From: Gemmatimonadota bacterium
GTDB taxonomy: Bacteria > Latescibacterota > UBA2968 > UBA8231
DNA length: 64,000 nucleotides
Direction: 5' to 3'
Assembly: GCA_018660835.1 (NCBI GenBank)
Contig: JABJJN010000059.1
Location: 1 to 64,000, forward strand
In this document: in pieces, positions 1 through 64,000 of the stretch
How positions within the stretch are numbered: position 1 is the first letter of the stretch
How the letters are laid out: the number at the start of each line of letters is the position of its first letter
Translations under genes and position numbers: made by a program
The notes under the pieces: generated by a model
The model's database searches: none
What the model was told of the DNA's origin: nothing
What the model saw: the letters and a program-made list of their open reading frames with translations, nothing else

Positions 1-1
1 T

Positions 2-787
2 CAGATGGTCATGGCCGGCCAGGGCACGATCGGCCTCGAACTACTGGAACAACAGCCCGACCTCGACGCGATCATTGCACCTGTCGGTGGTGGGGGCCTG
101 ATCGGCGGTATCGCCGTCGCCATCAAGGAGCAGGCGCCTCAGATCGAGGTGATTGGTGTGGAAGCGGAGAATTTTGCGTCCGCCAGTCGCTCACTCAGTG
201 CCGGACAGGTGACGGCGGATGCAGGCATCGGCAGTCTCGCCGATGGGATTGCCGTCAAGCAGATCGGCGAAACGACCTTTCCTGTACTCCAGCGCTACGT
301 GGACCGGATGGTCACCGTCTCCGAAGATCAGATAGCCGGAGCAATTCTCGCCTTGGTCGAGAGCGAGAAAACCGTGGCAGAAGGGGCGGGCGCCGTGTCC
401 CTGGCGGCACTACTGGATGGAGCCGCCGGCCTGCAGGGCAAGCGTGTTGCCGTCCTCGTCAGTGGTGGCAACATCGATGTCAATCTGTTGTCGCAGATCA
501 TCGAGCGGGGTCTGACTCGTGACGGTCGTCGTATCAGACTCGCCGTACAGGTACCCGATCGCCCAGGCAGCCTGGCCCAACTCACGAGCATTGTTGCAGA
601 GGTGGGTGCGAACGTCTTGGAAGTCATCCATGAGCGCGCCTTTGCTGCCGGCCCCGTGGGGACCACCATGGTACGGCTCACATTGGAAACTCGCGGTCAG
701 ACACACGTCGCTGAAGTGACCCGGAGACTCGACAGCGAGGGATTCTCTGTCAGGTACTCAGGTCGTAGCGCCGCCGATCCATCTTGA
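2..787 (+). CDS. ilvA: Threonine ammonia-lyase (threonine dehydratase), C-terminal part
   Basis: PLP enzyme that deaminates threonine to 2-oxobutanoate, the entry step to isoleucine or a catabolic step. The reading frame is open to the window edge, so the N-terminus, including the PLP lysine, is outside. Visible are the phosphate-binding glycine loop (VGGGGLIGG), the SGGNID segment near the end of the catalytic fold, and a C-terminal ACT-like domain (about the last 80 residues, starting [16 protein letters not shown]). The single ACT-like tail fits the short TdcB/IlvA form of about 400 residues rather than long biosynthetic IlvA with two ACT-like repeats. The 3' end overlaps the convergent dehydrogenase by 38 nt. 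Biosynthetic versus catabolic role cannot be settled here. Confidence 0.93.
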
Positions 788-1772
788 ATCGCAGCGATTC
801 GCCCTCGACATGCCGACGTAGATTGTCGAGGCAAATATGGTGCATGGGTTCGAAGGCATCCGCCGCATCGTATGTCTTGGGAAATGGCTGCGAAAGACTG
901 TGAGCCGTCAGGATCAGATTCGGCCAGCTTCGCGCCGGATGGTCTGCGGGGAGTTCCTCGGGTGGCCGCAGAACATCGAGACCGGCGCGCAGACGTCCCG
1001 TTTCCAGTTCGGCAAACAGGGCTTCCTGATCGACAATCGCACCGCGGCCCGTATTGATGAGCATGCCGCCCTCTGGCAGACGCGCCAACAGCTGTGCCGT
1101 CACCGTCCCTTCCGTCTCCGGCGAGAGACCGGCGTGAATAGCGACGGTGTGACTCAGGTCAAAGAGCGTCTCCAGATCAGGGACCCGCTCACATCCTTCT
1201 GGCACGGCATCGATATATGGATCGAAGACACGCAGCGTCGGACCAAAAGGACGCACCATGTCGATAAAACATCTGCCAATAAAACCACACCCGTAAATGC
1301 CCAGATCGAGGCGATTCAACATCCCCGCACGAAAGTCATCGGTCGGTCGCCAGTCGCCCACTGCGATCCGCTGCATCCGCGGTCGCAGACTCTTCAGCGA
1401 CGCCAGCAGCAACGTCACCGCTCCCTCCGCAACAGCACGGGCCTGGGCGTCCCCCCAGTTGGTGACGGGGATGGATGATTCGATCAGGTCAACGGGAATC
1501 GTCTGACGTAGAGCCCCTGTAAGGTGGCAGATGTAGGTCAGGTCCCCCGGATCTCTCGCCAAAGATGCGGGTACTGAACGCGCTCCCCAGCTGGTGACGA
1601 GAACCTCACAGTCGCGGATCAGCTGCGCCGCGTCGTCGTCAGAGAGACTGTCACCATCCTCGACGAGCTGCAGGTCGCCAACCGCAGCGATGGCAGCGCG
1701 AAAGGCACCTGTCCAGGCACGTGGATCCGCCTTGTTCTGGGCCAGATGGAGAAGTCTCGGACGATGGCTCAT
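750..1772 (-). CDS. D-isomer-specific 2-hydroxyacid dehydrogenase
   Basis: NAD-dependent reductase of 2-oxo acids, 340 residues, a normal family length. The Rossmann loop is GCGFIGRC (about residues 161-168). The catalytic arginine lies in NTGRGAIVD, the acidic partner in PPEELP, and the histidine in LTAHSLSQ, in the order expected for this family. Substrate cannot be read from sequence. It overlaps the upstream phytanoyl-CoA dioxygenase gene by 4 nt, so the two are very likely translationally coupled; together they suggest oxidation and hydroxyacid turnover of a small organic substrate. Its 3' end runs 38 nt into the convergent threonine ammonia-lyase. Confidence 0.9.
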   Translation of the reverse strand: MSHRPRLLHLAQNKADPRAWTGAFRAAIAAVGDLQLVEDGDSLSDDDAAQLIRDCEVLVTSWGARSVPASLARDPGDLTYICHLTGALRQTIPVDLIESSIPVTNWGDAQARAVAEGAVTLLLASLKSLRPRMQRIAVGDWRPTDDFRAGMLNRLDLGIYGCGFIGRCFIDMVRPFGPTLRVFDPYIDAVPEGCERVPDLETLFDLSHTVAIHAGLSPETEGTVTAQLLARLPEGGMLINTGRGAIVDQEALFAELETGRLRAGLDVLRPPEELPADHPARSWPNLILTAHSLSQPFPKTYDAADAFEPMHHICLDNLRRHVEGESLRFKMDRRRYDLST

Positions 1773-2611
1773 GCCGGTGTTCTTGTGGGAATCGTCTCAC
1801 CCTCGGGACGCGGGGTGTGCGGCCAATGCCCTGTGGGATCACTGCCACGGCAGGTGATGGCACGACGATTCCAGTCATTGTGGGCATGCACATCCGGTGG
1901 CACAAAGCGCATGGTCAACCCGCAACGCCGGCGCCGCGACAGATTGGGTTGTGACCCGTGCAGCAGGAGATCAGTATGCAACGAGATCTGCCCTGCCTTC
2001 ATCGTCAGGGCGACGGGGTCGTCGCCGTACCGGGTCGCATCGATGACGGTCTGATTCAATACGTTGTTCTCCGCCGCATCACTGTCATCAAAGTCGATCT
2101 GTCCGTGCAAATGGGATCCGGGTATGACCGTCATGGCGCCATTTTCCTCATCCGCATCGTCAATGGCGAGCCATACGGTCACCGTCTTGCTGGGTGACAG
2201 GGGCCAATACGATGCATCCTGGTGCCAACTGACGCGGCGCGAGTCGCCAGGCATCTTACAGAAGAAATGTGCCCCCCAGCAGATCAGGTTGCTGCCAAGC
2301 AGATCTTGCACGTAGTCAAGAATTCGTGGCTCCACGATCATGTCGTACATGCCGGCACATTGAGCCTGCCAACCGTTGATTGAATAGGCGTCCCAACCAG
2401 CCGCTGTGGCCTGCGCCATCAAGTCATCGAAATAGACACGATTCGCCCTCACCTCTTCCGACGTGTACACGTCGAGGGGAAAGATGTAGCCGCGTTGGTT
2501 GTATTGGTCGATCTGAGCAGGCGACAGGTGCTGCGGTGTGTCGCAGACGCTGGGTACGAACGTCAGATCACGGTTGAGGTCTGGATGTGCATCACGTGGG
2601 GTCATGGACAT
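1769..2611 (-). CDS. Phytanoyl-CoA dioxygenase (PhyH) family protein
   Basis: Fe(II)/2-oxoglutarate-dependent oxygenase of about 280 residues. The iron ligands are visible as H-x-D in SWHQDASYW and the distal histidine in TDLLLHGSQPN, followed by the arginine-rich strand (SRRRRCGLTMRF) that normally binds 2-oxoglutarate. Such proteins are strongly expanded in marine and sponge-associated candidate phyla; substrates are mostly unknown. The start was set at the ATG beginning MSMTPRDAH; a TTG 30 nt upstream (2641) is possible, and no clear ribosome-binding site decides it. Stop and downstream start overlap by 4 nt with the 2-hydroxyacid dehydrogenase. Divergent from the 2OG oxygenase at 2786. 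Confidence 0.88.
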   Translation of the reverse strand: MSMTPRDAHPDLNRDLTFVPSVCDTPQHLSPAQIDQYNQRGYIFPLDVYTSEEVRANRVYFDDLMAQATAAGWDAYSINGWQAQCAGMYDMIVEPRILDYVQDLLGSNLICWGAHFFCKMPGDSRRVSWHQDASYWPLSPSKTVTVWLAIDDADEENGAMTVIPGSHLHGQIDFDDSDAAENNVLNQTVIDATRYGDDPVALTMKAGQISLHTDLLLHGSQPNLSRRRRCGLTMRFVPPDVHAHNDWNRRAITCRGSDPTGHWPHTPRPEGETIPTRTPA

Positions 2612-2785
2612 GAATAACACGCGTCTGCCAGATCTCGACAACTAGCCGCCTTGATCGGCGACCTCTCCAGGGCCAGATTTGAGCTCAGTGCCAGATCTGC
2701 GCTCAGGGCCCCTGCGGCGCACTCCTGTTCATCGACTCGACCTCGGACGGCAACCTCGCGTCGTCCTCTTGAAAGATGCACCCAC

Positions 2786-3613
2786 ATGACCTGGGATCCG
2801 ATCGAAGCAGACTCCATCGATGCCATCCGCAATCGCGACGCCGATCCATTGCGCACGCTCGCCCGGGGCGACACACCAGCGATCATTCTGCGTGGCGCCT
2901 ATGGCGCCACGGACTGCGCCGGCCTCGTTGCACGATTTCTCGAGCGCGAGCTCATGCGTGACCCGACATTGCCTGCACAGGAAGGCGATCGCCGACGCAT
3001 TGATATCGGCACAAGCCTCGGGAATCGCGGCGCTGACCAGGAGGACTTCCTCGAGCACGCCGAAACGACCCGCGCCTTGTTTGGCCATCTCTTCGCGGGA
3101 TTGGCGGATCCTGTCGAGTTCATCTACGGCGCGCTGCAACAGCTGGCCGGTGATGGACAGCAGGTGCTCACGGCCCGGGAACCGGATGGGCGCGAATACG
3201 GCCCAGCGATCTTCCGGATTCATTATGATGGTCACGCATATCCGCCGCACATCGATCACGTGACCCTGCGAGAAAAACGGTTTAACTACGCCGTATCTCG
3301 CTTTGAGCATCAATTTGCCGGGATACTATGCGTGCAGAATGCCGTGAGCACCGGTGCCACACAGGGCGTGCTGCATCACTGCCTGTGGACGGAGCAGATT
3401 CAGCCACACATTCGCGCCCATACCTTCCATGAATACGCTCAGGAGCAGGGCATCGACCGCTGTCAGGTCGACCTGCAGGCTGGGGATCTCTACTTCTTCA
3501 ATACGCGACATATACACGAGGTACCGGCTGTCGAAGGTGATGACCCGCGGATCGTACTCGCCATTTTCATCGGCTACAACGAAGGTGACTCTGACATCTT
3601 CGTCTGGGCCTGA
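2786..3613 (+). CDS. 2OG-Fe(II) oxygenase family protein
   Basis: Double-stranded beta-helix oxygenase of 275 residues. The metal triad is suggested by H-x-D in PPHIDHVTL and the later histidines in NTRHIHEVPAV, followed by an arginine on the next strand (DDPRIVLAIFIGY). The frame is open upstream to 2651, but those 45 codons are an Ala/Arg/Ser-rich run without homologous character, so the ATG at MTWDPIEADS was taken. Head-to-head with the PhyH gene, leaving about 175 bp for divergent promoters. Substrate unknown; peptide or small-molecule hydroxylation are both possible. Confidence 0.82.
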   Translation: MTWDPIEADSIDAIRNRDADPLRTLARGDTPAIILRGAYGATDCAGLVARFLERELMRDPTLPAQEGDRRRIDIGTSLGNRGADQEDFLEHAETTRALFGHLFAGLADPVEFIYGALQQLAGDGQQVLTAREPDGREYGPAIFRIHYDGHAYPPHIDHVTLREKRFNYAVSRFEHQFAGILCVQNAVSTGATQGVLHHCLWTEQIQPHIRAHTFHEYAQEQGIDRCQVDLQAGDLYFFNTRHIHEVPAVEGDDPRIVLAIFIGYNEGDSDIFVWA

Positions 3614-3628
3614 ACTTGCCAGCCGAAC

Positions 3629-3657
3629 TTGCCAGTCTGGGCACTGACTCCTATTTT
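3629..3657 (+). promoter_or_regulatory. Possible sigma70-type promoter for rpsU
   Basis: TTGCCA at 3629-3634 and TATTTT at 3652-3657 are spaced by exactly 17 bp and lie about 68 bp before the rpsU start. The -35 element is the second copy of an 11-bp direct repeat (GAACTTGCCAG, spaced 3 bp). The match is by eye only. Confidence 0.45.
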
Positions 3658-3724
3658 AAGTGACTGTGCAGTAATCGAGACAGCTGAATCGCGCCCAGCG
3701 GGGCGCCCGGGAGTCTAACGAACC

Positions 3725-3967
3725 ATGCCGAATTTCAGTGTCGTCATAAGCGACGACGAGCCGTTTGAGCGAGCCCTCCGTCGATTTTCGTCAAAGACCA
3801 AGCGCAATGGTCTGCTGCGAGATCTGAAGCGGAAGCGTTTCTACACCAAGCCATCGGTGCAGAAGAAGCTCGACCTGCAGAAAAGCATTCGCCGCCGCAA
3901 GAAGGCGGAGCGTATCGCACGTCTGGCCGAGATGGGTCTGGATCGTCGCGGTCGCAAGCGTCGCTAA
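3725..3967 (+). CDS. rpsU: 30S ribosomal protein bS21
   Basis: 80-residue basic protein with the S21 signature: an acidic N-terminal strand (DDEPFERALRRF), then KRNGLLRDLKRKRFYTKPS and a lysine/arginine-rich C-terminal tail ending RRGRKRR. Small-subunit protein that helps mRNA base-pair with the 3' end of 16S rRNA. Single-gene unit: its own promoter lies upstream and a strong terminator follows within 25 bp. Slightly longer than the 71 residues of E. coli S21, because of the C-terminal tail. Confidence 0.97.
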   Translation: MPNFSVVISDDEPFERALRRFSSKTKRNGLLRDLKRKRFYTKPSVQKKLDLQKSIRRRKKAERIARLAEMGLDRRGRKRR

Positions 3968-3987
3968 ATAGACGCTGAGAATTCAGA

Positions 3988-4026
3988 GGCGATGTCAGGA
4001 TCTGGTCCTGACATCGCCTTTTTTTT
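3988..4026 (+). terminator. Rho-independent terminator after rpsU
   Basis: A perfect 13-bp stem (GGCGATGTCAGGA / TCCTGACATCGCC, 3988-4000 and 4006-4018) with a 5-nt loop is followed by eight T residues (4019-4026). It lies 21 bp after the rpsU stop and just before the 3' end of the convergent rnd gene. Confidence 0.95.
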
Positions 4027-4049
4027 GGTTCTATTGCGCCGGCCCGAAG

Positions 4050-5192
4050 CTACTCCGACTGGCCTGACCCGCCGCCATTCTCTGCCCAACGGGCAAGCAA
4101 TTCGTCGCCAATCAATTGCCGACGCCAGCCTCGGGCGAGGCGATTATCCTCCATCGTGTCCGCCGCTGCCCCATCCCGCAGAAGCTGTTTCACTTCTGAC
4201 CGTGTCGCCACCAGGGCGGGATCGATGCCCTCAGCCGTACTGCGTTCGCGCAGATGGGCCATCGCCTCCTTCACGCCATCTTCGAAGGTTCGATCATGGC
4301 GATCTCGCGGTGGGCCAGTGGGCCACTGATCTTCAGACAACGTGCACCCCGCATCGACGGCGGCGAGAATCGCCTCACCATACAGATCGATCTCCTTCTT
4401 CCGAAAGGAGCGCACCTCGGCCAACTCTTCGCTTTTGGCCGGCTGACGCTGTGCCAGAAACAACAGCAGCTTGTCAGAGGCGATACGACCTCGTGGTCGA
4501 TCGTAGGTGCGAGCTGCCTCCTCGCGCCAGACGGTCAACTCGCGCAGGACGGCCAACTCCCGACCTCGAAGCTTGCCGTAACCTTTCACGCGTCGGAATT
4601 CCTCACGCGGGTCGCGCTCTTCGTAGATCTGCGGCGAATTCAGACCGGCCATTTCCTCTTCGAGCCAGGGCAGGTAACCAGCCACTTCAGCGCGACGGCA
4701 TATCTCGTCACGTGCCTCCACCAGATAACGAACATCGTCTTCCGCATAGCCGATCTGCTTCTGATCGAGAGGACGCTGCAGCCAGTCCGTGCGCGTCTCC
4801 GTCTTGTCGAGTTCAATGTCGAACAGTTCGACGAGAAGATCTCTCAGGGAAATGGTCGAAGCGAGGCCAGCAAAACCCGAGGCCAGACGTGAATCAAAGA
4901 TGTTGTTCGGGGATGCACCTGTGGCGCGTTTGAGGATCGACAGATCCTGGGTCGCATCATGCAGAATCTTCTGGGTCTGCCCGTCTGCCAGCAGTGCGCC
5001 CAGATCTCCCATCCCCCCTTCGAGGGCCACAGTATCGACCAGGACGCAGTGTTCCCGATTGAGTCCGAGTTGTACGACGCCAAGAGCCGGAAAAAACGTG
5101 CGCTCCCATACCATTTCGGTATCGACCGCTACCTGGCCCGCCGCCTGTGCCGCCTCTACCTGTTCACGTAGAGCGTTTTCGTCGACGATCAA
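4050..5192 (-). CDS. rnd: Ribonuclease D
   Basis: DEDD-superfamily 3'-5' exoribonuclease, 380 residues, involved in tRNA and small RNA 3' maturation. Exo motifs are seen in order: DTEMVWER (ExoI), ILHDATQDLSIL (ExoII) and GYAEDDVRYL (ExoIII with the Tyr of the DEDDy subgroup). A C-terminal HRDC region follows (AVLRELTVWREEAARTYDRPRG...SDKLLLFLAQRQP). Length is close to E. coli RNase D. It overlaps the upstream carbon-nitrogen hydrolase by 4 nt and shares the intergenic terminator region with convergent rpsU. Confidence 0.95.
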   Translation of the reverse strand: MIVDENALREQVEAAQAAGQVAVDTEMVWERTFFPALGVVQLGLNREHCVLVDTVALEGGMGDLGALLADGQTQKILHDATQDLSILKRATGASPNNIFDSRLASGFAGLASTISLRDLLVELFDIELDKTETRTDWLQRPLDQKQIGYAEDDVRYLVEARDEICRRAEVAGYLPWLEEEMAGLNSPQIYEERDPREEFRRVKGYGKLRGRELAVLRELTVWREEAARTYDRPRGRIASDKLLLFLAQRQPAKSEELAEVRSFRKKEIDLYGEAILAAVDAGCTLSEDQWPTGPPRDRHDRTFEDGVKEAMAHLRERSTAEGIDPALVATRSEVKQLLRDGAAADTMEDNRLARGWRRQLIGDELLARWAENGGGSGQSE

Positions 5193-6154
5193 TCCTCGTC
5201 CTCTCCATCAGGTGTGCCGAATCCGGTTCGGCGTGCAATCAGTTCATAATGCTCAATGCGGCGATGCGCTGAAAAATTCAGCGTCGCCTGCCGCAGACGT
5301 TGTGTCAGATCGAGATCGCAACGAGCCACTACAAGTTCGTCCTCCAAGGTAGTCGCCTGCGCCACGATCTGTCCCGTCGGGGCCACAATACAAGTGCCGC
5401 CGATCTGCTCGACACCTTCCTCGATTCCTGCTTTGGCGACGGCGACGACCCATGCAGCATTCTGATAGGCGCCAGCGGCCAGACTTAGGTGATTGTGGAA
5501 TCCGGCAAGATGATCGGACGATGGATTGGCCGGATTGTGCACAGGCGTGTTGTATCCCATGACAATCAACTCAGCTCCCCGCAGAGCAAGCATGCGATAA
5601 CTCTCAGGCCACCGCCGGTCATTGCAAATCATCATGCCCACAACACCACCAAAGGCACGCCACGTGGGAAACCCGAGATCACCGACGCGAAAGTAGAGTT
5701 TCTCGAGATTCTGAAATGGCTGTCCCGGCTGATAGCTGTCGTAACCGGGAAGGTGAATCTTCCGATACTTGCCGATGATCCGACCCTCGGCACTAACCAG
5801 GATACTACTGTTGTATCGGCGAATCTCCCCGTCTTCCGTCGTCAATTCGGCGAATCCGAGGTGAAAGCCGACACCAAGCCGAGCCGCCTCATCGAAAAGA
5901 GGCTGTGTCTGCGGTCCGGGCATCTGCTGCTCGAAGTACGCATCGAGAGCGCCCACATCAGTGATATGCCAGTGAGGGAAAAATGGCACCAGCGCAACTT
6001 CGGTGAAAACCACCAGATCGCAGCCAGCTTCTGCCGCCTGCCGCAACATCACAATGAGACGCTCGATCACATCAGCGCGAGAAGCATCGCCTTGGACCGG
6101 TCCTTGTTGGGCAGCACCGATCGTGATGGATCGGTTCGAGGGTTGTTCGGACAT
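5189..6154 (-). CDS. Carbon-nitrogen hydrolase (N-carbamoyl-D-amino-acid hydrolase-like nitrilase superfamily)
   Basis: Nitrilase-fold amidase of 321 residues. The Glu-Lys-Cys catalytic triad is visible as the glutamate in VVFTEVALVPFFP, the lysine in KYRKIHLPGYD and the cysteine in MMICNDRRWPES. The CNDRRWPE block is the hallmark of D-carbamoylases, which release D-amino acids from N-carbamoyl precursors; related ureidopropionase-type activities cannot be excluded. Two-gene operon with rnd (4 nt overlap), which is probably a convenience of compaction rather than a shared pathway. Confidence 0.9.
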   Translation of the reverse strand: MSEQPSNRSITIGAAQQGPVQGDASRADVIERLIVMLRQAAEAGCDLVVFTEVALVPFFPHWHITDVGALDAYFEQQMPGPQTQPLFDEAARLGVGFHLGFAELTTEDGEIRRYNSSILVSAEGRIIGKYRKIHLPGYDSYQPGQPFQNLEKLYFRVGDLGFPTWRAFGGVVGMMICNDRRWPESYRMLALRGAELIVMGYNTPVHNPANPSSDHLAGFHNHLSLAAGAYQNAAWVVAVAKAGIEEGVEQIGGTCIVAPTGQIVAQATTLEDELVVARCDLDLTQRLRQATLNFSAHRRIEHYELIARRTGFGTPDGEDED

Positions 6155-6284
6155 ACAGCTTGTCGCGGTGGTGGGGGGGGACTCTCAGCCTCCCAGACTT
6201 GATCGGCTGCGAGATCGACGGGAACAGCGGAAGGCGGTAGTGTGTGCTTGAAGAATAGCCACGACCCGACCGTCTCGCCAGAGG

Positions 6285-7040
6285 TCACTCCTCATCCTGC
6301 GTCGTGTCGCCTTCTCTGGCGCGACGTAGTTGGCCCCTCGCCCAGCGATTCCGCGGGTCGAGTTTGACGGCCTCCTCCAGTGCTGCAATGCCCCCCTCAC
6401 GATCACCACTTTGCAGCAGGAGGTTGCCGAGTTGAACATGTGTGTCTGCTGATTCTGGATAGTACTCCAGATTCTTGCGCAGCACCCGCAGACCCGCTTC
6501 GATCTCAAGATCGGTTGCCATCAACATCAATGTCTGCTCGCCAAAATCGTAGGCGGCGCGACCATAGTATTCTTCCCGCAATTCGCCGTATTTGGCCATC
6601 ATCGCATCAAGACCCTCCTTCGCCAGTGTCTTCGACAAGACCTGCGCGAGGGTATAAGGCTCTTTCATCCCACGGTGGCAGGTGATGCATTCCACCTTGA
6701 GTCCACCGGGACGCGTGAGGAATTCATCGTTGATCTTCTGCGTCATCCGCATCATGTCACGTGCGATTTTCTTGTGCTTGTTCTCATCGGAGGCAAAGTC
6801 TGTGCGACGCCCTTCGCGAACGTGACAAAAGGTGCAGCGCACTCCAAGCCCATCCGCCATGGAATTCATCATCGCCTGCAATGTGTCGGGGGCGATATCC
6901 GTTGGCACGATCGTCAGATTCTTGAATTCCTCCGGGAACCAGCCCTGGGCGTCAACCGCCTCGGCCAGAGACAGACTCGACACCAGTGTGGCAAGGCAGG
7001 CAGACGTCAGGAAAGCACGAAGGCGCTTCAGATGATACAT
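6285..7040 (-). CDS. Exported dihaem cytochrome c with C-terminal TPR
   Basis: 251 residues. A hydrophobic signal peptide (about residues 10-30, ending EAVDAQG) is followed by two CxxCH haem sites (CTFCH at about 69-73, CITCH at about 118-122) and a C-terminal tetratricopeptide segment (about 185-240, DTHVQLGNLLLQSGDREGGIAALEEAVKL). The motif around the first haem (IAPDTLQAMMNSMADGLGVRCTFCH) matches the photosynthetic-reaction-centre cytochrome c subunit family, which is widespread in non-phototrophic Acidobacteria- and FCB-type genomes as a periplasmic electron carrier. No reaction-centre genes are near. Followed by a desaturase gene on its other side, on the same strand. Confidence 0.88.
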   Translation of the reverse strand: MYHLKRLRAFLTSACLATLVSSLSLAEAVDAQGWFPEEFKNLTIVPTDIAPDTLQAMMNSMADGLGVRCTFCHVREGRRTDFASDENKHKKIARDMMRMTQKINDEFLTRPGGLKVECITCHRGMKEPYTLAQVLSKTLAKEGLDAMMAKYGELREEYYGRAAYDFGEQTLMLMATDLEIEAGLRVLRKNLEYYPESADTHVQLGNLLLQSGDREGGIAALEEAVKLDPRNRWARGQLRRAREGDTTQDEE

Positions 7041-7086
7041 GACAACCTCGCTGTGAGTGCCTCTTGGCGGACACGAATTCTTGGAT

Positions 7087-8103
7087 TCATCTGCTGGCCT
7101 CAGGCAGGACCGGACGCCATTGATAGTCAGGTTCGATCTTCTGCCGTCTTAAGATGCCAATGATCTCCCGCCACGTGGCGATCAGACCATTCGACGTGGG
7201 TGGCAGATCATGGGCGATTGCCTTGTGCAACTTACCCAATCGATAACACGGCACAGCAGCATACATGTGATGTTCGATGTGGAAGTTCATGTGCCAGTAC
7301 AGAAAGCGCACAATGGGATTCAGGTAGATCGTGCGACTATTCATGCGAAAGTCAGGCACCTGATCCGTAAGTCCCACATGTTGAGAAGAGTTGCACAGAA
7401 GAAAAAGCCAGCCACCATAGAAGGACCCAAAGGTGACAAGTACGATCAGCTGCCACCACCCGACGTAGAGTGCCCCGGCGAAGAGGACGATGTGACCAGC
7501 CGTCATGATACGATCCCAGCGAAACAGACGGCGGCGGTCTTCGACACTTTCAAGGGGAAATAGAATCTGATCCCATCCCGGGTTCAGGTGGCCGAAGAAA
7601 CCCCGTCGGATCGTGCCACGAATTCGCCGGTAAGCCCCTAGCGGATCACAGATCGCTCCACGCAAATAACCACGCAGCGTCATGTAGACGGGAAGAACAA
7701 CCTCGCCATCCTCTGGTGGATACAGTGTGTATTTGTGGTGTTCCGAGTGACTCGCCCAGAAGTGCACGGGATTGTACCAGCCGAGGAAACTGAGCACGTA
7801 GAGGAAGAAGCGATTCAGCCACTGCGTGCGGAACACGGAACTGTGCACCAATTCATGGAAACCGTTGATGATGAAGGCGTAGCACATGCCGTGTAGAAAG
7901 AAGGCCGGTGGCCACCAATACCACGCCTGATGCAGCGTCGTCCACCAGGCGAGAGCGCCCGTTGCAGCCAGGACGCCGAGATAGCTGAGAGTTTGGATCC
8001 CGCCCAATACATCGCTGCGTCGGTTCAACTGCGCCAACTGCTCACGATCGAGCTTGGTGCGATACCAGCCAATGCGTCGTTTGGGGGCTGCTTCGTCCGT
8101 CAT
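7087..8103 (-). CDS. Membrane fatty acid desaturase family protein
   Basis: 338-residue integral-membrane di-iron enzyme. The three histidine boxes are intact: HELVHS (HxxxH), HSEHHKY (HxxHH) and HIEHHMY (HxxHH), separated by hydrophobic stretches. Acts on acyl chains or related lipids in the inner membrane; exact regiochemistry unknown. It lies upstream of the dihaem cytochrome c gene with a 46 nt gap, so co-transcription is plausible, and the cytochrome could in principle feed electrons, though that is only a guess. Confidence 0.9.
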   Translation of the reverse strand: MTDEAAPKRRIGWYRTKLDREQLAQLNRRSDVLGGIQTLSYLGVLAATGALAWWTTLHQAWYWWPPAFFLHGMCYAFIINGFHELVHSSVFRTQWLNRFFLYVLSFLGWYNPVHFWASHSEHHKYTLYPPEDGEVVLPVYMTLRGYLRGAICDPLGAYRRIRGTIRRGFFGHLNPGWDQILFPLESVEDRRRLFRWDRIMTAGHIVLFAGALYVGWWQLIVLVTFGSFYGGWLFLLCNSSQHVGLTDQVPDFRMNSRTIYLNPIVRFLYWHMNFHIEHHMYAAVPCYRLGKLHKAIAHDLPPTSNGLIATWREIIGILRRQKIEPDYQWRPVLPEASR

Positions 8104-8278
8104 TGCTCATCATGTCATGTGAAGGATGTGCCAATCGTCTGGCTCAGCTGAGCTTCTAGCTGAATCTCTGACCCATCTGGAAAATTCCTCGACAGAGTAA
8201 CCGAAGCATGGTCTCGGCGGTCAAGCGAGGCAGAAGCAAGTCCTTGCTGAGAAGCCTTCGTCGGGCTTCTTTGGCCGC

Positions 8279-9397
8279 ATGAAAATCCTGATCTGTGGTG
8301 GTGGAGTCATCGGCGCGTGCACGGCCTACTACCTGGCTCGCAAGGGCGTCGATGTGGTCGTCGTGGAGAGATCCGGCGTCGCCAATGCCGCCTCTGGTAA
8401 GTCCGGAGGGTTCCTGGCGCTCGATTGGTGCCGCGAGTCTCCCCTCGATGCCCTCGCCCGACACAGCTTCGGACTCCACGAACAGCTGGCGACCGACCTC
8501 GGCCGTGACTTGAATCTGGATTGGGGCTACCGACGTCTCGAAACTCTCAGTGTCGTCAGCAGCAAGCGCCGTGACCTCACTTCGCTGGCAGGCGAGGCGA
8601 GACCTGACTGGCTCGGTGCCGACGCACGCGTACACGCCCGCATCGGCACAACACAGACAACGGCACAACTCGACCCGGAACGTTTCACGAAGGCCATGAT
8701 CGCCGCCGCTATAGACAGTGGCGCCGAAGTTCGACTTGGCACCGTCGAGGGAATCGAGCTTGCTGACGACGGCACTCGGGCAACAGGCGCGATAGTGGAC
8801 GGTGTCTCGATGCCCGCTGATGCTGTGGTGATTGCTATGGGCCCGTGGTCGATTCTCGCCTGCCGCTGGCTCCCCCTGCCCGGTGTATTCGGCATCAAAG
8901 GGCACAGTATCGTCTATCGCTTCGAGCCGGATTCGGCGGCAGCACTGTTCGTTGAGGTCGAGACAGAAGAGGGCGAAGTAGAGAATCCTGAGGTGGTACC
9001 TCGCATGGACGGCACGACCTACGTTTGCGGTCTCTCCAGCCAGGCATTGCTGCCCGTTGATCCAGCGACGGTGAGCAGTGACGCGGGAGCCATCGAACAG
9101 CTGAAGGAACTCACGGCGAGCTTTTCACCCGCCTTGGCCCAGGCTCCTGTTCTGGCCTCTCAGGCCTGCCATCGTCCAGTGACCGAGGATGACCTGCCTC
9201 TCATCGGTGCTGTCGCCGCTGTCGGCGGTGCCTATGTGGCCACCGGCCACGGCGTCTGGGGAATGTTGAATGGCCCCGCCACGGGCCAGGCCATGGCGAA
9301 CCTCATCGTCGATGGATCAACACCCCACGTCGATCTGACTCCCTTTGATCCTGGGAGAATGCCGCGCTTCGACCCGGATCGCCTCAACCTACGCTGA
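8279..9397 (+). CDS. FAD-dependent oxidoreductase of the D-amino-acid oxidase (DAO) family
   Basis: 372 residues. The N-terminal dinucleotide-binding motif (ILICGGGVIGACTAYYLARKG, then VVVVER) and the DAO-type SGKSGGFLAL segment bind FAD. The C-terminal ATGHGVWGMLNGPATGQAMA block is the conserved second FAD-contact region of glycine/sarcosine oxidase-like enzymes. Oxidises an amine or amino acid of unknown identity. Starts at ATG 8279 without an obvious Shine-Dalgarno sequence; convergent with the YHYH lipoprotein, 16 nt apart. Confidence 0.9.
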   Translation: MKILICGGGVIGACTAYYLARKGVDVVVVERSGVANAASGKSGGFLALDWCRESPLDALARHSFGLHEQLATDLGRDLNLDWGYRRLETLSVVSSKRRDLTSLAGEARPDWLGADARVHARIGTTQTTAQLDPERFTKAMIAAAIDSGAEVRLGTVEGIELADDGTRATGAIVDGVSMPADAVVIAMGPWSILACRWLPLPGVFGIKGHSIVYRFEPDSAAALFVEVETEEGEVENPEVVPRMDGTTYVCGLSSQALLPVDPATVSSDAGAIEQLKELTASFSPALAQAPVLASQACHRPVTEDDLPLIGAVAAVGGAYVATGHGVWGMLNGPATGQAMANLIVDGSTPHVDLTPFDPGRMPRFDPDRLNLR

Positions 9398-9413
9398 CCC
9401 AGTAGCGATATGC

Positions 9414-10436
9414 TCACTTGTTGAAGGAATCGTCCGGTGTTCCCGTGAAGCAACCCATCACCCAGGGGTAGGAATCGGTCACGTAGTAGGCATACACGCC
9501 GTCCGTGCTCATGCCATTGCACGCGTCCAGATCGCCAGATCCTGCGACATATTCGTAGTCGTCCACGAAGGTCCCGTCGTACATGCCCCCCGGATTGACA
9601 CCTCCTGAGGCGGCGCGAGTGCCACTCTTGAGCTGATAACTTGAAGCCAGCTTGCGTATCGACCCGTCGATGGTCGCGTAGGATCCCCGGATAGGGAATC
9701 CATCCGCAGCAAAGCCGATCGTGGGCGACGGCGCCGAATCATCGTCGGCAAAGAGTGCCTGCGGATTGCCGTGGTAGTGATAGGTGCCGTCGGGCTGGGT
9801 GTGTGCATTGTGACTGTCCGTGCCGAAGTCGGCTGTTGCTGACATCGGATCAAAACGGAAAGGGGTCCCTGCCTGGAAGCACCCGATCTTGCCATCTCCT
9901 ACACCAGAACAACCGGCTGCGAGCAGATCCAGCTTCACACCATTGAGGAACACGGCATTGTCGATGCGCAGACTCAGTGCCGTCGGTGATGCGGCAGCCG
10001 TCGGCGAGCGCGGCACACGATAGCTCGATGATTGCGCTCGCGGCGCGGTGACGAAGGTTCGATCCCCATCGTTGAAATCGTGATTCGGAATCGCATTGGA
10101 GGCGAAGACACAGTGATCGTCGGTGATGGTAATCGCCAGTTCGCCGGTGAAACTCATGCTGCGATTCACGTCTCTCACCATCGACTCATACTCATTCTTG
10201 TAGTCCGCACAATCACCACTGGCCTGGGTCAGAATCGCACCGGTCAGATCGATGGTCATCGGTTGGCCATCGTCATCATCGTCGTGGTTGGCCTGCCCGT
10301 CGTCGTTGTCAGGTCCGGTCATCGTATCCGAATCCATGTCTGTATCGCCACGGTTGCTATCGGATCCGCAGCCTGCCATAAGGAGAATGACGACCAGCCA
10401 GCAGACGGGGTGGATTCGGGTCAATCGCTGCAACAT
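9414..10436 (-). CDS. YHYH-domain lipoprotein
   Basis: 340 residues from the ATG at MLQRLTRIHP, preceded by GAGG at a suitable spacing; the frame is open 63 nt further upstream. A signal peptide ends in a lipobox (LLMAGC), followed by a very Asp-rich linker (about residues 25-60) and a YHYH domain with the eponymous GTYHYHGNPQ motif and a conserved C-terminal NPGGMYDGTFVDDYEY...CNG block. YHYH proteins are extracytoplasmic with no firmly assigned function; anchoring to the outer face of a membrane is expected here. Confidence 0.88.
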   Translation of the reverse strand: MLQRLTRIHPVCWLVVILLMAGCGSDSNRGDTDMDSDTMTGPDNDDGQANHDDDDDGQPMTIDLTGAILTQASGDCADYKNEYESMVRDVNRSMSFTGELAITITDDHCVFASNAIPNHDFNDGDRTFVTAPRAQSSSYRVPRSPTAAASPTALSLRIDNAVFLNGVKLDLLAAGCSGVGDGKIGCFQAGTPFRFDPMSATADFGTDSHNAHTQPDGTYHYHGNPQALFADDDSAPSPTIGFAADGFPIRGSYATIDGSIRKLASSYQLKSGTRAASGGVNPGGMYDGTFVDDYEYVAGSGDLDACNGMSTDGVYAYYVTDSYPWVMGCFTGTPDDSFNK

Positions 10437-10585
10437 CTGTCTTCGCCTCGGGATTCTTTTGTTTCTGGAATTTGAGTTTCTTGGCTCAAGGACTCGCATT
10501 GAGTCATGGTTTCTTACAGGTTATTGTCTTCGGTCAATAACAGCCAGTGACCATTCAGCCCATCATCCTATCCAAGGAGTGCATC

Positions 10586-11686
10586 GTGAGCGCAAAGGGT
10601 ACGTCTCGGTATGAAGAGTTGGGAGTGCGTCCCCTCATCAATTGTGTCGGCACGGTGACCAGATTCAGCGGCTCTCTGGCGCTGCCCGAAGTGCGGCAGG
10701 CCATGACCCAGGCATCAATGCAGTACGTGATGATCGAAGAGCTGATGGACGCTGTGGGTGCACGCTTGGCGGAGGTGATGCAGTGCGAATGGGGTCTGGT
10801 GACCAACGGCTGCGCCGCCGCCCTTGCCCAGGTGACCGCTGCCTGCGTCGCCGGCACCGATCCCGAACTCATGGGCCGACTGCCGTATACGGAAGGCATG
10901 AAGAACGAAGTCATCGTGCAGAAGTCACATCGCATGGGTTACGACCGGGCCATCTCGGCAGTCGGCACCAAGCTGATTGAAGTGACGACCCTCGACGAAC
11001 TCGAGGCGGCCTACACAGAGCGCACGGCGATGCTCTTCATCTTCGGTGACGCGTCAGAGCGCGGCGAGATCACCGTCAAGCAGATGGCTGATAGTGGTCG
11101 TGCCCACGGCGTACCGAGCTTCGTGGATGCTGCCGCCGAGCGCCCTGATCTACCGAACTGGTATCTGGCCCAGGGCGTGGACGCCGTCGCCTACAGTGGT
11201 GGCAAATGCCTGCGCGGTCCACAGGCATCCGGCATGGTGCTGGGACGCAGGGACTTGCTGGAGGCAGCTTTCGCCAATGGCTGCCCAAATGCCTATATCG
11301 GTCGCCCCATGAAGGCGGGCAAGGAAGAGATCATGGGACTGCTCGCCGCCGTAGAGCAATGGGTGGAGCGCGACCACGAGGCCGAGTGGAAAGAGTGGGA
11401 GCGCCGCCTGAGCGTGATCACCGACGCCGTGATGGCCTTCGACACTGTCACCACATCCATTCGCACACCAAAACCTTCGAATGTGGCGCCGCACCTGTCG
11501 ATCACATGGGATGCCGAAAAACTGGGCGTATCGGCACAACAGGTGCGCGAGCAGCTTTCCGCCGGAAATCCGCGCATCGAAGTTCCAGGCGGGCCCGATA
11601 GTCTGACGATCAACGCCTACATGATGGAAGACGGCGAAGAGGTCATCGTGGCGCGGCGTCTGACAGAAACGATGTCTGCCCGCTGA
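10586..11686 (+). CDS. SelA-like PLP-dependent enzyme (D-glucosaminate-6-phosphate ammonia-lyase/selenium transferase-like)
   Basis: Fold-type I PLP enzyme of 366 residues. The start is GTG 10586, preceded by AAGGAG at 7 nt. The internal aldimine lysine is in VAYSGGKCLRGPQASG, and the N-terminal LGVRPLINCVGTVTRFSGS block is typical of the SelA/DgaE group. No selC, selB or selD is in view and the protein is shorter than true SelA (about 460), so a catabolic amino-sugar or amino-acid lyase role is more likely than selenocysteine synthesis. Followed by a 7-bp hairpin right after the stop. Confidence 0.85.
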   Translation: MSAKGTSRYEELGVRPLINCVGTVTRFSGSLALPEVRQAMTQASMQYVMIEELMDAVGARLAEVMQCEWGLVTNGCAAALAQVTAACVAGTDPELMGRLPYTEGMKNEVIVQKSHRMGYDRAISAVGTKLIEVTTLDELEAAYTERTAMLFIFGDASERGEITVKQMADSGRAHGVPSFVDAAAERPDLPNWYLAQGVDAVAYSGGKCLRGPQASGMVLGRRDLLEAAFANGCPNAYIGRPMKAGKEEIMGLLAAVEQWVERDHEAEWKEWERRLSVITDAVMAFDTVTTSIRTPKPSNVAPHLSITWDAEKLGVSAQQVREQLSAGNPRIEVPGGPDSLTINAYMMEDGEEVIVARRLTETMSAR

Positions 11687-11687
11687 T

Positions 11688-11705
11688 CCTCAGGCGCTCC
11701 TGAGG
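11688..11705. terminator. Hairpin between convergent genes, possible bidirectional terminator
   Basis: CCTCAGG-CGCT-CCTGAGG forms a perfect 7-bp stem with a 4-nt loop beginning 2 nt after the stop of the SelA-like gene. There is no T-run on either side, so intrinsic termination is uncertain. Confidence 0.35.
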
Positions 11706-11762
11706 CCAGCGCGACAGACATCCCGTTCCGTATATCTGAACGTCGCTACACGCTGCGCATCA

Positions 11763-12254
11763 CTAGTGGTGGTGGTGACCACCGGGGCCGTGGGCGTGGC
11801 CGTGCGTCAACTCTTCTTCCGTCGCTTCACGCACTTCGTCTACGGTGACCTCGAAGTGCAGCACTTCGCCAGCGAGAGGATGGTTGCCGTCGACGGTGAC
11901 TTCATCGTCCGTCACTTCGACGACGACGATGAGCTGGGTTTCCCCTTCTTCTTCGCCAGCCGCTTCGAAACGCATGCCGGGCTCGATCTTGTCTACGCCC
12001 TCGAAAGCACTGCGCTCCACGGTCTGTATCATCTCTTCGTTGACGGCGCCGTAGCCTTCTTCTGGCTGGATCGTGACTTTGAGCGAGTCCCCGACCTGCT
12101 TACCCGTCAACTCTTTCTCGAGTCCAGGGATGATGTTGTCAGCTCCGTGTAGATAGACAAGCGGTTCGCCATCTTCGGACGAGTCGAGGACCTCTCCCTC
12201 GTCGTCTGACAACTTGTACTGAATGGATACGACACATTTCTCGGCGATCTGCAC
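11763..12254 (-). CDS. slyD: FKBP-type peptidyl-prolyl isomerase, SlyD-like
   Basis: 163 residues. FKBP core (VSIQYKLSDDEGEVLDSS at the N-terminus, then LVYLHGADNIIPGLEKEL) interrupted by the insert-in-flap segment typical of SlyD (about residues 70-125), and a C-terminal histidine-rich tail (GHAHGPGGHHHH) that binds Ni2+ and other metals in the family. Cytoplasmic prolyl isomerase and metallochaperone. Monocistronic; the start is 77 bp from the divergent beta-helix gene. Confidence 0.93.
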   Translation of the reverse strand: MQIAEKCVVSIQYKLSDDEGEVLDSSEDGEPLVYLHGADNIIPGLEKELTGKQVGDSLKVTIQPEEGYGAVNEEMIQTVERSAFEGVDKIEPGMRFEAAGEEEGETQLIVVVEVTDDEVTVDGNHPLAGEVLHFEVTVDEVREATEEELTHGHAHGPGGHHHH

Positions 12255-12331
12255 GGCGGGTTCCTTTGTAGTATGGTTTTTCGGAGATTTCCAACCATAG
12301 AATCTACGACATCCATCTGAGGCGTCTACTC

Positions 12332-14224
12332 ATGTCGACACCAGTCAACATCCCTGTCGGTGGCACCAGTCTGATAACACTCGACCAGGCACAGGAACAA
12401 GCCCGCAAAGCACTCGCCGACGACAGATCTGTCATCGTCGAAATCGCCGGTGGCAACTACCGGCTCGATACGCCGCTGCACTTTGGCGGTGCCGATAGTG
12501 GCAGCGAGGCAACCCCCGTTGTCTGGCGAGCTCGCCAGGGAGAGACAGTGCGGCTCTTGGCGGGTGCAATCCTGGACGGATTTCGCCCCGTAGAGGACGA
12601 GACGACGCTGCAGCGCCTGCCGGAAAATGCCCGCGGCAAGGTGTGGCAACTCGATCTGGGCAACGCGGGTATCAGCGACTTTGGCGACCCCGTCTCGGGT
12701 GGGCTCGAACTCTTCTTCAATGGCGAACCTCTGACCCTCGCGCGCTGGCCAAATGCCGGATTCACACGAATTGCCGGCCTCGTCGGTGGCCATCCCGTCG
12801 ATGTGCGCGGCACCAAGGGCGACGAAGACGGCAATATCTACGTCCATGGCACACGATATCTGCGCTGGATGGACGAAGCAGATCCGTGGGTCCATGGCTA
12901 CTGGTTCTGGGATTGGGCCGATGAACGTCATCGTGTGGCACGCATCGACCCGGAATACGGTGTCCTGGAACTAGAACCACCAGCGCATCGTTATGGCTAC
13001 CGCAGAGGTCAGTGGTTCTACGCCTACAACCTGCTGTGTGAACTCGACGAACCAGGTGAGTGGTATCTCGATCGCGACACGGGCATCCTCTACTTGTGGC
13101 CTCCCGGTGACATGGAAAGCGCCGAGATCGCCGTATCCGTCGGCGCCCAGGCGATGTCCATCGATGGCGCCCGGCACATCCATATTCAGGATCTGAATTT
13201 CGAATACACACGTGCCGATGCGATTCAGATTCAGGATGCAGAGAAAATCACTATCGAGGGCTGCACCTTTCGCAATCTCGGTGGCTGGGGTGTCGTCGTT
13301 TCGGGGGGTCGTGATGTGCGCATTCGTCATTGTCACATCCACGGCACCGGCAATGGCGGCATCCGACTCGATGGAGGCGATCGCCCGACCCTGCGCCGTG
13401 CCGACCACGTCGCCGAAGACAATCACATTCATGACTACGGTCGCGTGAATCGAATGTATCAGCCCGCCATCCAGATCAGCGGTGTCGGTCAGCGCGTCGT
13501 GCACAATCACATTCACCATGCCCCACACATGGCGATCCAATTTGCCGGCAATGACCATCTCATCGCCCACAACGACATTCACCACGTCTGTCAGGAATCC
13601 AACGACGCCGGCGCCATCTACTCAGGTCGCGACTGGACCTGGCGCGGCACGGTGATCCGCCACAATCTGCTGTGGGAGATCACCGGTTTCGAAGACCGCG
13701 GCTGCGTCGGCGTCTATCTCGACGACATGTTGTGTGGCACGCAGATCACGGGCAACCTCTTCTACCGCGTCACGCGGGCAGCGATGATCGGCGGTGGTCG
13801 AGATTGCCTGATACAGGACAACCTCTTCGTCGACTGTGAGCCATCCATCCATGTCGACGCCCGCGCGATGAACTGGGCCAGCTATCACGTGGAGACAACG
13901 ATGCGCGAACGTCTCGAACAGATGCCCGTGACCACGTCACCCTGGGCCGAGCGTTATCCCGAATTGCTGACCATCTGGGAAGAAGAAGCGGCAGCGCCGA
14001 GAGGGAATGTCATCCGGCGCAATGTCTGTCAGTCAGGTGTGTGGGATGGCGTGCGTGATGACGCACGAGCCTACGTGGATCTGCGCGAGAATCTTGTCGC
14101 CGACGATGTCGGCCTCACCGGAGAAGCGCCACACTTTCGTCTGGCGTCGGACTCCCCCGCTCTCGACAGCGGCTTCGAACTGTGCCCCATCGATCAGGTC
14201 GGGCCGCGGCAGCGACTCCGTTAG
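12332..14224 (+). CDS. Right-handed parallel beta-helix repeat protein
   Basis: 630 residues. From about residue 265 to 500 there are successive short PbH1-like strands rich in I-x-I and N/H ladders (HIHIQDLNFEYTRADAIQI, KITIEGCTFRNLGGWGVVV, VRIRHCHIHGTGNGGIRL and so on), the pattern of polysaccharide lyase/hydrolase beta-helices. The N-terminal 250 residues resemble the accessory region of DUF1565/pectate-lyase-like proteins. No signal peptide is evident, so it may be cytoplasmic or use another route. GAGG lies 9 nt before the ATG. The 3' end overlaps the convergent RidA gene by 4 nt. Substrate unknown. Confidence 0.8.
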   Translation: MSTPVNIPVGGTSLITLDQAQEQARKALADDRSVIVEIAGGNYRLDTPLHFGGADSGSEATPVVWRARQGETVRLLAGAILDGFRPVEDETTLQRLPENARGKVWQLDLGNAGISDFGDPVSGGLELFFNGEPLTLARWPNAGFTRIAGLVGGHPVDVRGTKGDEDGNIYVHGTRYLRWMDEADPWVHGYWFWDWADERHRVARIDPEYGVLELEPPAHRYGYRRGQWFYAYNLLCELDEPGEWYLDRDTGILYLWPPGDMESAEIAVSVGAQAMSIDGARHIHIQDLNFEYTRADAIQIQDAEKITIEGCTFRNLGGWGVVVSGGRDVRIRHCHIHGTGNGGIRLDGGDRPTLRRADHVAEDNHIHDYGRVNRMYQPAIQISGVGQRVVHNHIHHAPHMAIQFAGNDHLIAHNDIHHVCQESNDAGAIYSGRDWTWRGTVIRHNLLWEITGFEDRGCVGVYLDDMLCGTQITGNLFYRVTRAAMIGGGRDCLIQDNLFVDCEPSIHVDARAMNWASYHVETTMRERLEQMPVTTSPWAERYPELLTIWEEEAAAPRGNVIRRNVCQSGVWDGVRDDARAYVDLRENLVADDVGLTGEAPHFRLASDSPALDSGFELCPIDQVGPRQRLR

Positions 14225-15450
14225 GCGTCGCCGATCACGGCAAAGACATCGATCGCCACCTGCAGCTCCGACTTCCACAGTGCTTCGACGACGAGCCCCG
14301 TCGACGTCGGATTCACACCGTCCAGGTGTTTTCCAAACACGGGATAGACGTCCTTGCGCATCGCCTGGTCGGTGACGAAGGTCGTGATCTTGCAGATGTC
14401 CTTCATGCACCCACCTGATTCTTCCAGCAACACCTTGACGTTCTGCATCGCCTGCTCCGCCTGCGCCTCGGCATCACCGGCACCCGTCAGACCACTGCCA
14501 TCCAGTCGCAGACCACTCTGACCCTGGAGAAACACGAACCGGCCTGCCCGTACGACCTGACTCTGCGGCCACATCACCTCGGCACCCGGCGCTGCGGGCA
14601 TGCTGATGCGACGATGTGGTTCATCCCCGGGCAATAGGACAAATACGTCGATTTCAAAGTCGAGCTCAGGGCGCGCCAGATCATCGACATCGATGCTGGT
14701 GACGACGGGCCGCACATCCGCCAGATGACTCGCCAACACGGCATCGATCTGCGGTCGATGCGACGGATTCGTGAGATACGTCGTGATTTTGCACACGTCG
14801 TCAAGACTCGCGCCCGCATCTGCCAATAGCGTGCGTACATTCTGCATCGCCACTTCCACCTGACGCGCCGGATCACCCACACCGTCGAAGTCTCGACCAT
14901 CCAGACTCATCCCCGTCTGGCCCTGCAGAAAAATGTGATCATTCGCCCGGATGACCCGCGCATTGGGATAGTCGATGGTCGGCATCAGATAGCCGCCCTT
15001 GGCGTTGGTCAGGCGAAATCTGTCGTGCCCTGCTGCCCGATCCTTGGGAAGGATCGCCCACGCGTCGATTTCAAAATCGATGTAGGGTTGCGCAAAATCC
15101 TTCACCACAAGCCCCGTCGACACAGGGTTCACGTGGTGCAGATGCCGCGCAATCACCGGATACACCAGACCCCGGTCTGCATGACGCTTCGTGTAGTTGT
15201 TGACGAGGCAGATGTCTTCGAGACCGCCGCCTGCCTCTTCGAGCAGGATCCGCAGATTTTCCATCGCCTGTTCAGCCTGCGCCGCCGGATCCCCTTCGCC
15301 GACAAATCCCTTGTTGTCCAGGGTAAGCCCCGTGGCACCCACGAGAAAGACCTGGTCCGCAGCAACGACGGCTTTGCTTGCGCCAAAGTCCCAGGCGCGG
15401 GCGTGGAAACTGTCGCGCGTGTTGCTGAGCCGAATTCGCTCGTGCGTCAT
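14221..15450 (-). CDS. Triple RidA-domain fusion protein
   Basis: 409 residues made of three tandem Rid/YjgF/UK114 domains (about 1-135, 140-270, 275-409). Each has the family core: ADQVFLVGATGL, NDHIFLQGQTGM and GRFVFLQGQSGL, later followed by A-x-Q-x-x-x-A-M-x-N. RidA normally acts as a trimer deaminating reactive imines, so three domains in one chain could fold as an intramolecular pseudo-trimer. The arginine that contacts the substrate carboxylate in E. coli RidA appears replaced (Ser, Val, Ser at the aligned site), pointing to a non-canonical Rid subgroup. The start is ATG 15450, whose A overlaps the TGA of the Gfo/Idh gene. Confidence 0.85.
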   Translation of the reverse strand: MTHERIRLSNTRDSFHARAWDFGASKAVVAADQVFLVGATGLTLDNKGFVGEGDPAAQAEQAMENLRILLEEAGGGLEDICLVNNYTKRHADRGLVYPVIARHLHHVNPVSTGLVVKDFAQPYIDFEIDAWAILPKDRAAGHDRFRLTNAKGGYLMPTIDYPNARVIRANDHIFLQGQTGMSLDGRDFDGVGDPARQVEVAMQNVRTLLADAGASLDDVCKITTYLTNPSHRPQIDAVLASHLADVRPVVTSIDVDDLARPELDFEIDVFVLLPGDEPHRRISMPAAPGAEVMWPQSQVVRAGRFVFLQGQSGLRLDGSGLTGAGDAEAQAEQAMQNVKVLLEESGGCMKDICKITTFVTDQAMRKDVYPVFGKHLDGVNPTSTGLVVEALWKSELQVAIDVFAVIGDA

Positions 15451-16439
15451 CAGTGCGACCACAGACGTTTGTACTTCTCGTCCCCCTCTAACTCCAGCAT
15501 CTGGTCGTACACCGCCTGCAGCGGCGCCAGCGCCCGAACACCGTCTTCAGCATTGCAACTGGCCGGTCTCGCCTCACGGATGGAAGCGAAGAATTCCTCA
15601 TTTTGTCGCAGCACACCGGACTGATCTGCATTCTCAGACGATTCGAAGACCGTCTCGCCCGCAAAACGAATGGTATTGCCCGCAATCTCCAGTGTGCCAT
15701 TCTCGCAGAGAAAGCGGTGACCACCGGCGCCCTGAGCGGCATTGTAGGAGAGACTGATCGTCGCCATCGCTTCATTCTCGTAGCGAATCAGCAGACTCAC
15801 ATCCATCGAGGTGTCATTGATCGCGTGCTTCGGCGCCAATTCACCGTGCACGCGGCGCACAGGCGAGTCCATCGTCCACAAGGAGTAGTCGACCAGATGA
15901 CAGCCGTGGTGGAAGACGACATCGTCTACCCAACTGCGCTCATACCCGGTCCATCCGACATTTTCGTGGCGATAGGAATAACTGAAGACCTGATGCTGAT
16001 AGATCTGTCCCGTCGCGCCGGAAGCAATGAACTGCTTCACGAACAATCCCGGCTCCGTGTAGCGCTCGGTGTGGGCCACCATCACATTCCGGCCCACTTC
16101 GGTCGCGCGCTCAGCGACCTGCTGTGATGCAGTGAGTGAAAGAGCGATGGGGATTTCAACGAGCACATGTTTGCCCGCATCGAGACTGGCCATCGCCTGC
16201 TCGTAGTGTACCTGCGAGGGGGAAGCGATGATGACAGCGTCGAGCTCGTCATCATCGAGGGCGTCCTGCAGAGAATCGGTGGCGCGCTCGAAGCCGTGCT
16301 TTGTGGCGAATTCCTGCGCCGGTTCCAGACGACGCCCCATGAGGGTACGCAGGCGGATGCCGTCGATTTTGTTGCAAGCCTGCGCGTGAAACTCGGCGAT
16401 GCCGCCGTAGCCAACGATGCAGCAGGAGAGATCCTTCAT
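15450..16439 (-). CDS. Gfo/Idh/MocA family oxidoreductase
   Basis: 329-residue NAD(P)-dependent dehydrogenase. The N-terminal Rossmann loop is VGYGGIAEFHAQAC; the usual EKP motif reads VEIPIALS, a common variant with the lysine replaced, which may alter or abolish redox chemistry. Typical substrates are sugars, inositols or sugar acids. Fourth gene of a compact operon; it overlaps the ferredoxin gene by 4 nt and the RidA gene by a TGATG junction. Confidence 0.88.
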   Translation of the reverse strand: MKDLSCCIVGYGGIAEFHAQACNKIDGIRLRTLMGRRLEPAQEFATKHGFERATDSLQDALDDDELDAVIIASPSQVHYEQAMASLDAGKHVLVEIPIALSLTASQQVAERATEVGRNVMVAHTERYTEPGLFVKQFIASGATGQIYQHQVFSYSYRHENVGWTGYERSWVDDVVFHHGCHLVDYSLWTMDSPVRRVHGELAPKHAINDTSMDVSLLIRYENEAMATISLSYNAAQGAGGHRFLCENGTLEIAGNTIRFAGETVFESSENADQSGVLRQNEEFFASIREARPASCNAEDGVRALAPLQAVYDQMLELEGDEKYKRLWSH

Positions 16440-16795
16440 GGTGCCGGCTCAGCCGCTTCGATCTGCCGGAAGGGCTCCGGATTCACGAACTCAGCCACCA
16501 CTTCACCACCAATCAGATGCTCGGTGATGATGCGCTCCATCTTCTCAACTGTCAGCTGGTGGTACCAGGTCTGATCAGGCCACACCATCGCCGTCGGACC
16601 CTTCTCACACACACGCAGACAGTCAGCTTTCGTGCGATGCACACCCGAACGCGGATCGCCATATCCCAGCTCACGCAAACGCTTCTTCAGATAATCCCAA
16701 ATCTCCGCACCGGAACCATCGGCATGACACTTGGCCTTAGTCGGCGTCGCACAGAGGAAGATGTGCCGTTCGATCGTGTCGTCCGTCTGATTCAC
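16436..16795 (-). CDS. Thioredoxin-like [2Fe-2S] ferredoxin
   Basis: About 119 residues. Cluster ligands are visible as CATPTKAKC and CLRVCEKGP, the C-x7-8-C ... C-x3-C spacing of the thioredoxin-like (shethna/NuoE-related) 2Fe-2S proteins. The start was set at GTG 16795 (VNQTDDTIERHIF), which has GGAG 9 nt upstream and follows the proA stop; an in-frame start at 16834 would overlap proA by 19 nt. Likely a soluble electron carrier for an unidentified partner, possibly the neighbouring Gfo/Idh enzyme. Confidence 0.85.
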   Translation of the reverse strand: MNQTDDTIERHIFLCATPTKAKCHADGSGAEIWDYLKKRLRELGYGDPRSGVHRTKADCLRVCEKGPTAMVWPDQTWYHQLTVEKMERIITEHLIGGEVVAEFVNPEPFRQIEAAEPAP

Positions 16796-16815
16796 TGGTC
16801 TAATCTCCGTCAACC

Positions 16816-18174
16816 TTACGAGACGCGCGTCCACTGCCTGTCGAGAAGCTTGTGAGTGTAGGGCCGGGCATCGCTGCCAGAATAGTCGTCGACAATCTGT
16901 CCGGATCCCTCCAGCAGATACTTGTACGTCGTGAGCCCTTCCAGGCCGACGGGACCACGACTGTGCAACCGCCCCGTGCTGATACCGATCTCGGCGCCCA
17001 GACCGTAGCGGTAGCCGTCAGCGAATCGCGTCGACGCATTCACGAAGACAGAGGCCGAATCGACGCCCTGGAGAAAACGTGTCGCCGCCGCCTTGTCTTC
17101 CGTGACGATCGTATCGGTATGGGCCGAACCAAACCGATTGATGTGATCGATCGCTTCCTCAAGACTGTCGACAATCTTCACGGACAGGACGTAGTCGAGG
17201 TATTCCGCACTCCAATCCTCCTCCGTCGCCGCCTCAACCTGCCCATTCACGCCGGGCAGGGCGCGCACACGCTCGTCACCGCGGATCAGCACCTTCGCCT
17301 CACCCAGCTCTTTGATCGCACGCTGCAGGAAACCCTCCGCCATGTCGGCATGCACGAGGAGTGTCTCCTCAGTGCAGCACGTCGAGACATCCTGGATCTT
17401 CGAATCGATGGCAACGCGTAGCGCCTTGTCGAAGTCGGCGGCGGCATCCACGTACACGTGGCAGACCCCATCCGTGTGGCCTGTGACAGGAATCTTCGTA
17501 TTCGCCATGACGTAGGCGGCAAAGTCCTTCGAGCCGCGCGGGATGATCAGATCGATGGCGTCGTCCATGCCGAGAATCTCCGTCACATCACCGCGTGTCT
17601 CGAGTAGCGTCAGCCAGCCAGCAGGAATCCCCTCGATCCCTTCTGTGGCGCGCACGATGACATCCGCGAGAATGCGATTCGAGTGCGCCGCTTCGCTACC
17701 GCCCTTGAGCAGGACCGCATTGCCCGACTTCAGACACAGGGCGGCGATCTGCACCAACGCATCCGGCCGCGACTCGAAGATGACACCGATCACACCGATG
17801 GGCACGGTGACACGAAACAGCTCCAGGCCGTCGTCGAGCTCCGTTGCCCGCTGCGTCTGCCACAATGGGTCAGGCTGCGCCGCCACGGACTGCACCATGT
17901 CGAGGGCCGTCTCGAACTTGCCTTGGCGCAGATCGAGGCGTGCCACCAGTGGTTCACCGATCTCGCCCTTCGCCGCAAGAGTCGATGCCGCCTCGCAGTC
18001 GAGGGTGTTCGCCGCATAAATAGCGTCACGCTCGGCTTCCATCGCCGTCGCAATCGCCGCCAACGCCGCATCACGCACAGATGGATCCGTCGCTGCCAGC
18101 TTGCGAGCGGCATCACGAGCGCCCAGGGCACGCGTGCGCAGGTAACTGTCCGCCTGAGCCGTTACCGTACTCAT
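16816..18174 (-). CDS. proA: Glutamate-5-semialdehyde dehydrogenase (gamma-glutamyl phosphate reductase)
   Basis: 452 residues, slightly longer than the usual 415-420. ProA reduces gamma-glutamyl phosphate to glutamate semialdehyde in proline synthesis. Family landmarks: VPIGVIGVIFESRPDALVQIAALCLKSGNAVLLKGG, the catalytic cysteine in IQDVSTCCTEETLLV, and the C-terminal RFADGYRYGLGAEIGISTGRLHSRGPVGLEGL. proB is not in the window. It overlaps htpG by 4 nt, an unusual pairing of a chaperone with proline synthesis. Confidence 0.96.
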   Translation of the reverse strand: MSTVTAQADSYLRTRALGARDAARKLAATDPSVRDAALAAIATAMEAERDAIYAANTLDCEAASTLAAKGEIGEPLVARLDLRQGKFETALDMVQSVAAQPDPLWQTQRATELDDGLELFRVTVPIGVIGVIFESRPDALVQIAALCLKSGNAVLLKGGSEAAHSNRILADVIVRATEGIEGIPAGWLTLLETRGDVTEILGMDDAIDLIIPRGSKDFAAYVMANTKIPVTGHTDGVCHVYVDAAADFDKALRVAIDSKIQDVSTCCTEETLLVHADMAEGFLQRAIKELGEAKVLIRGDERVRALPGVNGQVEAATEEDWSAEYLDYVLSVKIVDSLEEAIDHINRFGSAHTDTIVTEDKAAATRFLQGVDSASVFVNASTRFADGYRYGLGAEIGISTGRLHSRGPVGLEGLTTYKYLLEGSGQIVDDYSGSDARPYTHKLLDRQWTRVS

Positions 18175-20261
18175 GCAGACCGCGCCTTCAATGCTGCTTC
18201 ACTTGCCATCGACATCATACGCTGCACCTGACTCATCACTCGTTGTGGTTCTTCGACCTTGCCCTCTGCCAACAACACATAGTCGACGAGGAAGTGGGCC
18301 CAATCCTTCAGCTCTGCAGAGTCACGATCGGCCTTCAGAATTTCTCCCATGTTGGCAATCGCCGGATGCTTCGGATTCAATTCCAGCGTGCGCTTCGTCA
18401 TAGGGAAACTCTCATCAGACATACGCATGAGTCGTTCCATCTGCTGACTGACACCGCCTCTGGGTACCACGAGGGCGCAGGGACTGTCGGTCAGACGATT
18501 CGACTCCTTTACCTCACCCACACGATCGGCGAGTTCCGTCTTCAGATAACTCACCAGCTCAATCGTACGCTCACGATCTTCGATCGGTTCGTCCACACCC
18601 TCGAGCTTCACCTCCTCGGGAAGTTCGAGATCCTCCGCATCAATGGCGACAAATTCTTTGCTGTCGAACTTCTGCAGCGAATTCACCACCCACTCATCGA
18701 CGGGATCCGTCAGATACAGGACTTCCAGATCACGCTTGCGGAAAGCTTCCATCAACGGACTCTGCTCGACTTGCTGACGATTTTCACCGGAGACGTAGTA
18801 GATCACTTCCTGATCAGACTTGGCCCGATCGATGTAGTCCTGCAAGGAGACCAGACCCTCTGTCTGCGTCGTGCGCGATGGCTTGCTCTCGGCGCTGGTG
18901 TCGGCGTCTGCATCTGCACTGGCATCCGCGTCTGCACTGGCGTCCACCTCTGTCGCTGCATCGTCAGAGACCGCAGCGTCTGTGGCCGCAGCGTCAGAGA
19001 CCGCAGCGTCAGTGGCCGCATCCACAGCGAGCTTGGCAGAGAAACTGGAGTGGAACCGCAGCAACTGGCTCACCTTCTCCTGATTCTCCACATCACGCGC
19101 GACACCCTCCTTCAACACAATGCCAAAGGACTCCCAGAAGGTCAGATACTTCTCTGGCTCGTTGTTCGACATCTCTTCGATCTTGTTCAGAATCCGCCGC
19201 GTCAATGTCTGCCGAATCTTGGCGATCACCGGATTGTTCTGCAGTGACTCACGCGCCACATTGAGGGGCAGATCGTCACAATCCACCACACCACGAACAA
19301 AGCGCAGATACAGTGGCAGCAGGTCGTTGCAGTCGTCCTGAATGAAGACGCGCTTTACATGCAGATTGATCGACACCTTCGGTTCCGGTGCGAAAAGCAA
19401 CTCCATCGGCGACTGCCGCGGAATGTAGACGACCGCATAGAACTGGATCGGCACATCAACCGCCGTGTGCTCCCAGGCCAGGGGCTCCTGATGATCGCCC
19501 GACAGATGCTGATAGAATTCCTGGTATTGCTCTGCCGTGACTTCACTGCGCGGGCGCGTCCACAGCGCTGACGCGGCATTGGCCTGCTTGCCGGCAACCT
19601 TAATCGGATAGGAGACATAGTCGGAATGGCGTCGAACGACGGACTCGAGTCGATGCGCATCGAGATATTCCTCACAGTCATTGCGCACGAAGACCTGGAT
19701 CTGCGTTCCCCGCTCGGCTCTGTCTTTCGTCGTGGAGATCGTGTAGGAGCCATCACCGGTGGATTCCCAGACGACCGCTTCCGAATCCTTGTCGGCGGAT
19801 CGGGTCGTGACAACGACACGCTCAGCAATCATGAAGACCGAGTAGAAACCAACACCAAACTGACCAATCAGCTTGAGCTTGCTCTCTTCATCCGTCTCTT
19901 CGTTGAGGGCCTCGACGAAATCACGCGATCCGGAGCGAGCGATCGTACCGATATTCGTATTCACCTCATCACGGGTCATGCCGACGCCCGTGTCGGTGAT
20001 CGTCAGCGTCTTCGCCTCTGCATCAACGGCAACCTCGATCTCCAATTCAGCATCGGGATCGACGATATCCTTGTCCGTCAGTGAGCGGAAGCGAATCTTG
20101 TCGAGCGCATCGGAGGCATTCGACATCAACTCCCGCAGAAAGACGTCTTTGTCCGTATACAGGGAGTGGATGAGGATCTGCAGTACCTGCTGAACCTCGG
20201 TCTGAAACGTTCGTTCTTCTGTCTGTGCTTCTTCGGCGCTGGTGGTCTTCGATTCGCTCAT
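18171..20261 (-). CDS. htpG: Molecular chaperone HtpG (Hsp90) with acidic low-complexity insert
   Basis: 696 residues versus about 624 in E. coli. GHKL ATPase motifs are intact: MSNASDALDKIRF, TDTGVGMTRDEV and GQFGVGFYSVFM. The middle and C-terminal domains follow. The extra length is largely one Asp/Ala-rich segment (about residues 410-460, built from repeats such as DAATDAAVSDA and DADASADA) inserted in the middle domain just before the SLQDYIDRAK strand. At DNA level (about 18890-19025) the segment is a set of short imperfect direct repeats. First gene of the htpG-proA-ferredoxin-Gfo/Idh-RidA operon. Confidence 0.95.
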   Translation of the reverse strand: MSESKTTSAEEAQTEERTFQTEVQQVLQILIHSLYTDKDVFLRELMSNASDALDKIRFRSLTDKDIVDPDAELEIEVAVDAEAKTLTITDTGVGMTRDEVNTNIGTIARSGSRDFVEALNEETDEESKLKLIGQFGVGFYSVFMIAERVVVTTRSADKDSEAVVWESTGDGSYTISTTKDRAERGTQIQVFVRNDCEEYLDAHRLESVVRRHSDYVSYPIKVAGKQANAASALWTRPRSEVTAEQYQEFYQHLSGDHQEPLAWEHTAVDVPIQFYAVVYIPRQSPMELLFAPEPKVSINLHVKRVFIQDDCNDLLPLYLRFVRGVVDCDDLPLNVARESLQNNPVIAKIRQTLTRRILNKIEEMSNNEPEKYLTFWESFGIVLKEGVARDVENQEKVSQLLRFHSSFSAKLAVDAATDAAVSDAAATDAAVSDDAATEVDASADADASADADADTSAESKPSRTTQTEGLVSLQDYIDRAKSDQEVIYYVSGENRQQVEQSPLMEAFRKRDLEVLYLTDPVDEWVVNSLQKFDSKEFVAIDAEDLELPEEVKLEGVDEPIEDRERTIELVSYLKTELADRVGEVKESNRLTDSPCALVVPRGGVSQQMERLMRMSDESFPMTKRTLELNPKHPAIANMGEILKADRDSAELKDWAHFLVDYVLLAEGKVEEPQRVMSQVQRMMSMASEAALKARSA

Positions 20262-20354
20262 TGTCTCTTTGTCAGTCGATGGGGCTAAATGTCTGTCGGC
20301 CTATTGGTTGGCCCGAAAATGTACGAAGCCCCTTCAAGGGTGCAACAGGGCGCC

Positions 20355-21758
20355 TCAGGATCCGCCGGCCAGTTCCATCCGCAGGAAAGCGGTGAAGGCG
20401 AAGAAGAACGCCAGGGCCACCTCCAGGATCAGGATCACGATTGGCACAAGCCCTGCGGCAACACTGTCAGACATCGACAACGGCGTCTGCCGAAAGTGCG
20501 GCATGAGCGCACTGTCAAAAGCCTTCTTGGACATGTAGTCGCCGAGAAACGTGACATGGGGCGACTCAGGATCCTGCGCATCGCGGCCACGCACGAACTG
20601 GCGCATGGCTTCGCGATGCTGCATCGCCTGTCTGAAAAAATCCTGCCGTCGTGCAACACCCGTGCCAAGCAGGGCTTCTACCGAATACTGGAAGGCATAC
20701 CCGGGCGACACCAGATTGATCGCTCGTGCTGCCTCATATTGCTGCAACTCACGCGCCAGGGCCGCCGCACCGATGCGCTGCTGTTGATCCTCTACATCCG
20801 CCATTTCACGCACGAATCGACGCTCGAGTGCAAAGTTGTCAACGATGCCTCGATCCAGCTCGCGCAAAGAGATCCCATCCTGCTGTAACGCATTTTCGGT
20901 CTCATTGCGTAACGCCCACTGCTCGTCATTCCAATCGAAGTCAAAGTCGACGGTCTGCATGCCGTATAGGTAGGCTGTCTGTGGCACAACCACTGTGAGC
21001 ACCGCCCACGTCAGCATCAGCACGACGAGGGACGTCGCCGAGTTTCGCGTCCATGCAGACACACCAGCTGACAACAACAGAAAGGCGGCGACGTAGAAAC
21101 TACTGCCGATGAAGAACAGCACGATCGCACGAGCCATGCTGGCATCGAGACGAATGACATCAGTGATCACCAGGATCAAGAGCGACACAGCGGCCCCCAG
21201 CACGGCAGCGATCATCAGCATCACCAGCTGGGCCAGGAATCGCCCCGCCAGATACGCGCCGCGGGACAAGGGATTGGCCATCGTCAGTCGCAAGACACCT
21301 TGCTCGTGGCTGCCGGAAATCATGTCATAGGCCATCACGACGCACAGAAAGGACAGCACGATCCGCACGATCAGCGTCCAGTCGACGATCTCGAAACGCC
21401 GGATCCAGTGGTTCGTCGTGCGCGAGCGACCATACTCCGTCGCCTTGTTCCCGGACTGGAGATTGACCCAATAGGCGTCTGCGAACCAGTTGAATCCACC
21501 CTCCGTGATGAACTCCGTGCCAGTCGAACGCGCTGTGAGTCGATACCAGGTGCCCACGGCGTCACCGAGCACGGCCAGTTCACCGATCTGGTCGGCGAGT
21601 TCCGAGTCGATGCGTGACGTCTCCGCCACATCCCGATCGATCTTGAGCGAGTAGATCACCCCATTGGCCACGAAGAACGACAGCAGGACGAGAAGACTCA
21701 CCTGAAAACGCATCGACTTCATCTGCGCCTGGATCTCGTGCAGGAAGACCGTCAGCAT
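20355..21758 (-). CDS. ABC-2 type transporter permease (DUF3526-like)
   Basis: 467 residues. One N-terminal transmembrane helix (FQVSLLVLLSFFVANGVIYSL) is followed by a periplasmic segment of about 120 residues and then a cluster of helices, a second soluble loop and a C-terminal helix. The SGSHEQGVLRLTMANPLSRGAYLAGRF motif after the third helix is typical of ABC-2 permeases of the NosY/GldF-like group. Lies 10 nt after the second, related permease gene. No ABC ATPase is adjacent, so the ATP-binding partner must be encoded elsewhere. Confidence 0.85.
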   Translation of the reverse strand: MLTVFLHEIQAQMKSMRFQVSLLVLLSFFVANGVIYSLKIDRDVAETSRIDSELADQIGELAVLGDAVGTWYRLTARSTGTEFITEGGFNWFADAYWVNLQSGNKATEYGRSRTTNHWIRRFEIVDWTLIVRIVLSFLCVVMAYDMISGSHEQGVLRLTMANPLSRGAYLAGRFLAQLVMLMIAAVLGAAVSLLILVITDVIRLDASMARAIVLFFIGSSFYVAAFLLLSAGVSAWTRNSATSLVVLMLTWAVLTVVVPQTAYLYGMQTVDFDFDWNDEQWALRNETENALQQDGISLRELDRGIVDNFALERRFVREMADVEDQQQRIGAAALARELQQYEAARAINLVSPGYAFQYSVEALLGTGVARRQDFFRQAMQHREAMRQFVRGRDAQDPESPHVTFLGDYMSKKAFDSALMPHFRQTPLSMSDSVAAGLVPIVILILEVALAFFFAFTAFLRMELAGGS

Positions 21759-21768
21759 GTCGCTCGTC

Positions 21769-23331
21769 TCATCTTCCCGGATCGTAGGTGAGAAAACGCG
21801 TCATCACGAGCAGGACACACACGCCAAAACTCAGCAGCAGCACCACCAGGCCGGGTACCATCTCGGCCATCGAGGCACGTAGATCGCGCTGCAGATTGCC
21901 GCTCACTTTCGGCAGGTCTGTCAGATCCAAACCAACGGGAGAAGTCTTGCGACGCTCCTCCTGCTGCTTCATCCACGCCATCCGCTCGCGCATGTAATCG
22001 GAGTCGGGCGCCAGCTCTTCAGGTGACAAGGACTCAGGATCTGGGATCAGTGGCTCTTGATGCAACGGGTCGTCGGTGAAAAAGGATCGGTCTCCGAGGA
22101 CGCCCTTGCCGCGCAGCCATTCGTAGTAGTCGTTGCGCCAGCGACGGGCGTTCTTTGCCAGATAGAGATTGTCCGACAGCGTCGTGCGCGCCAGCCGATA
22201 GGACAGCACCTGGTAGGTAACCATCGGTGACAGCACACTCCACTCGTCCACGAGCAGCGCCTCACGTGCGAGCGGCATTTGATTGGCCTCGAGCATCTTG
22301 TAGCGTTTGCTCGATGCCTCCAGCCGCTTCTCGAGGGCAAAGCCATTTCTCCGTGCCTGCCACTCGTAGGCGCGCGGATGGTGGTAGCGCATCCTACCCT
22401 CCGCCTGCAGCCCCTTGAAGAAGACGTCATCGGGGCGCGGATTCTGCTCCACCCACTTGTCGATGATCTCATTGTACTGTGTCCACAGATCATTGTTCTG
22501 CTGCATGAACTCAAACCAGGGAGGTTCGTCCACGCCGTAGCGCGCCAGAGATGGCGCCACATTCAGTACGCCGACGCCGGCAATGAGCCAGAAAAACAGA
22601 CAGATGATGAGAGAGGTCGCAGAATCACGCGTGAAGGCAGACACAGCAAGACTCAGCGTGAAGACCTGGCCGATGAAGAGGCAGGAAATGACGAAGAGCA
22701 ACCCAAGACGCAGCCAATCGTCACTCGAGAAGGCGACATCCGGGTTGGCCAGCAAGATCAACAGGGCCACGACAAAGGCCAGTGCCAGGGGAATCCAGAT
22801 CGACAGCAATCCACCGATCAACTTGCCGAGCACCACCGTACTACGCGGTACCGAGTTGGCCAGCAGCAGTTGTAGAGTACCGCGCTCCCGTTCACCGCAG
22901 ATCGCGTCGTACCCCAGTACGATGGCCAGGAAAGACAGCAGAATGGCCACAATCGTCGTGAAATCGATGCGCACGAGGGAATGCATCAGATCCGTGTCGG
23001 CTGCCGTCACCGCATCGGGGGTCACCCACATCCAATGCATGCCCGCCTGGAACTGCGAGCCAGCGCCATCGGACAGACCACGACTCAGGATCGACAAAGG
23101 TTGGGGCGGGATGTAGAGGATCGGCTCCAGTTGATTCCACACCGTCGCCTCGGAGATCTTCTGCTCGTATTTCTGCCGCTCCGACTCGAAGCGATCCCAA
23201 TTGTGGGAATACTCCAATGAGCCGATGAAGGCAGTCAGCACCGTGAGCAACACGGTGAAAGCCAGCGCCACGGCGAGACGCATGGTGAGCAGATTCGAAA
23301 GTAGTTCTTTGCGGATCAAGGTTGCGAGCAT
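21769..23331 (-). CDS. ABC-2 type transporter permease (DUF3526-like), paralogue
   Basis: About 520 residues from the ATG at MLATLIRKELLSNLLT; an upstream in-frame ATG at 23367 only adds residues before the conserved IRKE start. Same architecture as its neighbour: N-terminal helix, large extracytoplasmic domain, helices with the CGERERGTLQLLLANSVPRSTVVLGKL motif, and a second soluble domain near the C-terminus. The two probably form a heterodimeric membrane channel that needs a distant ATPase. Substrate unknown. Confidence 0.85.
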   Translation of the reverse strand: MLATLIRKELLSNLLTMRLAVALAFTVLLTVLTAFIGSLEYSHNWDRFESERQKYEQKISEATVWNQLEPILYIPPQPLSILSRGLSDGAGSQFQAGMHWMWVTPDAVTAADTDLMHSLVRIDFTTIVAILLSFLAIVLGYDAICGERERGTLQLLLANSVPRSTVVLGKLIGGLLSIWIPLALAFVVALLILLANPDVAFSSDDWLRLGLLFVISCLFIGQVFTLSLAVSAFTRDSATSLIICLFFWLIAGVGVLNVAPSLARYGVDEPPWFEFMQQNNDLWTQYNEIIDKWVEQNPRPDDVFFKGLQAEGRMRYHHPRAYEWQARRNGFALEKRLEASSKRYKMLEANQMPLAREALLVDEWSVLSPMVTYQVLSYRLARTTLSDNLYLAKNARRWRNDYYEWLRGKGVLGDRSFFTDDPLHQEPLIPDPESLSPEELAPDSDYMRERMAWMKQQEERRKTSPVGLDLTDLPKVSGNLQRDLRASMAEMVPGLVVLLLSFGVCVLLVMTRFLTYDPGR

Positions 23332-23423
23332 GGGCGCCAGCGTAGCAAGTCGAGTGAACCGGGTCAAACGTTTACGCCACAGTGCCGGATCGGTTCGTCA
23401 GATCACGCCGTCAGAACCATTGT

Positions 23424-24236
23424 TCAGATCGTCGTCGACAGAAAACCCCCATCAACACGCAGGTCTGTTCCCGTCACGAAGGCACTCGCTTTCGACGCAA
23501 GAAAAACGCAGGCGCCGACCAACTCGTCGGGCTCACCAAAACGCCCCATCGGCGTATGCTCAAGAATCTGTCGACCCCGTTCAGTTGGCGTCCCATCCTC
23601 TTGAAACAACAGGCGCCGATTCTGTTCGCCCGGAAAGAACCCCGGCGTGATCGAATTGACGCGCACCTGGGGTGCCCATTCCCGGGCCAGGAATTGCGTG
23701 AGACTCAGCACACCCGCTTTGGCTGCCGAGTAGGCGACGACCTTCGACAGAGGGGTATGGGCGCTGATGGAAGCGATATTGACGATGGAGCCGACCACTT
23801 CACACAGACCGGGGCCAAAGACCTGGCAGGGCAGCAACACACCTGCTGCCAGATTGAGATCGAAACTCTGCGACCACGAGGCCAGATCGATCTGCTCGAA
23901 CGACAGATCCTCCGACACCGTCACCCGTGGATCGTTGCCACCGGCCGCGTTGATGAGCACCGTAGGCTCTCCCAAATCGGTAACGATCCGATCCCTCGCT
24001 GCACTGAGCGCATCACGATCCGTCGCATCGCAGGAGACGAAGATCGCCTCGCCCTCTGCGGCGCGTATCGCTCCAACCACGGCATCACCACGTTCCTGAT
24101 TGCGGCCAACGACGGCAACTCGCGCGGCGGCTGTAGCCAGCCCGCGCGCCATGGCACCACCGAGGACACCCGTGCCACCCACGACGACGGCGACCTGCCC
24201 GGTCAGTTGAAAGTCACTGAGTTGAAAGTCGCTCAA
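23424..24236 (-). CDS. SDR family oxidoreductase, mannonate/fructuronate-reductase-like
   Basis: About 270 residues. Rossmann motif VVVGGTGVLGGAMA, active-site Ser in VNIASISAH, and Tyr/Lys in VAYSAAKAGVLSLT. The RVNSITPGFFPGEQNRRLL block is characteristic of SDR-type D-mannonate oxidoreductases. The start was placed at TTG 24236, whose TTGA overlaps the stop of the DUF445 gene; an ATG further upstream would overlap that gene by 94 nt. The first codons are a small tandem repeat (SDFQLSDFQL). Last gene of ddl-DUF445-SDR. Confidence 0.85.
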   Translation of the reverse strand: MSDFQLSDFQLTGQVAVVVGGTGVLGGAMARGLATAAARVAVVGRNQERGDAVVGAIRAAEGEAIFVSCDATDRDALSAARDRIVTDLGEPTVLINAAGGNDPRVTVSEDLSFEQIDLASWSQSFDLNLAAGVLLPCQVFGPGLCEVVGSIVNIASISAHTPLSKVVAYSAAKAGVLSLTQFLAREWAPQVRVNSITPGFFPGEQNRRLLFQEDGTPTERGRQILEHTPMGRFGEPDELVGACVFLASKASAFVTGTDLRVDGGFLSTTI

Positions 24237-25057
24237 GGCACCCCCTCGATTCCATATTGCACAGCCACTGCTCTGGAAAACAGACCGATCAGTCCGCCGA
24301 AGACATTCCCCCAGACGATGAGCCAACCCAGATGTTTACGCATAACCTGTTCCATCATGCGTTTGACGATCTCCGGCGTGAGTTCCTCAAGCTTCGTCTC
24401 CAGCAACTTGTCGACCTGTCCACGCAGCTTCGCGACATCGAAGGCTTCCTCTCGCATCTTCGTCTCAGCAACCGGTCCCAGCCGCTGGATCAGCCCCCCC
24501 ATGAACTGCTGAATCAGGGGCTTGAGCATTTCCGTGCCCGCCATGCGCACCATCATACCCATCGGACCCTCTTTGAGTTTCTCGATCTCGAACTCAATAG
24601 CCCGACCCGCCTCGTCCGACTCGAGCACCTCCTGGAGCTTCCTCGTCAGCCCCCCACTGCCACCGGTCATACTCTGCCCATGCTCATCGAAGAAGCGCTG
24701 TAGATATTCCTCATCGAAGAAATGGGTCATGATCAGATCCTTGACCGTTGCGCGGATCTCCCGGAACCGCGCCGGAATCACACCGGATCCATAAAGGCCA
24801 GGCACCCGGTCGAAGAGCATCTTCACGGCGAGCCAGTTGGTGATGCCGCCGGCGAAACCAAAAACACCGACCGCCATGATCCAGGGACCCAGATCAACCA
24901 GCCAGGTTGCCATCCCGCCTCCCCCAGCACTCATGACCAGGGTCAGCCCCAGCAAGAGCGTCAGCAGCGACAGCAGATTGCTGACAGACCCCTTGTGCCA
25001 GAAAGGCATCGGCTCAAAGGTCTCTGCTACCTCAGTAGACCCCGCCTCACTCATCAC
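24233..25057 (-). CDS. DUF445 family membrane protein
   Basis: 274 residues. Two N-terminal hydrophobic helices (about 28-50 and 58-75) flank a glycine-rich turn, followed by the diagnostic GGITNWLAVKMLFDRVPGLYGSGVIPARFREIR motif region and a long amphipathic helical domain. A C-terminal helix (WLIVWGNVFGGLIGLFS) ends the protein. Function of the family is unknown; it is often linked with envelope genes, which fits the 4-nt overlap with ddl. Confidence 0.87.
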   Translation of the reverse strand: MMSEAGSTEVAETFEPMPFWHKGSVSNLLSLLTLLLGLTLVMSAGGGGMATWLVDLGPWIMAVGVFGFAGGITNWLAVKMLFDRVPGLYGSGVIPARFREIRATVKDLIMTHFFDEEYLQRFFDEHGQSMTGGSGGLTRKLQEVLESDEAGRAIEFEIEKLKEGPMGMMVRMAGTEMLKPLIQQFMGGLIQRLGPVAETKMREEAFDVAKLRGQVDKLLETKLEELTPEIVKRMMEQVMRKHLGWLIVWGNVFGGLIGLFSRAVAVQYGIEGVP

Positions 25058-26202
25058 TCACCCGCATCCAAGCCTCGATCTGTCGTCGTTTCCTGTGTGT
25101 CCTGGTGTCGCTCGATGGCCAGCTGAATCAAACGGTCAATGAGATCTCCATAGGAGACACCACTGGCATCCCACAACTTCGGATACATGCTGATCGGCGT
25201 GAACCCGGGCAGTGTGTTGATCTCGTTGATATAGATGACGGATTCGTCCTTCTCGCCCACGAAGAAATCGACCCGTGACAGACCGGCGCCATCGATGGCG
25301 ACAAAAGCATCCTTCGCCATCTGTTCGAGACGCGCTGTTGTTTCGGGACGCACACGTGCGGGGATCACGAGCTGCGAATTCTCATCGATATACTTCGATT
25401 CATAGTCATAAAACTCATTGCCCGGTACGATCTCACCGAGCATCGCCACCTCCGGGTCATCATTGCCGAGCACTGCCGCTTCGATCTCACGACAATCGAC
25501 GGCGAAGGCCTCAACGATCAGCTTGCGATCATAGCGCGCCGCCTCATCCATCCCCTGCTCTAGCTCGGCACGATCATGCGCCTTCGTGATCCCTACAGAG
25601 GAGCCGAGATTGGCAGGCTTAATGAAGACGGGATAATCAAAGGCCACCTCCAGATCGGCAACGATTTCGGCACGAACAGAACGCCAGCGATTGCGCAACA
25701 CACAGCGATAGTCGACCTGCGGCAAACCAGCATCGCGGAAGACGCGCTTCATCATGTCTTTGTCCATGCCCACTGCCGAGCCCAGCACACCGGAACCGAC
25801 ACAGGCAACACCGGCCAGGGCAAGCAGTCCCTGCACCGTGCCATCCTCGCCGAAGGGACCGTGCAGGATCGGCAGAATCACATCGAGACCGCCACCGATA
25901 TCATGGGCACCAATGTCACTGCCATCACCGAGTTCACCGCCGTCGCCAGCGACCAGTTCACCCGATCCAGCATAGTCGAGTCGCACTGGCGTCAGATCCC
26001 CGGCGACCACTTCGGGTGATTCCAGCAGCTTCTGCGCATCGGCCGCAGACAGCCAGCGGCCGTCACGATCGATGCCAATCATCGTCACATCGTATTTATC
26101 TCGATCAATTGCCGCCATCGCCGAGCGCGCCGACGTGACGGAGACCTCGTGTTCCGCCGAGCGTCCCCCAAAGAGGACACCGACGCGAATCTTGTTGGGC
26201 AT
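25054..26202 (-). CDS. ddl: D-alanine--D-alanine ligase
   Basis: 382 residues. ATP-grasp enzyme making D-Ala-D-Ala for peptidoglycan. N-terminal LFGGRSAEHEVSVTSA, the central VFIKPANLGSSVGITKA ATP-binding strand, and C-terminal RVDFFVGEKDESVIYINEINTLPGFTPISMYP are all canonical. The ligase length is at the long end, as in VanA/Ddl-type enzymes. First gene of the ddl-DUF445-SDR operon and divergent from the nuclease gene at 26343. Confidence 0.95.
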   Translation of the reverse strand: MPNKIRVGVLFGGRSAEHEVSVTSARSAMAAIDRDKYDVTMIGIDRDGRWLSAADAQKLLESPEVVAGDLTPVRLDYAGSGELVAGDGGELGDGSDIGAHDIGGGLDVILPILHGPFGEDGTVQGLLALAGVACVGSGVLGSAVGMDKDMMKRVFRDAGLPQVDYRCVLRNRWRSVRAEIVADLEVAFDYPVFIKPANLGSSVGITKAHDRAELEQGMDEAARYDRKLIVEAFAVDCREIEAAVLGNDDPEVAMLGEIVPGNEFYDYESKYIDENSQLVIPARVRPETTARLEQMAKDAFVAIDGAGLSRVDFFVGEKDESVIYINEINTLPGFTPISMYPKLWDASGVSYGDLIDRLIQLAIERHQDTQETTTDRGLDAGE

Positions 26203-26235
26203 AAACCAGCCATTGTCGTTGTTGGATGCACTTGT

Positions 26236-26255
26236 CGCTGTCCATCAGGACAGCG
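26236..26255. promoter_or_regulatory. Inverted repeat in the ddl/nuclease divergent promoter region
   Basis: CGCTGTCC-ATCA-GGACAGCG is a perfect 8-bp dyad with a 4-nt centre, 34 bp upstream of the ddl start and 88 bp before the nuclease gene. A TAATAT hexamer follows at 26259. It could be an operator or an mRNA hairpin; no regulator is known. Confidence 0.4.
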
Positions 26256-26342
26256 CCCTAATATAGGGGAGGCACGAAAAGCTCGACCGTCGCCCCGTCG
26301 CAGACCCGAACGCCGACGCCCTATCAGCTCCGGGAGATCAAC

Positions 26343-27347
26343 ATGACCGAGAATGCCGGCTACCCAGGCCTGCGTCAGCAGATCGAAAGCCTGCTCACCG
26401 ATGGACGACAGTTCAGTCGACAGGCCGCCGAGTGGGAGAAAATCGAGACCTACTGGTTTATCGGCGATGCAATTCAACAGCATTTACAGAGCCTCGGTGG
26501 CCCCGAACGCGGCGACGAAACCGTCCGTAACCTCAGTAAAGACCTGCACTTGGGCCTGACCACGCTATATGAGATCCTGCGCTTTCGCCGCTGTATTTCC
26601 TCATTTCACGCGCGTGAAAACATCGGCTGGTCTCACTACAAGGCCCTCATCCACCTGCCCCCTGAGCGTATGCGTCACTACGAGCAACTCGCCGATGACA
26701 ATGCCTGGACGACACGTCAACTGAAACGCGCCATCGACGCCGACTCCGATACGGTTCCCGTGGATGACGGACTGCCAGCTGTATCACCCCTACGAGCCTA
26801 CTTCGGCGAACCGTACACGTATCGTGTCGTCGAGGACGCCGTGCCGCCGGCCCATGCTCCCGCCATCGATTTCGGCTTTCATCAGGTCGTGGTGCCGGAC
26901 GCACGCTTGCAGGGCTTTGAGACGACGTGTGTCGGCGACGTCGTCACTGTCGATCCCGTATCAGGCAAGGCCACTGTTCGTGCGGGGCGACCTCAGTTGT
27001 GGACCTACGTTGCTTATGTGCGGCGTGTCATTGATGGTGACACCCTTGATGTCGTCATCGATCTGGGTCTGGGTCAACGCGCTTTCCCGCGGATTCGTCT
27101 GCGGGGGATCGACACGCCCGAACTCTACACCGACGCGGGTCGGCGGGCCCGTGAGTTTGTCGAGGCGAAGCTGGCCGTGGACGATATGATCGTCGTCGCC
27201 ACGCGGCGCACTGACACCTACGGTCGGTATCTGGGTGATGTGAAGTATCTGGATGGGAACAGTGATCCGGGGGAGGTACTTGGCAAGGGGATCTATCTCA
27301 ACCGGCAGTTGCTGGATGAGGGGTTGGCGCGGCGGTATCTGGGGTAG
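26343..27347 (+). CDS. YhcG_N (DUF1016)-like domain fused to a thermonuclease (SNase) domain
   Basis: 334 residues. The N-terminal part (about 1-140) resembles the YhcG/DUF1016 N-terminal helical domain (DGRQFSRQAAEWEKIETYWFIGDAIQQHL...GWSHYKALI). The C-terminal part (about 218-334) is a staphylococcal-nuclease fold with its catalytic set visible: DGDTLDV, the RLRGIDTPEL block (Arg, Asp, Thr, Glu) and the second arginine in DTYGRYLGD. No signal peptide, so an intracellular nuclease. YhcG proteins normally carry a PD-(D/E)XK nuclease; here an SNase domain takes its place. Followed by a diverged copy of the last 357 nt. Confidence 0.8.
   Translation: MTENAGYPGLRQQIESLLTDGRQFSRQAAEWEKIETYWFIGDAIQQHLQSLGGPERGDETVRNLSKDLHLGLTTLYEILRFRRCISSFHARENIGWSHYKALIHLPPERMRHYEQLADDNAWTTRQLKRAIDADSDTVPVDDGLPAVSPLRAYFGEPYTYRVVEDAVPPAHAPAIDFGFHQVVVPDARLQGFETTCVGDVVTVDPVSGKATVRAGRPQLWTYVAYVRRVIDGDTLDVVIDLGLGQRAFPRIRLRGIDTPELYTDAGRRAREFVEAKLAVDDMIVVATRRTDTYGRYLGDVKYLDGNSDPGEVLGKGIYLNRQLLDEGLARRYLG
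26991..27347 (+). repeat. SNase-domain duplication, copy 1
   Basis: The 357 bp from CCTCAGTTGTGGAC to the stop of the nuclease gene recur, with scattered substitutions, at 28001-28357. The left breakpoint is sharp. Confidence 0.9.
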
Positions 27348-27726
27348 CGTCACAAAACAGTTCAATGCTGACTCGATCGGGCCCCTCGATAAAGGCAACC
27401 TTAGCACCCTTATAATCCACCGGCTCCTGCGTGAACACTACACCCTTTGCCTTGAGCTCAGTACACGCCTCATCCATATCATCGACACGAAATCCGAAGT
27501 GATTGATACCAAGCTGCGCACTATGGTCCCCGGCGGTTTCCTGCAGATCACCCTTAACAGTCGATATCAATACAGTCAGCCCACCCAACTTCATATCGCA
27601 CCGCGGCAGCCCCTGCCAGGTCTGAGCCATCTTTGTCTCGATACCAAACACCTCGGCGTAAAATTCCCCAGCGACCTCGGCATCAGTACTGAATAAGTGA
27701 ATGTGTTCCATGGTGCAGTTAATCAT
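27298..27726 (-). CDS. VOC (glyoxalase/dioxygenase) family protein
   Basis: 142 residues from the ATG at MINCTMEHIH, which has GGGGGAG 6 nt upstream. Two beta-alpha-beta-beta-beta modules are visible (MEHIHLFSTDAEVAGEFYAEVFG and INHFGFRVDDMDEACTELKAKG), with probable metal ligands His in the first strand of each and the final Glu in DRVSIELFC. Substrate unknown. The 3' end overlaps the end of the convergent nuclease gene by 50 nt, so the second gene was probably placed here by rearrangement. Lies between the two SNase copies. Confidence 0.85.
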   Translation of the reverse strand: MINCTMEHIHLFSTDAEVAGEFYAEVFGIETKMAQTWQGLPRCDMKLGGLTVLISTVKGDLQETAGDHSAQLGINHFGFRVDDMDEACTELKAKGVVFTQEPVDYKGAKVAFIEGPDRVSIELFCDATPDTAAPTPHPATAG

Positions 27727-27780
27727 TGCGGTTCTCCCCCTAAAGTGGGACTTCAATCATCGCTACCACGGCGCAAGAGA

Positions 27781-28000
27781 TCCGCAGGATCTCCGGCCCC
27801 GGCTTGCCCTGACCGAGCCAAGATCGTGCCCGGTCCCAGTGCGCTGACCCAGACCGAAGGGTGCGAGCACGGCGCCCCAAATGGGCGGCGCGTTCATCGG
27901 GTTTCATGGGCCAAGCTGTTGGCGAGAGTGTTTCAGTATGATGTGAGGGTGTGTCCCCGCTGCTCGGGTCGCATGAAGGTGATTGCTGCTCTGACTGCGC
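27781..28000 (+). pseudogene. IS91-type transposase remnant (C-terminal fragment)
   Basis: An open stretch encodes NGRRVHRVSWAKLLARVFQYD followed by VRVCPRCSGRMKVIAALTAP, which closely resembles the C-terminal part of IS91-family (Y2) transposases (the RxPWAELLxRVFxxDxxxCPxCGGRM block). The N-terminal catalytic part is absent and the fragment stops exactly where the second SNase copy begins. Identified by motif recognition only. Confidence 0.65.
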
Positions 28001-28357
28001 CCTCAGCTGTGGACGTATGTCGCTTATGTGCGGCGTGTCATTGACGGTGACACCCTCGATGTCGTCATCGATCTGGGTCTGGGTCAACGCGCTTTCCCGC
28101 GGCTTCGTCTGCGGGGTGTCGATACACCCGAACTCTACACCGGTGCGGGTCGGCGCGCTCGTGAGTTCGTCGAGGCAAGGCTCGCCGTGGACGACATGAT
28201 CGTCGTTGCCACGCGGCGCACTGACACCTACGGCCGGTATCTGGGGGATGTGAGGTATCTGGGTGGGAGCAGTGATGCGGGACAGGTGGTTGCGAAGGGG
28301 GTGTATCTGAATCGGGAGCTGCTGGAGGAGGGGCTGGCACGGCGGTATCTGGGTTGA
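28001..28357 (+). pseudogene. Truncated second copy of the SNase domain
   Basis: Encodes QLWTYVAYVRRVIDGDTLDV through to a stop at 28357, closely matching residues 217-334 of the nuclease at 26343. Catalytic motifs (DGDTLDV, RLRGVDTPEL, DTYGRYLGD) are intact, but the helical N-terminal domain is missing and the frame opens only after a TGA at 27992. GTG 28028 is the first usable start. Either a decaying fragment or a stand-alone nuclease domain of 109 residues; no ribosome-binding site supports the latter. Confidence 0.75.
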
Positions 28358-28407
28358 GTGAGCACGCTCAAGTCTGTCGCCGATCCATCGGATCCCTTTC
28401 GACGCCG

Positions 28408-29160
28408 TCACGCCTGGCTCGACAAGACCTCTCCATCCCAGTCGCCCCAGCTATCGATAGCGCGAAGCCGTGTGAACGAAGTGCGGTCGGAGAGGAGCCC
28501 CGCCTTGTCTTCGTCTACATAAGTGCGATGCGCACCAGGATGGTAAGCTGCCTCCCGCATCCCCTCATCAGAGTGCCAGAGCGACAGCGTGAAGCCGTCA
28601 CGCCCACCGAAAGCCGCACGGAACGCTGCGTGACGCAGGTTTGCCGCGTGCGTTCCGTAGGCATCGAGGACTTCGACAACGCCCGCCACGAATCGCTTGA
28701 TGGTCGGAAGCCTTGCAGCATCGCGTGATGCGAAACCCGCCGAGGTGAGGACGATCAACGGACCACCCGGGTCGACGGCTGCAGGTCGGACAGCATTGCC
28801 GCTCTGGACATGCCCACGCCAGTTGACCTCGCCGCGATGGGAGATCGGGATGCTGAGACAATGCCATGCGGTCACGGTCTCTTCGAGCCAGGGCATGGCG
28901 TCGCCCGGCGCGGCCACCATCGCCTCTGCCGCGTCACGACTGTGCCAGATGCCCACGCCACCCCAGATGTCGCTGACGCCCGTGAGCATCCCATCCGGGC
29001 CGACGTCGTAATGTGGTCCGAATATCCAGCAATCGGGCCCGTCGACCACAGGAAAGACTCGATCGTTGGACGAGACCGGCTCGGGAAACCGCAGGCGGTG
29101 CAACGTGATCCAGTCATGAGCGTCCTTGTCTGCCGTTGAGTCAGTCTGACGTTGCGACAT
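28408..29160 (-). CDS. Protein resembling CrtA/spheroidene monooxygenase-type haem monooxygenases
   Basis: 250 residues. The C-terminal half (DGFTLSLWHSDEGMREAAYHPGAHRTYVD...SFTRLRAIDSWGDWDG) has the ferredoxin-like alpha/beta pattern and FTR-x-R ending seen in CrtA-like monooxygenases and some DUF3291 proteins. The N-terminal half is less clear. No carotenoid genes are near. It abuts a half attC site on its 5' side, so it marks the distal edge of the integron or a cassette whose own attC is lost. Family call is tentative. Confidence 0.6.
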   Translation of the reverse strand: MSQRQTDSTADKDAHDWITLHRLRFPEPVSSNDRVFPVVDGPDCWIFGPHYDVGPDGMLTGVSDIWGGVGIWHSRDAAEAMVAAPGDAMPWLEETVTAWHCLSIPISHRGEVNWRGHVQSGNAVRPAAVDPGGPLIVLTSAGFASRDAARLPTIKRFVAGVVEVLDAYGTHAANLRHAAFRAAFGGRDGFTLSLWHSDEGMREAAYHPGAHRTYVDEDKAGLLSDRTSFTRLRAIDSWGDWDGEVLSSQA

Positions 29161-29189
29161 TGTGAATGTCTCCTCTGTAGGTAGTTGTC

Positions 29190-29258
29190 AGGATAGACAG
29201 GCGAATCACCGTCAACTTGAAATCACCGATCATTCGTCGGCTGCAATGCATGTTATGC
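29190..29258 (-). repeat. Half attC site (right half only)
   Basis: The stretch GGCTGCAATGCATGTTATGC at its right end plus the internal AGGCGAATCACCGTCAACTT match the right half of the local attC family. No matching left arm (ATAACGCA...) is found upstream within 130 bp. The array appears cut here. Confidence 0.7.
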
Positions 29259-29379
29259 AGTTCGCCAATTGCTCCATGAGATCCACGGGTCGATGGTCTG
29301 CAACAGCCTCACCCAAACGAGTCATTAGGAGTTCCCACATTGTCAGGTGTTCGCGACCTTGGCCCGGTATGGTTGTCAT
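29230..29379 (-). CDS. Small cassette ORF, 49 residues
   Basis: Encodes MTTIPGQGREHLTMWELLMT then RLGEAVADHRPVDLMEQLAN and CITCIAADE. It fills most of the interval between the half attC and the next attC, and its last codons run into the attC end, as is usual for cassette ORFs. AGGAG lies 15 nt upstream of the ATG, rather far. No family recognised; the acidic amphipathic helical look and two cysteines (CITC) are all that can be said. Confidence 0.45.
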   Translation of the reverse strand: MTTIPGQGREHLTMWELLMTRLGEAVADHRPVDLMEQLANCITCIAADE

Positions 29380-29453
29380 CCCTGTTTCTTGAGTCTCCTC
29401 AGTATTTGATGCTCAGAAATGCTCGCACGGATTTCTCTCACATGACTCTATCA

Positions 29454-29509
29454 CGATAACACGGCGATCACCTGCGAGCGAAGCGAGTCTGGTGCATCGC
29501 TTGTTATCA
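29454..29509 (-). repeat. attC site, short type (56 bp)
   Basis: Begins CGATAAC and ends GTTATCA. Arms GCGATCACC and GGTGCATCGC pair except for one unpaired G, the extrahelical base of folded attC. Much shorter than, and unrelated in its interior to, the 120-bp family. Belongs to the HigBA cassette. Confidence 0.85.
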
Positions 29510-29520
29510 AGCCGAATATC

Positions 29521-29826
29521 TCAACTCGCTCGTTTCAGAACTTGCACCTCGGTTTCCAGGCGCTCGCCAAGGTGGTCTTTCTCCAACTCCAAGTCATAAC
29601 GCATCTGGAGATTGAGCCAGAACCGCTCTGTCGTGGCAAAGTAGCGTGCTAGACGAAGTGCCGTATCCGCGGTGATGGCGCGTTTGCCATGGACGATCTC
29701 GTTGATTCGACGTGGTGGGACAGAGATATCCTTGGAAAGCCGGTACTGGCTTAGGCCCAGGGGCTCTAGAAACTCTTCCATCAGGATCTCACCCGGATGG
29801 ATCGGCGGCATTGTAGCTGTTGGCAT
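29521..29826 (-). CDS. higA: HigA-type antitoxin
   Basis: 101 residues. The N-terminal HPGEILMEEFLEPLGLSQYRL stretch and helix-turn-helix (SKDISVPPRRINEIVHGKRAIT) are diagnostic of HigA antidote proteins, with the conserved TTERFWLNLQ block after it. Binds and neutralises the upstream HigB and represses its own promoter. Starts 9 nt after the higB stop, so the order is toxin first, as in other higBA systems. Integron-cassette gene. Confidence 0.94.
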   Translation of the reverse strand: MPTATMPPIHPGEILMEEFLEPLGLSQYRLSKDISVPPRRINEIVHGKRAITADTALRLARYFATTERFWLNLQMRYDLELEKDHLGERLETEVQVLKRAS

Positions 29827-29835
29827 GCTGACCTC

Positions 29836-30117
29836 CTAGTGGTAGTCCACGATCTCTACATCAGCGGCGTGTCCCGCCTTCCACCGAAAACACACGCGCC
29901 ACTGATCGCTTATCCGAATGCTGTGTTGACCGCTACGATCTCCTGTGAGCTTCTCTAGGCGATTGCCAGGTGGCGACCGCAGATCCTGGATCGAGTCAGC
30001 AGCATCCAAGAGAAGCAGCTTCCTGAGGGCGGAGCGGGCTAGCGAGCCGGAGAATTTCCGTGAGCGCTCACGGCGGAAGACCTTCGCCGTCTCTCTATCA
30101 CGGAAGGATTCTATCAT
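29836..30117 (-). CDS. higB: HigB-type toxin (RelE/ParE superfamily)
   Basis: 93 residues. Ribosome-dependent mRNA interferase family: MIESFRDRETAKVFRRERSRKF at the start and the C-terminal QHSIRISDQWRVCFRWKAG...VEIVDYH, with the basic and aromatic residues expected for HigB. No Shine-Dalgarno sequence; the predicted transcription start is only a few nt before the ATG, so the mRNA may be leaderless. Paired with HigA. Confidence 0.94.
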   Translation of the reverse strand: MIESFRDRETAKVFRRERSRKFSGSLARSALRKLLLLDAADSIQDLRSPPGNRLEKLTGDRSGQHSIRISDQWRVCFRWKAGHAADVEIVDYH

Positions 30118-30125
30118 TGTCGTCT

Positions 30126-30164
30126 ATAATAACGCGACGCAATATTAACGACAAGCGTTATTAT
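30126..30164 (-). promoter_or_regulatory. higBA promoter with flanking operator dyad
   Basis: On the minus strand, TTGTCG (30154-30149) and TATTAT (30131-30126) are spaced 17 bp. The promoter is bracketed by a perfect 10-bp inverted repeat, ATAATAACGC ... GCGTTATTAT (arms 30126-30135 and 30155-30164), which fits a HigA-HigB operator. The predicted +1 is about 7 nt past the -10 box, at or just before the higB ATG. Confidence 0.75.
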
Positions 30165-30276
30165 CTCTCTGACTGCCACTTCATGCGAGAATCCGTGAGT
30201 CAGGGAGACCGCGAGTCGATGATGCAGATGGGACATGATTCGTTACTGACTTCAATTTTTGCACGAATAGCGATCT

Positions 30277-30397
30277 TGATAACGCACGAATCAGCTGCGG
30301 ACGGATCACCGTCGAGTCGGAACAACCAAATGAGATAGGCGAAACATCGTCAACTAAAGAAGAACCGATGGCCCGTCAGCTGCATTCGATGTTATGC
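30277..30397 (-). repeat. attC site, 121 bp
   Basis: Starts TGATAACGCACGAATCAGCTG and ends GCTGCATTCGATGTTATGC. Arms CGAAT-CAGCTG and CAGCTGCATTCG pair with one extrahelical G. Same family as 35119-35240. Belongs to the TetR cassette. Confidence 0.93.
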
Positions 30398-30431
30398 GCT
30401 TTTCGATTCTTCTTCTCAGACGTGTAAACAA

Positions 30432-31043
30432 TCAACCCGGATAACTCGACCTCACCTTCAGTGACTCCAGATGTTGCATCGCAACACCGGAGGCGTTCTT
30501 GACCACCTTGGCTGGGGCGACGGCTCGGATCATGACGAACAGACCCAAGACAGCTGCTGTGAAGAAACTCGACTCCTTTGCCACATCGACGGAGCCCTTG
30601 AGGTCCCCTGTCTCCTTGGCGTTTCCGAGCGCCTGCGTGAAAGCACTCGAAATCCGGGCAAAGTAGCGCGCAACAAACTCGGAGCCGCTGGGATCGGTTG
30701 GCCCAAACTCGACGGCCGTATTGCACAGCAGACAGCCACGGCCCGCTGCGGGGCCCGTGCTGGCCTTCGCAAAGAACTCGAACAGGGCGACAATCTCAGC
30801 CGCACCGGCGTTGGGTGCTTGCAGAGGACCAAAGTTTCGCTCCACGACCTCATCGTCGTAGCGCCCCAAGGCAGCATCAAAGAGAGCCTGCTTGCTGCCG
30901 AACTCGGCGTACAGGCTGTATCGGTTGACCCCGAGTTCCTCCACAAGCATCTGGGTCGATGTGCCCGCGAACCCATAGTCGCGAAAGATCTCCATTGACT
31001 TCGAAATCAGAACGTCACGGTCGTAAGTCTTTCGGCGGCCCAT
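30432..31043 (-). CDS. TetR family transcriptional regulator
   Basis: 203 residues from the ATG at MGRRKTYDRDVL, with GAGGAG 3 nt upstream. N-terminal TetR helix-turn-helix (SMEIFRDYGFAGTSTQMLVEELGVNRYSLYAEFGSKQALFDAAL) and an all-helical ligand domain containing a Cys pair (GRGCLLCNTAVEF). Divergently transcribed from the DUF1330-like gene 93 bp away, so it probably controls that promoter. Carried in an unusually large cassette (about 2.1 kb to the next attC). Confidence 0.92.
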   Translation of the reverse strand: MGRRKTYDRDVLISKSMEIFRDYGFAGTSTQMLVEELGVNRYSLYAEFGSKQALFDAALGRYDDEVVERNFGPLQAPNAGAAEIVALFEFFAKASTGPAAGRGCLLCNTAVEFGPTDPSGSEFVARYFARISSAFTQALGNAKETGDLKGSVDVAKESSFFTAAVLGLFVMIRAVAPAKVVKNASGVAMQHLESLKVRSSYPG

Positions 31044-31135
31044 TAGCTCCTCATGGTTGACATTCAACTTGTGGCACTTTATATCTAACACATCAGTTAG
31101 TTATAAGTCCACCCATAACGACATGGAGATCAGCC

Positions 31136-31435
31136 ATGGCCGAGAAAACCACGCTCGTCGTCACCGCGCAACCGAACCCCCAGGAGATGGAATCGGTACA
31201 AGAGTATCTACACGGGGTGCTGCCGCTGCTAACCGGAGCCGGCGGCAAGGTGGTCAAGCGCCTAAGAACGGACAAGGTCATCCATGGGAATCCCAGTGGG
31301 ATGACACTGGTGATGGACTTCGACTCAGAGGACGCCATCACCGGGATGTTTGAGTCAGACGACTATGCTGCTCTGGTGCCGGTCCGCGATCGGGGCTTTT
31401 CAGAGATGAACATCTTGCTGACGCAGGAGATGTAG
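31136..31435 (+). CDS. Small ferredoxin-fold protein (DUF1330/antibiotic-biosynthesis-monooxygenase-like)
   Basis: 99 residues. The pattern of a dimeric alpha/beta barrel monomer is visible: TLVVTAQPNPQEMESVQEYLH, then MTLVMDFDSEDAITGMFESDDYAALVPVRDRGFSEM. GGAG at 7 nt precedes the ATG. The likely target of the adjacent TetR regulator, as many such pairs are. Specific substrate unknown. Confidence 0.75.
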   Translation: MAEKTTLVVTAQPNPQEMESVQEYLHGVLPLLTGAGGKVVKRLRTDKVIHGNPSGMTLVMDFDSEDAITGMFESDDYAALVPVRDRGFSEMNILLTQEM

Positions 31436-31628
31436 CAACTCAGTCTTCCCGAACCTGCTCACGGTTCGTTGAGCAACACCTCGGTCACAGAGGGCGCAGT
31501 GAGAGCTGTAATGATCATTGCCCAGCGCGTCTTGAGAGAGAAGCGTATTCACAATGTCTACGGATTAGGGCCTTGCAAGCGGCGCGACGTGAGTTAGCCA
31601 TTCTCAACCCATATAGGTCTTTCATATC

Positions 31629-32159
31629 ATGCAAAAAACCACCGATTCCGTGTTCGGATTTCTCGCTGGCAAACCGGTCATCTGGGTTGTTGCCGCGTTG
31701 TGGGCCGTCACCAATGCGCTGATGACCCCGTTGCTGTTCAAGCTGCGCGCTTTGTCGGGAACGATGATCCCTGACGTCACGCCGCTCCACGATGCAGCTT
31801 TCCTGACAACCGTGTTCGCGGCGTACGGGCCGGAAGGCATGGAAATGTATCGCCAGGTGGCCTTGCTCGACTGGTTCTATCCGGCCGGATATGCCCTTTT
31901 CTGGGGTGCCTTGATCTTCATTCTGTTCCGCTCCTCACGCATTCGCAATCTGGCCTGGCTACCGGTGCTGGCCGCAGCATGTGACTATGCCGAGAACCAC
32001 TATCTGGATCTCTCAGCGTCGAACATCACCAACATCGATCCGGCGGCGGCGTCCACGTCCGGCACCATCGTTCTTCTCAAGATGCTGTGCATCGCATCCA
32101 GTGTTGGCCTGATCATCTATGGCCTGATCCGCTGGAACGCCGCCAGAAAGGCTGGCTAG
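31629..32159 (+). CDS. Multi-pass membrane protein, unknown function
   Basis: 176 residues with four hydrophobic stretches (about 12-32, 78-97, 101-115 and 137-160). No family was recognised. It follows the DUF1330-like gene by 193 bp in the same direction and, unusually for the array, runs against the main cassette orientation. May be in the same cassette as the TetR pair since no attC lies between them. Confidence 0.75.
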   Translation: MQKTTDSVFGFLAGKPVIWVVAALWAVTNALMTPLLFKLRALSGTMIPDVTPLHDAAFLTTVFAAYGPEGMEMYRQVALLDWFYPAGYALFWGALIFILFRSSRIRNLAWLPVLAAACDYAENHYLDLSASNITNIDPAAASTSGTIVLLKMLCIASSVGLIIYGLIRWNAARKAG

Positions 32160-32412
32160 GGGTCACCAATGTCGCCGTCTGCGGGACGTAGAAGGTCCTC
32201 GCGGAGCAGATGCACGCCGGAAGATCCGCATCCCTTCACCCTTGGCGAACGAGCCGATCTCTACCATGCCCATCACTTCGGAGTCTCGAAGTATCTCCTG
32301 CAGCGCAGACACTGCCGCCTCGAGTTACGTGCCATCCTGCTGCAAGGCCGCTCCGGTCTGGACCGAACTCTATCACGGCTCTCCTAGGCAGCTTCCGCTC
32401 AATCCGGACTCA
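32160..32412. other. Spacer without recognisable gene
   Basis: The 253 bp between the membrane protein and the next attC carry no ORF with a ribosome-binding site or family motif. A 72-codon plus-strand frame exists but is Arg/Ser-rich and unsupported. Confidence 0.5.
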
Positions 32413-32507
32413 GCATAACGCAGTTTCAGCCGTGGACAGATTCACCGATTGCCCTTGATCAAGCGAACGAGAAAGACGAAACACCGTCAGCTCAACACAT
32501 GTTATAG
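32413..32507 (-). repeat. attC site, 95 bp
   Basis: Starts GCATAACGCAGTTTCAGC and ends GTCAGCTCAACACATGTTATAG. Interior shares the CACCGTCAGCTC and GAGAAAGACGAA elements of the longer family, but is about 26 bp shorter. Belongs to the dehydrogenase cassette. Confidence 0.88.
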
Positions 32508-32613
32508 CAACCCTGATCGCTTTCCATTCACCTCGTGCCCAGCGTATTACGGCTCTCGACACACTCGACCGTCGAGGCTTCGACTCTGCCCGTGTGCCTG
32601 GGATTGAGGGCGA

Positions 32614-33600
32614 TCAAGGTAGGACCACGAGCTTCCCTGACGCCTCGCCGCTCTCCATGTATGCGTGGGCCTCCTGGATCTCATCCATCCTGAACTGACG
32701 ATGAACAGGTACGGTGGCCTTCCCCGCAGCCACTGAATCCAGGAAAGCCTGAAGCGCCTCCTGCGGCAGGTCGCTAGCATCGCCGCCATAGGCTGTCAGC
32801 CGGACGCCGCTCGGGAGGTAGTCAATGGGGTAGAACTCCTTCACGATCCACTCGTTTGACAGCATTCCCGTGAAGCAGACGACACCGTGGACTCGAGTCG
32901 AGTGAAGCGTATCGGGAAGCGTGGGCGTCCCGATCAACTCCAGTGCACAATCCACACCCTCAGGCAGGATCGCTCTCACTTGTTCGCTCACCGTCCCCCG
33001 ATCGATCAACACGTGATCAACGCCGACCTCGTGGAGCGCCGCTTCCTTCGAGGAACTCCGTGTAGTGGCCAGGACCGTCATGTCTCTCTGCTTGGCCAGC
33101 ACGGCTGTGGCCATTCCGATCGACGAAGTACCGCCGCGAATAAGGAGCGACTGCCCCGGTTGACCATCGAGTCCTACCGTCAGTGATCCATAGGCCGTCT
33201 GAAGCATTTCCGGAACTGCGCCGACAGTACCCCAGTCCAACTCGCTCTCGAAGCGGATCACCTGAAGGACTGGGACACAGGTATACTCTGCATACCCACC
33301 ATCGAACGTGCGGCCCATACCGCCCATCATAGTGGCGACCTGCTGCCCTTCAGCAAATTCCCCACCGGGACACTGAGCCACAATACCTGCCGCCTCAATG
33401 CCAAGGACTCTTGGAAACACGACTCCATCGGCCAGGCCGAGACGTGTATGGAGCTCGGACCGATTCAACCCAAACGCCATCACCCTTATCAGAACCCAGC
33501 CTGGCTCTGGGACTGGCACAGCGATGTCTCGAAGCTCCAGTGACGACGGTGGTCCAGGCTCGTCCAGCACGACGGCCCGCATCATCTCAGCCAATTCCAC
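32614..33600 (-). CDS. Zinc-binding-type MDR dehydrogenase (quinone oxidoreductase-like)
   Basis: 328 residues. N-terminal GroES-like domain (MRAVVLDEPGPPSSLELRDI...GLNRSELHTRLG...PRVLGIEAAGIV) and a Rossmann domain with SLLIRGGTSSIGMATAVLAKQ. Lacks the Cys-rich structural zinc loop, so it fits the quinone oxidoreductase branch. The start may be GTG 33600 or one of two ATGs at 33585 and 33582. Carried on an integron cassette; suggests detoxification or redox adaptation. Confidence 0.88.
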   Translation of the reverse strand: MELAEMMRAVVLDEPGPPSSLELRDIAVPVPEPGWVLIRVMAFGLNRSELHTRLGLADGVVFPRVLGIEAAGIVAQCPGGEFAEGQQVATMMGGMGRTFDGGYAEYTCVPVLQVIRFESELDWGTVGAVPEMLQTAYGSLTVGLDGQPGQSLLIRGGTSSIGMATAVLAKQRDMTVLATTRSSSKEAALHEVGVDHVLIDRGTVSEQVRAILPEGVDCALELIGTPTLPDTLHSTRVHGVVCFTGMLSNEWIVKEFYPIDYLPSGVRLTAYGGDASDLPQEALQAFLDSVAAGKATVPVHRQFRMDEIQEAHAYMESGEASGKLVVLP

Positions 33601-33624
33601 ACCTCAGGTCTTGGGGTCATAGGG

Positions 33625-33747
33625 CTATAACGCAGGGTTGAGCTGCGGCCAGACTCGCGTCTGCATTGGACAACCGGCCCAGACCAGCGAACCACTGACC
33701 CGACAAAGAATCACCAATAGAGCCATCTGCTACAACCCATGTTATGA
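33625..33747 (-). repeat. attC site, 123 bp
   Basis: Starts CTATAACGCAGGGTTGAGCTG and ends CTGCTACAACCCATGTTATGA. GGGTTG-AGC pairs with GCTACAACCC leaving one extrahelical T. Belongs to the serine-hydrolase cassette. Confidence 0.92.
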
Positions 33748-33830
33748 CCAACTCGACTCCCATCCGGGTTTCAGGAACGCTTCCCTTGCCGGCTCACTGT
33801 TGAGTCTGTCGATTTGCCAGGCCCAGAGTG

Positions 33831-34979
33831 TCAGTCCAGGCATGCGGCGTGCGCCAGAGGCGGCATTCGCTTCATGAATTTCCAGGGATTCCTGGGTTCC
33901 AGTTGAGAAAAGAGCATGTATATCAGATCTGCTTTCCGATCAATCCAGAAGAACGTGGTATTCGCACCGGCCCAATTGGCTTCGCCAACGCTGCCCACCT
34001 GGCCCATCAACACCGGGTCGCGCACGACGCCGAATCCCAGTCCGTAGCCTTTCCCGGGATTGCCCGGATGTAACTCGGGCTTCAGATGATCCATGAGCAT
34101 GAGCCGAACGGTCGCGGGCATAAGGATCCTCTCGCCGTCCAGTTCTCCGCCATTCAGAATCATCTGGCAGAAACGCAGATAGTCGATGGCCGTCGACGTG
34201 GCTCCCTGCCATTCAGCAGGTTCGTCAGTGGCAACTGTGAGCCTCTGGTTCGTCGTCCAATCATAGAGTTTCGCGAAGCGATCCAGCTTCTCAGTTGGCA
34301 CACCACGGCGGGTGTCCATCATCCCAAGTGGAGAGAGGATCTTCTCGTGGATGAATTCGTCGAATGAGAGACCGGAGACGGTCTCTACCAAGTACGGTAA
34401 GAGACTATATGAGGGATGGTAGTTGTAGCCCTCGCCTGGTTGGTACTCCAGTGGTACAGTTGCCCACCTTGCCAACATCTCTTCGCGCGTGAGACCAGGC
34501 CGCGCTACTTCCGCTGCCTGATGCAGTGTCAGTCCGGCAGTGTGCCTGAGTAGATCTTGAATCGTCGGCCCACTGTTGGGCGGCTCGAGTTGTGGGTCAT
34601 CTGCAGTTCCAGCGACGTTCACCTGGACGTCCTTGAACTGTGGCAGATACTCGGACACCGGATCGGTCAGTAGGATCTTTCCCTCTTCGTAGAGCATCAT
34701 GGTCGCCACACTCGTGATCGGCTTGATCATCGAGGCAATCCGGCAGATCGTGTCCGGTCTCATCGGCAGGTTGTTCTCGAGATCCCGCCAGCCGACGCTT
34801 TCCAGATGGGCGACCTTCCCGTGTCGCATCACAGCAGTGGTTATGCCAGCCGCTTTTCCATCATCGACGTAGCCCTGCATGATCGGAGCGATGCGGTCGA
34901 GACGCTCTGATGACAGACCTACCGCCTCTGGAGATGCCGTCGGGAGAGCACCACGGGGACTGGCTGTTCGTGAGTCCAT
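33831..34979 (-). CDS. Serine hydrolase, class C beta-lactamase-related (esterase type)
   Basis: 382 residues from the ATG at MDSRTASPRG, preceded by AAGGA. The S-x-x-K nucleophile motif is RIASMIKPITS and the Tyr-x-Ser element YHPSYSLLPYLVE; the third motif region is WAGANTTFFWIDR. The YHP-S and W-x-G features are typical of EstB-like esterases rather than true beta-lactamases. No signal peptide is clear at this start; an alternative upstream start (35066) adds a Cys-containing leader. Not evidence for drug resistance by itself. Cassette gene. Confidence 0.88.
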   Translation of the reverse strand: MDSRTASPRGALPTASPEAVGLSSERLDRIAPIMQGYVDDGKAAGITTAVMRHGKVAHLESVGWRDLENNLPMRPDTICRIASMIKPITSVATMMLYEEGKILLTDPVSEYLPQFKDVQVNVAGTADDPQLEPPNSGPTIQDLLRHTAGLTLHQAAEVARPGLTREEMLARWATVPLEYQPGEGYNYHPSYSLLPYLVETVSGLSFDEFIHEKILSPLGMMDTRRGVPTEKLDRFAKLYDWTTNQRLTVATDEPAEWQGATSTAIDYLRFCQMILNGGELDGERILMPATVRLMLMDHLKPELHPGNPGKGYGLGFGVVRDPVLMGQVGSVGEANWAGANTTFFWIDRKADLIYMLFSQLEPRNPWKFMKRMPPLAHAACLD

Positions 34980-35118
34980 CCTCTTCCTTGCTCCGATGTG
35001 GGTTCCTGTGGCTGGGCGAGTGCCTGATGATGCGAAGCATACCCGGGAGGCACATGACAGCAACACTATTCCGACGGGCCTACCCCTTGTTCAACCCTCA
35101 GGCAGCAGCTGCCGCTTG

Positions 35119-35240
35119 TCATAACGCACGAATCAGCTGCGGACAGATTCACCGATTGCTTTGGACAACTGAAAGAGAAAGGCGAATCAGCGCCAAACTT
35201 AGGAAGGCTGATCATCCGTCTGCTGCATTCGATGTTATGT
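35119..35240 (-). repeat. attC site, 122 bp
   Basis: Starts TCATAACGCACGAATCAGCTG and ends CTGCTGCATTCGATGTTATGT. Very like the site at 30277. Belongs to the alpha/beta hydrolase cassette to its right. Confidence 0.93.
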
Positions 35241-35263
35241 GAACATCCACTCTTCATCGATAG

Positions 35264-36040
35264 TCACGTGGCGTTGACGATTTCGGCCAGGCATTCGTCA
35301 AGATGACGATTGAACGTCTCTGGATCATCAAGCATGACGAAGTGTCCAACGTCCTCGATCTCTCTGACGTCGAAAGTTGGTAAACGAGGAGCGAGCTGAT
35401 GAAGTTGACCAAGCCCATCGTCATCTCGCTTCTGCTGGATTGTTCGGACTGGCACTCGAAGGCGACGCACCGAATTCTCGAAACACGTTGAGCCCCACTC
35501 AGAGATGGCCAATCGAGCTCCCACGGCCACATCCATCGACTGGGCGGCCATCGCCTCTGCGAATACAGCTTGCTCGGGATGAGACTCGAGGTCAAACATG
35601 CCCTGCGAGATGTCCTTCATCCGGGCCTCGAAGTCGGAACGAAGCTCAGATGCATCGTAAGGGTCGCCATAGAAGTCGAAGAACGAATCTGCGCCCACAA
35701 CGCCTATGACTCTGTTGGGTCGCGATAGAGCCGCCTCGACGGCAACGGGTCCACCCATGGAATGGCCAACCAGGACGGCAGCCTTCACATCAAGTGCATC
35801 CAGGACACATGCAACGTCCTCGCCGAACGCCTCCATCGTCCAGGTGTCTCGATCACTGGCCGATTCTCCATGTCCCGCAAGGTCCAGCGCCACGGCAGTG
35901 TACGACGTGCCGAAGTGGAGCATCTGATGGCTCCAGTGTCGACGTTGACAACACCATCCGTGTATGAACACGATGCCGACGTCACCCGAACCACAGACTT
36001 CGAATGAGATACGAACACCGTCGCTTGAGGTCGTTTCCAT
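35264..36040 (-). CDS. Alpha/beta hydrolase
   Basis: 258 residues. Oxyanion/nucleophile elbow GHSMGGPVAVEAA and catalytic histidine in EDVGHFVMLDDPETF, with GWCCQRRHW after the first strand. AGGAG at 3 nt from the ATG (METTSSDG). General ester or haloalkane-type hydrolase; specificity not readable. Second alpha/beta hydrolase of the array, the other being at 37745. Confidence 0.9.
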   Translation of the reverse strand: METTSSDGVRISFEVCGSGDVGIVFIHGWCCQRRHWSHQMLHFGTSYTAVALDLAGHGESASDRDTWTMEAFGEDVACVLDALDVKAAVLVGHSMGGPVAVEAALSRPNRVIGVVGADSFFDFYGDPYDASELRSDFEARMKDISQGMFDLESHPEQAVFAEAMAAQSMDVAVGARLAISEWGSTCFENSVRRLRVPVRTIQQKRDDDGLGQLHQLAPRLPTFDVREIEDVGHFVMLDDPETFNRHLDECLAEIVNAT

Positions 36041-36052
36041 ACTCTCCTATTC

Positions 36053-36178
36053 ACATAGCGCGCGAATCACCTGTGGCCAGATTCTCCGATTGTCTTCTGA
36101 CGACCGATCCAACCAGTCGAATCGGCACTGAGACGGCGAACCACTGACAAAACCATCAGGTGCATTCGATGTTATGTG
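36053..36178 (-). repeat. attC site, 126 bp, left core degenerate
   Basis: Starts ACATAGCGCGCGAATCACCTG (AGC instead of AAC) and ends CAGGTGCATTCGATGTTATGT. CGAAT-CACCTG and CAGGTGCATTCG pair with one extrahelical G. The AGC change at the left core may weaken recombination of this cassette boundary. Confidence 0.9.
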
Positions 36179-36282
36179 CTTCTCAATTCTTCTCGGCTCG
36201 AGAAGTGTAAGAAATCGACCCGGTCGGACCTGTTATCAACCAGCCCGGTCGCTTCAGCAGCGGACGCGACCTGTTGTATGGC
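36179..36282. other. Conserved post-attC flank and hairpin
   Basis: The first ~45 bp after this attC resemble the ~45 bp after the attC at 30397 (both contain CTTTTC/CTTCTC, ATTCTTCT, GTGTAA, CGACCCGG/CAACCCGG). CTTCTCG-GCT-CGAGAAG (36189-36205) forms a 7-bp hairpin downstream of the hydrolase gene and could end its transcript. Confidence 0.5.
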
Positions 36283-37479
36283 TCATTGGCTCTCTGAAAG
36301 GGCGCTCAGAGACATGCGGTGAGCCCTGGCGATGAACTCTTGCAACGTTAGGTCGTGCTGAGATCGCAGGTATTCGTCCATGACAGCGCGATCCCCGCTC
36401 CCAGATACAAAGCCAACGAGGCTTGTCAGGAACCTTCCGATGATAGCACGGTTCACGTCCTCGGAAAGCGGCTCAAAGCCGTCAGAGATGTCTCCGGATC
36501 CGATGGCATCAATGTCGGCGACTGCCCGAACCGTGGTCCCCGCCGAGAAGTCGATGCTGCGCAAGTCCAGGGTCTTGATCTCTGGGCTCCTCGCTGTCCG
36601 GAAAGCCACCGCTCGGTCCGCAACATCGTAGACAATGCTCCACTGACGCGTCCTAGGAAACTGCATGTCAGCGAGAAGGTTGAACGCGTATTCTACCGAG
36701 TTCTGATGTGTGGTCGGATCGAAGTGGGCCAATCCATCTGCGCCGATCAGGAAGCGCTGATCGCTTCCGGAATCAAACCAGCGATACAGCGGACCGAGCA
36801 AACCCGCGGACGCAGCATATCTCTTCATCTCGACGGCATAGGGAATGTTGCACAGAACAGGCACGGGCAGAGATTGCTCGGAATGCACGACAACTCGACC
36901 GTCCAAGAATTCTATGGTGGCAGCTGCACCATTAGCGTCCGCCACGAAGAGATGATAGTTGGCCATCGACACCGGAGAGAACGTAGCCCTCGGATCGATA
37001 TTGATATCGTCTACGTGGCTGAGCACCTCGCTCACACTGGCGTAGCTATCGAGTTGATATTGGATCCACTGGTGGATGAACATGACGGGCTTGTTGGGAG
37101 ATCGTGGGAAGCGGCTCTCCCCAAGCGCCATCTCAGCGATGACCAGTCCTGCCTCATTGACACCACCGTCGGGAAACCCTTGCCCCAAGATGGTGAACGT
37201 TGCCGATCCGAAGCGTGACGTCCATGAGAGAGGCAAAGCCCTGGCGTTGGTCAGGCCCAAATCAGTTGCGCACCGACTGTGTCTCGTCTGGCCCCGCGGG
37301 TTAATCAGTAAGGAGCCTGGCGTATAGAAGTCTTGATCGAGGTTGTGTCCAACGATCACCGTCGGGCCGTCCTTTATCAGGAACGTGGAGCATGCGTTGG
37401 CTGAACGAGCAGCCAAGACACCAACCAGCAGCAGCACAATCCTGATACTATGCGACCTTGGCGCATGACCAATGACCGA
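36283..37479 (-). CDS. Exported linear-amide C-N hydrolase (choloylglycine hydrolase/penicillin V acylase family)
   Basis: 398 residues from the ATG at MSVIGHAPRS, with AAGGAGG 5 nt upstream. A signal peptide (RIVLLLVGVLAARSANA) ends just before Cys, giving the N-terminal nucleophile of the Ntn fold (CSTFLIKDGPTVIVGHNLDQDF). Later WTSRFGSATFTILGQGFPDGGVNEAGLV and the LIADMQFP-type segments fit the family. Cleaves amides such as bile-acid conjugates, penicillin V or N-acyl homoserine lactones; which is not known. Largest single-gene cassette in the array. Confidence 0.88.
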   Translation of the reverse strand, partial: SVIGHAPRSHSIRIVLLLVGVLAARSANACSTFLIKDGPTVIVGHNLDQDFYTPGSLLINPRGQTRHSRCATDLGLTNARALPLSWTSRFGSATFTILGQGFPDGGVNEAGLVIAEMALGESRFPRSPNKPVMFIHQWIQYQLDSYASVSEVLSHVDDINIDPRATFSPVSMANYHLFVADANGAAATIEFLDGRVVVHSEQSLPVPVLCNIPYAVEMKRYAASAGLLGPLYRWFDSGSDQRFLIGADGLAHFDPTTHQNSVEYAFNLLADMQFPRTRQWSIVYDVADRAVAFRTARSPEIKTLDLRSIDFSAGTTVRAVADIDAIGSGDISDGFEPLSEDVNRAIIGRFLTSLVGFVSGSGDRAVMDEYLRSQHDLTLQEFIARAHRMSLSALSESQ

Positions 37480-37609
37480 CATCGGAGCCTCCTTCCTGAC
37501 TCGAGGCAGTTGATGTAAGTCAGCATTGACGGAATGCATGGAGCATGTCAAGTCTGCGATCTCAGAAAGTCGCGCATGGACCGATTACGCAGAGGCGCTG
37601 ACTGCCCAC

Positions 37610-37729
37610 ACATAACGCAGGGATGACCTGCGATGAACCACCGTCAGCTACGGATCACTGACTGCAGCGTAGCGTCCCCGGTGAACCTGAGCAACACTGT
37701 TAACCGGTCTGGTCAATCCCATGTTATCA
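37610..37729 (-). repeat. attC site, 120 bp
   Basis: Starts ACATAACGCAGGGATGACCTG and ends GGTCAATCCCATGTTATCA. GGGAT-GACC against GGTCAATCCC with one extrahelical T. Belongs to the second alpha/beta hydrolase cassette. Confidence 0.92.
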
Positions 37730-37744
37730 ATGGGCTTCTCTCCT

Positions 37745-38542
37745 CTACTTCTTGAGGGCAGAGACGGAGGATAGGAAGTCTCGGACCTCAGAAACGAACC
37801 TGTCCGGATCGGTGTCATGGAGACCATGACCAAACCCCATCCACTCACTCACGCTTGAGAACTCGTACACCGAGAAGAGCTCCTTACGGTCGGCCTCACT
37901 CATCACGCCCTTCTCTCCCAACATGATCATCGACGGGCACTTCACCTGAGGAAGCCACTCCCGGAAGTCGTACCCGACAGCGCCCGCCACATACTCCTCC
38001 ATCGGAACAGCACTCATGCGATGGTGTTCCTCTGCCCGGGGATAGGCCTCGTGTGGCGAAAGTCCATCGGCCAGCTTCTTCGAGATCTTCTCTTCGATGG
38101 ACAGTCGATAGTAGTCACGGATGTTGACCCAGAATTCATCGGCGCAAACTCTCTCCTGATCGTATATCGGCGGATCCTCGAGCAGCATCGCCTTAACCGA
38201 GACACCGGACTTGGCGGCTGCGGGAATCGCTACCATTGCCCCCATCGAGTGACCGATGAGAGCAACTGGTCCCAGATCAAGCGCATCGATGAGTTTGGCG
38301 ATGTCTTCTCCCAGGTCGTCGGCCCAGTTGTAACCCTGATCCGGCTTGGAGGTGAGACCTCGTCCTCTCAGATCGACAGCGAAGACATGTGCAAACTCGG
38401 CCAGACGAGGACCAACGGCGTCCCAATTGTCTGCACTACCTGTCATGTGATGCAGGAGGATGAGAGGCAAGCCTGAGTCTCCCCACTCCTTCACATGAAG
38501 GGTCTGGCCGTTTGCCTCCACATATCGATGATGGGCATTCAT
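37745..38542 (-). CDS. Alpha/beta hydrolase
   Basis: 265 residues. HHRYVEANGQTLHVKEWGDSG start, nucleophile elbow VALIGHSMGAMVAIPAAAKSG, and catalytic His near MGFGHGLHDTDPDRF. Fits the haloperoxidase/epoxide-hydrolase-like group. ATGA overlap with a frame that reads through the upstream attC (38539-38883). Cassette gene. Confidence 0.9.
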   Translation of the reverse strand: MNAHHRYVEANGQTLHVKEWGDSGLPLILLHHMTGSADNWDAVGPRLAEFAHVFAVDLRGRGLTSKPDQGYNWADDLGEDIAKLIDALDLGPVALIGHSMGAMVAIPAAAKSGVSVKAMLLEDPPIYDQERVCADEFWVNIRDYYRLSIEEKISKKLADGLSPHEAYPRAEEHHRMSAVPMEEYVAGAVGYDFREWLPQVKCPSMIMLGEKGVMSEADRKELFSVYEFSSVSEWMGFGHGLHDTDPDRFVSEVRDFLSSVSALKK

Positions 38543-38636
38543 GGATGATCAGGTCCGGGCTCGGAGTCGCTAGGAATCGCCATAGCTGGTCTCGATGAAA
38601 AACGACCAAGGTTGAGGCTGGCACAGGCCTTGGTCT

Positions 38637-38759
38637 TGATAACACAGGGTTCAGCAGCGGACAGTGCCGCTGCCCGACACCTGGCACTGTAGCCGCGCAG
38701 GTGAGCCGCCGCCGGCTTCCACGCTACCGTCAGCCCGCCTGCTGCAACCCATGTTATCT
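38637..38759 (-). repeat. attC site, 123 bp
   Basis: Starts TGATAACACAGGGTTCAGCAG and ends CTGCTGCAACCCATGTTATCT. GGGTT-CAGCAG pairs with CTGCTGCAACCC leaving one G. Near-identical ends to the site at 40551. Belongs to the small membrane protein cassette. Confidence 0.92.
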
Positions 38760-39190
38760 CGAGTTCCAGACCACCTGCGGCGCAGATCCTCAGCTGCCCT
38801 ACCCGATGCAGTTGCAGTTTTGTCAGGCAGTTGGCTGTTGCTGTTCGCAGTTCATCAAGAGCTGTTCGTAGTTCATTAGTCATCGAGCGAGAATTCTACA
38901 CGGACTGATCGCAGTGACCCGTGTATGCGCCATTGGAATAGGACTGAAAGAGCGCGCGACCATCATAGTCCATCATCTGCTGACACCTGCTGTAGAGTGG
39001 TGTTCGATCATCCGGGAGGCTTCAGATGTTGATACCCAATCAGCGTCAATGGTCTGACTCCCCGCTTTCTAGTCGGATGGTGTTCATGACGGATACCGTG
39101 GATCCGATGGAGCAAGTGGGCAACGTTGATGGTGGGATCCGAGGAGAGTATGTCTCGTGCGAGTACGGCAGTCCTCTGCTTGCGACGGGG
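38760..39190. other. Cassette interior without confirmed gene
   Basis: About 430 bp between the attC and the small membrane gene. A minus-strand frame starting at 38883 (MTNELRTALDELRTATANCL, with an ELRTA-x-DELRTAT repeat) runs through the attC to 38539 and is discussed as a finding. A plus-strand frame at 39026 with GGGAGG before its ATG overlaps the membrane gene and is left uncalled. Confidence 0.4.
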
Positions 39191-39442
39191 CTACCTCAGC
39201 ATGACATAAGCAAGGTTCAGCCCCATCACGAGGGCGATCACTATGAAGGCTGCCCGAAAGAACCGATGCTGCGATCTGAATGCGACGAACTCTCTCTCAA
39301 TCTCTTCCTCTGTGAGCGCTAAGCCATCCGCTCTGCAGATCGAACCGCCCGCGGCCACGAAGTCCTTCAGCCGCCTCACACCGATCTGTTCTGCTACGCT
39401 CCAGCCGACACCAATCGCAAGAAGCCCAACAATGAGGGTCAT
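39191..39442 (-). CDS. Small two-helix membrane protein
   Basis: 83 residues from ATG 39442 (MTLIVGLLAIGVGW), which has GGAGGAG 9 nt upstream; an in-frame TTG at 39478 is less likely. Two hydrophobic helices (residues 2-17 and 64-82) enclose a charged loop (EEEIEREFVAFRSQHRFFR). No known family. Small membrane proteins are common integron cassette payload. Confidence 0.75.
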   Translation of the reverse strand: MTLIVGLLAIGVGWSVAEQIGVRRLKDFVAAGGSICRADGLALTEEEIEREFVAFRSQHRFFRAAFIVIALVMGLNLAYVMLR

Positions 39443-39526
39443 ATCCCTTACTCCTCCTACTACAACATCGCGATGCAATCGGCCAAGGGGCCCGCACTCT
39501 GTCGGATCAACGCTCGCAGCCAGTCA

Positions 39527-39650
39527 TGATAACGCAAAGATGAGCCGCGACCAGATACGCCGTCTTCACTGGTCAACCGACTCAACCCACCGAGCCACCT
39601 GTCCAGCCAGAATCACCAGTAAGTATCGTCGGCTCCATCTTATGTTATCA
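39527..39650 (-). repeat. attC site, 124 bp
   Basis: Starts TGATAACGCAAAGATGAGCCG and ends CGGCTCCATCTTATGTTATCA. AAGAT-GAGCCG pairs with CGGCTCCATCTT with one extrahelical G. Belongs to the HepT/MntA cassette. Confidence 0.92.
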
Positions 39651-39782
39651 ATTCGGCGTTGCTTGATCGGCGCGGCAAAACTGATCCACGGAATAAGTAT
39701 GCCTTGACACAACTTGGATCGCATCCGGATTGCTTTGAAGTGGTGTATCAAGGCCTCCGCCAGAGACCATCCGCGACTGACT

Positions 39783-40127
39783 CTATGCGAGGCGCCTCAA
39801 ATGATCGTCGCATTCCTGTCGGAGCACTTCGACATCTCGCTCGACAATCGCCCAGACGATACTATCATCGACTGTAGGATACTGGTGAGTCAGTTGGTTG
39901 CGGAAGTCGATAATTCGGCGAGCATGGCTGATGGCACTGAAGATCTCATCGGATGAGTGGCTCAGGGCAAGCAACGCCTCCCCGATGATCGTAAACTCTC
40001 GTTCAACCGCTGACCGAACGAGCCGTGTAGTCGAGTATTCCTCAAGCGTCCGCCCCTCGACGGCCGATGTGATCGCCTCGCACGCCTCGATCACGTCCGA
40101 GAGGTACGCCCTCGAATCACGCGGCAT
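39783..40127 (-). CDS. hepT: HEPN-domain toxin of the HepT/MntA type
   Basis: 114 residues, all-helical. The R-x4-H-x-Y motif (FRNQLTHQYPTVDD) of HepT RNases is present near the middle, with the typical RSAVEREFTIIGEALLAL helix before it. Antitoxin MntA AMPylates HepT in the best studied pair. The start overlaps the mntA stop by 11 nt (40117-40127). Confidence 0.93.
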   Translation of the reverse strand: MPRDSRAYLSDVIEACEAITSAVEGRTLEEYSTTRLVRSAVEREFTIIGEALLALSHSSDEIFSAISHARRIIDFRNQLTHQYPTVDDSIVWAIVERDVEVLRQECDDHLRRLA

Positions 40128-40428
40128 ACAACATCTGCTTAGTACGCTCGATGTCTTGGGCGATGTATCGGTTCCTCACCGCCCCTTCGACGACCAAGTC
40201 GACTTCGACTGTGAGAATCCTCCGCAACTCGTCTAGAAGCTCGAAGTATGCATCCACACGCGTGTAGGGTTCCATCGGCCCGAACTCGACTAGTAAGTCA
40301 ACATCGCTGTCACCGTCCGGAGAGAAATCATCACGTAGCGCGGAGCCGAATACATGAAGGCGCGCGACACCGTGGCGCTTGCATGCTGCCTCTATCGCCA
40401 CCATTTGATCTGCAATTATGGCCGTCAT
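40117..40428 (-). CDS. mntA: Minimal nucleotidyltransferase antitoxin MntA
   Basis: 103 residues. GS-x10-D-x-D active site: ARLHVFGSALRDDFSPDGDSDVDLLVEF, as in MNT-type antitoxins. The ATG at 40428 was used; a TTG directly before it is in frame. Here the antitoxin gene comes first, followed by hepT. A self-contained stability module in the array. Confidence 0.93.
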   Translation of the reverse strand: MTAIIADQMVAIEAACKRHGVARLHVFGSALRDDFSPDGDSDVDLLVEFGPMEPYTRVDAYFELLDELRRILTVEVDLVVEGAVRNRYIAQDIERTKQMLYAA

Positions 40429-40550
40429 CAAGTAATCTCAGTGTCCATCGTTCGAAATATCGCAATTTGGGCGGTCGTGTCCCTGTGTTCCCCAAATCTA
40501 CAATGTGAAGGGCACCTGCGCCTCAGCCTCCTCTGAGAGCAATTCTCAGT

Positions 40551-40673
40551 TGATAACACAGGGTTCAGCAGCGGACAGAACCACCGTTCAACGCCCGATT
40601 CCCAATACAATCATCTGACACGCCGATCGCTCTGGATCCACCATCAGCCCCTCTGCTGCAACCCATGTATATG
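40551..40673 (-). repeat. attC site, 123 bp, right core degenerate
   Basis: Starts TGATAACACAGGGTTCAGCAG and ends CTGCTGCAACCCATGTATATG (GTATA in place of GTTAT). The inner arms still pair with one extrahelical G. Belongs to the sulfotransferase cassette. Confidence 0.88.
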
Positions 40674-40745
40674 GCGAGCACCATTGTCCTTTTAGGACTC
40701 TCTGTGCCGTGAGCCGCGACACCAAACCAATCAATGGAACCTGTA

Positions 40746-41567
40746 TCAGAAGTCGAAGAGCCAGCTGTCACGATCGTAGCCGTACCGTTCAAAATCCTCT
40801 CGATACATCTCGTAGACTCGTCCGGCCAGCTCGGCGTCGTACACCGCTGCATGATAGATCTTCACGGTGGGGTTGAACCGCTCGTCGAGCGAACTAGCGG
40901 CGGGCGGTGCACCCAAGCGTCGGAGTATCTCGGCAAAGTCGCTGCCGAAGTTCTCGACGCATCCTGTGCAGTCGTAGTCGATCTGATCAGGATAGAGAGC
41001 CCGCGACTGCAGATTCCAGTGACCGTCCCACTGCTCGCGAGCCTGTCCTTCCAGGTAGGTCACGAAGTCTCGGAATGACACCATGCCGGCGGGGCGCCCA
41101 TCACGCACCGGGTAGTCGAAGTGTTCGCGGATCTCCTGCTGGAAGGGCATGTACTGCTCGTCCTTCCAGTTCAGGATCTTCGACTTGTAGGCCGAGAACA
41201 GACGGTAATACGGATTGCGGACGAAGCAGAATCGCAACCACTGAGGCGACATCAAAGCCTCGACTGCCTCATCCTCCGTGAAGTCGATGAGACTGGGAAC
41301 GAAATCTTGTCCCTCTTCCGTCCTGTCATGGACCTGACCCGGGTTCGCTGGGAGTTCATATCCCTCGAGGCGGTGCAAGTCAGCCTTGATCTTGGTGCTG
41401 ACGACCTTTCCGAGGGACAGATAGACGTATCTGTGTCGGTGCGAGGCATAGCAGCCGTAGCCGAGGCAGGTCGAGCGCCCCCGATTGGCCCGCACGAACT
41501 CACGCACGGCAAGCGACTCAGGCTGTGGTCCACCCATGACGTCAGCCGCCACGACGAACGATGCCAA
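40746..41567 (-). CDS. Sulfotransferase family protein
   Basis: 273 residues. The PAPS-binding segments are visible: YVYLSLGKVVSTKIKADLHR (5' phosphosulfate loop, with serine and threonine) and RFCFVRNPYYRLFSAYKSKI (3' phosphate-binding arginine and serine). This pattern matches the Sulfotransfer_2/carbohydrate sulfotransferase group. No signal peptide. The acceptor is unknown; decoration of surface polysaccharide would fit a mobile cassette gene. Confidence 0.85.
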   Translation of the reverse strand: MASFVVAADVMGGPQPESLAVREFVRANRGRSTCLGYGCYASHRHRYVYLSLGKVVSTKIKADLHRLEGYELPANPGQVHDRTEEGQDFVPSLIDFTEDEAVEALMSPQWLRFCFVRNPYYRLFSAYKSKILNWKDEQYMPFQQEIREHFDYPVRDGRPAGMVSFRDFVTYLEGQAREQWDGHWNLQSRALYPDQIDYDCTGCVENFGSDFAEILRRLGAPPAASSLDERFNPTVKIYHAAVYDAELAGRVYEMYREDFERYGYDRDSWLFDF

Positions 41568-41636
41568 TCCACACAGCGAGAACCCCTACGTTTAGATCCA
41601 TAGTCACATTCTTTACTACTACTCAGTCTCATTGAG

Positions 41637-41759
41637 CCATAACGCAAAGATGAGCAGCTGGCGCTGCCAGCAGCGATACGATACTAGGAAACCGAATGTG
41701 CGTTGGTGTCCCCGCGCAATTCTGAGCCACTGCCCAGCCTGCTCCATCTCTTGTTATAC
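41637..41759 (-). repeat. attC site, 123 bp
   Basis: Starts CCATAACGCAAAGATGAGCAG and ends CTGCTCCATCTCTTGTTATAC. AGAT-GAGCAG pairs with CTGCTCCATCT leaving one G. First attC counted from the integrase. Belongs to the BrnTA cassette. Confidence 0.92.
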
Positions 41760-41762
41760 GCA

Positions 41763-41790
41763 TTGACATTGTATATACGTTAACTATTCT
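41763..41790 (+). promoter_or_regulatory. brnTA promoter
   Basis: TTGACA (41763-41768), a 16-bp spacer and TATTCT (41785-41790). The perfect palindrome GTATATAC sits in the spacer and could be the BrnA operator. The predicted start of transcription (about 41797) coincides with the brnT ATG, so the mRNA would be leaderless. The promoter begins 4 nt after the attC end. Confidence 0.65.
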
Positions 41791-41796
41791 TGGTGC

Positions 41797-42096
41797 ATGG
41801 ACATCGAATACGCCTCCCAAGGCATTCTCTTTGAGTGGGACAGCGATAAGGCCGCTGAAAATCTGGCCAAACACGGTGTCACCTTTGAGGCCGCCTGTGA
41901 AGTGTTCTTCGATCCTTTCCTGCACGTCGCCGACGAACAGGTTATTGATCACGAAGTGCGTGATACGATCATCGGTATGACCACTCGATGGAAGGTGCTG
42001 TTCGTCATCTACACGGTCCGTGTGGGAGACCGCTTTCGTCTCATTTCAGCACGGGAAGCCACCCCGATGGAAAGGCAGCAGTATGAAGGCCAATGA
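41797..42096 (+). CDS. brnT: BrnT-type toxin
   Basis: 99 residues. The family pattern FEWDSDKAAENLAKHGVTFEAACEVFFDPF followed by a C-terminal VGDRFRLISAREATPMERQQYE segment is clear; BrnT is a RelE-like ribonuclease. Opposite in direction to most cassettes, yet between attC sites, so it must use its own promoter. The stop overlaps the brnA start by 14 nt. Confidence 0.94.
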   Translation: MDIEYASQGILFEWDSDKAAENLAKHGVTFEAACEVFFDPFLHVADEQVIDHEVRDTIIGMTTRWKVLFVIYTVRVGDRFRLISAREATPMERQQYEGQ

Positions 42097-42361
42097 ACTC
42101 AAGAAGCGGCTGCGCAAAGACCGGCCCATGGTCTCGATCAGTATGCGGATACCGGAGGATGTCATTGACGATCTCAAGCGTGTGGCTCCCCAACTCGGTT
42201 TCTCCGGATATCAACCCCTGATTCGCGCCTACATCGGCCAGGGACTGAGAGAGGATCTCGCGCGTCTCGAATCACCCGCACTCCAGAGCTTCGTCGAAAA
42301 CCTGCGCCAGCGGGGTGTCGACGAGGACGTGATTAGCCAGGCCCTCACCGATTCCAACTAG
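42083..42361 (+). CDS. brnA: BrnA-type antitoxin
   Basis: 92 residues from the ATG at MKANELKKRLRKDRPM; the frame is open 63 nt upstream, but those codons are inside brnT. Ribbon-helix-helix-like core (VSISMRIPEDVIDDLKRVAPQLGFSGYQPLIRAYIGQGL) binds DNA and BrnT. Toxin-antitoxin order as in other brnTA operons. Confidence 0.93.
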   Translation: MKANELKKRLRKDRPMVSISMRIPEDVIDDLKRVAPQLGFSGYQPLIRAYIGQGLREDLARLESPALQSFVENLRQRGVDEDVISQALTDSN

Positions 42362-42427
42362 CTGTCTGATTCCACTCCACGGTTGAGATATACGGCGACC
42401 TGTCAACTTTCGTCGCGGTCTCCGTCC

Positions 42428-42883
42428 CTACTGCGAGCTTGCTTGCGGCATTGGCGACCTATGGTATTGCAGCATTCGCCATTTGCCTTCCTCGAAATAG
42501 TAGGTTGCTGTGTACCTAAGGAGCCGTGTGGTGGACGTTTTGCCATGGTGCTTTTCTGTTCGTACCAGTTTGCCAGCTACGAGACCGACGTTTCCCACAA
42601 CTTTGTACTGGGCATCATCTATGACGATGTCGAACTCTTCAAACCTGCCAAAAAACTCGGACACCATCGCCCGATAGGTCTCGCAATCCACCGATCGAAT
42701 TGAACTTGAGTGCCCAAAACCCCGCGCACCACATTCAATCTCAAGAATCTCTTCGACATTGCCGTTGCTATAGCCGTCGAGTCGTCGCTGTTCCGCAGCA
42801 CGAAGACCGCTCTCATTGCGCTCTCCCAGCACAGGCGAAACTTGAAGCAGCAGAACTGCAATCCACCACACGTATCTGATCAC
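42428..42883 (-). CDS. Exported SnoaL/NTF2-like protein
   Basis: 151 residues. GTG start at 42883 with GAGGAGG 10 nt upstream. A signal peptide (WWIAVLLLQVSPVLG) precedes a NTF2-like cone fold (GYSNGNVEEILEIE...FGRFEEFDIVIDDAQYKVVGNVGLVAGKLVRT...TATYYFEEGKWRMLQYHRS). First gene after the integrase and so the most recently captured if insertion occurs at attI; no attC is visible between it and brnA, hence either its attC is lost or both share one cassette. Confidence 0.8.
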   Translation of the reverse strand: MIRYVWWIAVLLLQVSPVLGERNESGLRAAEQRRLDGYSNGNVEEILEIECGARGFGHSSSIRSVDCETYRAMVSEFFGRFEEFDIVIDDAQYKVVGNVGLVAGKLVRTEKHHGKTSTTRLLRYTATYYFEEGKWRMLQYHRSPMPQASSQ

Positions 42884-42908
42884 GAAGTATTCGCCTCCTC
42901 ATGTCCTT

Positions 42909-42915
42909 GTATAAC
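42909..42915 (-). other. Putative attI core site
   Basis: GTATAAC here (minus strand GTTATAC) lies just outside the first cassette gene and matches the ends of the attC sites (same GTTATAC as at 41753-41759). The attI accessory region would extend toward the integrase, 42916-43201. Placement is inference. Confidence 0.5.
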
Positions 42916-43201
42916 AATACAGTGAGCGGAACGTAGCATTTCCCGCCCCGCCATTATCCGTTCCTCCCCAAACCAACCGTCTCAGCCTGAACTCGGTCAA
43001 GTAGATCCTATGTGGATTCCAAATATCCACGTGAGAGCAGGGATATGCGGACGTCGTCAATCTTGCAGGATCGACTTCGCCGCGGCGGCATATCCTGGCC
43101 AGTGCCCGGATGTGCTGCCTTCCGGATATCCTCGGTTATGAAGTTGAGCAAGACGGCACGATCCTTGCCATCCCATCTGCAAAGACTCACGCGATGCGGG
43201 A
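42916..43201. other. Integrase leader region
   Basis: About 285 bp between the presumed attI core and the integrase start. Short frames exist on both strands but none shows a family motif. A cassette promoter (Pc) is expected here; I could not pick one with good spacing. Confidence 0.5.
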
Positions 43202-44458
43202 TTGGCGATGGCAGACAGAGACCTGGACCATTTTCACAGCTGGCTCCTGCAGTATCGGCCGATTGCCGGCGAAAAGGCGCCGCACATGGTTCGTTGGGTC
43301 GAGCGTTTCCTTCGCTCTCAACGTGGCCAGCATTTCGCCGACTGGCGAGATGCGCAGCGATCGTTCCTCACTGATCTTGGCGAGTCCGAACTGCAGGCAT
43401 GGCAGATCCGTCAGGCAGGTGACGCCATCACTCTTTATTGCGGCCAGTACTGTGTTAGAAATGAAACGGCATCGTTACCCTCGCCTAACAGCACGCCACC
43501 TGCGGCACCGTCTGAACTATTGAAGGAAATGGCGCGCTTGCTGCGCCTGCGCCACTATGCCCCGCGCACTGAACGGACCTACCTGGGTTGGGCACGGCGA
43601 TTCTTCCAGCATCGAGCCCCCTCGCCACAAACCCCGACGCCGGAGGAGTTGAAGGCCTATCTGAGTTACCTGGCCACCGACCGACGCGTGGCTTCAGCCA
43701 CGCAGAATCAGGCCTTCAACGCGCTGCTATTCCTTTTTCGACACGTCATCGGCACCGATGTGGGCGATATGGGTTCATCTATCCGAGCTCGGCGAGGACC
43801 GAAGTTGCCCGTCGTACTGACCCTTGACGAGACGCGGGCAATCCTTGGCCAACTTCAGGGGACAATGCGGCTCATGTTGGAGACGCTGTACGGCGGCGGC
43901 TTGCGTGTGTCCGAGTTGGTCGAGCTCCGTGTGAAGGACATCGATCTGGAGCCGCCTGCTCTCACCGTCAGAGGTGGCAAGGGGGATGCGGATCGAATCA
44001 CGTTGCTTCCGGATCGTGTCGTGACAGACCTTCGGCGTCATCTTCAGAAGGTGGGGCGCCTGCACCAACGCGACCTGCACGCGGGCCTCGGCCGGGCGCC
44101 GCTGCCCGGTGCCCTGAGTCGCAAGTATCCTGGTGCCGCAACAGAATTGGGCTGGCAGTTTGTCTTTCCATCCTCGCGGCTGGCGATGGATGAGGATCAC
44201 ATGGTGCGCCGCTGGCACGTGTCCGTAGCGAGCGTGCAGAAAGCGATGAAGAAGGCCGTTCGCGCCGCCGGCGTGAGCAAGTCCGCCTCGGTACACACAT
44301 TGCGCCACTCCTTTGCGACGCATCTACTGATTCAGGGCGTCGACATACGGCGGATTCAGGACCTGCTGGGGCATCGCAATCTGGAAACCACCATGATCTA
44401 CACGCACGTGCGCTTGTCTATGACGCCAGGGGTTCGCAGCCCGCTGGATGACTTGTAG
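43202..44458 (+). CDS. intI: Integron integrase
   Basis: 418-residue tyrosine recombinase. It has an N-terminal SAM-like core-binding domain (about 105-195, MARLLRLRHYAPRTERTYLG), and a catalytic domain with R in GLRVSELVELRV, HTLRHSFATHLL, GHRNLETTMIYTHV (active-site Arg, His, Arg, His, Tyr). The IntI-specific patch is present around residue 285-315 (HQRDLHAGLGRAPLPGALSRKYPGA), which separates IntI from XerC/D. The extra N-terminal 100 residues also occur in several environmental IntI. Transcribed away from the cassettes, as expected. Confidence 0.95.
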   Translation: MAMADRDLDHFHSWLLQYRPIAGEKAPHMVRWVERFLRSQRGQHFADWRDAQRSFLTDLGESELQAWQIRQAGDAITLYCGQYCVRNETASLPSPNSTPPAAPSELLKEMARLLRLRHYAPRTERTYLGWARRFFQHRAPSPQTPTPEELKAYLSYLATDRRVASATQNQAFNALLFLFRHVIGTDVGDMGSSIRARRGPKLPVVLTLDETRAILGQLQGTMRLMLETLYGGGLRVSELVELRVKDIDLEPPALTVRGGKGDADRITLLPDRVVTDLRRHLQKVGRLHQRDLHAGLGRAPLPGALSRKYPGAATELGWQFVFPSSRLAMDEDHMVRRWHVSVASVQKAMKKAVRAAGVSKSASVHTLRHSFATHLLIQGVDIRRIQDLLGHRNLETTMIYTHVRLSMTPGVRSPLDDL

Positions 44459-44476
44459 CTTGCCCTGTGCAGTTCT

Positions 44477-44500
44477 GCATACACCAGACTCACCATAATG
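44477..44500 (+). repeat. Direct repeat, left copy
   Basis: GCATACACCAGACTCACCATAATG recurs with one mismatch as GCATACACCTGACTCACCATAATG at 48252-48275. Flanks the propeller and esterase genes. Confidence 0.8.
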
Positions 44501-44560
44501 CGTCCTTATCCTTGTTATCCGCTCAGATCCATTGTCGTGCCACCTCGATCTGCGGGACGA

Positions 44561-45514
44561 TTAAGGACCCTGCAGGACGCTGTCACCCACCTTGATCTGC
44601 CCCCAGGACACAGCCTCGACAACGGAGGGTACCACATCCGCCATCACGGGTGACCACTGCGGCTCGGTGTCGTTGCCCGGATTGTTCGTGAGATTTACCT
44701 GGTTCGAGCCGTCCGAATCCATGCAGTATATCTCCCAGTTGCCGTCCCGCCTTGTGGCAAATGCGATCCTGGATCCATCCGGTGACCAAGTGGGATCCAT
44801 GTCATAGTCTTCGCTGTTGGTGAGCTGCACCAGATCGGTGCCATCCGGTCCTATGGTATAGATCTCCCAGTCGCCGCTGCGGTCCGAGGCGAAGGCCAGC
44901 CTCTGGCCGTCGGGCGACCAGGTGGGTGCTGAGTCGTCGTCTGACGCGGTGTCTGTAATCTGGACGGGGTTGAAGTCGTCTGTGGACATCAGCCACAGGT
45001 TCTTATAAGCCCCTTTGCTGTCGAAGTGTCGGTAGGAGCTGAAGGCGATCCAACGGCCGTCTGGCGACCACACCGGATCCCAATCGTCGGCTGTGTGATC
45101 GGTTATCTTCGTTGCGGCTGAAAAATCGGCCTCCATGATCCAGATGTCGCCGTTGGCAACGACAACCCGCTCACCGTCCGGTGACCAGTCGAAGGATGAT
45201 GACGCGCTGAGATGGAAGCCGGGTGTCGATATCCGCTGGTTGTGCGTGCCGTCGCTGTTGATGAGCCACATGGAGCCATCCCCTATCCACGATCCGTATA
45301 GGATGCGCTCGCCGTCCGGTGACCACGTCCCCTCACTCTCGTGCCAACCGGCATCTGCGACAAGAGTCTGATTGCTACCGTCGGCCGCCATCACGTAGAC
45401 GTCCCTGTCCGTATCACGCGAGGTGGTGAAAGCAATCTTACCGTCCGTCTGGGCAAAGCTCGAACCGGTCAGGCTCGCTATTGCAACTGCCAGAGCAAAT
45501 GTGGTTGCGCGCAT
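44561..45514 (-). CDS. TolB-like PD40 beta-propeller protein, exported
   Basis: 317 residues from the ATG at MRATTFALAVAIASLTGSSF with AGGAGG 6 nt upstream; the frame is open further. After the signal peptide (cleavage near SSFAQ) six WSPDG-type blades follow (SEGTWSPDGERILY, DPVWSPDGRWIAFS, APTWSPDGQRLAFA, DPTWSPDGSRIAFA and related), as in TolB/WD40-like PD40 proteins. Periplasmic or secreted; no enzymatic motif is visible. Confidence 0.9.
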   Translation of the reverse strand: MRATTFALAVAIASLTGSSFAQTDGKIAFTTSRDTDRDVYVMAADGSNQTLVADAGWHESEGTWSPDGERILYGSWIGDGSMWLINSDGTHNQRISTPGFHLSASSSFDWSPDGERVVVANGDIWIMEADFSAATKITDHTADDWDPVWSPDGRWIAFSSYRHFDSKGAYKNLWLMSTDDFNPVQITDTASDDDSAPTWSPDGQRLAFASDRSGDWEIYTIGPDGTDLVQLTNSEDYDMDPTWSPDGSRIAFATRRDGNWEIYCMDSDGSNQVNLTNNPGNDTEPQWSPVMADVVPSVVEAVSWGQIKVGDSVLQGP

Positions 45515-45942
45515 GGCGGACCTCCTGCTGTGCGTTTGGGTTTCGGCGCCACAGAAGGCCTGTGGCGACTCACTAAGAAGCCTTTGCAATTCGTGGACCA
45601 AACGCGCAGCCGTGGTAATCATCGCACCTAAGTAATTGTTTATCAGTGAATAAGATGAAGTTCCTCGCGCCGCCGTGCGATTCTTCGCGCGCGGCATGAA
45701 GTCCATGTTGTTGCGGAATCGCAACAGAAGTTGTACCGGAAAGGGGACAGCGTGCCCGCGACCCCATAGCGATGCTCGCGGTGGACGACTTCGATTGCTG
45801 CCACCGACCTTGCCGACCATGGCCTTTAAGGCCGGTCAGACCACCCCGGGCAGAGCCCCAGGCGGATGACATGACGTGTGCTTTTGTGAAGGTTAACGAA
45901 TGATACCATAGCCCCTAATCGACGGTGAGACTGAGGTTGCCC
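45515..45942. other. Divergent intergenic region
   Basis: About 430 bp between divergent exported-protein genes. One 7-bp hairpin (TGTTGCG-GAAT-CGCAACA, 45709-45726) was seen; no gene. Confidence 0.5.
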
Positions 45943-48051
45943 ATGCGATCGAACGACTTCGGAAGGCGTGCCTCCAACGTTGTCCTCGTGTTCGCAGTCG
46001 TTGCTCTATCCTCACCGCTGACTTCATCGTGGGCCGAGGAGGGCACGATGGAGTCCTTCGAGATCTACAGCCCTGCTCTTGAAGGCAACCTCCTTGGCGA
46101 CTCTGCAACTCGGCAGGTTCACGTCTTTCTACCTCCCAGTTACGCGAACGGTAGGCGAAGTTATCCGGTTGCTTTCGTCTTGCACGGATTTGGCGGCACT
46201 GGTCGGGAGTACTCCAGCGTGACACGAGATAGCCGACTCATGACAAGTGGTGTCACGCCGGAAGCGATCATCGTCTATGTGGATGCGTTTAACCGTCATG
46301 AGGGTAGCTGGTATTTCAGCTCAGAGGTTCTCGGCGACTACGAGACCTACATCACTCGAGACATTGTTTCGCTGGTAGATTCTACCTTTCGGACGATACC
46401 GCAGCGCCAGAGTCGCGGTGTCTATGGCCATTCGATGGGTGGCCACGGCAGTCTTCACCTTGCTTTGTCCTTTCCGAATATCCTGAGCGCGGCGGTGAGC
46501 GACGCGGGTCTCGTCGACTTCAGGGGCCAGACGGCCACACAGGACATCAATGCCGACATCGCTCTTGCAATGGCCCCGGACTGGACACGCGACGCCGGCG
46601 AAGGCCGCCTGCTCTTTCTGAGCCTTGCGGTGGGGACGATACCGGACCCAGAGCGTCCTCCGCGATATGTCGATGTGCCTGTTGAGATCGTTGACGGACA
46701 GGTCCAGGAGCCATCGCCTGGGGATTGGCAAAAGACGTGGGAGCGGATTATCGAGCACGATGTCATGCATGACGTCGATCGCTATGTGGCGACCGCGACG
46801 GAGCGACTCTCCTACATCGGCATCCTTCACGGGCGGGCAGACCAGAACGTCGTAGTCGATCAAGGACGGGGCCTCACTCGGAAGCTGACAGAACTAGGTA
46901 TCGAGCACACCTACGTCGAACACGGCGGGGGCCACTCCGCTCGGATCGAGGAGGGCCTTGCGATGCTTCTTCCGGAGTTGAGAACTCTCCCGACCACGTT
47001 CCCAACCGTAGTTAGAGTGTCTCCCTCTTCGCTCGACGCCGTCGTTGGACAGCAGAGGCAACTGAGTGAGGTCCGTCTACACCTGGAGAGCCGCCTTGAA
47101 TCCGTCGACTCGGCGGCCCGCATCTTCTTGGATGCGTCAGTAGTGGGCGACCGTTCCACAATTCCGCTCACTGAACTCGGAGACGGAGCGTACTCGCTCT
47201 CGGAAGCCATCGTTCCTGGGAGCAATGGTCGGTTCTTCCTGCCACTGGTCATGGAGGCTGGCGATGGGAAGAGCTACATCACCCACAGGATTCAGATTGA
47301 TGTATTTCCGCAGGGCGATCTGGTCATTGCCGGAGATGAATCCTCCTGGCTGCTTGATCCCGGCAGTCGAATGAGCACATCGGCCGCGAGATACGATGAG
47401 CGGGATGGCCTGGCCTTGGAGGGCAGCGGTGCGTGGACCCTGGCAATGGCTCCCGTGGAACCAGCGAGTCTGTTCGGTTTCGATGCGCTGAGCTTCGAGT
47501 TCCACCCGGCATCCTGGACCATCGCTGAGGGGCGCGATCCGAGGTTGCAGGTCGGACCGGTTGACCTTCTTCAGAGCATTGACCTCGGCCACCAGGAGTG
47601 GCAGCGAGTCGTGGTGCCGATTGCCGACTTGGATCAGCCGCAGGCGAGCGAAACGCAGCCTATCAAGTTTCTTGGGAACCTGCGAGGGACCTTCTACTTG
47701 CGCGATGTCAGGCTGGTTGCTGCTGAGCCGCCGCCACGTCCAACCGCGATCTCGGAAGAGAGCACGACGCCGGACGCGTTCTCGCTGGATCAGAACTATC
47801 CGAATCCGTTCAACAGTGGAACGCTCATCCGGTTCTCATTGGAGGAAGCTCAGAAGGTCACACTCGAAGCCTACAACCTTCTGGGGCAGCGCGTGGCAAG
47901 GCTCGTTGATGGATACCTGGAGGCGGGTGTTCACAGCCTCTCCTGGGATGGCCAGGACATGGCAGGGAGACCGTTGGCAACTGGCACCTACCTGCTTCGA
48001 CTCAAGGGGGACGAACAGGCTGTGACCCGCAAGATGGCGCTCCTGCGGTAG
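45943..48051 (+). CDS. Secreted esterase with C-terminal FlgD-like/type A sorting domain
   Basis: 702 residues from the ATG at MRSNDFGRRASN, with GAGG 6 nt upstream. A signal peptide (LVFAVVALSSPLTSSWA) is followed by an alpha/beta esterase of the putative-esterase (esterase D-like) family: HGFGGTGREY and nucleophile GHSMGGHGSLHLAL; catalytic His in EHGGGHSARIEE. A beta-rich middle follows and the last ~90 residues hold QNYPNPFNSGTLIRFSL then GQRVARLVDG...ATGTYLLRLK, a FlgD-Ig/type A sorting module. It implies outer-surface or secreted localisation. Confidence 0.9.
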   Translation: MRSNDFGRRASNVVLVFAVVALSSPLTSSWAEEGTMESFEIYSPALEGNLLGDSATRQVHVFLPPSYANGRRSYPVAFVLHGFGGTGREYSSVTRDSRLMTSGVTPEAIIVYVDAFNRHEGSWYFSSEVLGDYETYITRDIVSLVDSTFRTIPQRQSRGVYGHSMGGHGSLHLALSFPNILSAAVSDAGLVDFRGQTATQDINADIALAMAPDWTRDAGEGRLLFLSLAVGTIPDPERPPRYVDVPVEIVDGQVQEPSPGDWQKTWERIIEHDVMHDVDRYVATATERLSYIGILHGRADQNVVVDQGRGLTRKLTELGIEHTYVEHGGGHSARIEEGLAMLLPELRTLPTTFPTVVRVSPSSLDAVVGQQRQLSEVRLHLESRLESVDSAARIFLDASVVGDRSTIPLTELGDGAYSLSEAIVPGSNGRFFLPLVMEAGDGKSYITHRIQIDVFPQGDLVIAGDESSWLLDPGSRMSTSAARYDERDGLALEGSGAWTLAMAPVEPASLFGFDALSFEFHPASWTIAEGRDPRLQVGPVDLLQSIDLGHQEWQRVVVPIADLDQPQASETQPIKFLGNLRGTFYLRDVRLVAAEPPPRPTAISEESTTPDAFSLDQNYPNPFNSGTLIRFSLEEAQKVTLEAYNLLGQRVARLVDGYLEAGVHSLSWDGQDMAGRPLATGTYLLRLKGDEQAVTRKMALLR

Positions 48052-48251
48052 GGGGTTCGAACGTCGCTCTAAGGTCTCGGGCCCCGCCCATCGCCGCGTC
48101 GCCAGCTCGCATTCGAAGAGGCCGCCTGGGCCCGTCTGTCTGTTGACGAGCGGCACGCGGTTGCCGCAACGCGACCGCTTCAGTACGTCATTGGCATGAT
48201 CACCGAGCCCAGGGTTGTAGAGAGTCGAAAGGGTCTCATTCTGCTTGCTCG

Positions 48252-48275
48252 GCATACACCTGACTCACCATAATG
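48252..48275 (+). repeat. Direct repeat, right copy
   Basis: GCATACACCTGACTCACCATAATG; see 44477-44500. Similarity to the left copy continues weakly for about 25 bp. Confidence 0.8.
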
Positions 48276-48326
48276 ACGCCCTATCGTGCCTATCCACCGG
48301 CGTGCGCAAAAATGAGAGAATTCGTC

Positions 48327-50501
48327 ATGCAGCCCCAATCGATCCATGATCTGGCGCCAGTCGATCTGCCACCACACCCCCGTGTGTTCGTCACTGAAGA
48401 AAACTTGCAGCGGTGTCGTTCACTGACCAAGGAAGCCGTCTGGGCCGAAGCCGCATTGAGCCGCCTGCTAAGAGCGGCGGATGCGCCCTGTGAATGGGAC
48501 GCCTCTGAGTCAGCCCCCGTGCGCCCCGATCATGGGCTGAAGATGCTGAACCACGCCTTCCGCCAGATCCTCTCCTTCCATCTTACGGGCCGAGGCGCGT
48601 ACCGCGATTCGGCTCTCGCCGCATTCAGGCGAGTCACACAGGCCTATCTGCGCTGGCCTCTCGTGAACGACCACACGCGTGGCGCCGCTTATGGACTGGG
48701 TGAATCCAGGTTTACCATTGCCCTCGCCCGAGTCTACGATCTGCTCGCGTGTGACGACCTCGCTGATGCCGACGGCGAGCTATTTCTGCAAGCCCTGGCC
48801 CTCACTCAAGAGACGACGGACCGGTGCCAACACACGACCTGCGGCAATCACAACACCTGGAACCTCGTTGCTCGCCTTGCGGTAGGCCTGGCCAGCGGCG
48901 ACACCGGTCTCGTACGCGATGCCCTCGACGGCTGGACGTTCAACAGCGTCGCCCGCTACGGTCTCATACACCAGCTCCGACATGACATCCTGTCGGACGG
49001 GCTACACTGGGAACGCACGCCCGGATACCATTTCTATACCTTGATGGCGCTTACGAGTGCCGCCACGATGCTGGCCAACGCTGGCGTCGACATCTGGCAC
49101 GCCGAGTTGCCCGCCCAGATGAGCGATGACGGACGCGACTTGCATCGGGCGTACGGGCCAGCAGGAAGCAAGTGTCTGCAGGCTGCTTTCGACGCCCCAT
49201 TCTACGCGACGCTGGGTAATGGTGACTTCAGCCTGCTCCACGACTCAGGACTGTCGAACTTGCGGGGTGTGTGGATATGGGGCCCGCTCTACGAGCTTGC
49301 GTACCAGACTTATGGCGATCCGAAATACGCGTGGCTCCTGGCCCGGATCGAGCGAGAATACGCGGACCGGCCCGAGCGGCAGTATCCGCACCTACCCATG
49401 TCACTGCAGTCCCCGGCAGGGGAGTGGGATTTTGTCTTGTTGAGAGATGCCGAGCATCCGTCGGGGCATTTCTCCCTTGCCGAGGACTGCAGCATCTCCC
49501 TGGCAGGCGTCCACCGCCAGGGCTGCACGCTATTTCCCGTGACGGGTGTGTCGATCCTGAGAAGTCGGCCAGAGGAGGAAGCCAGCACCGCCGTGCAGAT
49601 GTTCTGGGGGCCGCACAGCGCCGGGCATCAGAGCCCTGCAGCCCTGTGCGTCGACCTGCAGGCCAATGGCCACTGCCTGAGTGCGTCCCCACAATCGGCC
49701 GGTTACGAGGATCCGCTGCACCATACCTGGGTGCGCTCGACGATCGCCCACAACACGGTGACCGTGGATGGGCGACCGATGATCCCCTACGATGTGGAGG
49801 TCGATTCGGTCTGGAAAACAGACGGGGCACGAAGCCTGGAGTCCGATGGCATCCTGGAGCTGTTCCAGCCGGAAGGCCCTTTCAAAGCCTGTCGAGCCTC
49901 GAATGAGACCGTGTACCCGGGGATACGGCTGGACCGAACACTGGTTCTTGCCGACGGCTTTGTCCTGGACCTGTTTCGGGTCATCGGATCAGGCCCGCAC
50001 CGCTACGACTACGCCATGCACATTTTGGGGACGCCGACTGCACCGACGCAGAGTCAGGAGAGTCAGGGCGGAGAGTTCTTCCGGGACGTCGGGTATTCTC
50101 ACCTGGAAAATGTGAGAACGATCAAGGCGCCGACGGGCACCACGAACCTCGCCTGGGAAACGGCGTCCGGTCCCTTGCGCGCCGTGGTGCAAGCCGGTGA
50201 GGGCTCCGAGTTCATACTCGCCGATGATCCGGTTTCAGAAAAAGCACAGACCCTGGGCGCACTGGAGCCTCTTCCCCGTCCGAGTGCGCTCATTGTTCGG
50301 TCCAGAGGCGACCAGGCGATGTTTATGTCGCTGTGGAGTACCCAGGGCCATGACCTGGACATGACGATCGAAGACGGCCGTGCCGATGGGGATGTCGCGG
50401 TGAAGACGCGGATCGGATCACAGATTGAGCGATGGCATCTGCCGGGGACGGCAGAGGAGGTGACCCGCGAGCAGCTTTCGGATCGTGTCGAGCAGGCCTG
50501 A
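48327..50501 (+). CDS. Heparinase II/III-like polysaccharide lyase
   Basis: 724 residues from MQPQSIHDLA; an in-frame ATG lies at 48273. An N-terminal alpha/alpha-toroid alginate-lyase-like domain (VFVTEENLQRCRSL..., TTCGNHNTWNLVARLAVG, LHWERTPGYHFYTLMALTS) is followed by a beta-sandwich Hepar_II_III domain (STIAHNTVTVDGRPMIPYD...). Degrades acidic polysaccharide; substrate not readable. No signal peptide at this start. Convergent with the sigma54 regulator gene (14 nt gap). Confidence 0.88.
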   Translation: MQPQSIHDLAPVDLPPHPRVFVTEENLQRCRSLTKEAVWAEAALSRLLRAADAPCEWDASESAPVRPDHGLKMLNHAFRQILSFHLTGRGAYRDSALAAFRRVTQAYLRWPLVNDHTRGAAYGLGESRFTIALARVYDLLACDDLADADGELFLQALALTQETTDRCQHTTCGNHNTWNLVARLAVGLASGDTGLVRDALDGWTFNSVARYGLIHQLRHDILSDGLHWERTPGYHFYTLMALTSAATMLANAGVDIWHAELPAQMSDDGRDLHRAYGPAGSKCLQAAFDAPFYATLGNGDFSLLHDSGLSNLRGVWIWGPLYELAYQTYGDPKYAWLLARIEREYADRPERQYPHLPMSLQSPAGEWDFVLLRDAEHPSGHFSLAEDCSISLAGVHRQGCTLFPVTGVSILRSRPEEEASTAVQMFWGPHSAGHQSPAALCVDLQANGHCLSASPQSAGYEDPLHHTWVRSTIAHNTVTVDGRPMIPYDVEVDSVWKTDGARSLESDGILELFQPEGPFKACRASNETVYPGIRLDRTLVLADGFVLDLFRVIGSGPHRYDYAMHILGTPTAPTQSQESQGGEFFRDVGYSHLENVRTIKAPTGTTNLAWETASGPLRAVVQAGEGSEFILADDPVSEKAQTLGALEPLPRPSALIVRSRGDQAMFMSLWSTQGHDLDMTIEDGRADGDVAVKTRIGSQIERWHLPGTAEEVTREQLSDRVEQA

Positions 50502-50515
50502 GCGGGAAAGGTGCC

Positions 50516-52102
50516 TCAAGACGTCGGCCGCTCCCCGTCCTGCGCGAGCTTCCGATACACCTTGTTGCGGTCGATGCCGAGAAGCCTCGCAGCCTTTGAC
50601 ACGTTGCCCTCCGCAAGATCGACGGCGCGACGAACGAGAATCGCTTCCGCTTCGCCGAGATTCAGAGGCAGATTCTCAAGACCAGCCCCCGCGTCGGATT
50701 CTCGTGTATCGCCGGACTCGATGACCGCCGTCTCCTGTCGAAACTGCAGGTGCTCCGTCTGAATGGGCCCGCTGTCGCACAGGATCATTGCACGTTCGAT
50801 GATATTGCGCAGTTCGCGCACATTGCCAGGAAACTCGTAGCTCTGCAGACGTTCCATGGCATCCGGCGCGATGACGGGTGCAGCTATCTTCATTTGCGCC
50901 GCGCACTGCTCCAGCATGTGCTGCGACAACAAAGGGATGTCCTCTCGCCGTTGACGCAGCGGCGGCAGCTCGACGGTAAAACGGGCAAGACGATAGTACA
51001 GATCTTCGCGAAACCGGCCCTCGCGCAGAGCCGCCGATAAATCGACGTGGGTCGCTGCGATCACACGCACATCGACGACCAACGATTCGGTTGCGCCGAT
51101 GGGTGTCACGACCCCGTCCTCCAGCACGCGCAACAGCTTGCTTTGCAGATCAGCCGGCATGTCACCGATCTCATCGAGGAACAGCGTTCCCCCATGGGCC
51201 AGCTCGAAGTAACCGACCTGATCACGCTCGGCGCCGGTGAAGGCGCCCTTGCGGTGACCGAAGAACACGGACTCTGCCAGTTCACGGGGCACAGTGGCGC
51301 AGTTAACCGCCACGAAGGTTTCGTCACAGCGCCCCGAACGCGCGTGCACGGCCCGTGCGATCAACTCCTTGCCTGTGCCACTCTCGCCGGTGATGAGCAC
51401 GGAGGTGCCATCCGCTGACTGCAACAGATCGAGTTCTCGCAGAACTTTCTGCAGTGTCGGACTGCGGCCGATGAAACCATCGATCCCCCAGCGCTCCGCC
51501 TCTTCGTGGGCCAGGTGCGACAGGCGTTGGGTCAGCTGCCGACGGCGACCCACCTCCTCCTGCAGTTGCGCGTTGACGCGTTCCATCTGCTGTGCGCTCT
51601 GCTGCAGCTGTTCATGGGCTCGCTCCAGGCTGAGCCCGCTTTCGGCCAGCTCTTGCAGCTTTTCTGTTAGCCGTCGTGCCAGAAGGGCACGTTCCAGGTG
51701 AGTCTGAATTCTGGCCAGTACTTCTTCCTTGCGGAAAGGCTTCACGACGTAGTCGATGCCGCCTGCCTGGAACCCTTCCACGACGGCGACAGTTTCGTCA
51801 TTGGCCGTGAGGAAGACGACGGGAATTTCGCGCATCTGCTCATCTGCCTGCAGTCGACGGCAGGTCTCATACCCGTCGATCCCAGGCATCATGACATCCA
51901 GCAAGATGAGGTCGGGAGCAGATCCGCCGGCAATCTCGAGAGCGGTGAGACCATCACCGGCGACCATCACCCGATAGCCGGCATCCTCGAGGGCCTGGCA
52001 CAATACGGTCAGATTGGCTGGCGTATCGTCGACGACGAGAATCCGTGCGCCCCGTACGTCCAGATCGATCTCAGCTGTTTTCATGAGGCATTTCGTAGCC
52101 AT
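50516..52102 (-). CDS. Sigma54-dependent response regulator (NtrC family)
   Basis: 528 residues. Receiver domain (about 15-135) with phospho-Asp in [15 protein letters not shown]; a coiled coil (about 140-195, [22 protein letters not shown]); AAA+ domain (about 205-440) with [10 protein letters not shown] (Walker A), [10 protein letters not shown] (sigma54 contact) and [13 protein letters not shown]-terminal Fis-type HTH ([20 protein letters not shown]). It starts with an ATG overlapping the stop of the hybrid kinase by one nt (TGATG), so the two are cognate partners. GAFTGA intact, so it should activate sigma54 promoters. Confidence 0.95.
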
Positions 52103-55100
52103 CAGGCCATGTGCTCGAGGACGGTGCGGATGCCGGCCATGTCGAGTCGATCCGTGAGGGCGCGCAGGTGTTCGGCCACACGCCGGGCATCATCCGACAA
52201 CTCGGCCAGCTCATCGAGGGCTTCCTTGATTTCAGTAACAGAATTCCACCGTACCGCTTCCTGCAGTCGTTCGTAGAGTGCCTCGGGCAACGCCACCGCG
52301 GGAAGGTCATCGGGTAGTGATTCTACCGGATTCTGATGTACCAAAGTTACATCCAGCAGATCGACGAGACACTCGCACAGATCCTGTCGCCGGAAGGGCT
52401 TGCCAATAAAGGCATCAAATCCCGCCGTGAGATACTCCTGACGCTCGTGCGACAGCACGGATGCTGAAACGGCGACAAAGCGCATCGACTGACGCCCATG
52501 CTCTTCAATCAGCCGTTGCATGCCCTGAATCCCGCTGATGCCCGGAAGTCGAATATCCATGAAGACAATATCGGGTTTGCTACTGCGCACGAGATCGATC
52601 CCCGCCTCCGCACTGTCACCTGTCTCCACATTCACGCCGAGGGCGCTAAGCAACTGTGATAGAACCTGGCGATTCGCCTCAACGTCATCGATGACGAGTG
52701 CCTGTACATGCTGACCCGGCGTCAGTCCGGTGATAGATGCGGCGTCAGTAGAAAAGCCTGGGCTCTGAACTGCGGGTTCCGCTGCCTGCAGGGGCACGAC
52801 GAAGTAGAATGTGGACCCTTCACCGACCCTCGATGTCAGCTGTAGCTGACCACCCATGAGGGATACATGGCGGGAAGCAATCGCCAGCCCCAAGCCGGTG
52901 CCACCACGGCCATCAACCTCGCCTGCCTGCTCGAAAGGTTCGAAGATCGCCGCCTGTTGCTCGGCATCGATTCCGGGACCTGTGTCGCTGATGGCGAATC
53001 GATACTGACCGGCGTCAATCTGCTGTAGCGACATCCCGACTTCGCCTGATGTACAGAACTTCGTTGCATTTGCGAGCAGATTGATCAGCACCTGACGCAG
53101 CTTGTTGGCGTCGCCGCGCACCCAGGCAGGCCCATCGATCAGATCAGCGCGCCACGACAGTCCCTGCTGCCGACAGCGCATCTCAAACATGGACGCGACA
53201 CCACATGCCAGCTGATGCAGATCAAAATCCTCCGGCGCCAGCTCGACACGGTCTGCCTCGATTTTTGACAGATCGAGCACGTCGTTGATCAGTGCCAGCA
53301 GATGATCACCGCTGGAGTGAATCGTGTCGACCGCCTGACGTTGAGTTGGCTTGAGCCCACGGTCACCGGAAAGCACCTGCGCGAAACCGAGAATCGCGTT
53401 CAGCGGCGTGCGGATTTCGTGACTCATGTTGGCGAGGAAACTCGACTTGGCACGGTTCGCACGTTCCGCCTCTCGTCGAGCGATCACCAGATCTCGATTG
53501 CTCTGTTCCAGGTGCAGGCGCGCCTCCTGTTCCCCCTGTAGCAGCTGTTCGCGCAGACGCGTCTCCTGCGCATGCTGCCTCCACGTACGAACGCCGAGCC
53601 CGACCGTCGTCAGCAAGAGCAACCCCATCGTCGTCCACAGGGGCACGACAATCCAGGCATTCTGCACCCACGGTAAGACAGCGCTGATCCGCATACTGGC
53701 GGGTTCCGAGTAGTTGAGATCTCGATCGATGGCCTGCACTTCGAAGGTGTACTCGCCAGGTTCCTCGGGACTCCAATCGAAGCGATTGTCCCCCGTCGGC
53801 ACGCGCCAGTGGGCATCGACCTCACGGACCCGGTAGCGGTACTGCCGTTTCTCCGGCGGCGTGCTGAACTCCACTGCACGGAACTCGATGCTGATCCGTG
53901 TACCCACTTCCAGTTGCGCCGGCCCTGCCCCCTGGGTGATGGCATCCGTACGCTGCGAGATGATCCGAACACCCGGTCGATGCCTGTCCGGCAGGTACCG
54001 GACCAGCCCTTTCTCGGTCCCGATCCAGAGATTTCCCTGGCCATCGAACCTCAGATCCAGGATCCTGTTGGAGGGCAGACCATCCTGGGTATCGAGGGAA
54101 CTCCAGGTCTGACGATCGAAGATCGCAACGCCGCCCCGGTCCGTGGCGGCGTAAAGCCGCCCATCACGGATCTCGATAGCACGGACATAGTCATTCGCCA
54201 GACCATCCCGGTGGTCGTAGTGCGCGGTGCCGTCGGCTCGATACAGATACAACCCCGCACCCGCTGTCCCACACCAGATCCCGCCACCGGCGGCCTCTGC
54301 CAGAACAGCTACCGGCTCAGGTGTGGCCAGGACCCTTTCCACCCTCTCACCGGTCCAGTGAAACAGACCCTCTGTGCTCCCAGCCCACAGTCCTGAGGAA
54401 GTGGAGAGCACGGTCCGAAAGGATCGGTCAGATACCTGTTCGAGGTTCGTGCCATCATGGCGGAAGAGTCCGGACTGTGCCGCCAGCCACAGGGTGCCAT
54501 CGTCTTCGGTCGCCAGCGCCAGGATCTGCTCATTCCATTGTCCGGGTATCGGAAACGTCATTCCATCGAATCCGAAGGTTCCCGACCTGCCGACGATGAA
54601 GAATGTATCCTGCAGACCGGGCCAGATGGAGGAAACGGCACCTGGCACGAGTTCCCTTAGTCGGCGGGTTTGCGCCGCTGGCGAAATTTTTTCGCCATCC
54701 CAGAACTCAAGACCGGCATCGGTTCCCAGCCACAGTCCTGATGAGGCAGAGTCGCTTTCCTCGACGGGATGGATCGCGTGCACCACACCTGAACGGAGAC
54801 CGTGGGCCTCAGTGATCACCTGCAGCGCCTCAGGGCGATGGGCCATCACGCCCCCCTCCGAAGCGAACCACAGCGTTCCATCTTCCGCTTCCAGCATGCC
54901 ATGCGTACCACCCGAGATATGGTCCTGCAGGTGGTCGTAGAGCACGACTTGCGAGTCGGTCACTGCCCAGATGCCTACATCAGCACTGAACCAGGTGGTG
55001 CCACTGTTTGCCGTATGGATGTCGTACACTGCATGGCGGACTTCCGGATACAGGTGTGCTCGCCCCGCCTCGAACCGCCACATGCCTTGTCGAGACCCCA

Positions 55101-56925
55101 ACCACTTGCTGCCATCGGCATTCTGCTGGAAGGCAAAGACGAACCGGTGTGGGAAACCAGGCAGTCGCTGACGCTTCAGACCCGTTCGCGTCAGCGCCCA
55201 CACACCGGACGTACTCAGCATCCACAGGGAGTCATCGGCTCCGGGCTCGAAGGCGAAGCCCCCTTCAATGTGATCGTTGAAGGTTGTGATTCGCCCCTGG
55301 TCCATGAGCGCCACACCACCCGCCGTTGCCAACCACAAACCCCCATCGGCGTTGGCACGGATGGCACCGACACTGTTATCCGGCAACCCGTCATCTGTCG
55401 TGTAGATTCGGAAGCTCTGCAACTGTGGGTCGTGTCGTACAAGACCCTTCGGTGTGCCGATCCATACGACACCGTCAGGTCTGTCGATTACGGCATCCAC
55501 ACCTGCATCGAACGTTCCAGCCCCATCGTCGATACGTTCATACACTTCGCCATCGAAGACGGACAATCCGAGTCGGGAAGGCAACCACAATCGACCATCC
55601 TCCGACTGCATGATACGATGCGGTGAGCTCGCCCCGGCGAAGTGGTACGGCGCCGGATAGGACTGCCAGGTCCCCGCCTTCATGGGGACCGAGTGAATGT
55701 CGATATCCGACGTGATCCCCGTGTCGACCTCCACGACGGAGCCGGTCTCACCGGAGCCGTGGTAGGCCCACCCTCCCGGACGCTGCGTGCGGACGCGGTA
55801 CGACCCCTGTCGCAGGTTCGCCAGCCGGTACTCACCCGAACGGTCCGTCCAGACGTTGCGCAGCGTATCTGCCACGCCCGTTGCATGGGCGGGTACCAAC
55901 TGCACGCGGGCGCGCACCCGCGGCCTGCCATCGAGGTTCAGTACCCGCCCCGCAATCCCCGCGACAGGGCCCATCGTCAGGTCCACTGACTGGCGCGTCC
56001 CCGGGCTCAGGCTTAGATCCGGCCGCCAACTTCCCCGATCGGACAGACTCGCCGACAAGTCCCCCGCCTCTGCCGCGAACAAGGCGATGCCGTACCAACC
56101 ACCTTCAACGGAGCGCGTCCCAAGATCATCGCCGTCTTCGGGATGAAAACGGACGGGCACCGCGGATCGTCCCAGACCGTCAGCGCCGCGAACAACCCCT
56201 GACAACACGGAGGGCGCCTCGCCTTGCGGAAAGTCGACAGATCTGACGTGAGCGTCCCCGATGAAGGTCCCGTGAAATCGGGAGCTGGACAGATCGCGAG
56301 CGCTGCTGTCGTCAAAGTTCCAGTAGCCGACGAGATGTTCTTCATCACCCACAAGGGGCCGTATGGTCGCAGCACGGATCTGCGACGGTGTGCGTTCCAC
56401 CGACCAGACTCTCACTTCATCGAGCCATCCCTGGAAATCCAGATTCTCCGCCCAGGGCGAGCGCCCCAGGGCGAAGTGCGCCGAGTCGCCATGAGTGCTG
56501 AAGCTGTTGGCATCCGGGTGTTCAGCTACCAACATCCCATTGAGGTAGAGTTTCATGCCGCCGGGTCCCGACACGGCGGCCATGTGGCACCAACGATCTC
56601 TGGGCAGATCGGTCGTCACCTGGGCGACCTTTGGCCGATAGTCGACGTAATTGAAGAACTTGAAGGTGGGGTCGGCGATGTTGTGGTTGATGCCCATGCC
56701 GAGCCACTCCTCACCGTAGGTGAACCACTGCGAGTAGAGCCCGTATTCCTCCCAGCGCACCCACGCCTCGATCGTTGCCTGGTCGAGGGCCGACAGTGCA
56801 CCGCGCGGCAGATCTACGAAGTCACCATCGCCATCCAGATAGAGAGCACGGTTTTGATCGGCGCCCGCAGGCGAACCGGAGGCGAACCACAAGGCGACCA
56901 GTATGAGTGAGAGGAATTGTTTCAC
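52102..56925 (-). CDS. Hybrid two-component sensor: LamG-like/propeller periplasmic sensor, histidine kinase, receiver
   Basis: 1607 residues from GTG 56925 (VKQFLSLILVALWFASGSPA signal peptide); the frame is open 135 nt upstream. Order: LamG-like lectin fold (about 25-210), carboxypeptidase-regulatory-like Ig repeats (about 245-420), a two-component-regulator beta-propeller (about 430-1000), Y_Y_Y-like domain (about 1015-1080), one TM helix (about 1086-1112), HisKA with MSHEIRTPLNA (His about 1167), HATPase (GDANKLRQVLINLLANATKF), and a receiver with VFMDIRLPG (Asp about 1456). The C-terminal 75-residue helical tail looks like an HPt but has no clear H-x-L-K-G motif. Senses an extracytoplasmic ligand. 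Confidence 0.93.
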   Translation of the reverse strand: MKQFLSLILVALWFASGSPAGADQNRALYLDGDGDFVDLPRGALSALDQATIEAWVRWEEYGLYSQWFTYGEEWLGMGINHNIADPTFKFFNYVDYRPKVAQVTTDLPRDRWCHMAAVSGPGGMKLYLNGMLVAEHPDANSFSTHGDSAHFALGRSPWAENLDFQGWLDEVRVWSVERTPSQIRAATIRPLVGDEEHLVGYWNFDDSSARDLSSSRFHGTFIGDAHVRSVDFPQGEAPSVLSGVVRGADGLGRSAVPVRFHPEDGDDLGTRSVEGGWYGIALFAAEAGDLSASLSDRGSWRPDLSLSPGTRQSVDLTMGPVAGIAGRVLNLDGRPRVRARVQLVPAHATGVADTLRNVWTDRSGEYRLANLRQGSYRVRTQRPGGWAYHGSGETGSVVEVDTGITSDIDIHSVPMKAGTWQSYPAPYHFAGASSPHRIMQSEDGRLWLPSRLGLSVFDGEVYERIDDGAGTFDAGVDAVIDRPDGVVWIGTPKGLVRHDPQLQSFRIYTTDDGLPDNSVGAIRANADGGLWLATAGGVALMDQGRITTFNDHIEGGFAFEPGADDSLWMLSTSGVWALTRTGLKRQRLPGFPHRFVFAFQQNADGSKWLGSRQGMWRFEAGRAHLYPEVRHAVYDIHTANSGTTWFSADVGIWAVTDSQVVLYDHLQDHISGGTHGMLEAEDGTLWFASEGGVMAHRPEALQVITEAHGLRSGVVHAIHPVEESDSASSGLWLGTDAGLEFWDGEKISPAAQTRRLRELVPGAVSSIWPGLQDTFFIVGRSGTFGFDGMTFPIPGQWNEQILALATEDDGTLWLAAQSGLFRHDGTNLEQVSDRSFRTVLSTSSGLWAGSTEGLFHWTGERVERVLATPEPVAVLAEAAGGGIWCGTAGAGLYLYRADGTAHYDHRDGLANDYVRAIEIRDGRLYAATDRGGVAIFDRQTWSSLDTQDGLPSNRILDLRFDGQGNLWIGTEKGLVRYLPDRHRPGVRIISQRTDAITQGAGPAQLEVGTRISIEFRAVEFSTPPEKRQYRYRVREVDAHWRVPTGDNRFDWSPEEPGEYTFEVQAIDRDLNYSEPASMRISAVLPWVQNAWIVVPLWTTMGLLLLTTVGLGVRTWRQHAQETRLREQLLQGEQEARLHLEQSNRDLVIARREAERANRAKSSFLANMSHEIRTPLNAILGFAQVLSGDRGLKPTQRQAVDTIHSSGDHLLALINDVLDLSKIEADRVELAPEDFDLHQLACGVASMFEMRCRQQGLSWRADLIDGPAWVRGDANKLRQVLINLLANATKFCTSGEVGMSLQQIDAGQYRFAISDTGPGIDAEQQAAIFEPFEQAGEVDGRGGTGLGLAIASRHVSLMGGQLQLTSRVGEGSTFYFVVPLQAAEPAVQSPGFSTDAASITGLTPGQHVQALVIDDVEANRQVLSQLLSALGVNVETGDSAEAGIDLVRSSKPDIVFMDIRLPGISGIQGMQRLIEEHGRQSMRFVAVSASVLSHERQEYLTAGFDAFIGKPFRRQDLCECLVDLLDVTLVHQNPVESLPDDLPAVALPEALYERLQEAVRWNSVTEIKEALDELAELSDDARRVAEHLRALTDRLDMAGIRTVLEHMA

Positions 56926-56983
56926 GCCGGAACAATAGACCTTGCACTCGAGCACGGCGACCTGGGAATCTGTCCCCAGGCGC

Positions 56984-59347
56984 TCAGGCGGCCGCCGCGG
57001 TCTCAGAGACCGTATCCACCACACAATCACCGCCGGCGCGCTTGGCCTGCAGCAGAGCATGGTTCAGCGATTGCAGAGCGCCTTGACCGACGTCGCGTAG
57101 ATCACCCGTCGCCAAACTATCCAGAGACGCTACGGCCGCGCTCAGGGTCAGCTTGATCTGTGCTTCAGCGCAGTCAAAGTTCGATCCGGAGATTGACAGG
57201 CGCAGTTCACCGGCTCGCTGCCGCGCCTGTTGCAGATTGGCCGGGAACAGCACCACCGCGAAGTATGTGCCATCCAGGTGTGCGAGCAGTTCTTCCCCGT
57301 GTAGCACCTGTTGCAGTCGCTGCGCGAGTTGTCGCAACACAGCATCCCCCACGTCGCGACCGTGAGTCTCGTTAATGGGACCGAAGTTGTCGCCAGACAG
57401 TAGCAGCAGACCCACGGGTTCCTGGCGACGCCGCGCCTGCTGGATCTGGTCCGGCAGCAACGCTTGCAGCAGGGACATCTTGTTCGGCAAACCCGTGAGC
57501 CTGTCGGTTCCTGCCAGCTGCGCCCAGCGCTGATTGATGCCTTGCAGTCGTTCGATCTCCCTCTCCAACGCGTCCTGATGCTCACCAGTTGGTGTGCTAC
57601 CTGCGGCAACATCACCAACGATCGCATTCTGCGTCAGCTCGAGGGAGTACTCCTGCCACATGTCATAGTACGTCCCCTTGTGATTGAGCAGGTCCTTGTG
57701 ACTGCCTTGCTCGATCAGACGCCCCTCTTCCATCACCAGGATGCGATCCACGTTGACCGCACTCGATAGCCGATGTGTTACCGAGATAAGCGTTCGCGTA
57801 CCTGCCAGCCTGTCCAGCGTGCCATTTACAGCCGCTTCGGTGCGCGGATCCAGAGCCGACGTGGCCTCGTCCAGAATGAGAATGCGTGGCTCCCGCAAAA
57901 GCGCCCGGGCCAGCGCGATCCGTTGGCGCTGGCCACCGGACAAGGGCGTGCCGCCTTCGCCTACACTCGTGTCGTAGCCATCGACAAGGTCCTCGATGAC
58001 ATCGTGCACTTCCGCCAGGCGAGCGGCGTGTTCTACCTGGACGTCGGTGGCCTCCAGTCTCCCCTGCCGAATGTTCTCGCGCACGGACATGTCGAAGAGG
58101 CAGGTGTCCTGGAAGACCGGTGCCATCTGTGCCCGCAGGGATTGTCGAGACCGTTGCTGCAGGTCACAGCCATCTATCGTGATCCGTCCGGCGTCGGCGC
58201 GGTAGAACCCTGCGAGCAGATTGAGAATCGTGCTCTTGCCAGATCCCGACCGACCAACGAAGGCGACGGATTCTCCCGCGTCGATGCAGAAGCTCACATC
58301 CTGCAGATTCGGCTTGTCGCCATCGTAGCTGAAACCGACGTGCTCGAAGCAAATCCGCTGGTTGAACGGTGCCAGTTGCGGCAGGTCGGCTCTGGCGGCT
58401 TCGTCCTCGCTCTCGTCGAGCAATTCGTCAATGCGTCGCAGGCCGACAGTGGCTTGCACCAGATCCGGGAACAGTGCCGTCAGTTGCGTCGTTGCATCAC
58501 CCACGTTGAGCAGCAGTCCGATAAAGCCGATCAGCATGCCTGCCGACAGAAAACCTTCCAGCGCCAGGAAGGCACCGACGCCGATCACGAGAAGCTGTAC
58601 GAGCAGCACACCCAGGTTGGAGGTCTTGCCGGCGAAAGAACTGAACAGCGTCGCCCACACGCTGCTGTAGTAGAGGCGGCCGATATGCTCGTGGAAGCGG
58701 CCCACCATCGCCGCCTGCAGGCCAAAGGCCTGGACGATGCGCTGGCCGCGGATGCTCTGGTGGACAAGACCGGACAGGTCTGCCTCCTGCTCTTTCTTCT
58801 GCTGGCCCGCGCGCACCGCCCGTCCACCGAAGATCTCCGGCCCCAGAGCGGCAATGGGCAACGCCACGAGAGTCACACACGCCAGGCGCCACTCGACAAA
58901 GAACAGCACGACGACGCTGGACAAGCCGAGTAGAGCAAAGAGCAGCGCCTGATACAGCGAGTTGCTCACGGCACGATCAACGGCATTCAGATCGTTGGAG
59001 AAACGCGACAGCAGATCGCCCGTCGCCGTGCGCGCGAAGAACCCATCCGACAGTCCCTGCAACCGCTGAAACATGGCGAGCCGCAGGTCGTTGACGATGG
59101 CCGACCCGAGGGATGCCGCCAGATAGCCCAACACAAGATCCGCGATGGTGACAGCGACGAAGCCGAAAGCCAGGGCGCCCAGCAGTTGCCACAGGAAGAC
59201 GCTGTCCTTGTCGGCAATCCCTCGATCAAAAATCTGCTGGTAAGCCAGGGGCAATACCAGATAGTAGCCGACCTGCACACCGACCGTGAGCACTGCGAGT
59301 AAACACTTGCCGCGGTAGGGCCACAGCATCTGTGCCAGTCTGTTCAT
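56984..59347 (-). CDS. ABC exporter fused to a degenerate GGDEF domain
   Basis: 787 residues from the ATG at MNRLAQMLWPYRGK, whose ATGA overlaps the stop of the upstream gene. ABC transmembrane domain with about six helices (1-310), then an NBD (about 330-570): Walker A GRSGSGKST, signature LSGGQRQR, Walker B ILILDEATSALD, H-loop VTHRLSS. The C-terminal 170 residues (about 615-787) form a GGDEF fold (TDRLTGLPNKMSLLQALLP, GRDVGDAVLRQLAQRLQQVL) but the active motif reads LDGTYFAVVL instead of GGDEF, so diguanylate cyclase activity is unlikely. Homodimeric exporter with a built-in regulatory or nucleotide-sensing tail. Confidence 0.93.
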   Translation of the reverse strand: MNRLAQMLWPYRGKCLLAVLTVGVQVGYYLVLPLAYQQIFDRGIADKDSVFLWQLLGALAFGFVAVTIADLVLGYLAASLGSAIVNDLRLAMFQRLQGLSDGFFARTATGDLLSRFSNDLNAVDRAVSNSLYQALLFALLGLSSVVVLFFVEWRLACVTLVALPIAALGPEIFGGRAVRAGQQKKEQEADLSGLVHQSIRGQRIVQAFGLQAAMVGRFHEHIGRLYYSSVWATLFSSFAGKTSNLGVLLVQLLVIGVGAFLALEGFLSAGMLIGFIGLLLNVGDATTQLTALFPDLVQATVGLRRIDELLDESEDEAARADLPQLAPFNQRICFEHVGFSYDGDKPNLQDVSFCIDAGESVAFVGRSGSGKSTILNLLAGFYRADAGRITIDGCDLQQRSRQSLRAQMAPVFQDTCLFDMSVRENIRQGRLEATDVQVEHAARLAEVHDVIEDLVDGYDTSVGEGGTPLSGGQRQRIALARALLREPRILILDEATSALDPRTEAAVNGTLDRLAGTRTLISVTHRLSSAVNVDRILVMEEGRLIEQGSHKDLLNHKGTYYDMWQEYSLELTQNAIVGDVAAGSTPTGEHQDALEREIERLQGINQRWAQLAGTDRLTGLPNKMSLLQALLPDQIQQARRRQEPVGLLLLSGDNFGPINETHGRDVGDAVLRQLAQRLQQVLHGEELLAHLDGTYFAVVLFPANLQQARQRAGELRLSISGSNFDCAEAQIKLTLSAAVASLDSLATGDLRDVGQGALQSLNHALLQAKRAGGDCVVDTVSETAAAA

Positions 59348-60900
59348 GCGACGCACGTACCAGGCGTCACGTGACGCCGGATCGCGGCCAATCCCCGCAG
59401 CGCCGCTTCGATGTGGGCCTGGGTATTGTCTGCCGTTACCGAGAAGCGCAGACCTCCCGCGTCGATGGGCAGCGCCGGGTAAGCTGCCGGTGTGACCAGC
59501 AGCCCGTGATCCCACGCGATCTGACATGCCTGCACGACCGCTTCAGGATGTCCGATCTCGACGAACAGCACGGGATAGTCGGTCGGATTGTCCACGGGGA
59601 AGCCGAGTTCCATGGCGCCTGCGACGAGACGGGTTGTCAGGCGATGCAGACCGGCACGGATCTGCTCGCCTTCGGCGACGTTCACCTGCAGTCCCTTCAA
59701 CCCACTAGCCAGGGTCGCCACCGGCACGGGTCCGGAGAAGATGTAGGTCGAGGCGCCCCAGCGAAGCTCTTCTTCCATGGCTGCATCGAAACAGGTGACG
59801 AAGGCCGCATGGGAGGAATAGGCTTTCGACAGACCGCTGACGTAGACGATCCGGTCCGCCGCGTAGTCGAGACCGAAGTGACACACGATGCCATTGCCCC
59901 GGTGCCCATACGGCATGTCCGGCGACGGATCCTCCCCGATAATGCCGAAGCCATGCGCGTCGTCGACGTAGATCATGGCGTCGTGTTTCCGGGCAATCTC
60001 GACGTACGCAGGCATGTCCAAATATCGCGCCGACATGGAGTACACACCGTCGACAACGATCACCTTGCGAGAACACCCTTGGTGCTGAGTCAGCTGCGCG
60101 TCCAGATCGTCCAGGTCACCATGTCGGAAGCGGGCATGTGTCGCCCCACGCGCCGCCGCCAGTTCGCAGGCCTCGTGCAGTGTGCGGTGGGCAGCCTGGT
60201 CGGCCAGCACCAGCCCCCCGGATCCCGCCAGCAGGGGCAGCACACCCAGGTGCAGCATGGCGATACTCGGAAAGACCACCGTGGAGTGCGACCCGAGCAG
60301 ATCGGCCAACCCTTCCTCAAGTTCGAAATAGGGTTCGGGTGAAGCGACGGCGCGCGTCCAGCTGGGATGCACACCCCACGTTTCCACCATGGGTTGGATG
60401 GCGGCGATGATTTCGGGATGCAGGTCAAAACCCAGGTAGTTGCAGGAAGCGAAGTCGATGATCGTTCTGCCATCGATGGTCAGATCGCGGCCGTGCTGCG
60501 CGGTGACACAACGCTGCAGCTGCGGAATCTGCCTCATCATCTGCTCTAAAGGATTCCTCGGCGTCTCCCCTGACTTCGTGTTGTGCGCCGCCCTCGTGTT
60601 AGGCGCCGCCTCCATGCCTTGTGTCGATTCGCGGTCACGTGGCTGCCGGTGAACCATGGCGACCAATTGTGTCAGTGTCGGCATCTGCGCCATCCCATCC
60701 ACAGGCAGCTGCACCGCGAAGGCATCCTCAAGTGTTGCCTGCAGGCGAAACAGTTGCAGAGAGTCGATGCCCAATTCATCAAGGGGTTGATCGAGCGCCA
60801 CCTGATCAAAGGGCAGATCGAGCAACGCACCCACCTCCTGGCGAATTCGTGTCTCTACTTGTGACGACGCTGTGTTACTGCTGGCCGTGTGTTGGCTCAT
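59344..60900 (-). CDS. Acyl-carrier-protein-fused alpha-oxoamine synthase
   Basis: 518 residues. N-terminal ACP (about 10-85) with phosphopantetheine serine in ELGIDSLQLFRL; then a PLP-dependent alpha-oxoamine synthase (about 110-515), like 8-amino-7-oxononanoate synthase and serine palmitoyltransferase. PLP lysine in YVSGLSKAYSSHAAF, with IYVDDAHGFGIIGED before it. Joins an acyl thioester to an amino acid with loss of CO2 to make an alpha-aminoketone. The fused ACP suggests loading by the neighbouring acyl-AMP ligase. ATGA overlap with both neighbours. Confidence 0.93.
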   Translation of the reverse strand: MSQHTASSNTASSQVETRIRQEVGALLDLPFDQVALDQPLDELGIDSLQLFRLQATLEDAFAVQLPVDGMAQMPTLTQLVAMVHRQPRDRESTQGMEAAPNTRAAHNTKSGETPRNPLEQMMRQIPQLQRCVTAQHGRDLTIDGRTIIDFASCNYLGFDLHPEIIAAIQPMVETWGVHPSWTRAVASPEPYFELEEGLADLLGSHSTVVFPSIAMLHLGVLPLLAGSGGLVLADQAAHRTLHEACELAAARGATHARFRHGDLDDLDAQLTQHQGCSRKVIVVDGVYSMSARYLDMPAYVEIARKHDAMIYVDDAHGFGIIGEDPSPDMPYGHRGNGIVCHFGLDYAADRIVYVSGLSKAYSSHAAFVTCFDAAMEEELRWGASTYIFSGPVPVATLASGLKGLQVNVAEGEQIRAGLHRLTTRLVAGAMELGFPVDNPTDYPVLFVEIGHPEAVVQACQIAWDHGLLVTPAAYPALPIDAGGLRFSVTADNTQAHIEAALRGLAAIRRHVTPGTCVA

Positions 60901-62720
60901 GCTGCACGCTCCACCAACTCAGGAGTTTCCGTAGTCGACCCACACTGCGTGTCTGCAGTCGACCACTGCGTTTCTGCAGTCGACCACTGCGTTTCTGCAG
61001 TCGACCACTGCGTTCCTGCAGTCGACCACTGCGCGACCGATCGCAGCGTCCCCGCATGGTATTCCTCCCGACACTGTCTGCGGCGGACCTTGCCACTTGA
61101 CGTCTTCGGCAATCTACCGGGGCGCAACAGCACCAGGGCAGCCAACTCCAGCCCGTGCGTTCGAGACACAGCGCGACGCGCCGCCCGGACCACGGTGTCG
61201 AGATCGAATTCGCCCACGAAGCGACGCCGGATCTCGTGCACGACGACGAGTTTTTCTGTGCCCTGCTCGGTGATGGTAAAGGCCGCCCCGCTGTGCAGCG
61301 GCAACACGTCGTGGCTGGCCCCAACAGTTTGCTCAATGTCCTGTGGGTAGTGATTGGCACCACGCACGACGATGAGATCCTTGATTCGACCCGTCACATA
61401 CAAGTCGCCGTCGCGCAGCAGACCAAGATCACCCGTGCGCAACCAGGGTCCCGAATCCTCATGGCGAATCCGCGCCGCGAAGATCTCCTGTGTCGCCTCG
61501 GTTTGCCCCCAGTAACCCGCAGCCACCGAACGTCCCCGGACCCATATCTCGCCGATGCCACCCGTGCCGACGCGACACTGCGTCACCGCATCGACGATGG
61601 CCACCTCTACACCCGTCGCGACGTGGCCGCAGCTGACCACTCGACGCGGGTCAGCACCTGGCATGTCGATATCGGCGACCTCGGTGGTGCCCCCCGTCGC
61701 TCCACTCACCATCAATGTTGCCTCCGCCAGACCATACATCGGTGTGATCGCAGAGGCCGACAGTCCGCATTCTGCAAAGGTGGAACAGAAGCGCTCCAGC
61801 GTATCGTGCAACACAGGCTCGGCGCCATTGCCGACGATACGCAGGCAGCTCAAGTCGAGATCGACACGCTGTGCCTCGCTCACCGCATCCACACAGAGAT
61901 CGTAGGCGAAATTTGGCGCCACGATGAGCTCCGCCTGGTAGTCGGCGGCCGCTTGTAGCCAACGCATCGGGCGTTTGAGAAAAGCCGTGGGTGCCATCAG
62001 TACACACAGGGAGCCACAGAACAACACCTGCAATAGGCAGCCAATGAGCCCCATGTCATGGAACACCGGCAACCAGCTGACAATGATGGAGGACTCCGTC
62101 ATCCCCAGAGTCTGCTGAATGGAGCGCTCGTTGTGCATGATGTTGTCGTGGGTCACCATGACACCCTTGGGCTCTGCTGTGGAACCGGAGGTGTATTGCA
62201 GGAAAGCCAGGTCATCTCCCAGAATGTTCGGCGCACGCCACACACCCAACATGACGTCAGCCTCTTCGGCTGACATGACATCCGTCGCAAGAACCTGCAG
62301 GTCGCTGGACTGCCCGTCAGTGATCCATGTCTCGATTCGGTCTCGTGTCGATTCGGTCGTCAGAATCAACGCCGCCCCGGCATCATGGACGATGGTTTCG
62401 ATGCGGTCCATGTGCTGCTGATTGCGCGGTGGATAGGCGGGTACGGCGACGGCACCAGCGTAGAGACAACCGAAGAAGGCGCTGACGAAGTCCAGCCCCG
62501 ATGGATACAACAGCAGCACACGGTCGCCCGGACTGCAGCGACTTTGTAACTGCACCGCAATCGTGCGTGCCCGTGCATCGAGCTGCGACAGGGTCAGCGA
62601 ATCCGACTCGCGGCCGCTGTCGGCGAGAAAGCGATACTGTACCCGGTCCGGATCTGCCTGGGCCTTCTGCCGCAGAAGATCTACGAGATTTGCTGCCACA
62701 GGTGTTTCCGAACCACCCAT
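60897..62720 (-). CDS. Fatty acyl-AMP ligase (FAAL) with heptapeptide-repeat tail
   Basis: 607 residues. Adenylation enzyme: LQYTSGSTAEPKGVMVTHDN (AMP-binding), VSWLPVFHDMGLIG (the FAAL-typical HDMGL), PMYGLAEATLMVSG and the C-terminal GRIKDLIVVRGANHYPQDIE. FAALs load fatty acids onto ACPs rather than CoA, fitting the ACP-synthase next to it. The C-terminal tail contains about four QWSTAET heptapeptides (21-bp repeats at about 60955-61040). The ATG follows the methyltransferase stop with no gap (TAGATG); the stop overlaps the ACP-synthase start by 4 nt. Confidence 0.94.
   Translation of the reverse strand: MGGSETPVAANLVDLLRQKAQADPDRVQYRFLADSGRESDSLTLSQLDARARTIAVQLQSRCSPGDRVLLLYPSGLDFVSAFFGCLYAGAVAVPAYPPRNQQHMDRIETIVHDAGAALILTTESTRDRIETWITDGQSSDLQVLATDVMSAEEADVMLGVWRAPNILGDDLAFLQYTSGSTAEPKGVMVTHDNIMHNERSIQQTLGMTESSIIVSWLPVFHDMGLIGCLLQVLFCGSLCVLMAPTAFLKRPMRWLQAAADYQAELIVAPNFAYDLCVDAVSEAQRVDLDLSCLRIVGNGAEPVLHDTLERFCSTFAECGLSASAITPMYGLAEATLMVSGATGGTTEVADIDMPGADPRRVVSCGHVATGVEVAIVDAVTQCRVGTGGIGEIWVRGRSVAAGYWGQTEATQEIFAARIRHEDSGPWLRTGDLGLLRDGDLYVTGRIKDLIVVRGANHYPQDIEQTVGASHDVLPLHSGAAFTITEQGTEKLVVVHEIRRRFVGEFDLDTVVRAARRAVSRTHGLELAALVLLRPGRLPKTSSGKVRRRQCREEYHAGTLRSVAQWSTAGTQWSTAETQWSTAETQWSTADTQCGSTTETPELVERAA
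60950..61038 (-). repeat. 21-bp tandem repeats in the FAAL 3' end
   Basis: CAGTCGACCACTGCG recurs four times with a 21-bp period (GTCGACCACTGCGTTTCTGCA unit), each coding for QWSTAET-like heptads. No spacers, so not CRISPR. Confidence 0.9.
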
Positions 62721-63572
62721 CTAGGCATTCTCCGGGCGCGTAGCCGTGACATAGACGAAGTCATAGAGGTCAAGATCCGCGATGATCTGCTGGGTCCGAA
62801 TGAGGTATTGAAATTGCTCCGATTCGGCGTCCGTGAGTCGATCAGCCATCATCTCCCCCAGCACATCCATCTTTGTTGTCAGATACTGGGCAAAGGGCTT
62901 GAACACCTGGGAGCCCACAGACTCTACCTGGACACGGAGATAGCCGACCTCAGCCAGATCTGCAGAGAAGTCATTGGCCAGATATTTCGGTTGCGGAATC
63001 TGCCAGAATTCTGAGTGAACCTGCTCGCACTCCATCTCCAGCTCCGTCACCGGCAAACGCGTCAGGCAGATCTCGCCCAACACCAGGCGGCCCCCCGGTC
63101 GCAGAACGCGGAACGCTTCCTCGTAAAAAGCCATCCGGGATGGAAACTGCTCCACCGTGTACAGAGCCAGCACGCGATCCAGATCCGTAGGAATCTGCTC
63201 GGGCAGGTCCGTGGCATCCGCAACGACGTACTCAATGGCATCGGCAAGGCCCGCCTGCTCGGCATTGGCTTGGGCGGCGGCGATATGATCCAGTTGCAGA
63301 TCGACACCGATCATCCTGCCCGGACGGCAGCGCGAGATACATACCGGTTCCAGCGCCCCGAGTCCGCACCCCACGTTCAGTACCGAGGATCCAGCCTGGA
63401 TATCGGCATGATCCAGCAAGGCCTCCCAAGCTCGGCGAGGGGGCGGCGTGCGCTCCACCTCGTCCCAGAGACCGTAGTTCAGGTATCCGGGTTCGCCACC
63501 GGGCAGCAGCGTGCCCAGATCCCGCGTCATGTCGTAGAGATTCTGAAGTTGCTCCGGAGATGCCGTTGACAT
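62721..63572 (-). CDS. SAM-dependent methyltransferase
   Basis: 283 residues from the ATG at MSTASPEQLQ (weak AGG at 7 nt); ATG 63614 and GTG 63632 are alternatives. Class I fold: SSVLNVGCGLGALEPV (SAM loop), MIGVDLQLDHIAAAQ (acidic loop), VVADATDLPE, and post-motif RVLRPGGRLVLGEI. Similar in outline to UbiE/cyclopropane-type methyltransferases with a C-terminal lid. First gene of the FAAL/oxoamine synthase operon, so likely tailors the acyl-derived product (O-, N- or C-methylation). Confidence 0.9.
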   Translation of the reverse strand: MSTASPEQLQNLYDMTRDLGTLLPGGEPGYLNYGLWDEVERTPPPRRAWEALLDHADIQAGSSVLNVGCGLGALEPVCISRCRPGRMIGVDLQLDHIAAAQANAEQAGLADAIEYVVADATDLPEQIPTDLDRVLALYTVEQFPSRMAFYEEAFRVLRPGGRLVLGEICLTRLPVTELEMECEQVHSEFWQIPQPKYLANDFSADLAEVGYLRVQVESVGSQVFKPFAQYLTTKMDVLGEMMADRLTDAESEQFQYLIRTQQIIADLDLYDFVYVTATRPENA

Positions 63573-63650
63573 CAAAGACCTGCCGTGTTGGGATGATCGA
63601 TTGGCTGTTGCCATCCCACCATTGCGAATCACATGCCCGTGATTCTTCCC

Positions 63651-63668
63651 TGCAGGTTGTTACCCGGA
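63651..63668 (-). promoter_or_regulatory. Candidate sigma54 (-24/-12) promoter for the FAAL operon
   Basis: On the minus strand CCGGGTAACAACCTGCA gives GG (63665-63664), exactly 10 nt, then GC (63653-63652), the invariant spacing of sigma54 promoters. Flanking consensus (TGGCAC ... TTGC) is weak. Predicted +1 near 63640. The same block encodes a sigma54 activator. Confidence 0.5.
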
Positions 63669-63669
63669 T

Positions 63670-63726
63670 TGCTCATATGTGAGCACTTGTCCGTCAATGA
63701 GCACAATTGTGCTCATATTCGAGCAC
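63670..63726. promoter_or_regulatory. Cluster of TGAGCAC dyads, probable operator/UAS
   Basis: Contains TGCTCA-TATG-TGAGCA (63670-63685), a 20-bp perfect palindrome ATGAGCACAATTGTGCTCAT (63697-63716) and GTGCTC-ATATTC-GAGCAC (63709-63726). Five half sites of one motif within 57 bp. Lies directly upstream of the candidate promoter and would suit binding of the NtrC-type regulator encoded in the same block, or another dimeric factor. Confidence 0.75.
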
Positions 63727-63804
63727 GCCCCCCCAGTGGAAATGACTCAGACCCGTCAGATCGCTAATCCGCCGTCCGCGTACCGGCGCCTGCACGTGTA
63801 GAAG

Positions 63805-63999
63805 CTAATTGAGTAGGTCGGGGAGTTTTAGATAAACCAGACAAGAGATATTGAGAACACTCAAAATGACTTCAGAAACAAATCCTTGAACCGTCGCCTT
63901 GGCGGGTCTCCCATCAAGAAACATGCTTGCCAGTCTACCCATAGCAAATCCCAGGTAGATGACGATGGCTACAGTGAATGAAGTAATTCTAAAAGCAGG
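63805..63999 (-). CDS. Partial DUF4345-like membrane protein, C-terminal 64 residues
   Basis: An open minus-strand frame from the window edge to TAG at 63805. Encodes FRITSFTVAIVIYLGFAMGR then LASMFLDGRPAKATVQGFV and a C-terminal hydrophobic helix. The YLGFAMGRL...DGRP core matches DUF4345 family membrane proteins. The 5' end is outside the window. Lower GC than the neighbouring operon. Confidence 0.7.
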   Translation of the reverse strand, partial: PAFRITSFTVAIVIYLGFAMGRLASMFLDGRPAKATVQGFVSEVILSVLNISCLVYLKLPDLLN

Positions 64000-64000
64000 A

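Follow-up and report, generated by a model that had tools for sequence, protein, structure and literature searches.

A predicted ParB/Noc-type DNA-binding domain and a palindrome within its own gene point to a probable self-binding DUF1016_N-SNase nuclease

The nuclease gene and its surroundings

The window analyzed here, a stretch of 64,000 nucleotides, carries on its plus strand an open reading frame at 26343-27347 that starts with ATG, contains no internal stop codon, and encodes a protein of 334 amino acids. The following features are used throughout.

26343..27347, plus strand: DUF1016_N-SNase nuclease gene (open reading frame of 334 amino acids, Pfam, AF2 model)
26382..26741, plus strand: DUF1016_N domain, residues 14 to 133 (Pfam; ParB/Noc-type helix-turn-helix [HTH] by profile and fold)
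26556..26594, plus strand: codons of helix 72-84, interpreted as the recognition helix of the HTH (model helix, covariation)
26568-26573, plus strand: codons of residues 76 and 77, which covary with the palindrome (association tests)
26604..26619, no strand: perfect 16-bp palindrome TTTCACGCGCGTGAAA in the coding sequence, centered 10.5 nt before the I94 codon in IGWSH
26997..27344, plus strand: SNase domain, with strands from residue 221 (Pfam, AF2 model, Foldseek, alignment)
27795..28007, plus strand: repeat shared at 94% with contig C4, where it lies about 0.7 kb from the C4 paralogue
27997..28357, plus strand: debris, a partial second SNase copy that runs from around residue 215 through the stop codon and lacks both the DUF1016_N part and the palindrome
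43202..44458, plus strand: integron integrase (sequence matches), given as context and outside the system

Both domains of the protein were matched in Pfam above the cut-off: DUF1016_N at residues 14 to 133 (4e-11; 43.6 bits, cut-off 32.8) and SNase at residues 250 to 332 (4.4e-8; 34 bits, cut-off 21). This agrees with the initial annotation, made from the sequence alone, which had described a DUF1016_N-like N-terminal part followed by a staphylococcal nuclease fold, all catalytic residues, no secretion signal, and duplication debris beside the gene. YhcG_C (PF06250) was not found in the window protein by Pfam; SNase stands in its place, and the protein is thus a DUF1016_N protein and not YhcG proper. 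The AF2 model (pLDDT 91.4) has an N-terminal domain made up entirely of helices, joined with low confidence at residues 137 to 145 to a small beta region and the SNase fold; it matched staphylococcal nuclease in Foldseek (E 1.3e-6; TMt 0.67). The catalytic residues D233, R252, D257, T258, E260, and R295, the equivalents of D21, R35, D40, T41, E43, and R87 of staphylococcal nuclease, are all present. Across 49 aligned homologues, D21 and R35 were each kept in 49 and D40, E43, and R87 each in 48, and the T41 position varied (mostly Cys or Ala, also Thr or Ser). With an OB fold and the equivalents of D21, R35, D40, E43, and R87, the domain belongs to the SNase nucleases. No signal sequence was visible in the protein on inspection by eye, and the domain is apparently an active intracellular nuclease. 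Among the PADLOC models, those of the candidate defense proteins PDC-S02 matched the N-terminal part (24 of the 25 matches listed; best, 3.7e-14), so that the likeness to them is limited to DUF1016_N; the SNase part gave a weak match to C3a212 (1.7e-4).

The debris downstream of the gene could be traced at the DNA level, with 88% identity between 27997-28353 and 26987-27343. The frame of the repeat at 27795-28007 resembles the end of a transposase by eye, and it had no Pfam match. A repeat of about 47 bp is found in the window at 44474-44520, beside the integrase, and at 48249-48295, and again at L004:148-199 on contig C36, immediately ahead of the SNase-only copy there. Another stretch, 3710-3942, recurs at 79% DNA identity at L007:1984-2220, within the contig C70 locus that carries a DUF1016_N-like fragment.

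Repeats at 29234-40595 were read as attC-like, and attC is our presumed name for them. Together they make up an integron-like array on the minus strand, with members at 29234, 30373, 33723, 35216, 36153, 37696, and 38726, among others. Its genes include a TetR-like gene (30432-31091) and a HigBA-resembling pair (29521-30117), both named by eye, as well as hydrolases, a sulfotransferase, and a gene for a beta-lactamase-fold protein (33831-35066). The integron mentioned in the initial annotation is real, but it is not supported as an explanation of the nuclease gene. The last array repeat found is about 1.9 kb away from that gene, which is on the opposite strand, and no array repeat occurs between 26.0 and 29.2 kb. 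The genome has one integrase of this type (a second match is 29% identical), the two full-length paralogues of the nuclease lie away from the integron, and no integrase similar to that of the window was detected in 80 homologue loci, many with short flanks, at E 1e-4. A reading of the gene as an integron cassette was rejected on the absence of an attC-like repeat at the gene, its strand, the single integrase, and these 80 loci; the proximity of the integron is incidental. A literature search for links of the SNase domain with integrons or with anti-phage activity found nothing relevant.

Homologues and their neighborhoods

A search for the same fusion returned full-length proteins at 36 to 41% identity in six places in five other genomes, together with two full-length paralogues (60 and 61% identity) on other contigs of the source genome and the SNase-only copy on C36 (90% at the amino acid level). 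Full-length relatives are present in the same class as the source genome. One scan, which gave at least 80 loci, placed relatives by their record labels in Latescibacterota, Omnitrophota, Verrucomicrobia/Opitutaceae, Deltaproteobacteria/Myxococcales, Marinamargulisbacteria, Gemmatimonadetes, and Spirochaetes. A distant form occurs on Leptospira plasmids, for which 34 records gave any match and 17 of them had at least 80% query coverage, at 23 to 26% identity. Twenty genomes picked from the homologue loci held 3 to 18 matches each, partial and split matches included. In alignment A2, which took 48 of the 80 homologue loci and excluded truncated, interrupted, SNase-only, and some further loci, DUF1016_N was matched in 49 of 49 rows and SNase in 48. 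A tree of 75 rows grouped the sequences by phylum, with repeated expansions within genomes, and the three copies of the source genome formed one clade (support, 100). Viral contigs (49 loci) gave matches only from residue 195 on, which is the SNase half; none of 454 phage records covered 80% of the query, and phages carried the SNase half only. As judged from these alignments, the fusion is an old, multiphylum, multicopy family and not a chance product, and its members are not lone housekeeping nucleases, the alternative that the initial annotation had raised. In three groups of same-genome paralogues (L068/L088/L096, L081/L089, and L072/L084), DNA likeness begins and ends near the start and stop codons, with no transposase.

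YhcG_C was present in all 28 scanned members of the YhcG comparison set. YhcG genes were found on plasmids, and a 301-base piece of yhcG was present in 3,937 of 5,426 complete Escherichia coli genomes. The gene is thus widespread, with relatives in many phyla, and its function is poorly understood.

Clustering of simple ORF calls at the 80 loci gave no constant neighbor partner, the largest neighbor cluster occurring at 12 of them. Seventy proteins were scanned from each of two groups, 176 near neighbor ORFs and 147 far ones (at least 6.5 kb away); the near proteins matched 155 PADLOC families and the far proteins matched 2, counted as families and not as proteins. Among the matches listed (25 of the 155), AbiEi (twice), HamB, DRT-UG5, a type III methyltransferase, a type I specificity subunit, a type II REase, and SoFic were named. 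By these matches, the homologues lie among defense genes and their setting is defense-like. The defense or conflict effector suggested by the initial annotation is plausible in this setting, without the integron link. On the whole, its observation was confirmed and its interpretation was partly supported; it missed the ParB-type nature of the N-terminal domain as well as the real surprise of the locus, a palindrome within the gene.

The in-gene palindrome and the domain predicted to read it

The palindrome of the window gene, TTTCACGCGCGTGAAA, had no second occurrence in its own genome at up to 1 mismatch. With 9 of 13 complementary pairs, 8 of them in a row, it is among the shorter ones: comparison of paralogues revealed perfect palindromes of 22 to 34 bp within the genes, at one place and of differing sequence. 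Fifty-one SNase-type genes were aligned by protein, and 1000 synonymous-codon reshufflings served as the null. At least 9 of 13 pairs were complementary in 39 genes (null mean, 4.1; maximum, 11) and at least 11 in 34 (null mean, 0.24; maximum, 3). All 39 genes share one center, located exactly 10.5 nt upstream of the codon for L in the LxW motif, and in each of them it was also the best center in the range tried; at other centers, at least 11 pairs were reached at 3 of 72,015 (41-gene subset). The palindrome was absent from 12 of the 51 genes and from the Leptospira plasmid form. Given this strong pattern across the family, the window copy is regarded as a short member of it.

A similar result was obtained for YhcG-type genes, 24 of 38 of which had at least 9 of 12 pairs at one center, 12 nt before the LxW codon (null mean, 0.74; maximum, 5 in 300; L206 and L234 were dropped from the 40 sequences). 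The YhcG/DUF1016 family (PF17761 and PF06250; COG4804) thus shares with the window protein the N-terminal domain and the kind of internal palindrome, whereas it has a PD-(D/E)XK domain instead of SNase, and its palindrome has an odd center, the SNase-type center being even and 1.5 nt nearer the LxW codon. From these comparisons, a palindrome at a fixed in-gene position appears to be a property of the whole DUF1016/YhcG family. In E. coli K-12, yhcG contains three palindromes 39 bp apart, and other strains have two or one (comparison of L244, L246 to L249, L252, and L253, plus the shortened L250 and L251). The K-12 gene (L244, 7828-8955; nt 303-410) has palindrome cores of the AGACnnnGTCT type, strain L246 keeps two palindromes, and the O157:H7 strain L248 keeps one. 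The yhcG genes of L247 and L249 are annotated as frameshifted, near the deletion end, and those of L250 and L251 are cut short beside transposase genes.

In the SNase type, three or four of the Watson-Crick types were found at each of pairs 1 to 8, and all three codon positions are involved; at the outer pairs 9 to 13, conserved residues leave little freedom. Complementarity at the two innermost pairs of this even type was seen in 82% and 95% of genes (54% and 39% expected), and in YhcG-type sites the 3-nt center varies freely (pair 1, 48%; expected, 53%). The palindrome is gene specific, since paralogues within one genome differ. In the source genome, the three copies (TTTCACGC/GCGTGAAA, TTTACACGC/GCGTGTAAA, and TTTGTACGC/GCGTACAAA) differ by changes that match between the two arms and that in some cases alter the protein. 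Palindrome patterns in that genome were found only in the family copies and one decayed relic on C31, which reads LHARVKLGWYH; a regulon or genomic target elsewhere was rejected on this basis. In the L105 genome, the palindrome occurred at only one place at up to 3 mismatches. The L068 genome has three gene copies and one extra noncoding site, at L278:1727-1750 (G151:C2:230725-230752), where a perfect 24-bp palindrome with arms as in the gene copies lies in noncoding DNA with no family gene nearby.

When a profile of 47 N-domains was compared with PDB sequences at E up to 10, 8 chains were matched, of which 7 were Spo0J, Noc, or ParB (best, 6sdk; E 8e-4) and the eighth was a protein named Gogy; the alignment spans the LxWSHYRxL...GWTVRELE stretch. 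With E up to 1 as the threshold, Pfam HTH_ParB was detected in 31 of these 47 domains (best, 1.3e-8) and was not reported for the window sequence alone. A model of the N-domain alone (pLDDT 94) had Noc, Spo0J, or ParB DNA-binding domains as its top 12 matches in a DALI-like aligner (Z 8.5 to 10.1 over 94 to 122 residues), several of them bound to their sites, and the first 19 Foldseek matches were Noc, Spo0J, and ParB at weak E-values of 0.03 to 0.26. Because sequence and fold agree, DUF1016_N was treated as a ParB-type HTH; by profile and predicted fold, it is a ParB/Noc-type helix-turn-helix DNA-binding domain. Pfam gave no match to the ParB/Srx N-terminal CTP-binding domain in the window protein, which thus has a ParB-like DNA-binding domain but is not a ParB. 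In the accessible text of PMC1189080, the N-terminal domain of YhcG is described as helical and its kind is left unassigned. No mention of a ParB kinship of DUF1016 or of a palindrome in yhcG was found in the accessible parts of the literature on DUF1016, YhcG, PDC-S02, and coding palindromes (including PMC1189080, PMC4316617, PMC7967276, and PMC11148124).

Helix 72-84 is the second helix of the HTH in the model and holds residues 76 and 77. Protein columns that follow the palindrome sequence after removal of overall similarity were sought in 37 of the 49 A2 rows (those with at least 9 pairs). Outside the palindrome-encoded columns, only 77 and 76 passed a family-wise p < 0.05 (0.007 and 0.047; 105 columns). 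In the SNase type, half-site position 4 was G in all 11 sequences with Arg77 and in 2 of 26 with other residues (p 9e-8), and it was C in 15 of 17 with Glu77. The Arg77-G rule, fixed on the SNase type, was replicated in the YhcG type at the predicted position and strongly at no other (13 of 15 versus 4 of 36; p 4e-7; 5 of 56 sequences lacking a clear palindrome were dropped), with near-identical rows (L213/L216/L217 and two E. coli alleles) counted separately. Two rules found within the YhcG-type set itself paired Tyr77 with T (13/13) and Trp76 with AG (14/15). R76 accompanied G8 in 6 of 6 SNase-type sequences but mostly AC in the YhcG type; residue 76 therefore seems to follow no single code across the two sets. 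On the SNase-domain tree, the R77 and G traits both change 9 times; well-supported branches give 2 independent R77-G pairs and none against, which is below significance, and unsupported branches are needed to reach 9 pairs. As the palindrome differs from copy to copy, a reader of its sequence must travel with the copy, which points to the protein itself. The residue-77 rule is a concrete, falsifiable recognition code obtained from sequence alone.

In Bacillus subtilis, one parS site lies within spo0J. The likeness of the window protein to ParB, Noc, and KorB with parS or NBS consists in the HTH domain (sequence and fold) and the palindromic site, and the recognition helix of ParB enters the major groove of its palindrome, according to an excerpt of PMC7383237. 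In contrast to ParB, the window protein has no detectable ParB CTPase domain and has a nuclease domain attached. The DUF1016_N site also changes between genes, unlike chromosomal parS, which is highly conserved according to an excerpt of PMC7022226.

Proposed role and alternative explanations

Four results were computed directly: the domain assignments, the kinship with ParB, a palindrome at a fixed position far in excess of the synonymous null, and the helix-base link in two separate gene sets. On these grounds we propose, with a probability of about 0.6, that the protein is a nuclease whose ParB/Noc-type domain reads a palindrome in its own gene, most likely an operator. A ParB/Noc-type DNA-binding domain would be combined with a swappable nuclease, SNase here and PD-(D/E)XK in YhcG. 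A DUF1016_N dimer would read the palindrome within its own gene. The palindrome falls in the codons of the loop that links the recognition helix to the helix after it, a location where the protein appears to tolerate it; situated there in the reading frame, the site would travel with the gene. Bound at this operator, the protein would limit its own transcription, and autorepression would hold down the level of a dangerous nuclease until the cell requires it, probably to counter phages or other invading DNA. Binding to its own gene is highly probable, a part in defense is a reasonable expectation, and autoregulation has slightly better than even odds of being the main role. The full chain of binding, repression, release, and invader cutting is one that we infer.

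The operator reading draws on three observations: sites confined, in the source genome, to family copies and a relic, promoter palindromes in some genes of a type without an internal site, and inner pairs that favor a double-strand site. In a short, mostly Myxococcota type without the internal site, 5 of 9 genes had a palindrome 80 to 90 nt before the match start; such a promoter-region palindrome was present in 5 of 35 genes that have the internal site and in 26 of 439 windows taken as background. A position about 250 nt inside the gene is unusual for an operator and counts against the explanation, as do the genes without the palindrome, the shortness of the window copy, the small number of well-supported independent pairs, the inconsistent behavior of residue 76, and the extra noncoding site in the L068 genome; an in-frame operator would make sense if the gene moves with little else. 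A broader and quite tentative extension is that DUF1016_N nucleases may be self-addressed genes, spreading as units of near-ORF size, each with a private palindrome read by its own ParB-type domain, helix and site changing in step so that a private control or targeting channel is kept, and with an exchangeable nuclease domain.

Four other explanations were weighed against the operator. Self-targeting for mobility, in which the nuclease nicks or cuts at the internal site or pairs copies and so aids gene-sized self-copying, is unlikely, although several features of the family speak for it. The closest same-genome paralogues share DNA over little beyond the gene and have unrelated flanks: L068/L088/L096 are 87 to 94% identical over about 1.13 kb, with the likeness ending at the stop codon, and flanks are likewise unrelated for L081/L089 (85%), L072/L084 (84%), and L064/L183 (76%). 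Many genomes hold several intact copies, and neither a conserved neighbor nor a transposase was seen at the homologue loci. However, a cut within the gene would destroy the copy, and a homing gene sits in its target without an intact target aboard; neither terminal repeats nor duplicated target sites were observed; and uncopied flanks are clear only for the pairs at 88 to 94%, since flank similarity could have decayed at 76 to 85%. Self-recognition between elements, in which the nuclease attacks incoming DNA with the same palindrome and excludes rival copies, would fit the differing palindromes of same-genome paralogues, which resemble exclusion groups, and the presence of yhcG and SNase-type genes on plasmids, the latter in Leptospira. 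It is very improbable: the host copy bears the same intact site, no protecting partner was found at the homologue loci, and nearly identical copies coexist in one genome. Homing as the main reading was ruled out, the symmetric site being intact inside the gene; in the genome of the window, no site that would befit a homing endonuclease lay outside the family.

The palindrome might alternatively act as a hairpin or cruciform, an RNA or single-strand DNA structure serving as an antitoxin-like RNA, in mRNA control, or in structure-specific cleavage. The freely varying YhcG-type center (48% versus 53% expected) would suit a loop, and the E. coli yhcG palindromes, three at 39-bp spacing, vary in number among strains, as do the repeats of repeat-type RNA antitoxins. 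Yet the innermost SNase-type pairs are complementary (82% and 95%), which is useless to an RNA loop, G-T mismatches are not in excess in that type (4 of 29), and a structure reader leaves unexplained why the recognition helix tracks single bases. The RNA hairpin reading is weakened by these patterns, and we consider the structural explanation improbable. Least credible of all is an ordinary mosaic nuclease whose palindrome arose incidentally, through codon choice or through mutations that perfect near-palindromes. Conserved residues do largely set the outer pairs 9 to 13, but the null gave at most 3 genes with at least 11 pairs against 34 observed, other centers were rarely palindromic, and recognition-helix residues would not follow such a palindrome.

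Several known systems resemble the proposed self-binding nuclease in part. The recombination-promoting nucleases (Rpn) are likewise nucleases with within-gene control and repeats that vary among strains, and they act against phages, in the accessible part of PMC10327210. The window protein, in contrast, gave no Rpn-type match in Pfam, and the internal element of Rpn is described there as a small protein, whereas here it is a DNA site. Perfect inverted repeats are also kept in the coding sequences of Nematomorpha mitochondria, but these are much longer, lie in mitochondrial genes, and have no cognate nuclease described in the accessible text (PMC6649704). If the proposal holds, the same coding sequence would specify a protein loop and the binding site of that very protein, the two changing together across phyla, which would be a rare form of double coding. 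With a ParB-type reader and a likely site location at hand, the function of YhcG becomes directly testable in E. coli.

Additional inverted repeats were observed upstream of two genes. Upstream of L078, at about 7903-7944, 18-bp arms CAAGTAGAGTTGTGACAT and ATGTCACAACTCTACTTG flank AAACAA just before a TATAAT-like box. The half-site ATGTCACAA is common to L078 and the YhcG-type L016, and both have Tyr-Arg at residues 76-77 (read by eye in L078). In the window, CGCTGTCC and GGACAGCG flank ATCA at 26236-26255, about 90 bp before the nuclease start codon. This repeat could be an extra operator or the hairpin of the divergent gene at 25054-26202, which resembles a D-Ala-D-Ala ligase by eye.

Follow-up and report, generated by a model that had tools for sequence, protein, structure and literature searches.

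The chromosomal integron of Vibrio cholerae, with its integrase VchIntIA and its VCR sites, is the described system that most closely resembles the locus reported here. In that integron, the intI gene diverges from the cassette array, attI lies beside intI, the attC sites are about 120 bp in length, the cassettes read away from attI, and toxin-antitoxin cassettes are carried in an array of well over a hundred units. A second point of comparison is provided by CALIN elements, in which attC clusters occur with no integrase. A third is a group of long integrases, clade 15 of Nemergut et al. 2008 (PMC2426708); that paper describes these deltaproteobacterial enzymes as about 120 amino acids longer than other IntI proteins and terms the extra part a gene fusion. 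Integrons as such are widely distributed, and a 2021 review lists them in 14 phyla, Gemmatimonadota among them (PMC8618304), so that a remark in the first-pass annotation of this DNA, to the effect that integrons of such size are still little described outside Proteobacteria, was overstated.

The locus lies in a window of 64,000 nucleotides (the whole stretch of DNA analyzed), which forms the start of contig C7 in a genome bin of 7.09 Mb that is 93% complete with an estimated contamination of 7.98%. Judged from its sequence, it is almost certainly a sedentary chromosomal integron, with recombination predicted to be carried out by IntI on its attC and attI sites. All of the organizational features listed above for V. 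cholerae are shared by it, but the window's array comprises 12 units, including a distal remnant, its attC sites are less alike (nine of the 11 resemble each other, with 66% mean column identity), and the V. cholerae host is from a different bacterial group. Unlike CALIN elements, the locus has both intI and attI. Taken as a whole, it is an ordinary, real and nearly intact integron of a kind that is already well known, and the initial call of a complete chromosomal integron is supported alike by the integrase model and patch, a cassette-boundary test, a sequence-blind scan, stem covariation, a covariance model and a phylogenetic tree.

The integrase gene occupies positions 43202–44458 of the plus strand (with an alternative ATG at 43208), diverges from the minus-strand attC array, and encodes a protein of 418 amino acids. 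No other gene in the 7.09-Mb bin exceeds the cut-off of the integron-integrase model TIGR02249 (265 bits), on which IntI scores 355 bits. The protein aligns with VchIntIA (2A3V) at an E-value of 1.2e-65 and possesses all of the catalytic residues (R, K, H, R, H, Y), while its catalytic domain (43817–44413, plus strand) includes the IntI-specific patch KYPGAATELGW at residues 308–318; the diagnostic insertion noted at first reading is therefore present. In a quick tree of 56 proteins with long outgroup branches, the enzyme falls inside the IntI group with a support of 98, and XerC/XerD-type proteins from the same genome and the same class fall outside of it, in keeping with the first-pass annotation, which had assigned the enzyme to IntI and not to XerC/XerD. 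A subclade of long integrases has a support of 97 in this tree, where the window's enzyme groups with those of Desulfocapsa and Mariprofundus, the original clade-15 sequences of Nemergut 2008 not being part of the set. It is barely credible that the locus is not an integron but a gene cluster with repeats on which a recombinase of XerC/XerD-like or phage-like kind acts. Several other tyrosine recombinases do occur in the genome, but the IntI-specific patch, a position in the IntI clade apart from the genome's own Xer-type proteins, and the attC architecture with its extrahelical bases and cassette junctions (below) all run counter to this explanation, which is refuted by the TIGR02249 score, the cassette-boundary test and the tree.

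Eleven complete attC sites, all on the minus strand, were found between 29454 and 41759, along with one half site, and the earlier count is thereby confirmed. Nine of the sites are 120–125 bp in length. Among these, attC1 (41637–41759), attC3 (39527–39650), attC4 (38637–38759), attC7 (35119–35240), attC8 (33625–33747) and attC10 (30277–30397) were each recognized by boundary comparison, the sequence-blind scan and the covariance model, and attC2 (40551–40673, with one extra base in R''), attC5 (37610–37729) and attC6 (36053–36177, with its R' core mutated to GCT) by boundary comparison and the covariance model. The two remaining sites, attC9 (32413–32507; 95 bp, with a weak stem) and attC11 (29454–29509; 56 bp), were identified by boundary comparison and held out of the covariance model. 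At its distal end, the array terminates in a truncated attC (29190–29258, minus strand), seen in the sequence as an R''/L'' half with no R' half. Two or more attC sites that show the R''/L''/L'/R' architecture, extrahelical bases included, occur within 4 kb. A stray R''-like box, TTGATAACAGG, is also found at 36231–36238 of the minus strand, 60 bp before attC6; it has no R' partner and may be what is left of an older site. Given this box and the defects of attC2, attC6 and attC9, not every site need be active.

In the free circular form of a cassette, the opening bases (TTRRRY...) are paired with the cassette's own R'' box. Cassette starts in the window's array are the reverse complement of their own R'' boxes (p = 1.5e-5, from 200,000 permutations of the start/end pairing), with exact runs of 5–8 bases in nine of the 11 cassettes. 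In the other two, the mismatch is due to a single-base insertion (attC2) or a single-base substitution (attC6). The same rule places the attI crossover point (42909–42921, minus strand) at G/TTATAC, with the G at 42915, because TTATAC matches the R'' box GTATAA of attC1. Eleven cassettes are bounded by junctions made by recombination, and a distal twelfth cassette lacks half of its attC.

The folding of the sites was apparent in several further comparisons. A geometry scan, blind to sequence except for AAC/GTT, returned six sites with scores of at least 12, all of them on the minus strand within the array, and none in six shuffled 64-kb strands. In an alignment of the nine long sites, compensatory changes occur in 10 of 14 inner-stem pairs, a level reached by none of 500 shuffles, and 94% of stem cells pair, a signal that is lost when the partner is shifted by 1–3 columns. 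The first-pass annotation had proposed attC covariance modelling as a check, and a model built from the nine sites recovered both attC9 and attC11 at E-values of about 1e-8 and nothing else in the window; an Rfam search of the window returned no match. As in known attC sites, the extrahelical (bulged) bases sit on the R''/L'' arm. The textbook second extrahelical base is G, and in the window's sites, read on the bottom strand, it is C in most cases and A in two. This was dropped as a possible novelty, since C is common at this position in the arrays of other phyla and is evidently tolerated: attC_dfrA1 has it, T-N6-C sites recombine well (PMC3053210), and a G to C change in VCR carries little cost (PMC2727003).

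The cargo, with limits taken from the cassette boundaries and functions from Pfam, reads as follows from attI outward, all on the minus strand. Cassette 1 (41643–42914) carries a SnoaL-like ORF and, on the opposite strand, a BrnT/BrnA-type pair; cassette 2 (40557–41642) a sulfotransferase; cassette 3 (39533–40556) a MntA-type nucleotidyltransferase with a HepT-like partner; and cassette 4 (38643–39532) a 95-aa ORF to which no function was assigned. Alpha/beta hydrolases are encoded by cassette 5 (37616–38642) and cassette 7 (35125–36058), a choloylglycine-hydrolase-family protein by cassette 6 (36059–37615), a beta-lactamase-fold serine hydrolase (PF00144) by cassette 8 (33631–35124), and a member of the zinc-type alcohol dehydrogenase family by cassette 9 (32419–33630). 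Cassette 10 (30283–32418) combines a TetR regulator with divergent DUF1330 and 176-aa ORFs, cassette 11 (29460–30282) has a HigB/HigA-type toxin-antitoxin pair, and the twelfth, recognized from the sequence, is a remnant (29190–29459). The array therefore holds three toxin-antitoxin pairs. Three such systems in 12 units fit known chromosomal integrons. It had been stated that the cassettes read away from attI, and this is true of the principal ORFs but not of the BrnT/BrnA-type pair, the DUF1330 ORF or the 176-aa ORF, which are reversed.

As a mechanism, IntI would recombine the folded bottom strand of an attC with attI at 42915, so that circular cassettes would enter next to attI with their genes oriented away from intI, and recombination between two attC sites would lead to the excision or reshuffling of cassettes. 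By analogy with other integrons, the toxin-antitoxin pairs probably stabilise the array. A scan restricted to promoters of the consensus type found none near intI. A scan for LexA boxes of the E. coli type was likewise negative there, and LexA/SOS control of the gene was dropped as a candidate, the scan having relied on the E. coli consensus and being uninformative for SOS control.

One feature of the integrase bears on whether the system still operates. In VchIntIA, the T12'' base of the attC site is contacted by His240, His241 and Pro232 (PMC3053210). When aligned, the window's IntI has a Trp in place of His240 and no counterpart of Pro232, and its nearest relative, the IntI of the confamilial genome G005, is altered in the same way; elsewhere in the compared set, Trp at this position occurs in one Spirochaetales IntI only, where the Pro is retained. 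It is conceivable, although unlikely, that the locus is a fossil, with an array formerly built by IntI and an integrase or substrate recognition that has since become non-functional. The changed pocket would fit such a history, as would the defects in three of the 11 attC sites (attC2, attC6 and attC9), the truncated terminal attC, a sibling genome (G001) without an integron, and a frameshifted IntI, of another type, in G007. Against it, intI has an unbroken reading frame and retains all of the catalytic and patch residues, and most cassettes still have exact repeats at their junctions. Moreover, the pocket change is common to the G005 enzyme, at 57% identity, which points to long maintenance and not to decay.

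The sedentary integron, which is the preferred reading, has attC sites of a type that extends beyond its own array. The first-pass annotation held that the array evolved with its own attC family, and while the sites are indeed alike, searches with the covariance model found the same type on two other contigs of the genome as well as in the confamilial genomes G005, G007, G009 and G019. On contig C16 (L125, 6752–9385), three sites are present and the cassette starts again match R'', while contig C66 (L126, 8509–11358) has a decayed cluster; neither is accompanied by IntI, and both therefore resemble CALIN elements. Among 53 IntI loci of other lineages, matches to the model were marginal only (E 0.07–0.1). 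The type is therefore a property of the family and not of the array, and a family of sites private to the window's IntI is ruled out by these confamilial occurrences, including that in G007, which has another type of integrase. A near-identical attC with the same flanks was also seen in congeners, at 8362–8482 of L128 (G019) and 166–287 of L129 (G007), and represents an old shared cassette position.

FlgD-Ig and Por_Secre_tail domains adjoin the array, making an FCB-type host reasonable; they back the FCB-group affiliation that had been thought probable, with a reach that stops short of the phylum, and the bin contains no 16S sequence. The left flank, from 14.2 to 26.2 kb, shows synteny with G001, a genome of the same genus, with several genes at 82–92% protein identity, and the contig is therefore native to the lineage. 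Placement of the locus on a contaminant contig, from outside the stated host lineage, is thus very improbable: the contamination estimate and the unrelated IntI types of other confamilial genomes lend it something, but this synteny contradicts it, and both the nearest IntI and the same attC family are found within the same bacterial family. No mobile-element genes were seen beside the locus. G001 itself has no IntI above the cut-off and no attC of the window's type, and a simple empty site was sought there and rejected, because conservation is confined to the left flank; past the D-Ala ligase the two genomes differ, with no clean junction to be read. Across the family, IntI is present in only some genomes and belongs to at least two distinct types, one shared by the window and G005, the other found in G008, G011 and, as the frameshifted copy, G007; the gene must therefore have been acquired repeatedly or exchanged. 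To a lineage with scarcely documented integrons, the locus adds a well-bounded example, attC clusters that lack an integrase, and an attC type found across the family.

A heparinase/alginate-lyase-like gene lies 4 kb from intI (48273–50501, plus strand), with counterparts at 2869–5046 (minus strand) of L129 on contig C186 of G007 and at 3710–5855 of L145 on contig C11 of G001. It is 88% identical at the DNA level to the G007 gene, which belongs to another genus, while flanking genes are at about 65–70%. The G007 copy is flanked by short attC-like sites, its cassette ends match, and it is thus a cassette; chromosomal and cassette forms of the gene could exist side by side. It was rejected as a member of the window's integron, as no attC is found beside it there.

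The part of this otherwise ordinary integron that is unusual, and of interest to specialists as a modest structural insight, is the N-terminus of its integrase, which is about 100 residues longer than that of VchIntIA and, along with the T12'' pocket, distinguishes the two enzymes. The extra segment (residues 6–89; 43217–43468, plus strand) precedes the canonical core-binding domain (PF13495; residues 103–186; 43508–43759, plus strand), and its best reading, from sequence profiles and a structural model, is a second, SAM-like core-binding domain that arose by tandem duplication. AlphaFold2 predicted four helices in it, followed by the four of the normal domain (mean pLDDT 82, pTM 0.54). In a profile comparison, the segment scored 49.4 against the core-binding domain, while 150 column-shuffled controls reached at most 17.3 and segments of the catalytic domain about 9–10. 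The segment alone gave no direct match to PF13495, but some members do match that model directly, the Desulfatitalea protein at E 7.7e-6. Of the 47 IntI proteins that could be scored, 23 have a homologous segment, in a set that was retrieved by means of a long IntI and is therefore biased towards long forms; this distribution implies at least four changes on the tree.

The window's extra domain is likely the same feature as the clade-15 extension of Nemergut et al. 2008 (PMC2426708). The lengths are similar and the enzyme groups with Desulfocapsa integrases, but the host group is other than their Deltaproteobacteria, and what was called a gene fusion there is here identified as a duplicate core-binding domain. 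A partial coverage of the literature yielded no paper that names the extra part as such a duplication. The comparison suggests that duplication of the core-binding domain may explain the long-noted "fusion" of about 120 amino acids seen in some integrases, which is a specific and testable proposition. More tentatively, it is possible that two IntI architectures exist over several phyla, a single-clamp form, represented by the studied enzymes, and a double-clamp form with tandem core-binding domains that may have a different hold on attI or on folded attC stems; the window's IntI would be a double-clamp enzyme with a modified T12'' pocket. In the window's enzyme, further contacts with DNA or between subunits around the folded site are probably what the second copy provides, and this IntI and its attC sites offer a compact test system for the second clamp domain in single-strand attC recognition. 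Finally, the IntI proteins of L046 and L049, from Nitrospirota and Desulfobacteraceae bins, have, besides the extra domain, a long linker as well, with 165–182 residues preceding the normal core-binding domain.

Follow-up and report, generated by a model that had tools for sequence, protein, structure and literature searches.

The aminoketone operon

The window analysed in this study, a stretch of 64,000 nucleotides, carries on its minus strand a tight run of six genes, from 63572 to 50516. A cluster of inverted repeats lies in the gap between this operon and the upstream co-directional gene, a DoxX-like membrane protein (named by eye) with its stop at 63805. The genes of the operon and its neighbour on the other side are:

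62721-63572, minus: SAM-dependent methyltransferase, first gene (Pfam Methyltransf_31/11/25); longest frame from GTG 63632
60897-62720, minus: fatty acyl-AMP ligase-like AMP-binding enzyme (Pfam AMP-binding, AMP-dom_DIP2-like)
59344-60900, minus: fusion of an ACP with an alpha-oxoamine synthase-type PLP enzyme, the aminoketone step (Pfam PP-binding, Aminotran_1_2)
56984-59527, minus: ABC exporter with a C-terminal GGDEF domain (Pfam ABC_membrane, ABC_tran, GGDEF); likely start ATG 59347
52102-57060, minus: hybrid sensor histidine kinase (Pfam LamG, Reg_prop, Y_Y_Y, HisKA, HATPase_c, receiver)
50516-52102, minus: response regulator of the enhancer-binding protein (EBP) type, last gene (Pfam Response_reg, Sigma54_activat, HTH_8, all over cut-off)
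48273-50501, next to the operon: heparinase/alginate-lyase-like gene (Pfam)

A sequence-only reading of this region had noted that the operon encodes a GAFTGA-containing activator. This is borne out by the Pfam domains of the last gene, which combines a receiver, a sigma54 AAA+ domain and a Fis-type HTH, and by the GAFTGA that can be read in its sequence. The best solved relatives of the ACP-oxoamine synthase are serine palmitoyltransferase (SPT) and KBL. The fusion of an ABC exporter with GGDEF (56984-59527, minus strand) is, to our knowledge, unusual, and might link export with cyclic-di-GMP.

None of 386 sampled genomes yielded an ortholog of the operon, and in the same sample the ACP-oxoamine synthase had no relative above ~31% identity. 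A pattern search for the synthase gave no match in genome contigs, and on plasmids there were only distant AOS-fold matches. A literature search on operons with an oxoamine synthase and an acyl-AMP ligase returned nothing useful. The aminoketone operon may be rare or acquired. For want of an ortholog in the sampled genomes, a comparison of its promoter between species gave no footprint.

The dyad array and the predicted promoter

The five TGAGCAC half sites described in the sequence-only reading were recovered as three exact copies (63680, 63698 and 63709) and two with one mismatch (63669 and 63720). These five sites in 65 bp are the best TGAGCAC cluster of the window, and in 150 first-order Markov simulations of the window five sites with three exact never appeared, the best exact count being 2. 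The 20-bp perfect palindrome of that reading is also there, as the sole perfect palindrome of at least 18 bp in the window; 0.1 perfect palindromes of 20 bp per window are expected from simulation. The repeats are real and go beyond chance. On the operon strand, the cluster appears as tandem 16-bp dyads of the form TGCTC-N6-GAGCA, two of them perfect and 40 bp apart with a degenerate one in between (0/22/40 bp):

63709-63726, minus: distal dyad GTGCTC-GAATAT-GAGCAC, predicted EBP site; core TGCTCGAATATGAGCA at 63725-63710, centre at about -105
63688-63703, minus: middle dyad TGCTC-ATTGAC-GGACA, TGCTCATTGACGGACA; degenerate, with one good arm, 22 bp on from TGCTCGAATATGAGCA
63669-63686, minus: proximal dyad GTGCTC-ACATAT-GAGCAA, predicted EBP site; perfect core TGCTCACATATGAGCA at 63685-63670, 40 bp on, centre at about -65
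63697-63716, no strand: 20-bp perfect palindrome ATGAGCACAATTGTGCTCAT, interpreted as the place where the middle and distal dyads meet

The functional unit would be the TGCTC-N6-GAGCA dyad rather than the palindrome, because it is the 5-N6-5 dyad, and not an inverted N4 unit, that the arrays of related EBPs conserve. The palindrome was therefore set aside as a binding unit.

The close pair of dyads is specific to the aminoketone operon within the 7.09-Mb assembly. GTGCTC-N6-GAGCAC occurs there exactly once, as the distal dyad, and with one mismatch at 38 sites, against 36 for a reversed-pattern control. The shorter TGCTC-N6-GAGCA has 27 exact sites (14 for the control), of which only the two in the operon promoter region form a close pair. 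All nine of the other sites that we examined lie in open frames of at least 150 codons and have no second exact dyad. A spread of the dyad across the genome upstream of unrelated genes, which would have pointed to another regulon, was thus not seen. With 93% completeness and 8% contamination, the assembly may lack a few targets. Two candidate sites were discarded: a dyad on contig C92 (L054) with a sigma54-like site nearby, which is inside an apparent nucleotide-kinase gene, and a site on C4 (L051/L181), which has a weak array score but lies in open frames. As a separate observation, two adjacent large proteins on contig C7 (~70.0-74.7 kb; L050 10038-14714) presumably resemble the FapA/DUF342 family.

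Three further elements lie between the array and the first gene or at its edge:

63653-63668, minus: GG-N10-GC element CGGGTAACAACCTGCA, rejected as promoter
63623-63638, minus: predicted sigma54 promoter GGGCATGTGATTCGCA (-24/-12), predicted start near 63612
63570-63584, minus: probable ribosome-binding site GGCAGG and ATG 63572-63570 (MSTASPEQL...), as judged from the sequence

We scored the window with an approximate sigma54 matrix built around the published consensus TGGCACG-N4-TTGCW (PMC7910581). By this approximation, GGGCATGTGATTCGCA reaches 11.9 bits and ranks 10 among ~128,000 window positions. It fits 9 of 12 consensus positions and has both the GG at -24 and the GC at -12; its departures are a G in place of the T before GG and a C in place of the second T of TTGC. 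The promoter proposed earlier, CGGGTAACAACCTGCA, does contain the GG-N10-GC element, but its score of 3.9 bits falls short of 5 bits, a value exceeded at 295 window positions, and only 2 bp separate its GG from the proximal dyad. GGGCATGTGATTCGCA is the better candidate and the earlier choice was probably wrong; likewise, the start expected near 63640 gives way to one predicted at ~63612. Relative to the latter, the repeated dyads lie upstream at about -65 to -106, with 32 bp between the nearest dyad and the -24 GG. Nor did we find support for the remark that the sites are closer to the promoter than classical enhancers, since positions of ~-65 and ~-105 are within the range reported for EBP sites. 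A typical EBP site is 80-150 bp upstream of the -24/-12 region (PMC7910581), and in Desulfovibrio vulgaris the biggest fraction of sigma54 promoters is found within 100 nt of the closest EBP site (PMC4641369).

The same assembly encodes rpoN (PF04552 match, E 1.3e-62). Scanning of the region found neither a sigma70-like promoter nor a terminator, and an Rfam scan of it found no RNA family. GGGCATGTGATTCGCA overlaps the GTG (63632) that opens the longest frame of the first gene, and therefore translation would begin at ATG 63572; GGCAGG is 7-12 nt upstream of this ATG, and both are downstream of the predicted start. Elsewhere in the window, two strong sigma54-consensus matches, TGGCACGGGTGTTGCA and TGGCGCGTGAGTTGCA, are found at 20667 and 20758 on the minus strand, ~90 bp apart. 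They are apparently intragenic and probably due to chance; the one at 20667, the strongest match of the window, was rejected as it has no adjoining dyad array and apparently sits inside a gene.

Dyad arms and recognition helices in related activators

The nearest relatives of the EBP share 51-59% identity with it, come from the same family, class and phylum, and are often adjoined by a similar hybrid kinase. In an alignment of the HTH, only two other EBPs had nearly the same recognition helix (DRNK[IV]YR), namely those of G017:C98 (L079/L097), from the window's family, and G009:C550 (L080/L098; helix LLGVDRNKIYRKL). A scan of related genomes for the dyad, a check suggested by the sequence-only reading, placed arrays beside these two. 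In both L097 and L098, three tandem TGCTC-N6-GAGCA-type dyads, spaced 0/19/38 and 0/20/40, lie just downstream of the EBP gene and precede a neighbouring gene for a probable secreted protein; strong sigma54-like promoters, TGGCACAGTCCTTGCG and TGGCACTCATCTTGTG, follow 78 bp after the arrays. The same dyad as the distal one of the window, GTGCTC-N6-GAGCAC, stands beside both EBPs. When 47 genomes of the class were searched, the best-matching tandem arrays proved to be those of G017:C98 (1 mismatch) and G009:C550 (2), each directly beside its EBP. In a set of 80 EBP-centred loci, 1.2 Mb taken from other genomes, only L097 and L098 had high-scoring arrays. The dyad thus recurs with its cognate EBP in other genomes and is absent at EBPs with other helices. 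Moreover, ahead of its own kinase-EBP operon L097 has a second tandem array (3563-3600, equal to L079 7918-7954) together with the sigma54-like TGGTACAGCCTTTGCG; this is likely an independent case of autoregulation and a direct precedent for the one proposed here.

Where the helix of a related EBP differs, the 5-N6-5 geometry persists and the arms change (GTGC, GTTC). Over six loci in all, DRNK[IV]YR goes with TGCTC arms (three loci), ERTK[IL]YR with [CT]GTGC arms (L081 and L082) and NRTKLYR with [CT]GTTC arms (L085). The dyads are CGTTC-N6-GAACG-like at L085/L115, where TGGCATTCATCTTGCG follows, and TGTGC-N6-GCACA at L082 (ERTKLYR), followed by CGGCACGAGATGTGCT; L081 (ERTKIYR) has CGTGC-type arms and then TGGTACGGAATCTGCT. 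These other arrays stand ~78-97 bp from their sigma54-like sites. A motif-blind search of 0.42 Mb from these loci looked for 5-N6-5 palindromes occurring in pairs near sigma54-like sites; it returned seven, against none in 1.25 Mb of simulated sequence, and six of the seven pairs sit at four EBPs. Spacers other than 6 gave few matches beyond sub-registers of the same arrays, which favours N6. Our strongest argument for assigning the window dyads to the window EBP is that the sites follow the EBP across loci. Close to a different EBP in the window's own genome, we also observed a perfect TCGAC-N6-GTCGA pair that precedes TGGCACAACCCTTGCA, a near-consensus sigma54 promoter (G000:C92, L217 2241-2392).

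Probable autoregulation, alternatives and known systems

Sequence comparison brings out the dyads, a better promoter than the one first proposed and a link between dyads and EBP helix. On this basis, it is very probable that the operon's own EBP has its activating sequence in the dyads. We consider it very likely that the region as a whole serves the aminoketone operon as upstream activating sequence and sigma54 promoter, with that EBP driving it in a positive autoregulatory loop. The loop follows from the position of the kinase and the EBP as the last two genes of the operon. Autoregulation is the part of the sequence-only reading that stands, with strong support from the relatives carrying nearly the same helix; its promoter, start and enhancer-distance remark found no support. 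For phosphotransfer, binding and the direction of regulation, we infer the following course, on a single transcript begun at the predicted start. The hybrid kinase would pass phosphate to the EBP, directly or via the kinase's own receiver. EBP dimers would dock on the TGCTC-N6-GAGCA dyads through the Fis-type HTH, and the AAA+ ring would assemble on the array and contact the sigma54 polymerase at GGGCATGTGATTCGCA, leading to promoter opening. The consensus departures of GGGCATGTGATTCGCA and the degenerate middle dyad count against this interpretation, as do the failure to find an ortholog of the operon and the small base, six loci, of the helix-arm correlation.

Could the EBP instead act right beside the polymerase, with CGGGTAACAACCTGCA as the promoter and a start near 63641? 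The bare GG-N10-GC of this element comes with a good TGCA at -12, but we regard such an arrangement as very unlikely given its very low match score, the collision of EBP and polymerase expected from so short a distance, and the promoters elsewhere, which lie 78 bp from the array in the relatives and ~78-97 bp away at other arrays. Palindromes of this size are common to many regulator families, and binding of the EBP is here a prediction, so the dyads might serve another dimeric regulator (e.g. of the LuxR or TetR type) while the EBP acts elsewhere. This is quite improbable: matching dyads elsewhere adjoin EBPs whose helix is nearly the same and precede sigma54-like promoters, and different helices pair with different arms.

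The shorter gap between array and promoter (32 bp here vs 78 bp in the relatives) also counts against activation by the EBP, and would suit an EBP that mainly represses at this locus, blocking access to the promoter region, and whose activating role lies at other targets in trans. We give this little credence, since the best sigma54 site of the region follows the array at a distance plausible for activation, scanning of the region found no sigma70-like promoter, and no second close dyad pair was found in the genome. That the cluster has no regulatory role and arose by chance, or as a structural palindrome such as the terminator of the DoxX-like gene, which is co-directional and to whose 3' side it lies, is extremely improbable. 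It was not reproduced in simulations, neither a terminator-like signature nor an RNA family was found, and arrays recur across genomes beside cognate EBPs.

If the EBP is made from this promoter only, activation by the EBP requires a source of basal expression, and read-through from the co-directional DoxX-like gene is a possible one. As to the input, a glycan-type signal is plausible for the kinase, in view of its LamG and propeller sensor domains and the heparinase/alginate-lyase-like neighbour (48273-50501). In hybrid two-component systems of Bacteroides, a Reg_prop/Y_Y_Y propeller-type sensor is likewise fused to a hybrid kinase; there, an AraC-type DNA-binding domain is fused to the kinase, whereas here a separate sigma54 EBP is encoded. 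It is also possible, but unsupported, that the kinase senses the aminoketone product. In Vibrio, the CqsA/CqsS-LuxO pathway involves an alpha-oxoamine synthase-type enzyme, a hybrid kinase and a LuxO-like sigma54 EBP, in parallel to this operon. Unlike in Vibrio, a single operon here carries all of these, the synthase comes after an AMP ligase and has an ACP fused to it, and the kinase has LamG/Reg_prop sensor domains; a signal role is only conjectural here. Judged from the domains, the operon appears to have neither a CqsA/LqsA-type synthase nor a CqsS/LqsS-type sensor, given the ACP on the synthase, the LamG/Reg_prop sensor, and SPT and KBL as closest solved relatives. Two papers treat the CqsA/CqsS-LuxO pathway as alpha-hydroxyketone quorum sensing (PMC3376566, PMC3285556). 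In a self-contained circuit, the operon would produce a lipid aminoketone and export it, the LamG/propeller hybrid kinase of the operon would sense this product, and the EBP would amplify the whole operon through the tandem dyads. That would amount to quorum-like positive feedback from parts unlike Cqs/Lqs; we think this unlikely.

This kind of bacterial switch is already known, and the operon would be a further case. NtrC-family EBP systems of the D. vulgaris sigma54 regulome share with it the receiver-AAA+(GAFTGA)-Fis HTH architecture, inverted repeats upstream of -24/-12, an EBP gene that adjoins the target operon or belongs to it, and a small regulon (PMC4641369). A yGTCA-N6-TGACr repeat predicted there has the N6 spacer found here (PMC4641369), whereas the arms here are TGCTC/GAGCA and the dyads three in tandem. 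Similarly, sigma54 and the EBP Nla28 drive biosynthetic operons for natural products in Myxococcus xanthus via tandem sites; there, however, one EBP acts on several clusters in trans, while the EBP considered here is encoded within its operon and no other close dyad pair was found, and the Nla28 half site CT(C/G)CG(C/G)AG is unlike TGCTC/GAGCA (PMC7910581). A literature search on sigma54 in Latescibacteria returned nothing useful.

Our analysis provides a concrete regulator-site pair in a little-studied, mostly uncultured lineage. It also offers a route for assigning EBPs to their sites, through tandem 5-N6-5 dyads adjoining the EBP gene and comparison of recognition helices, and the apparent pairs DRNK/TGCTC, ERTK/GTGC and NRTK/GTTC could be the first entries in a table of specificities for EBPs of this group. 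For the organism itself, the prediction is that an unusual aminoketone pathway would be on only when its own kinase is triggered.
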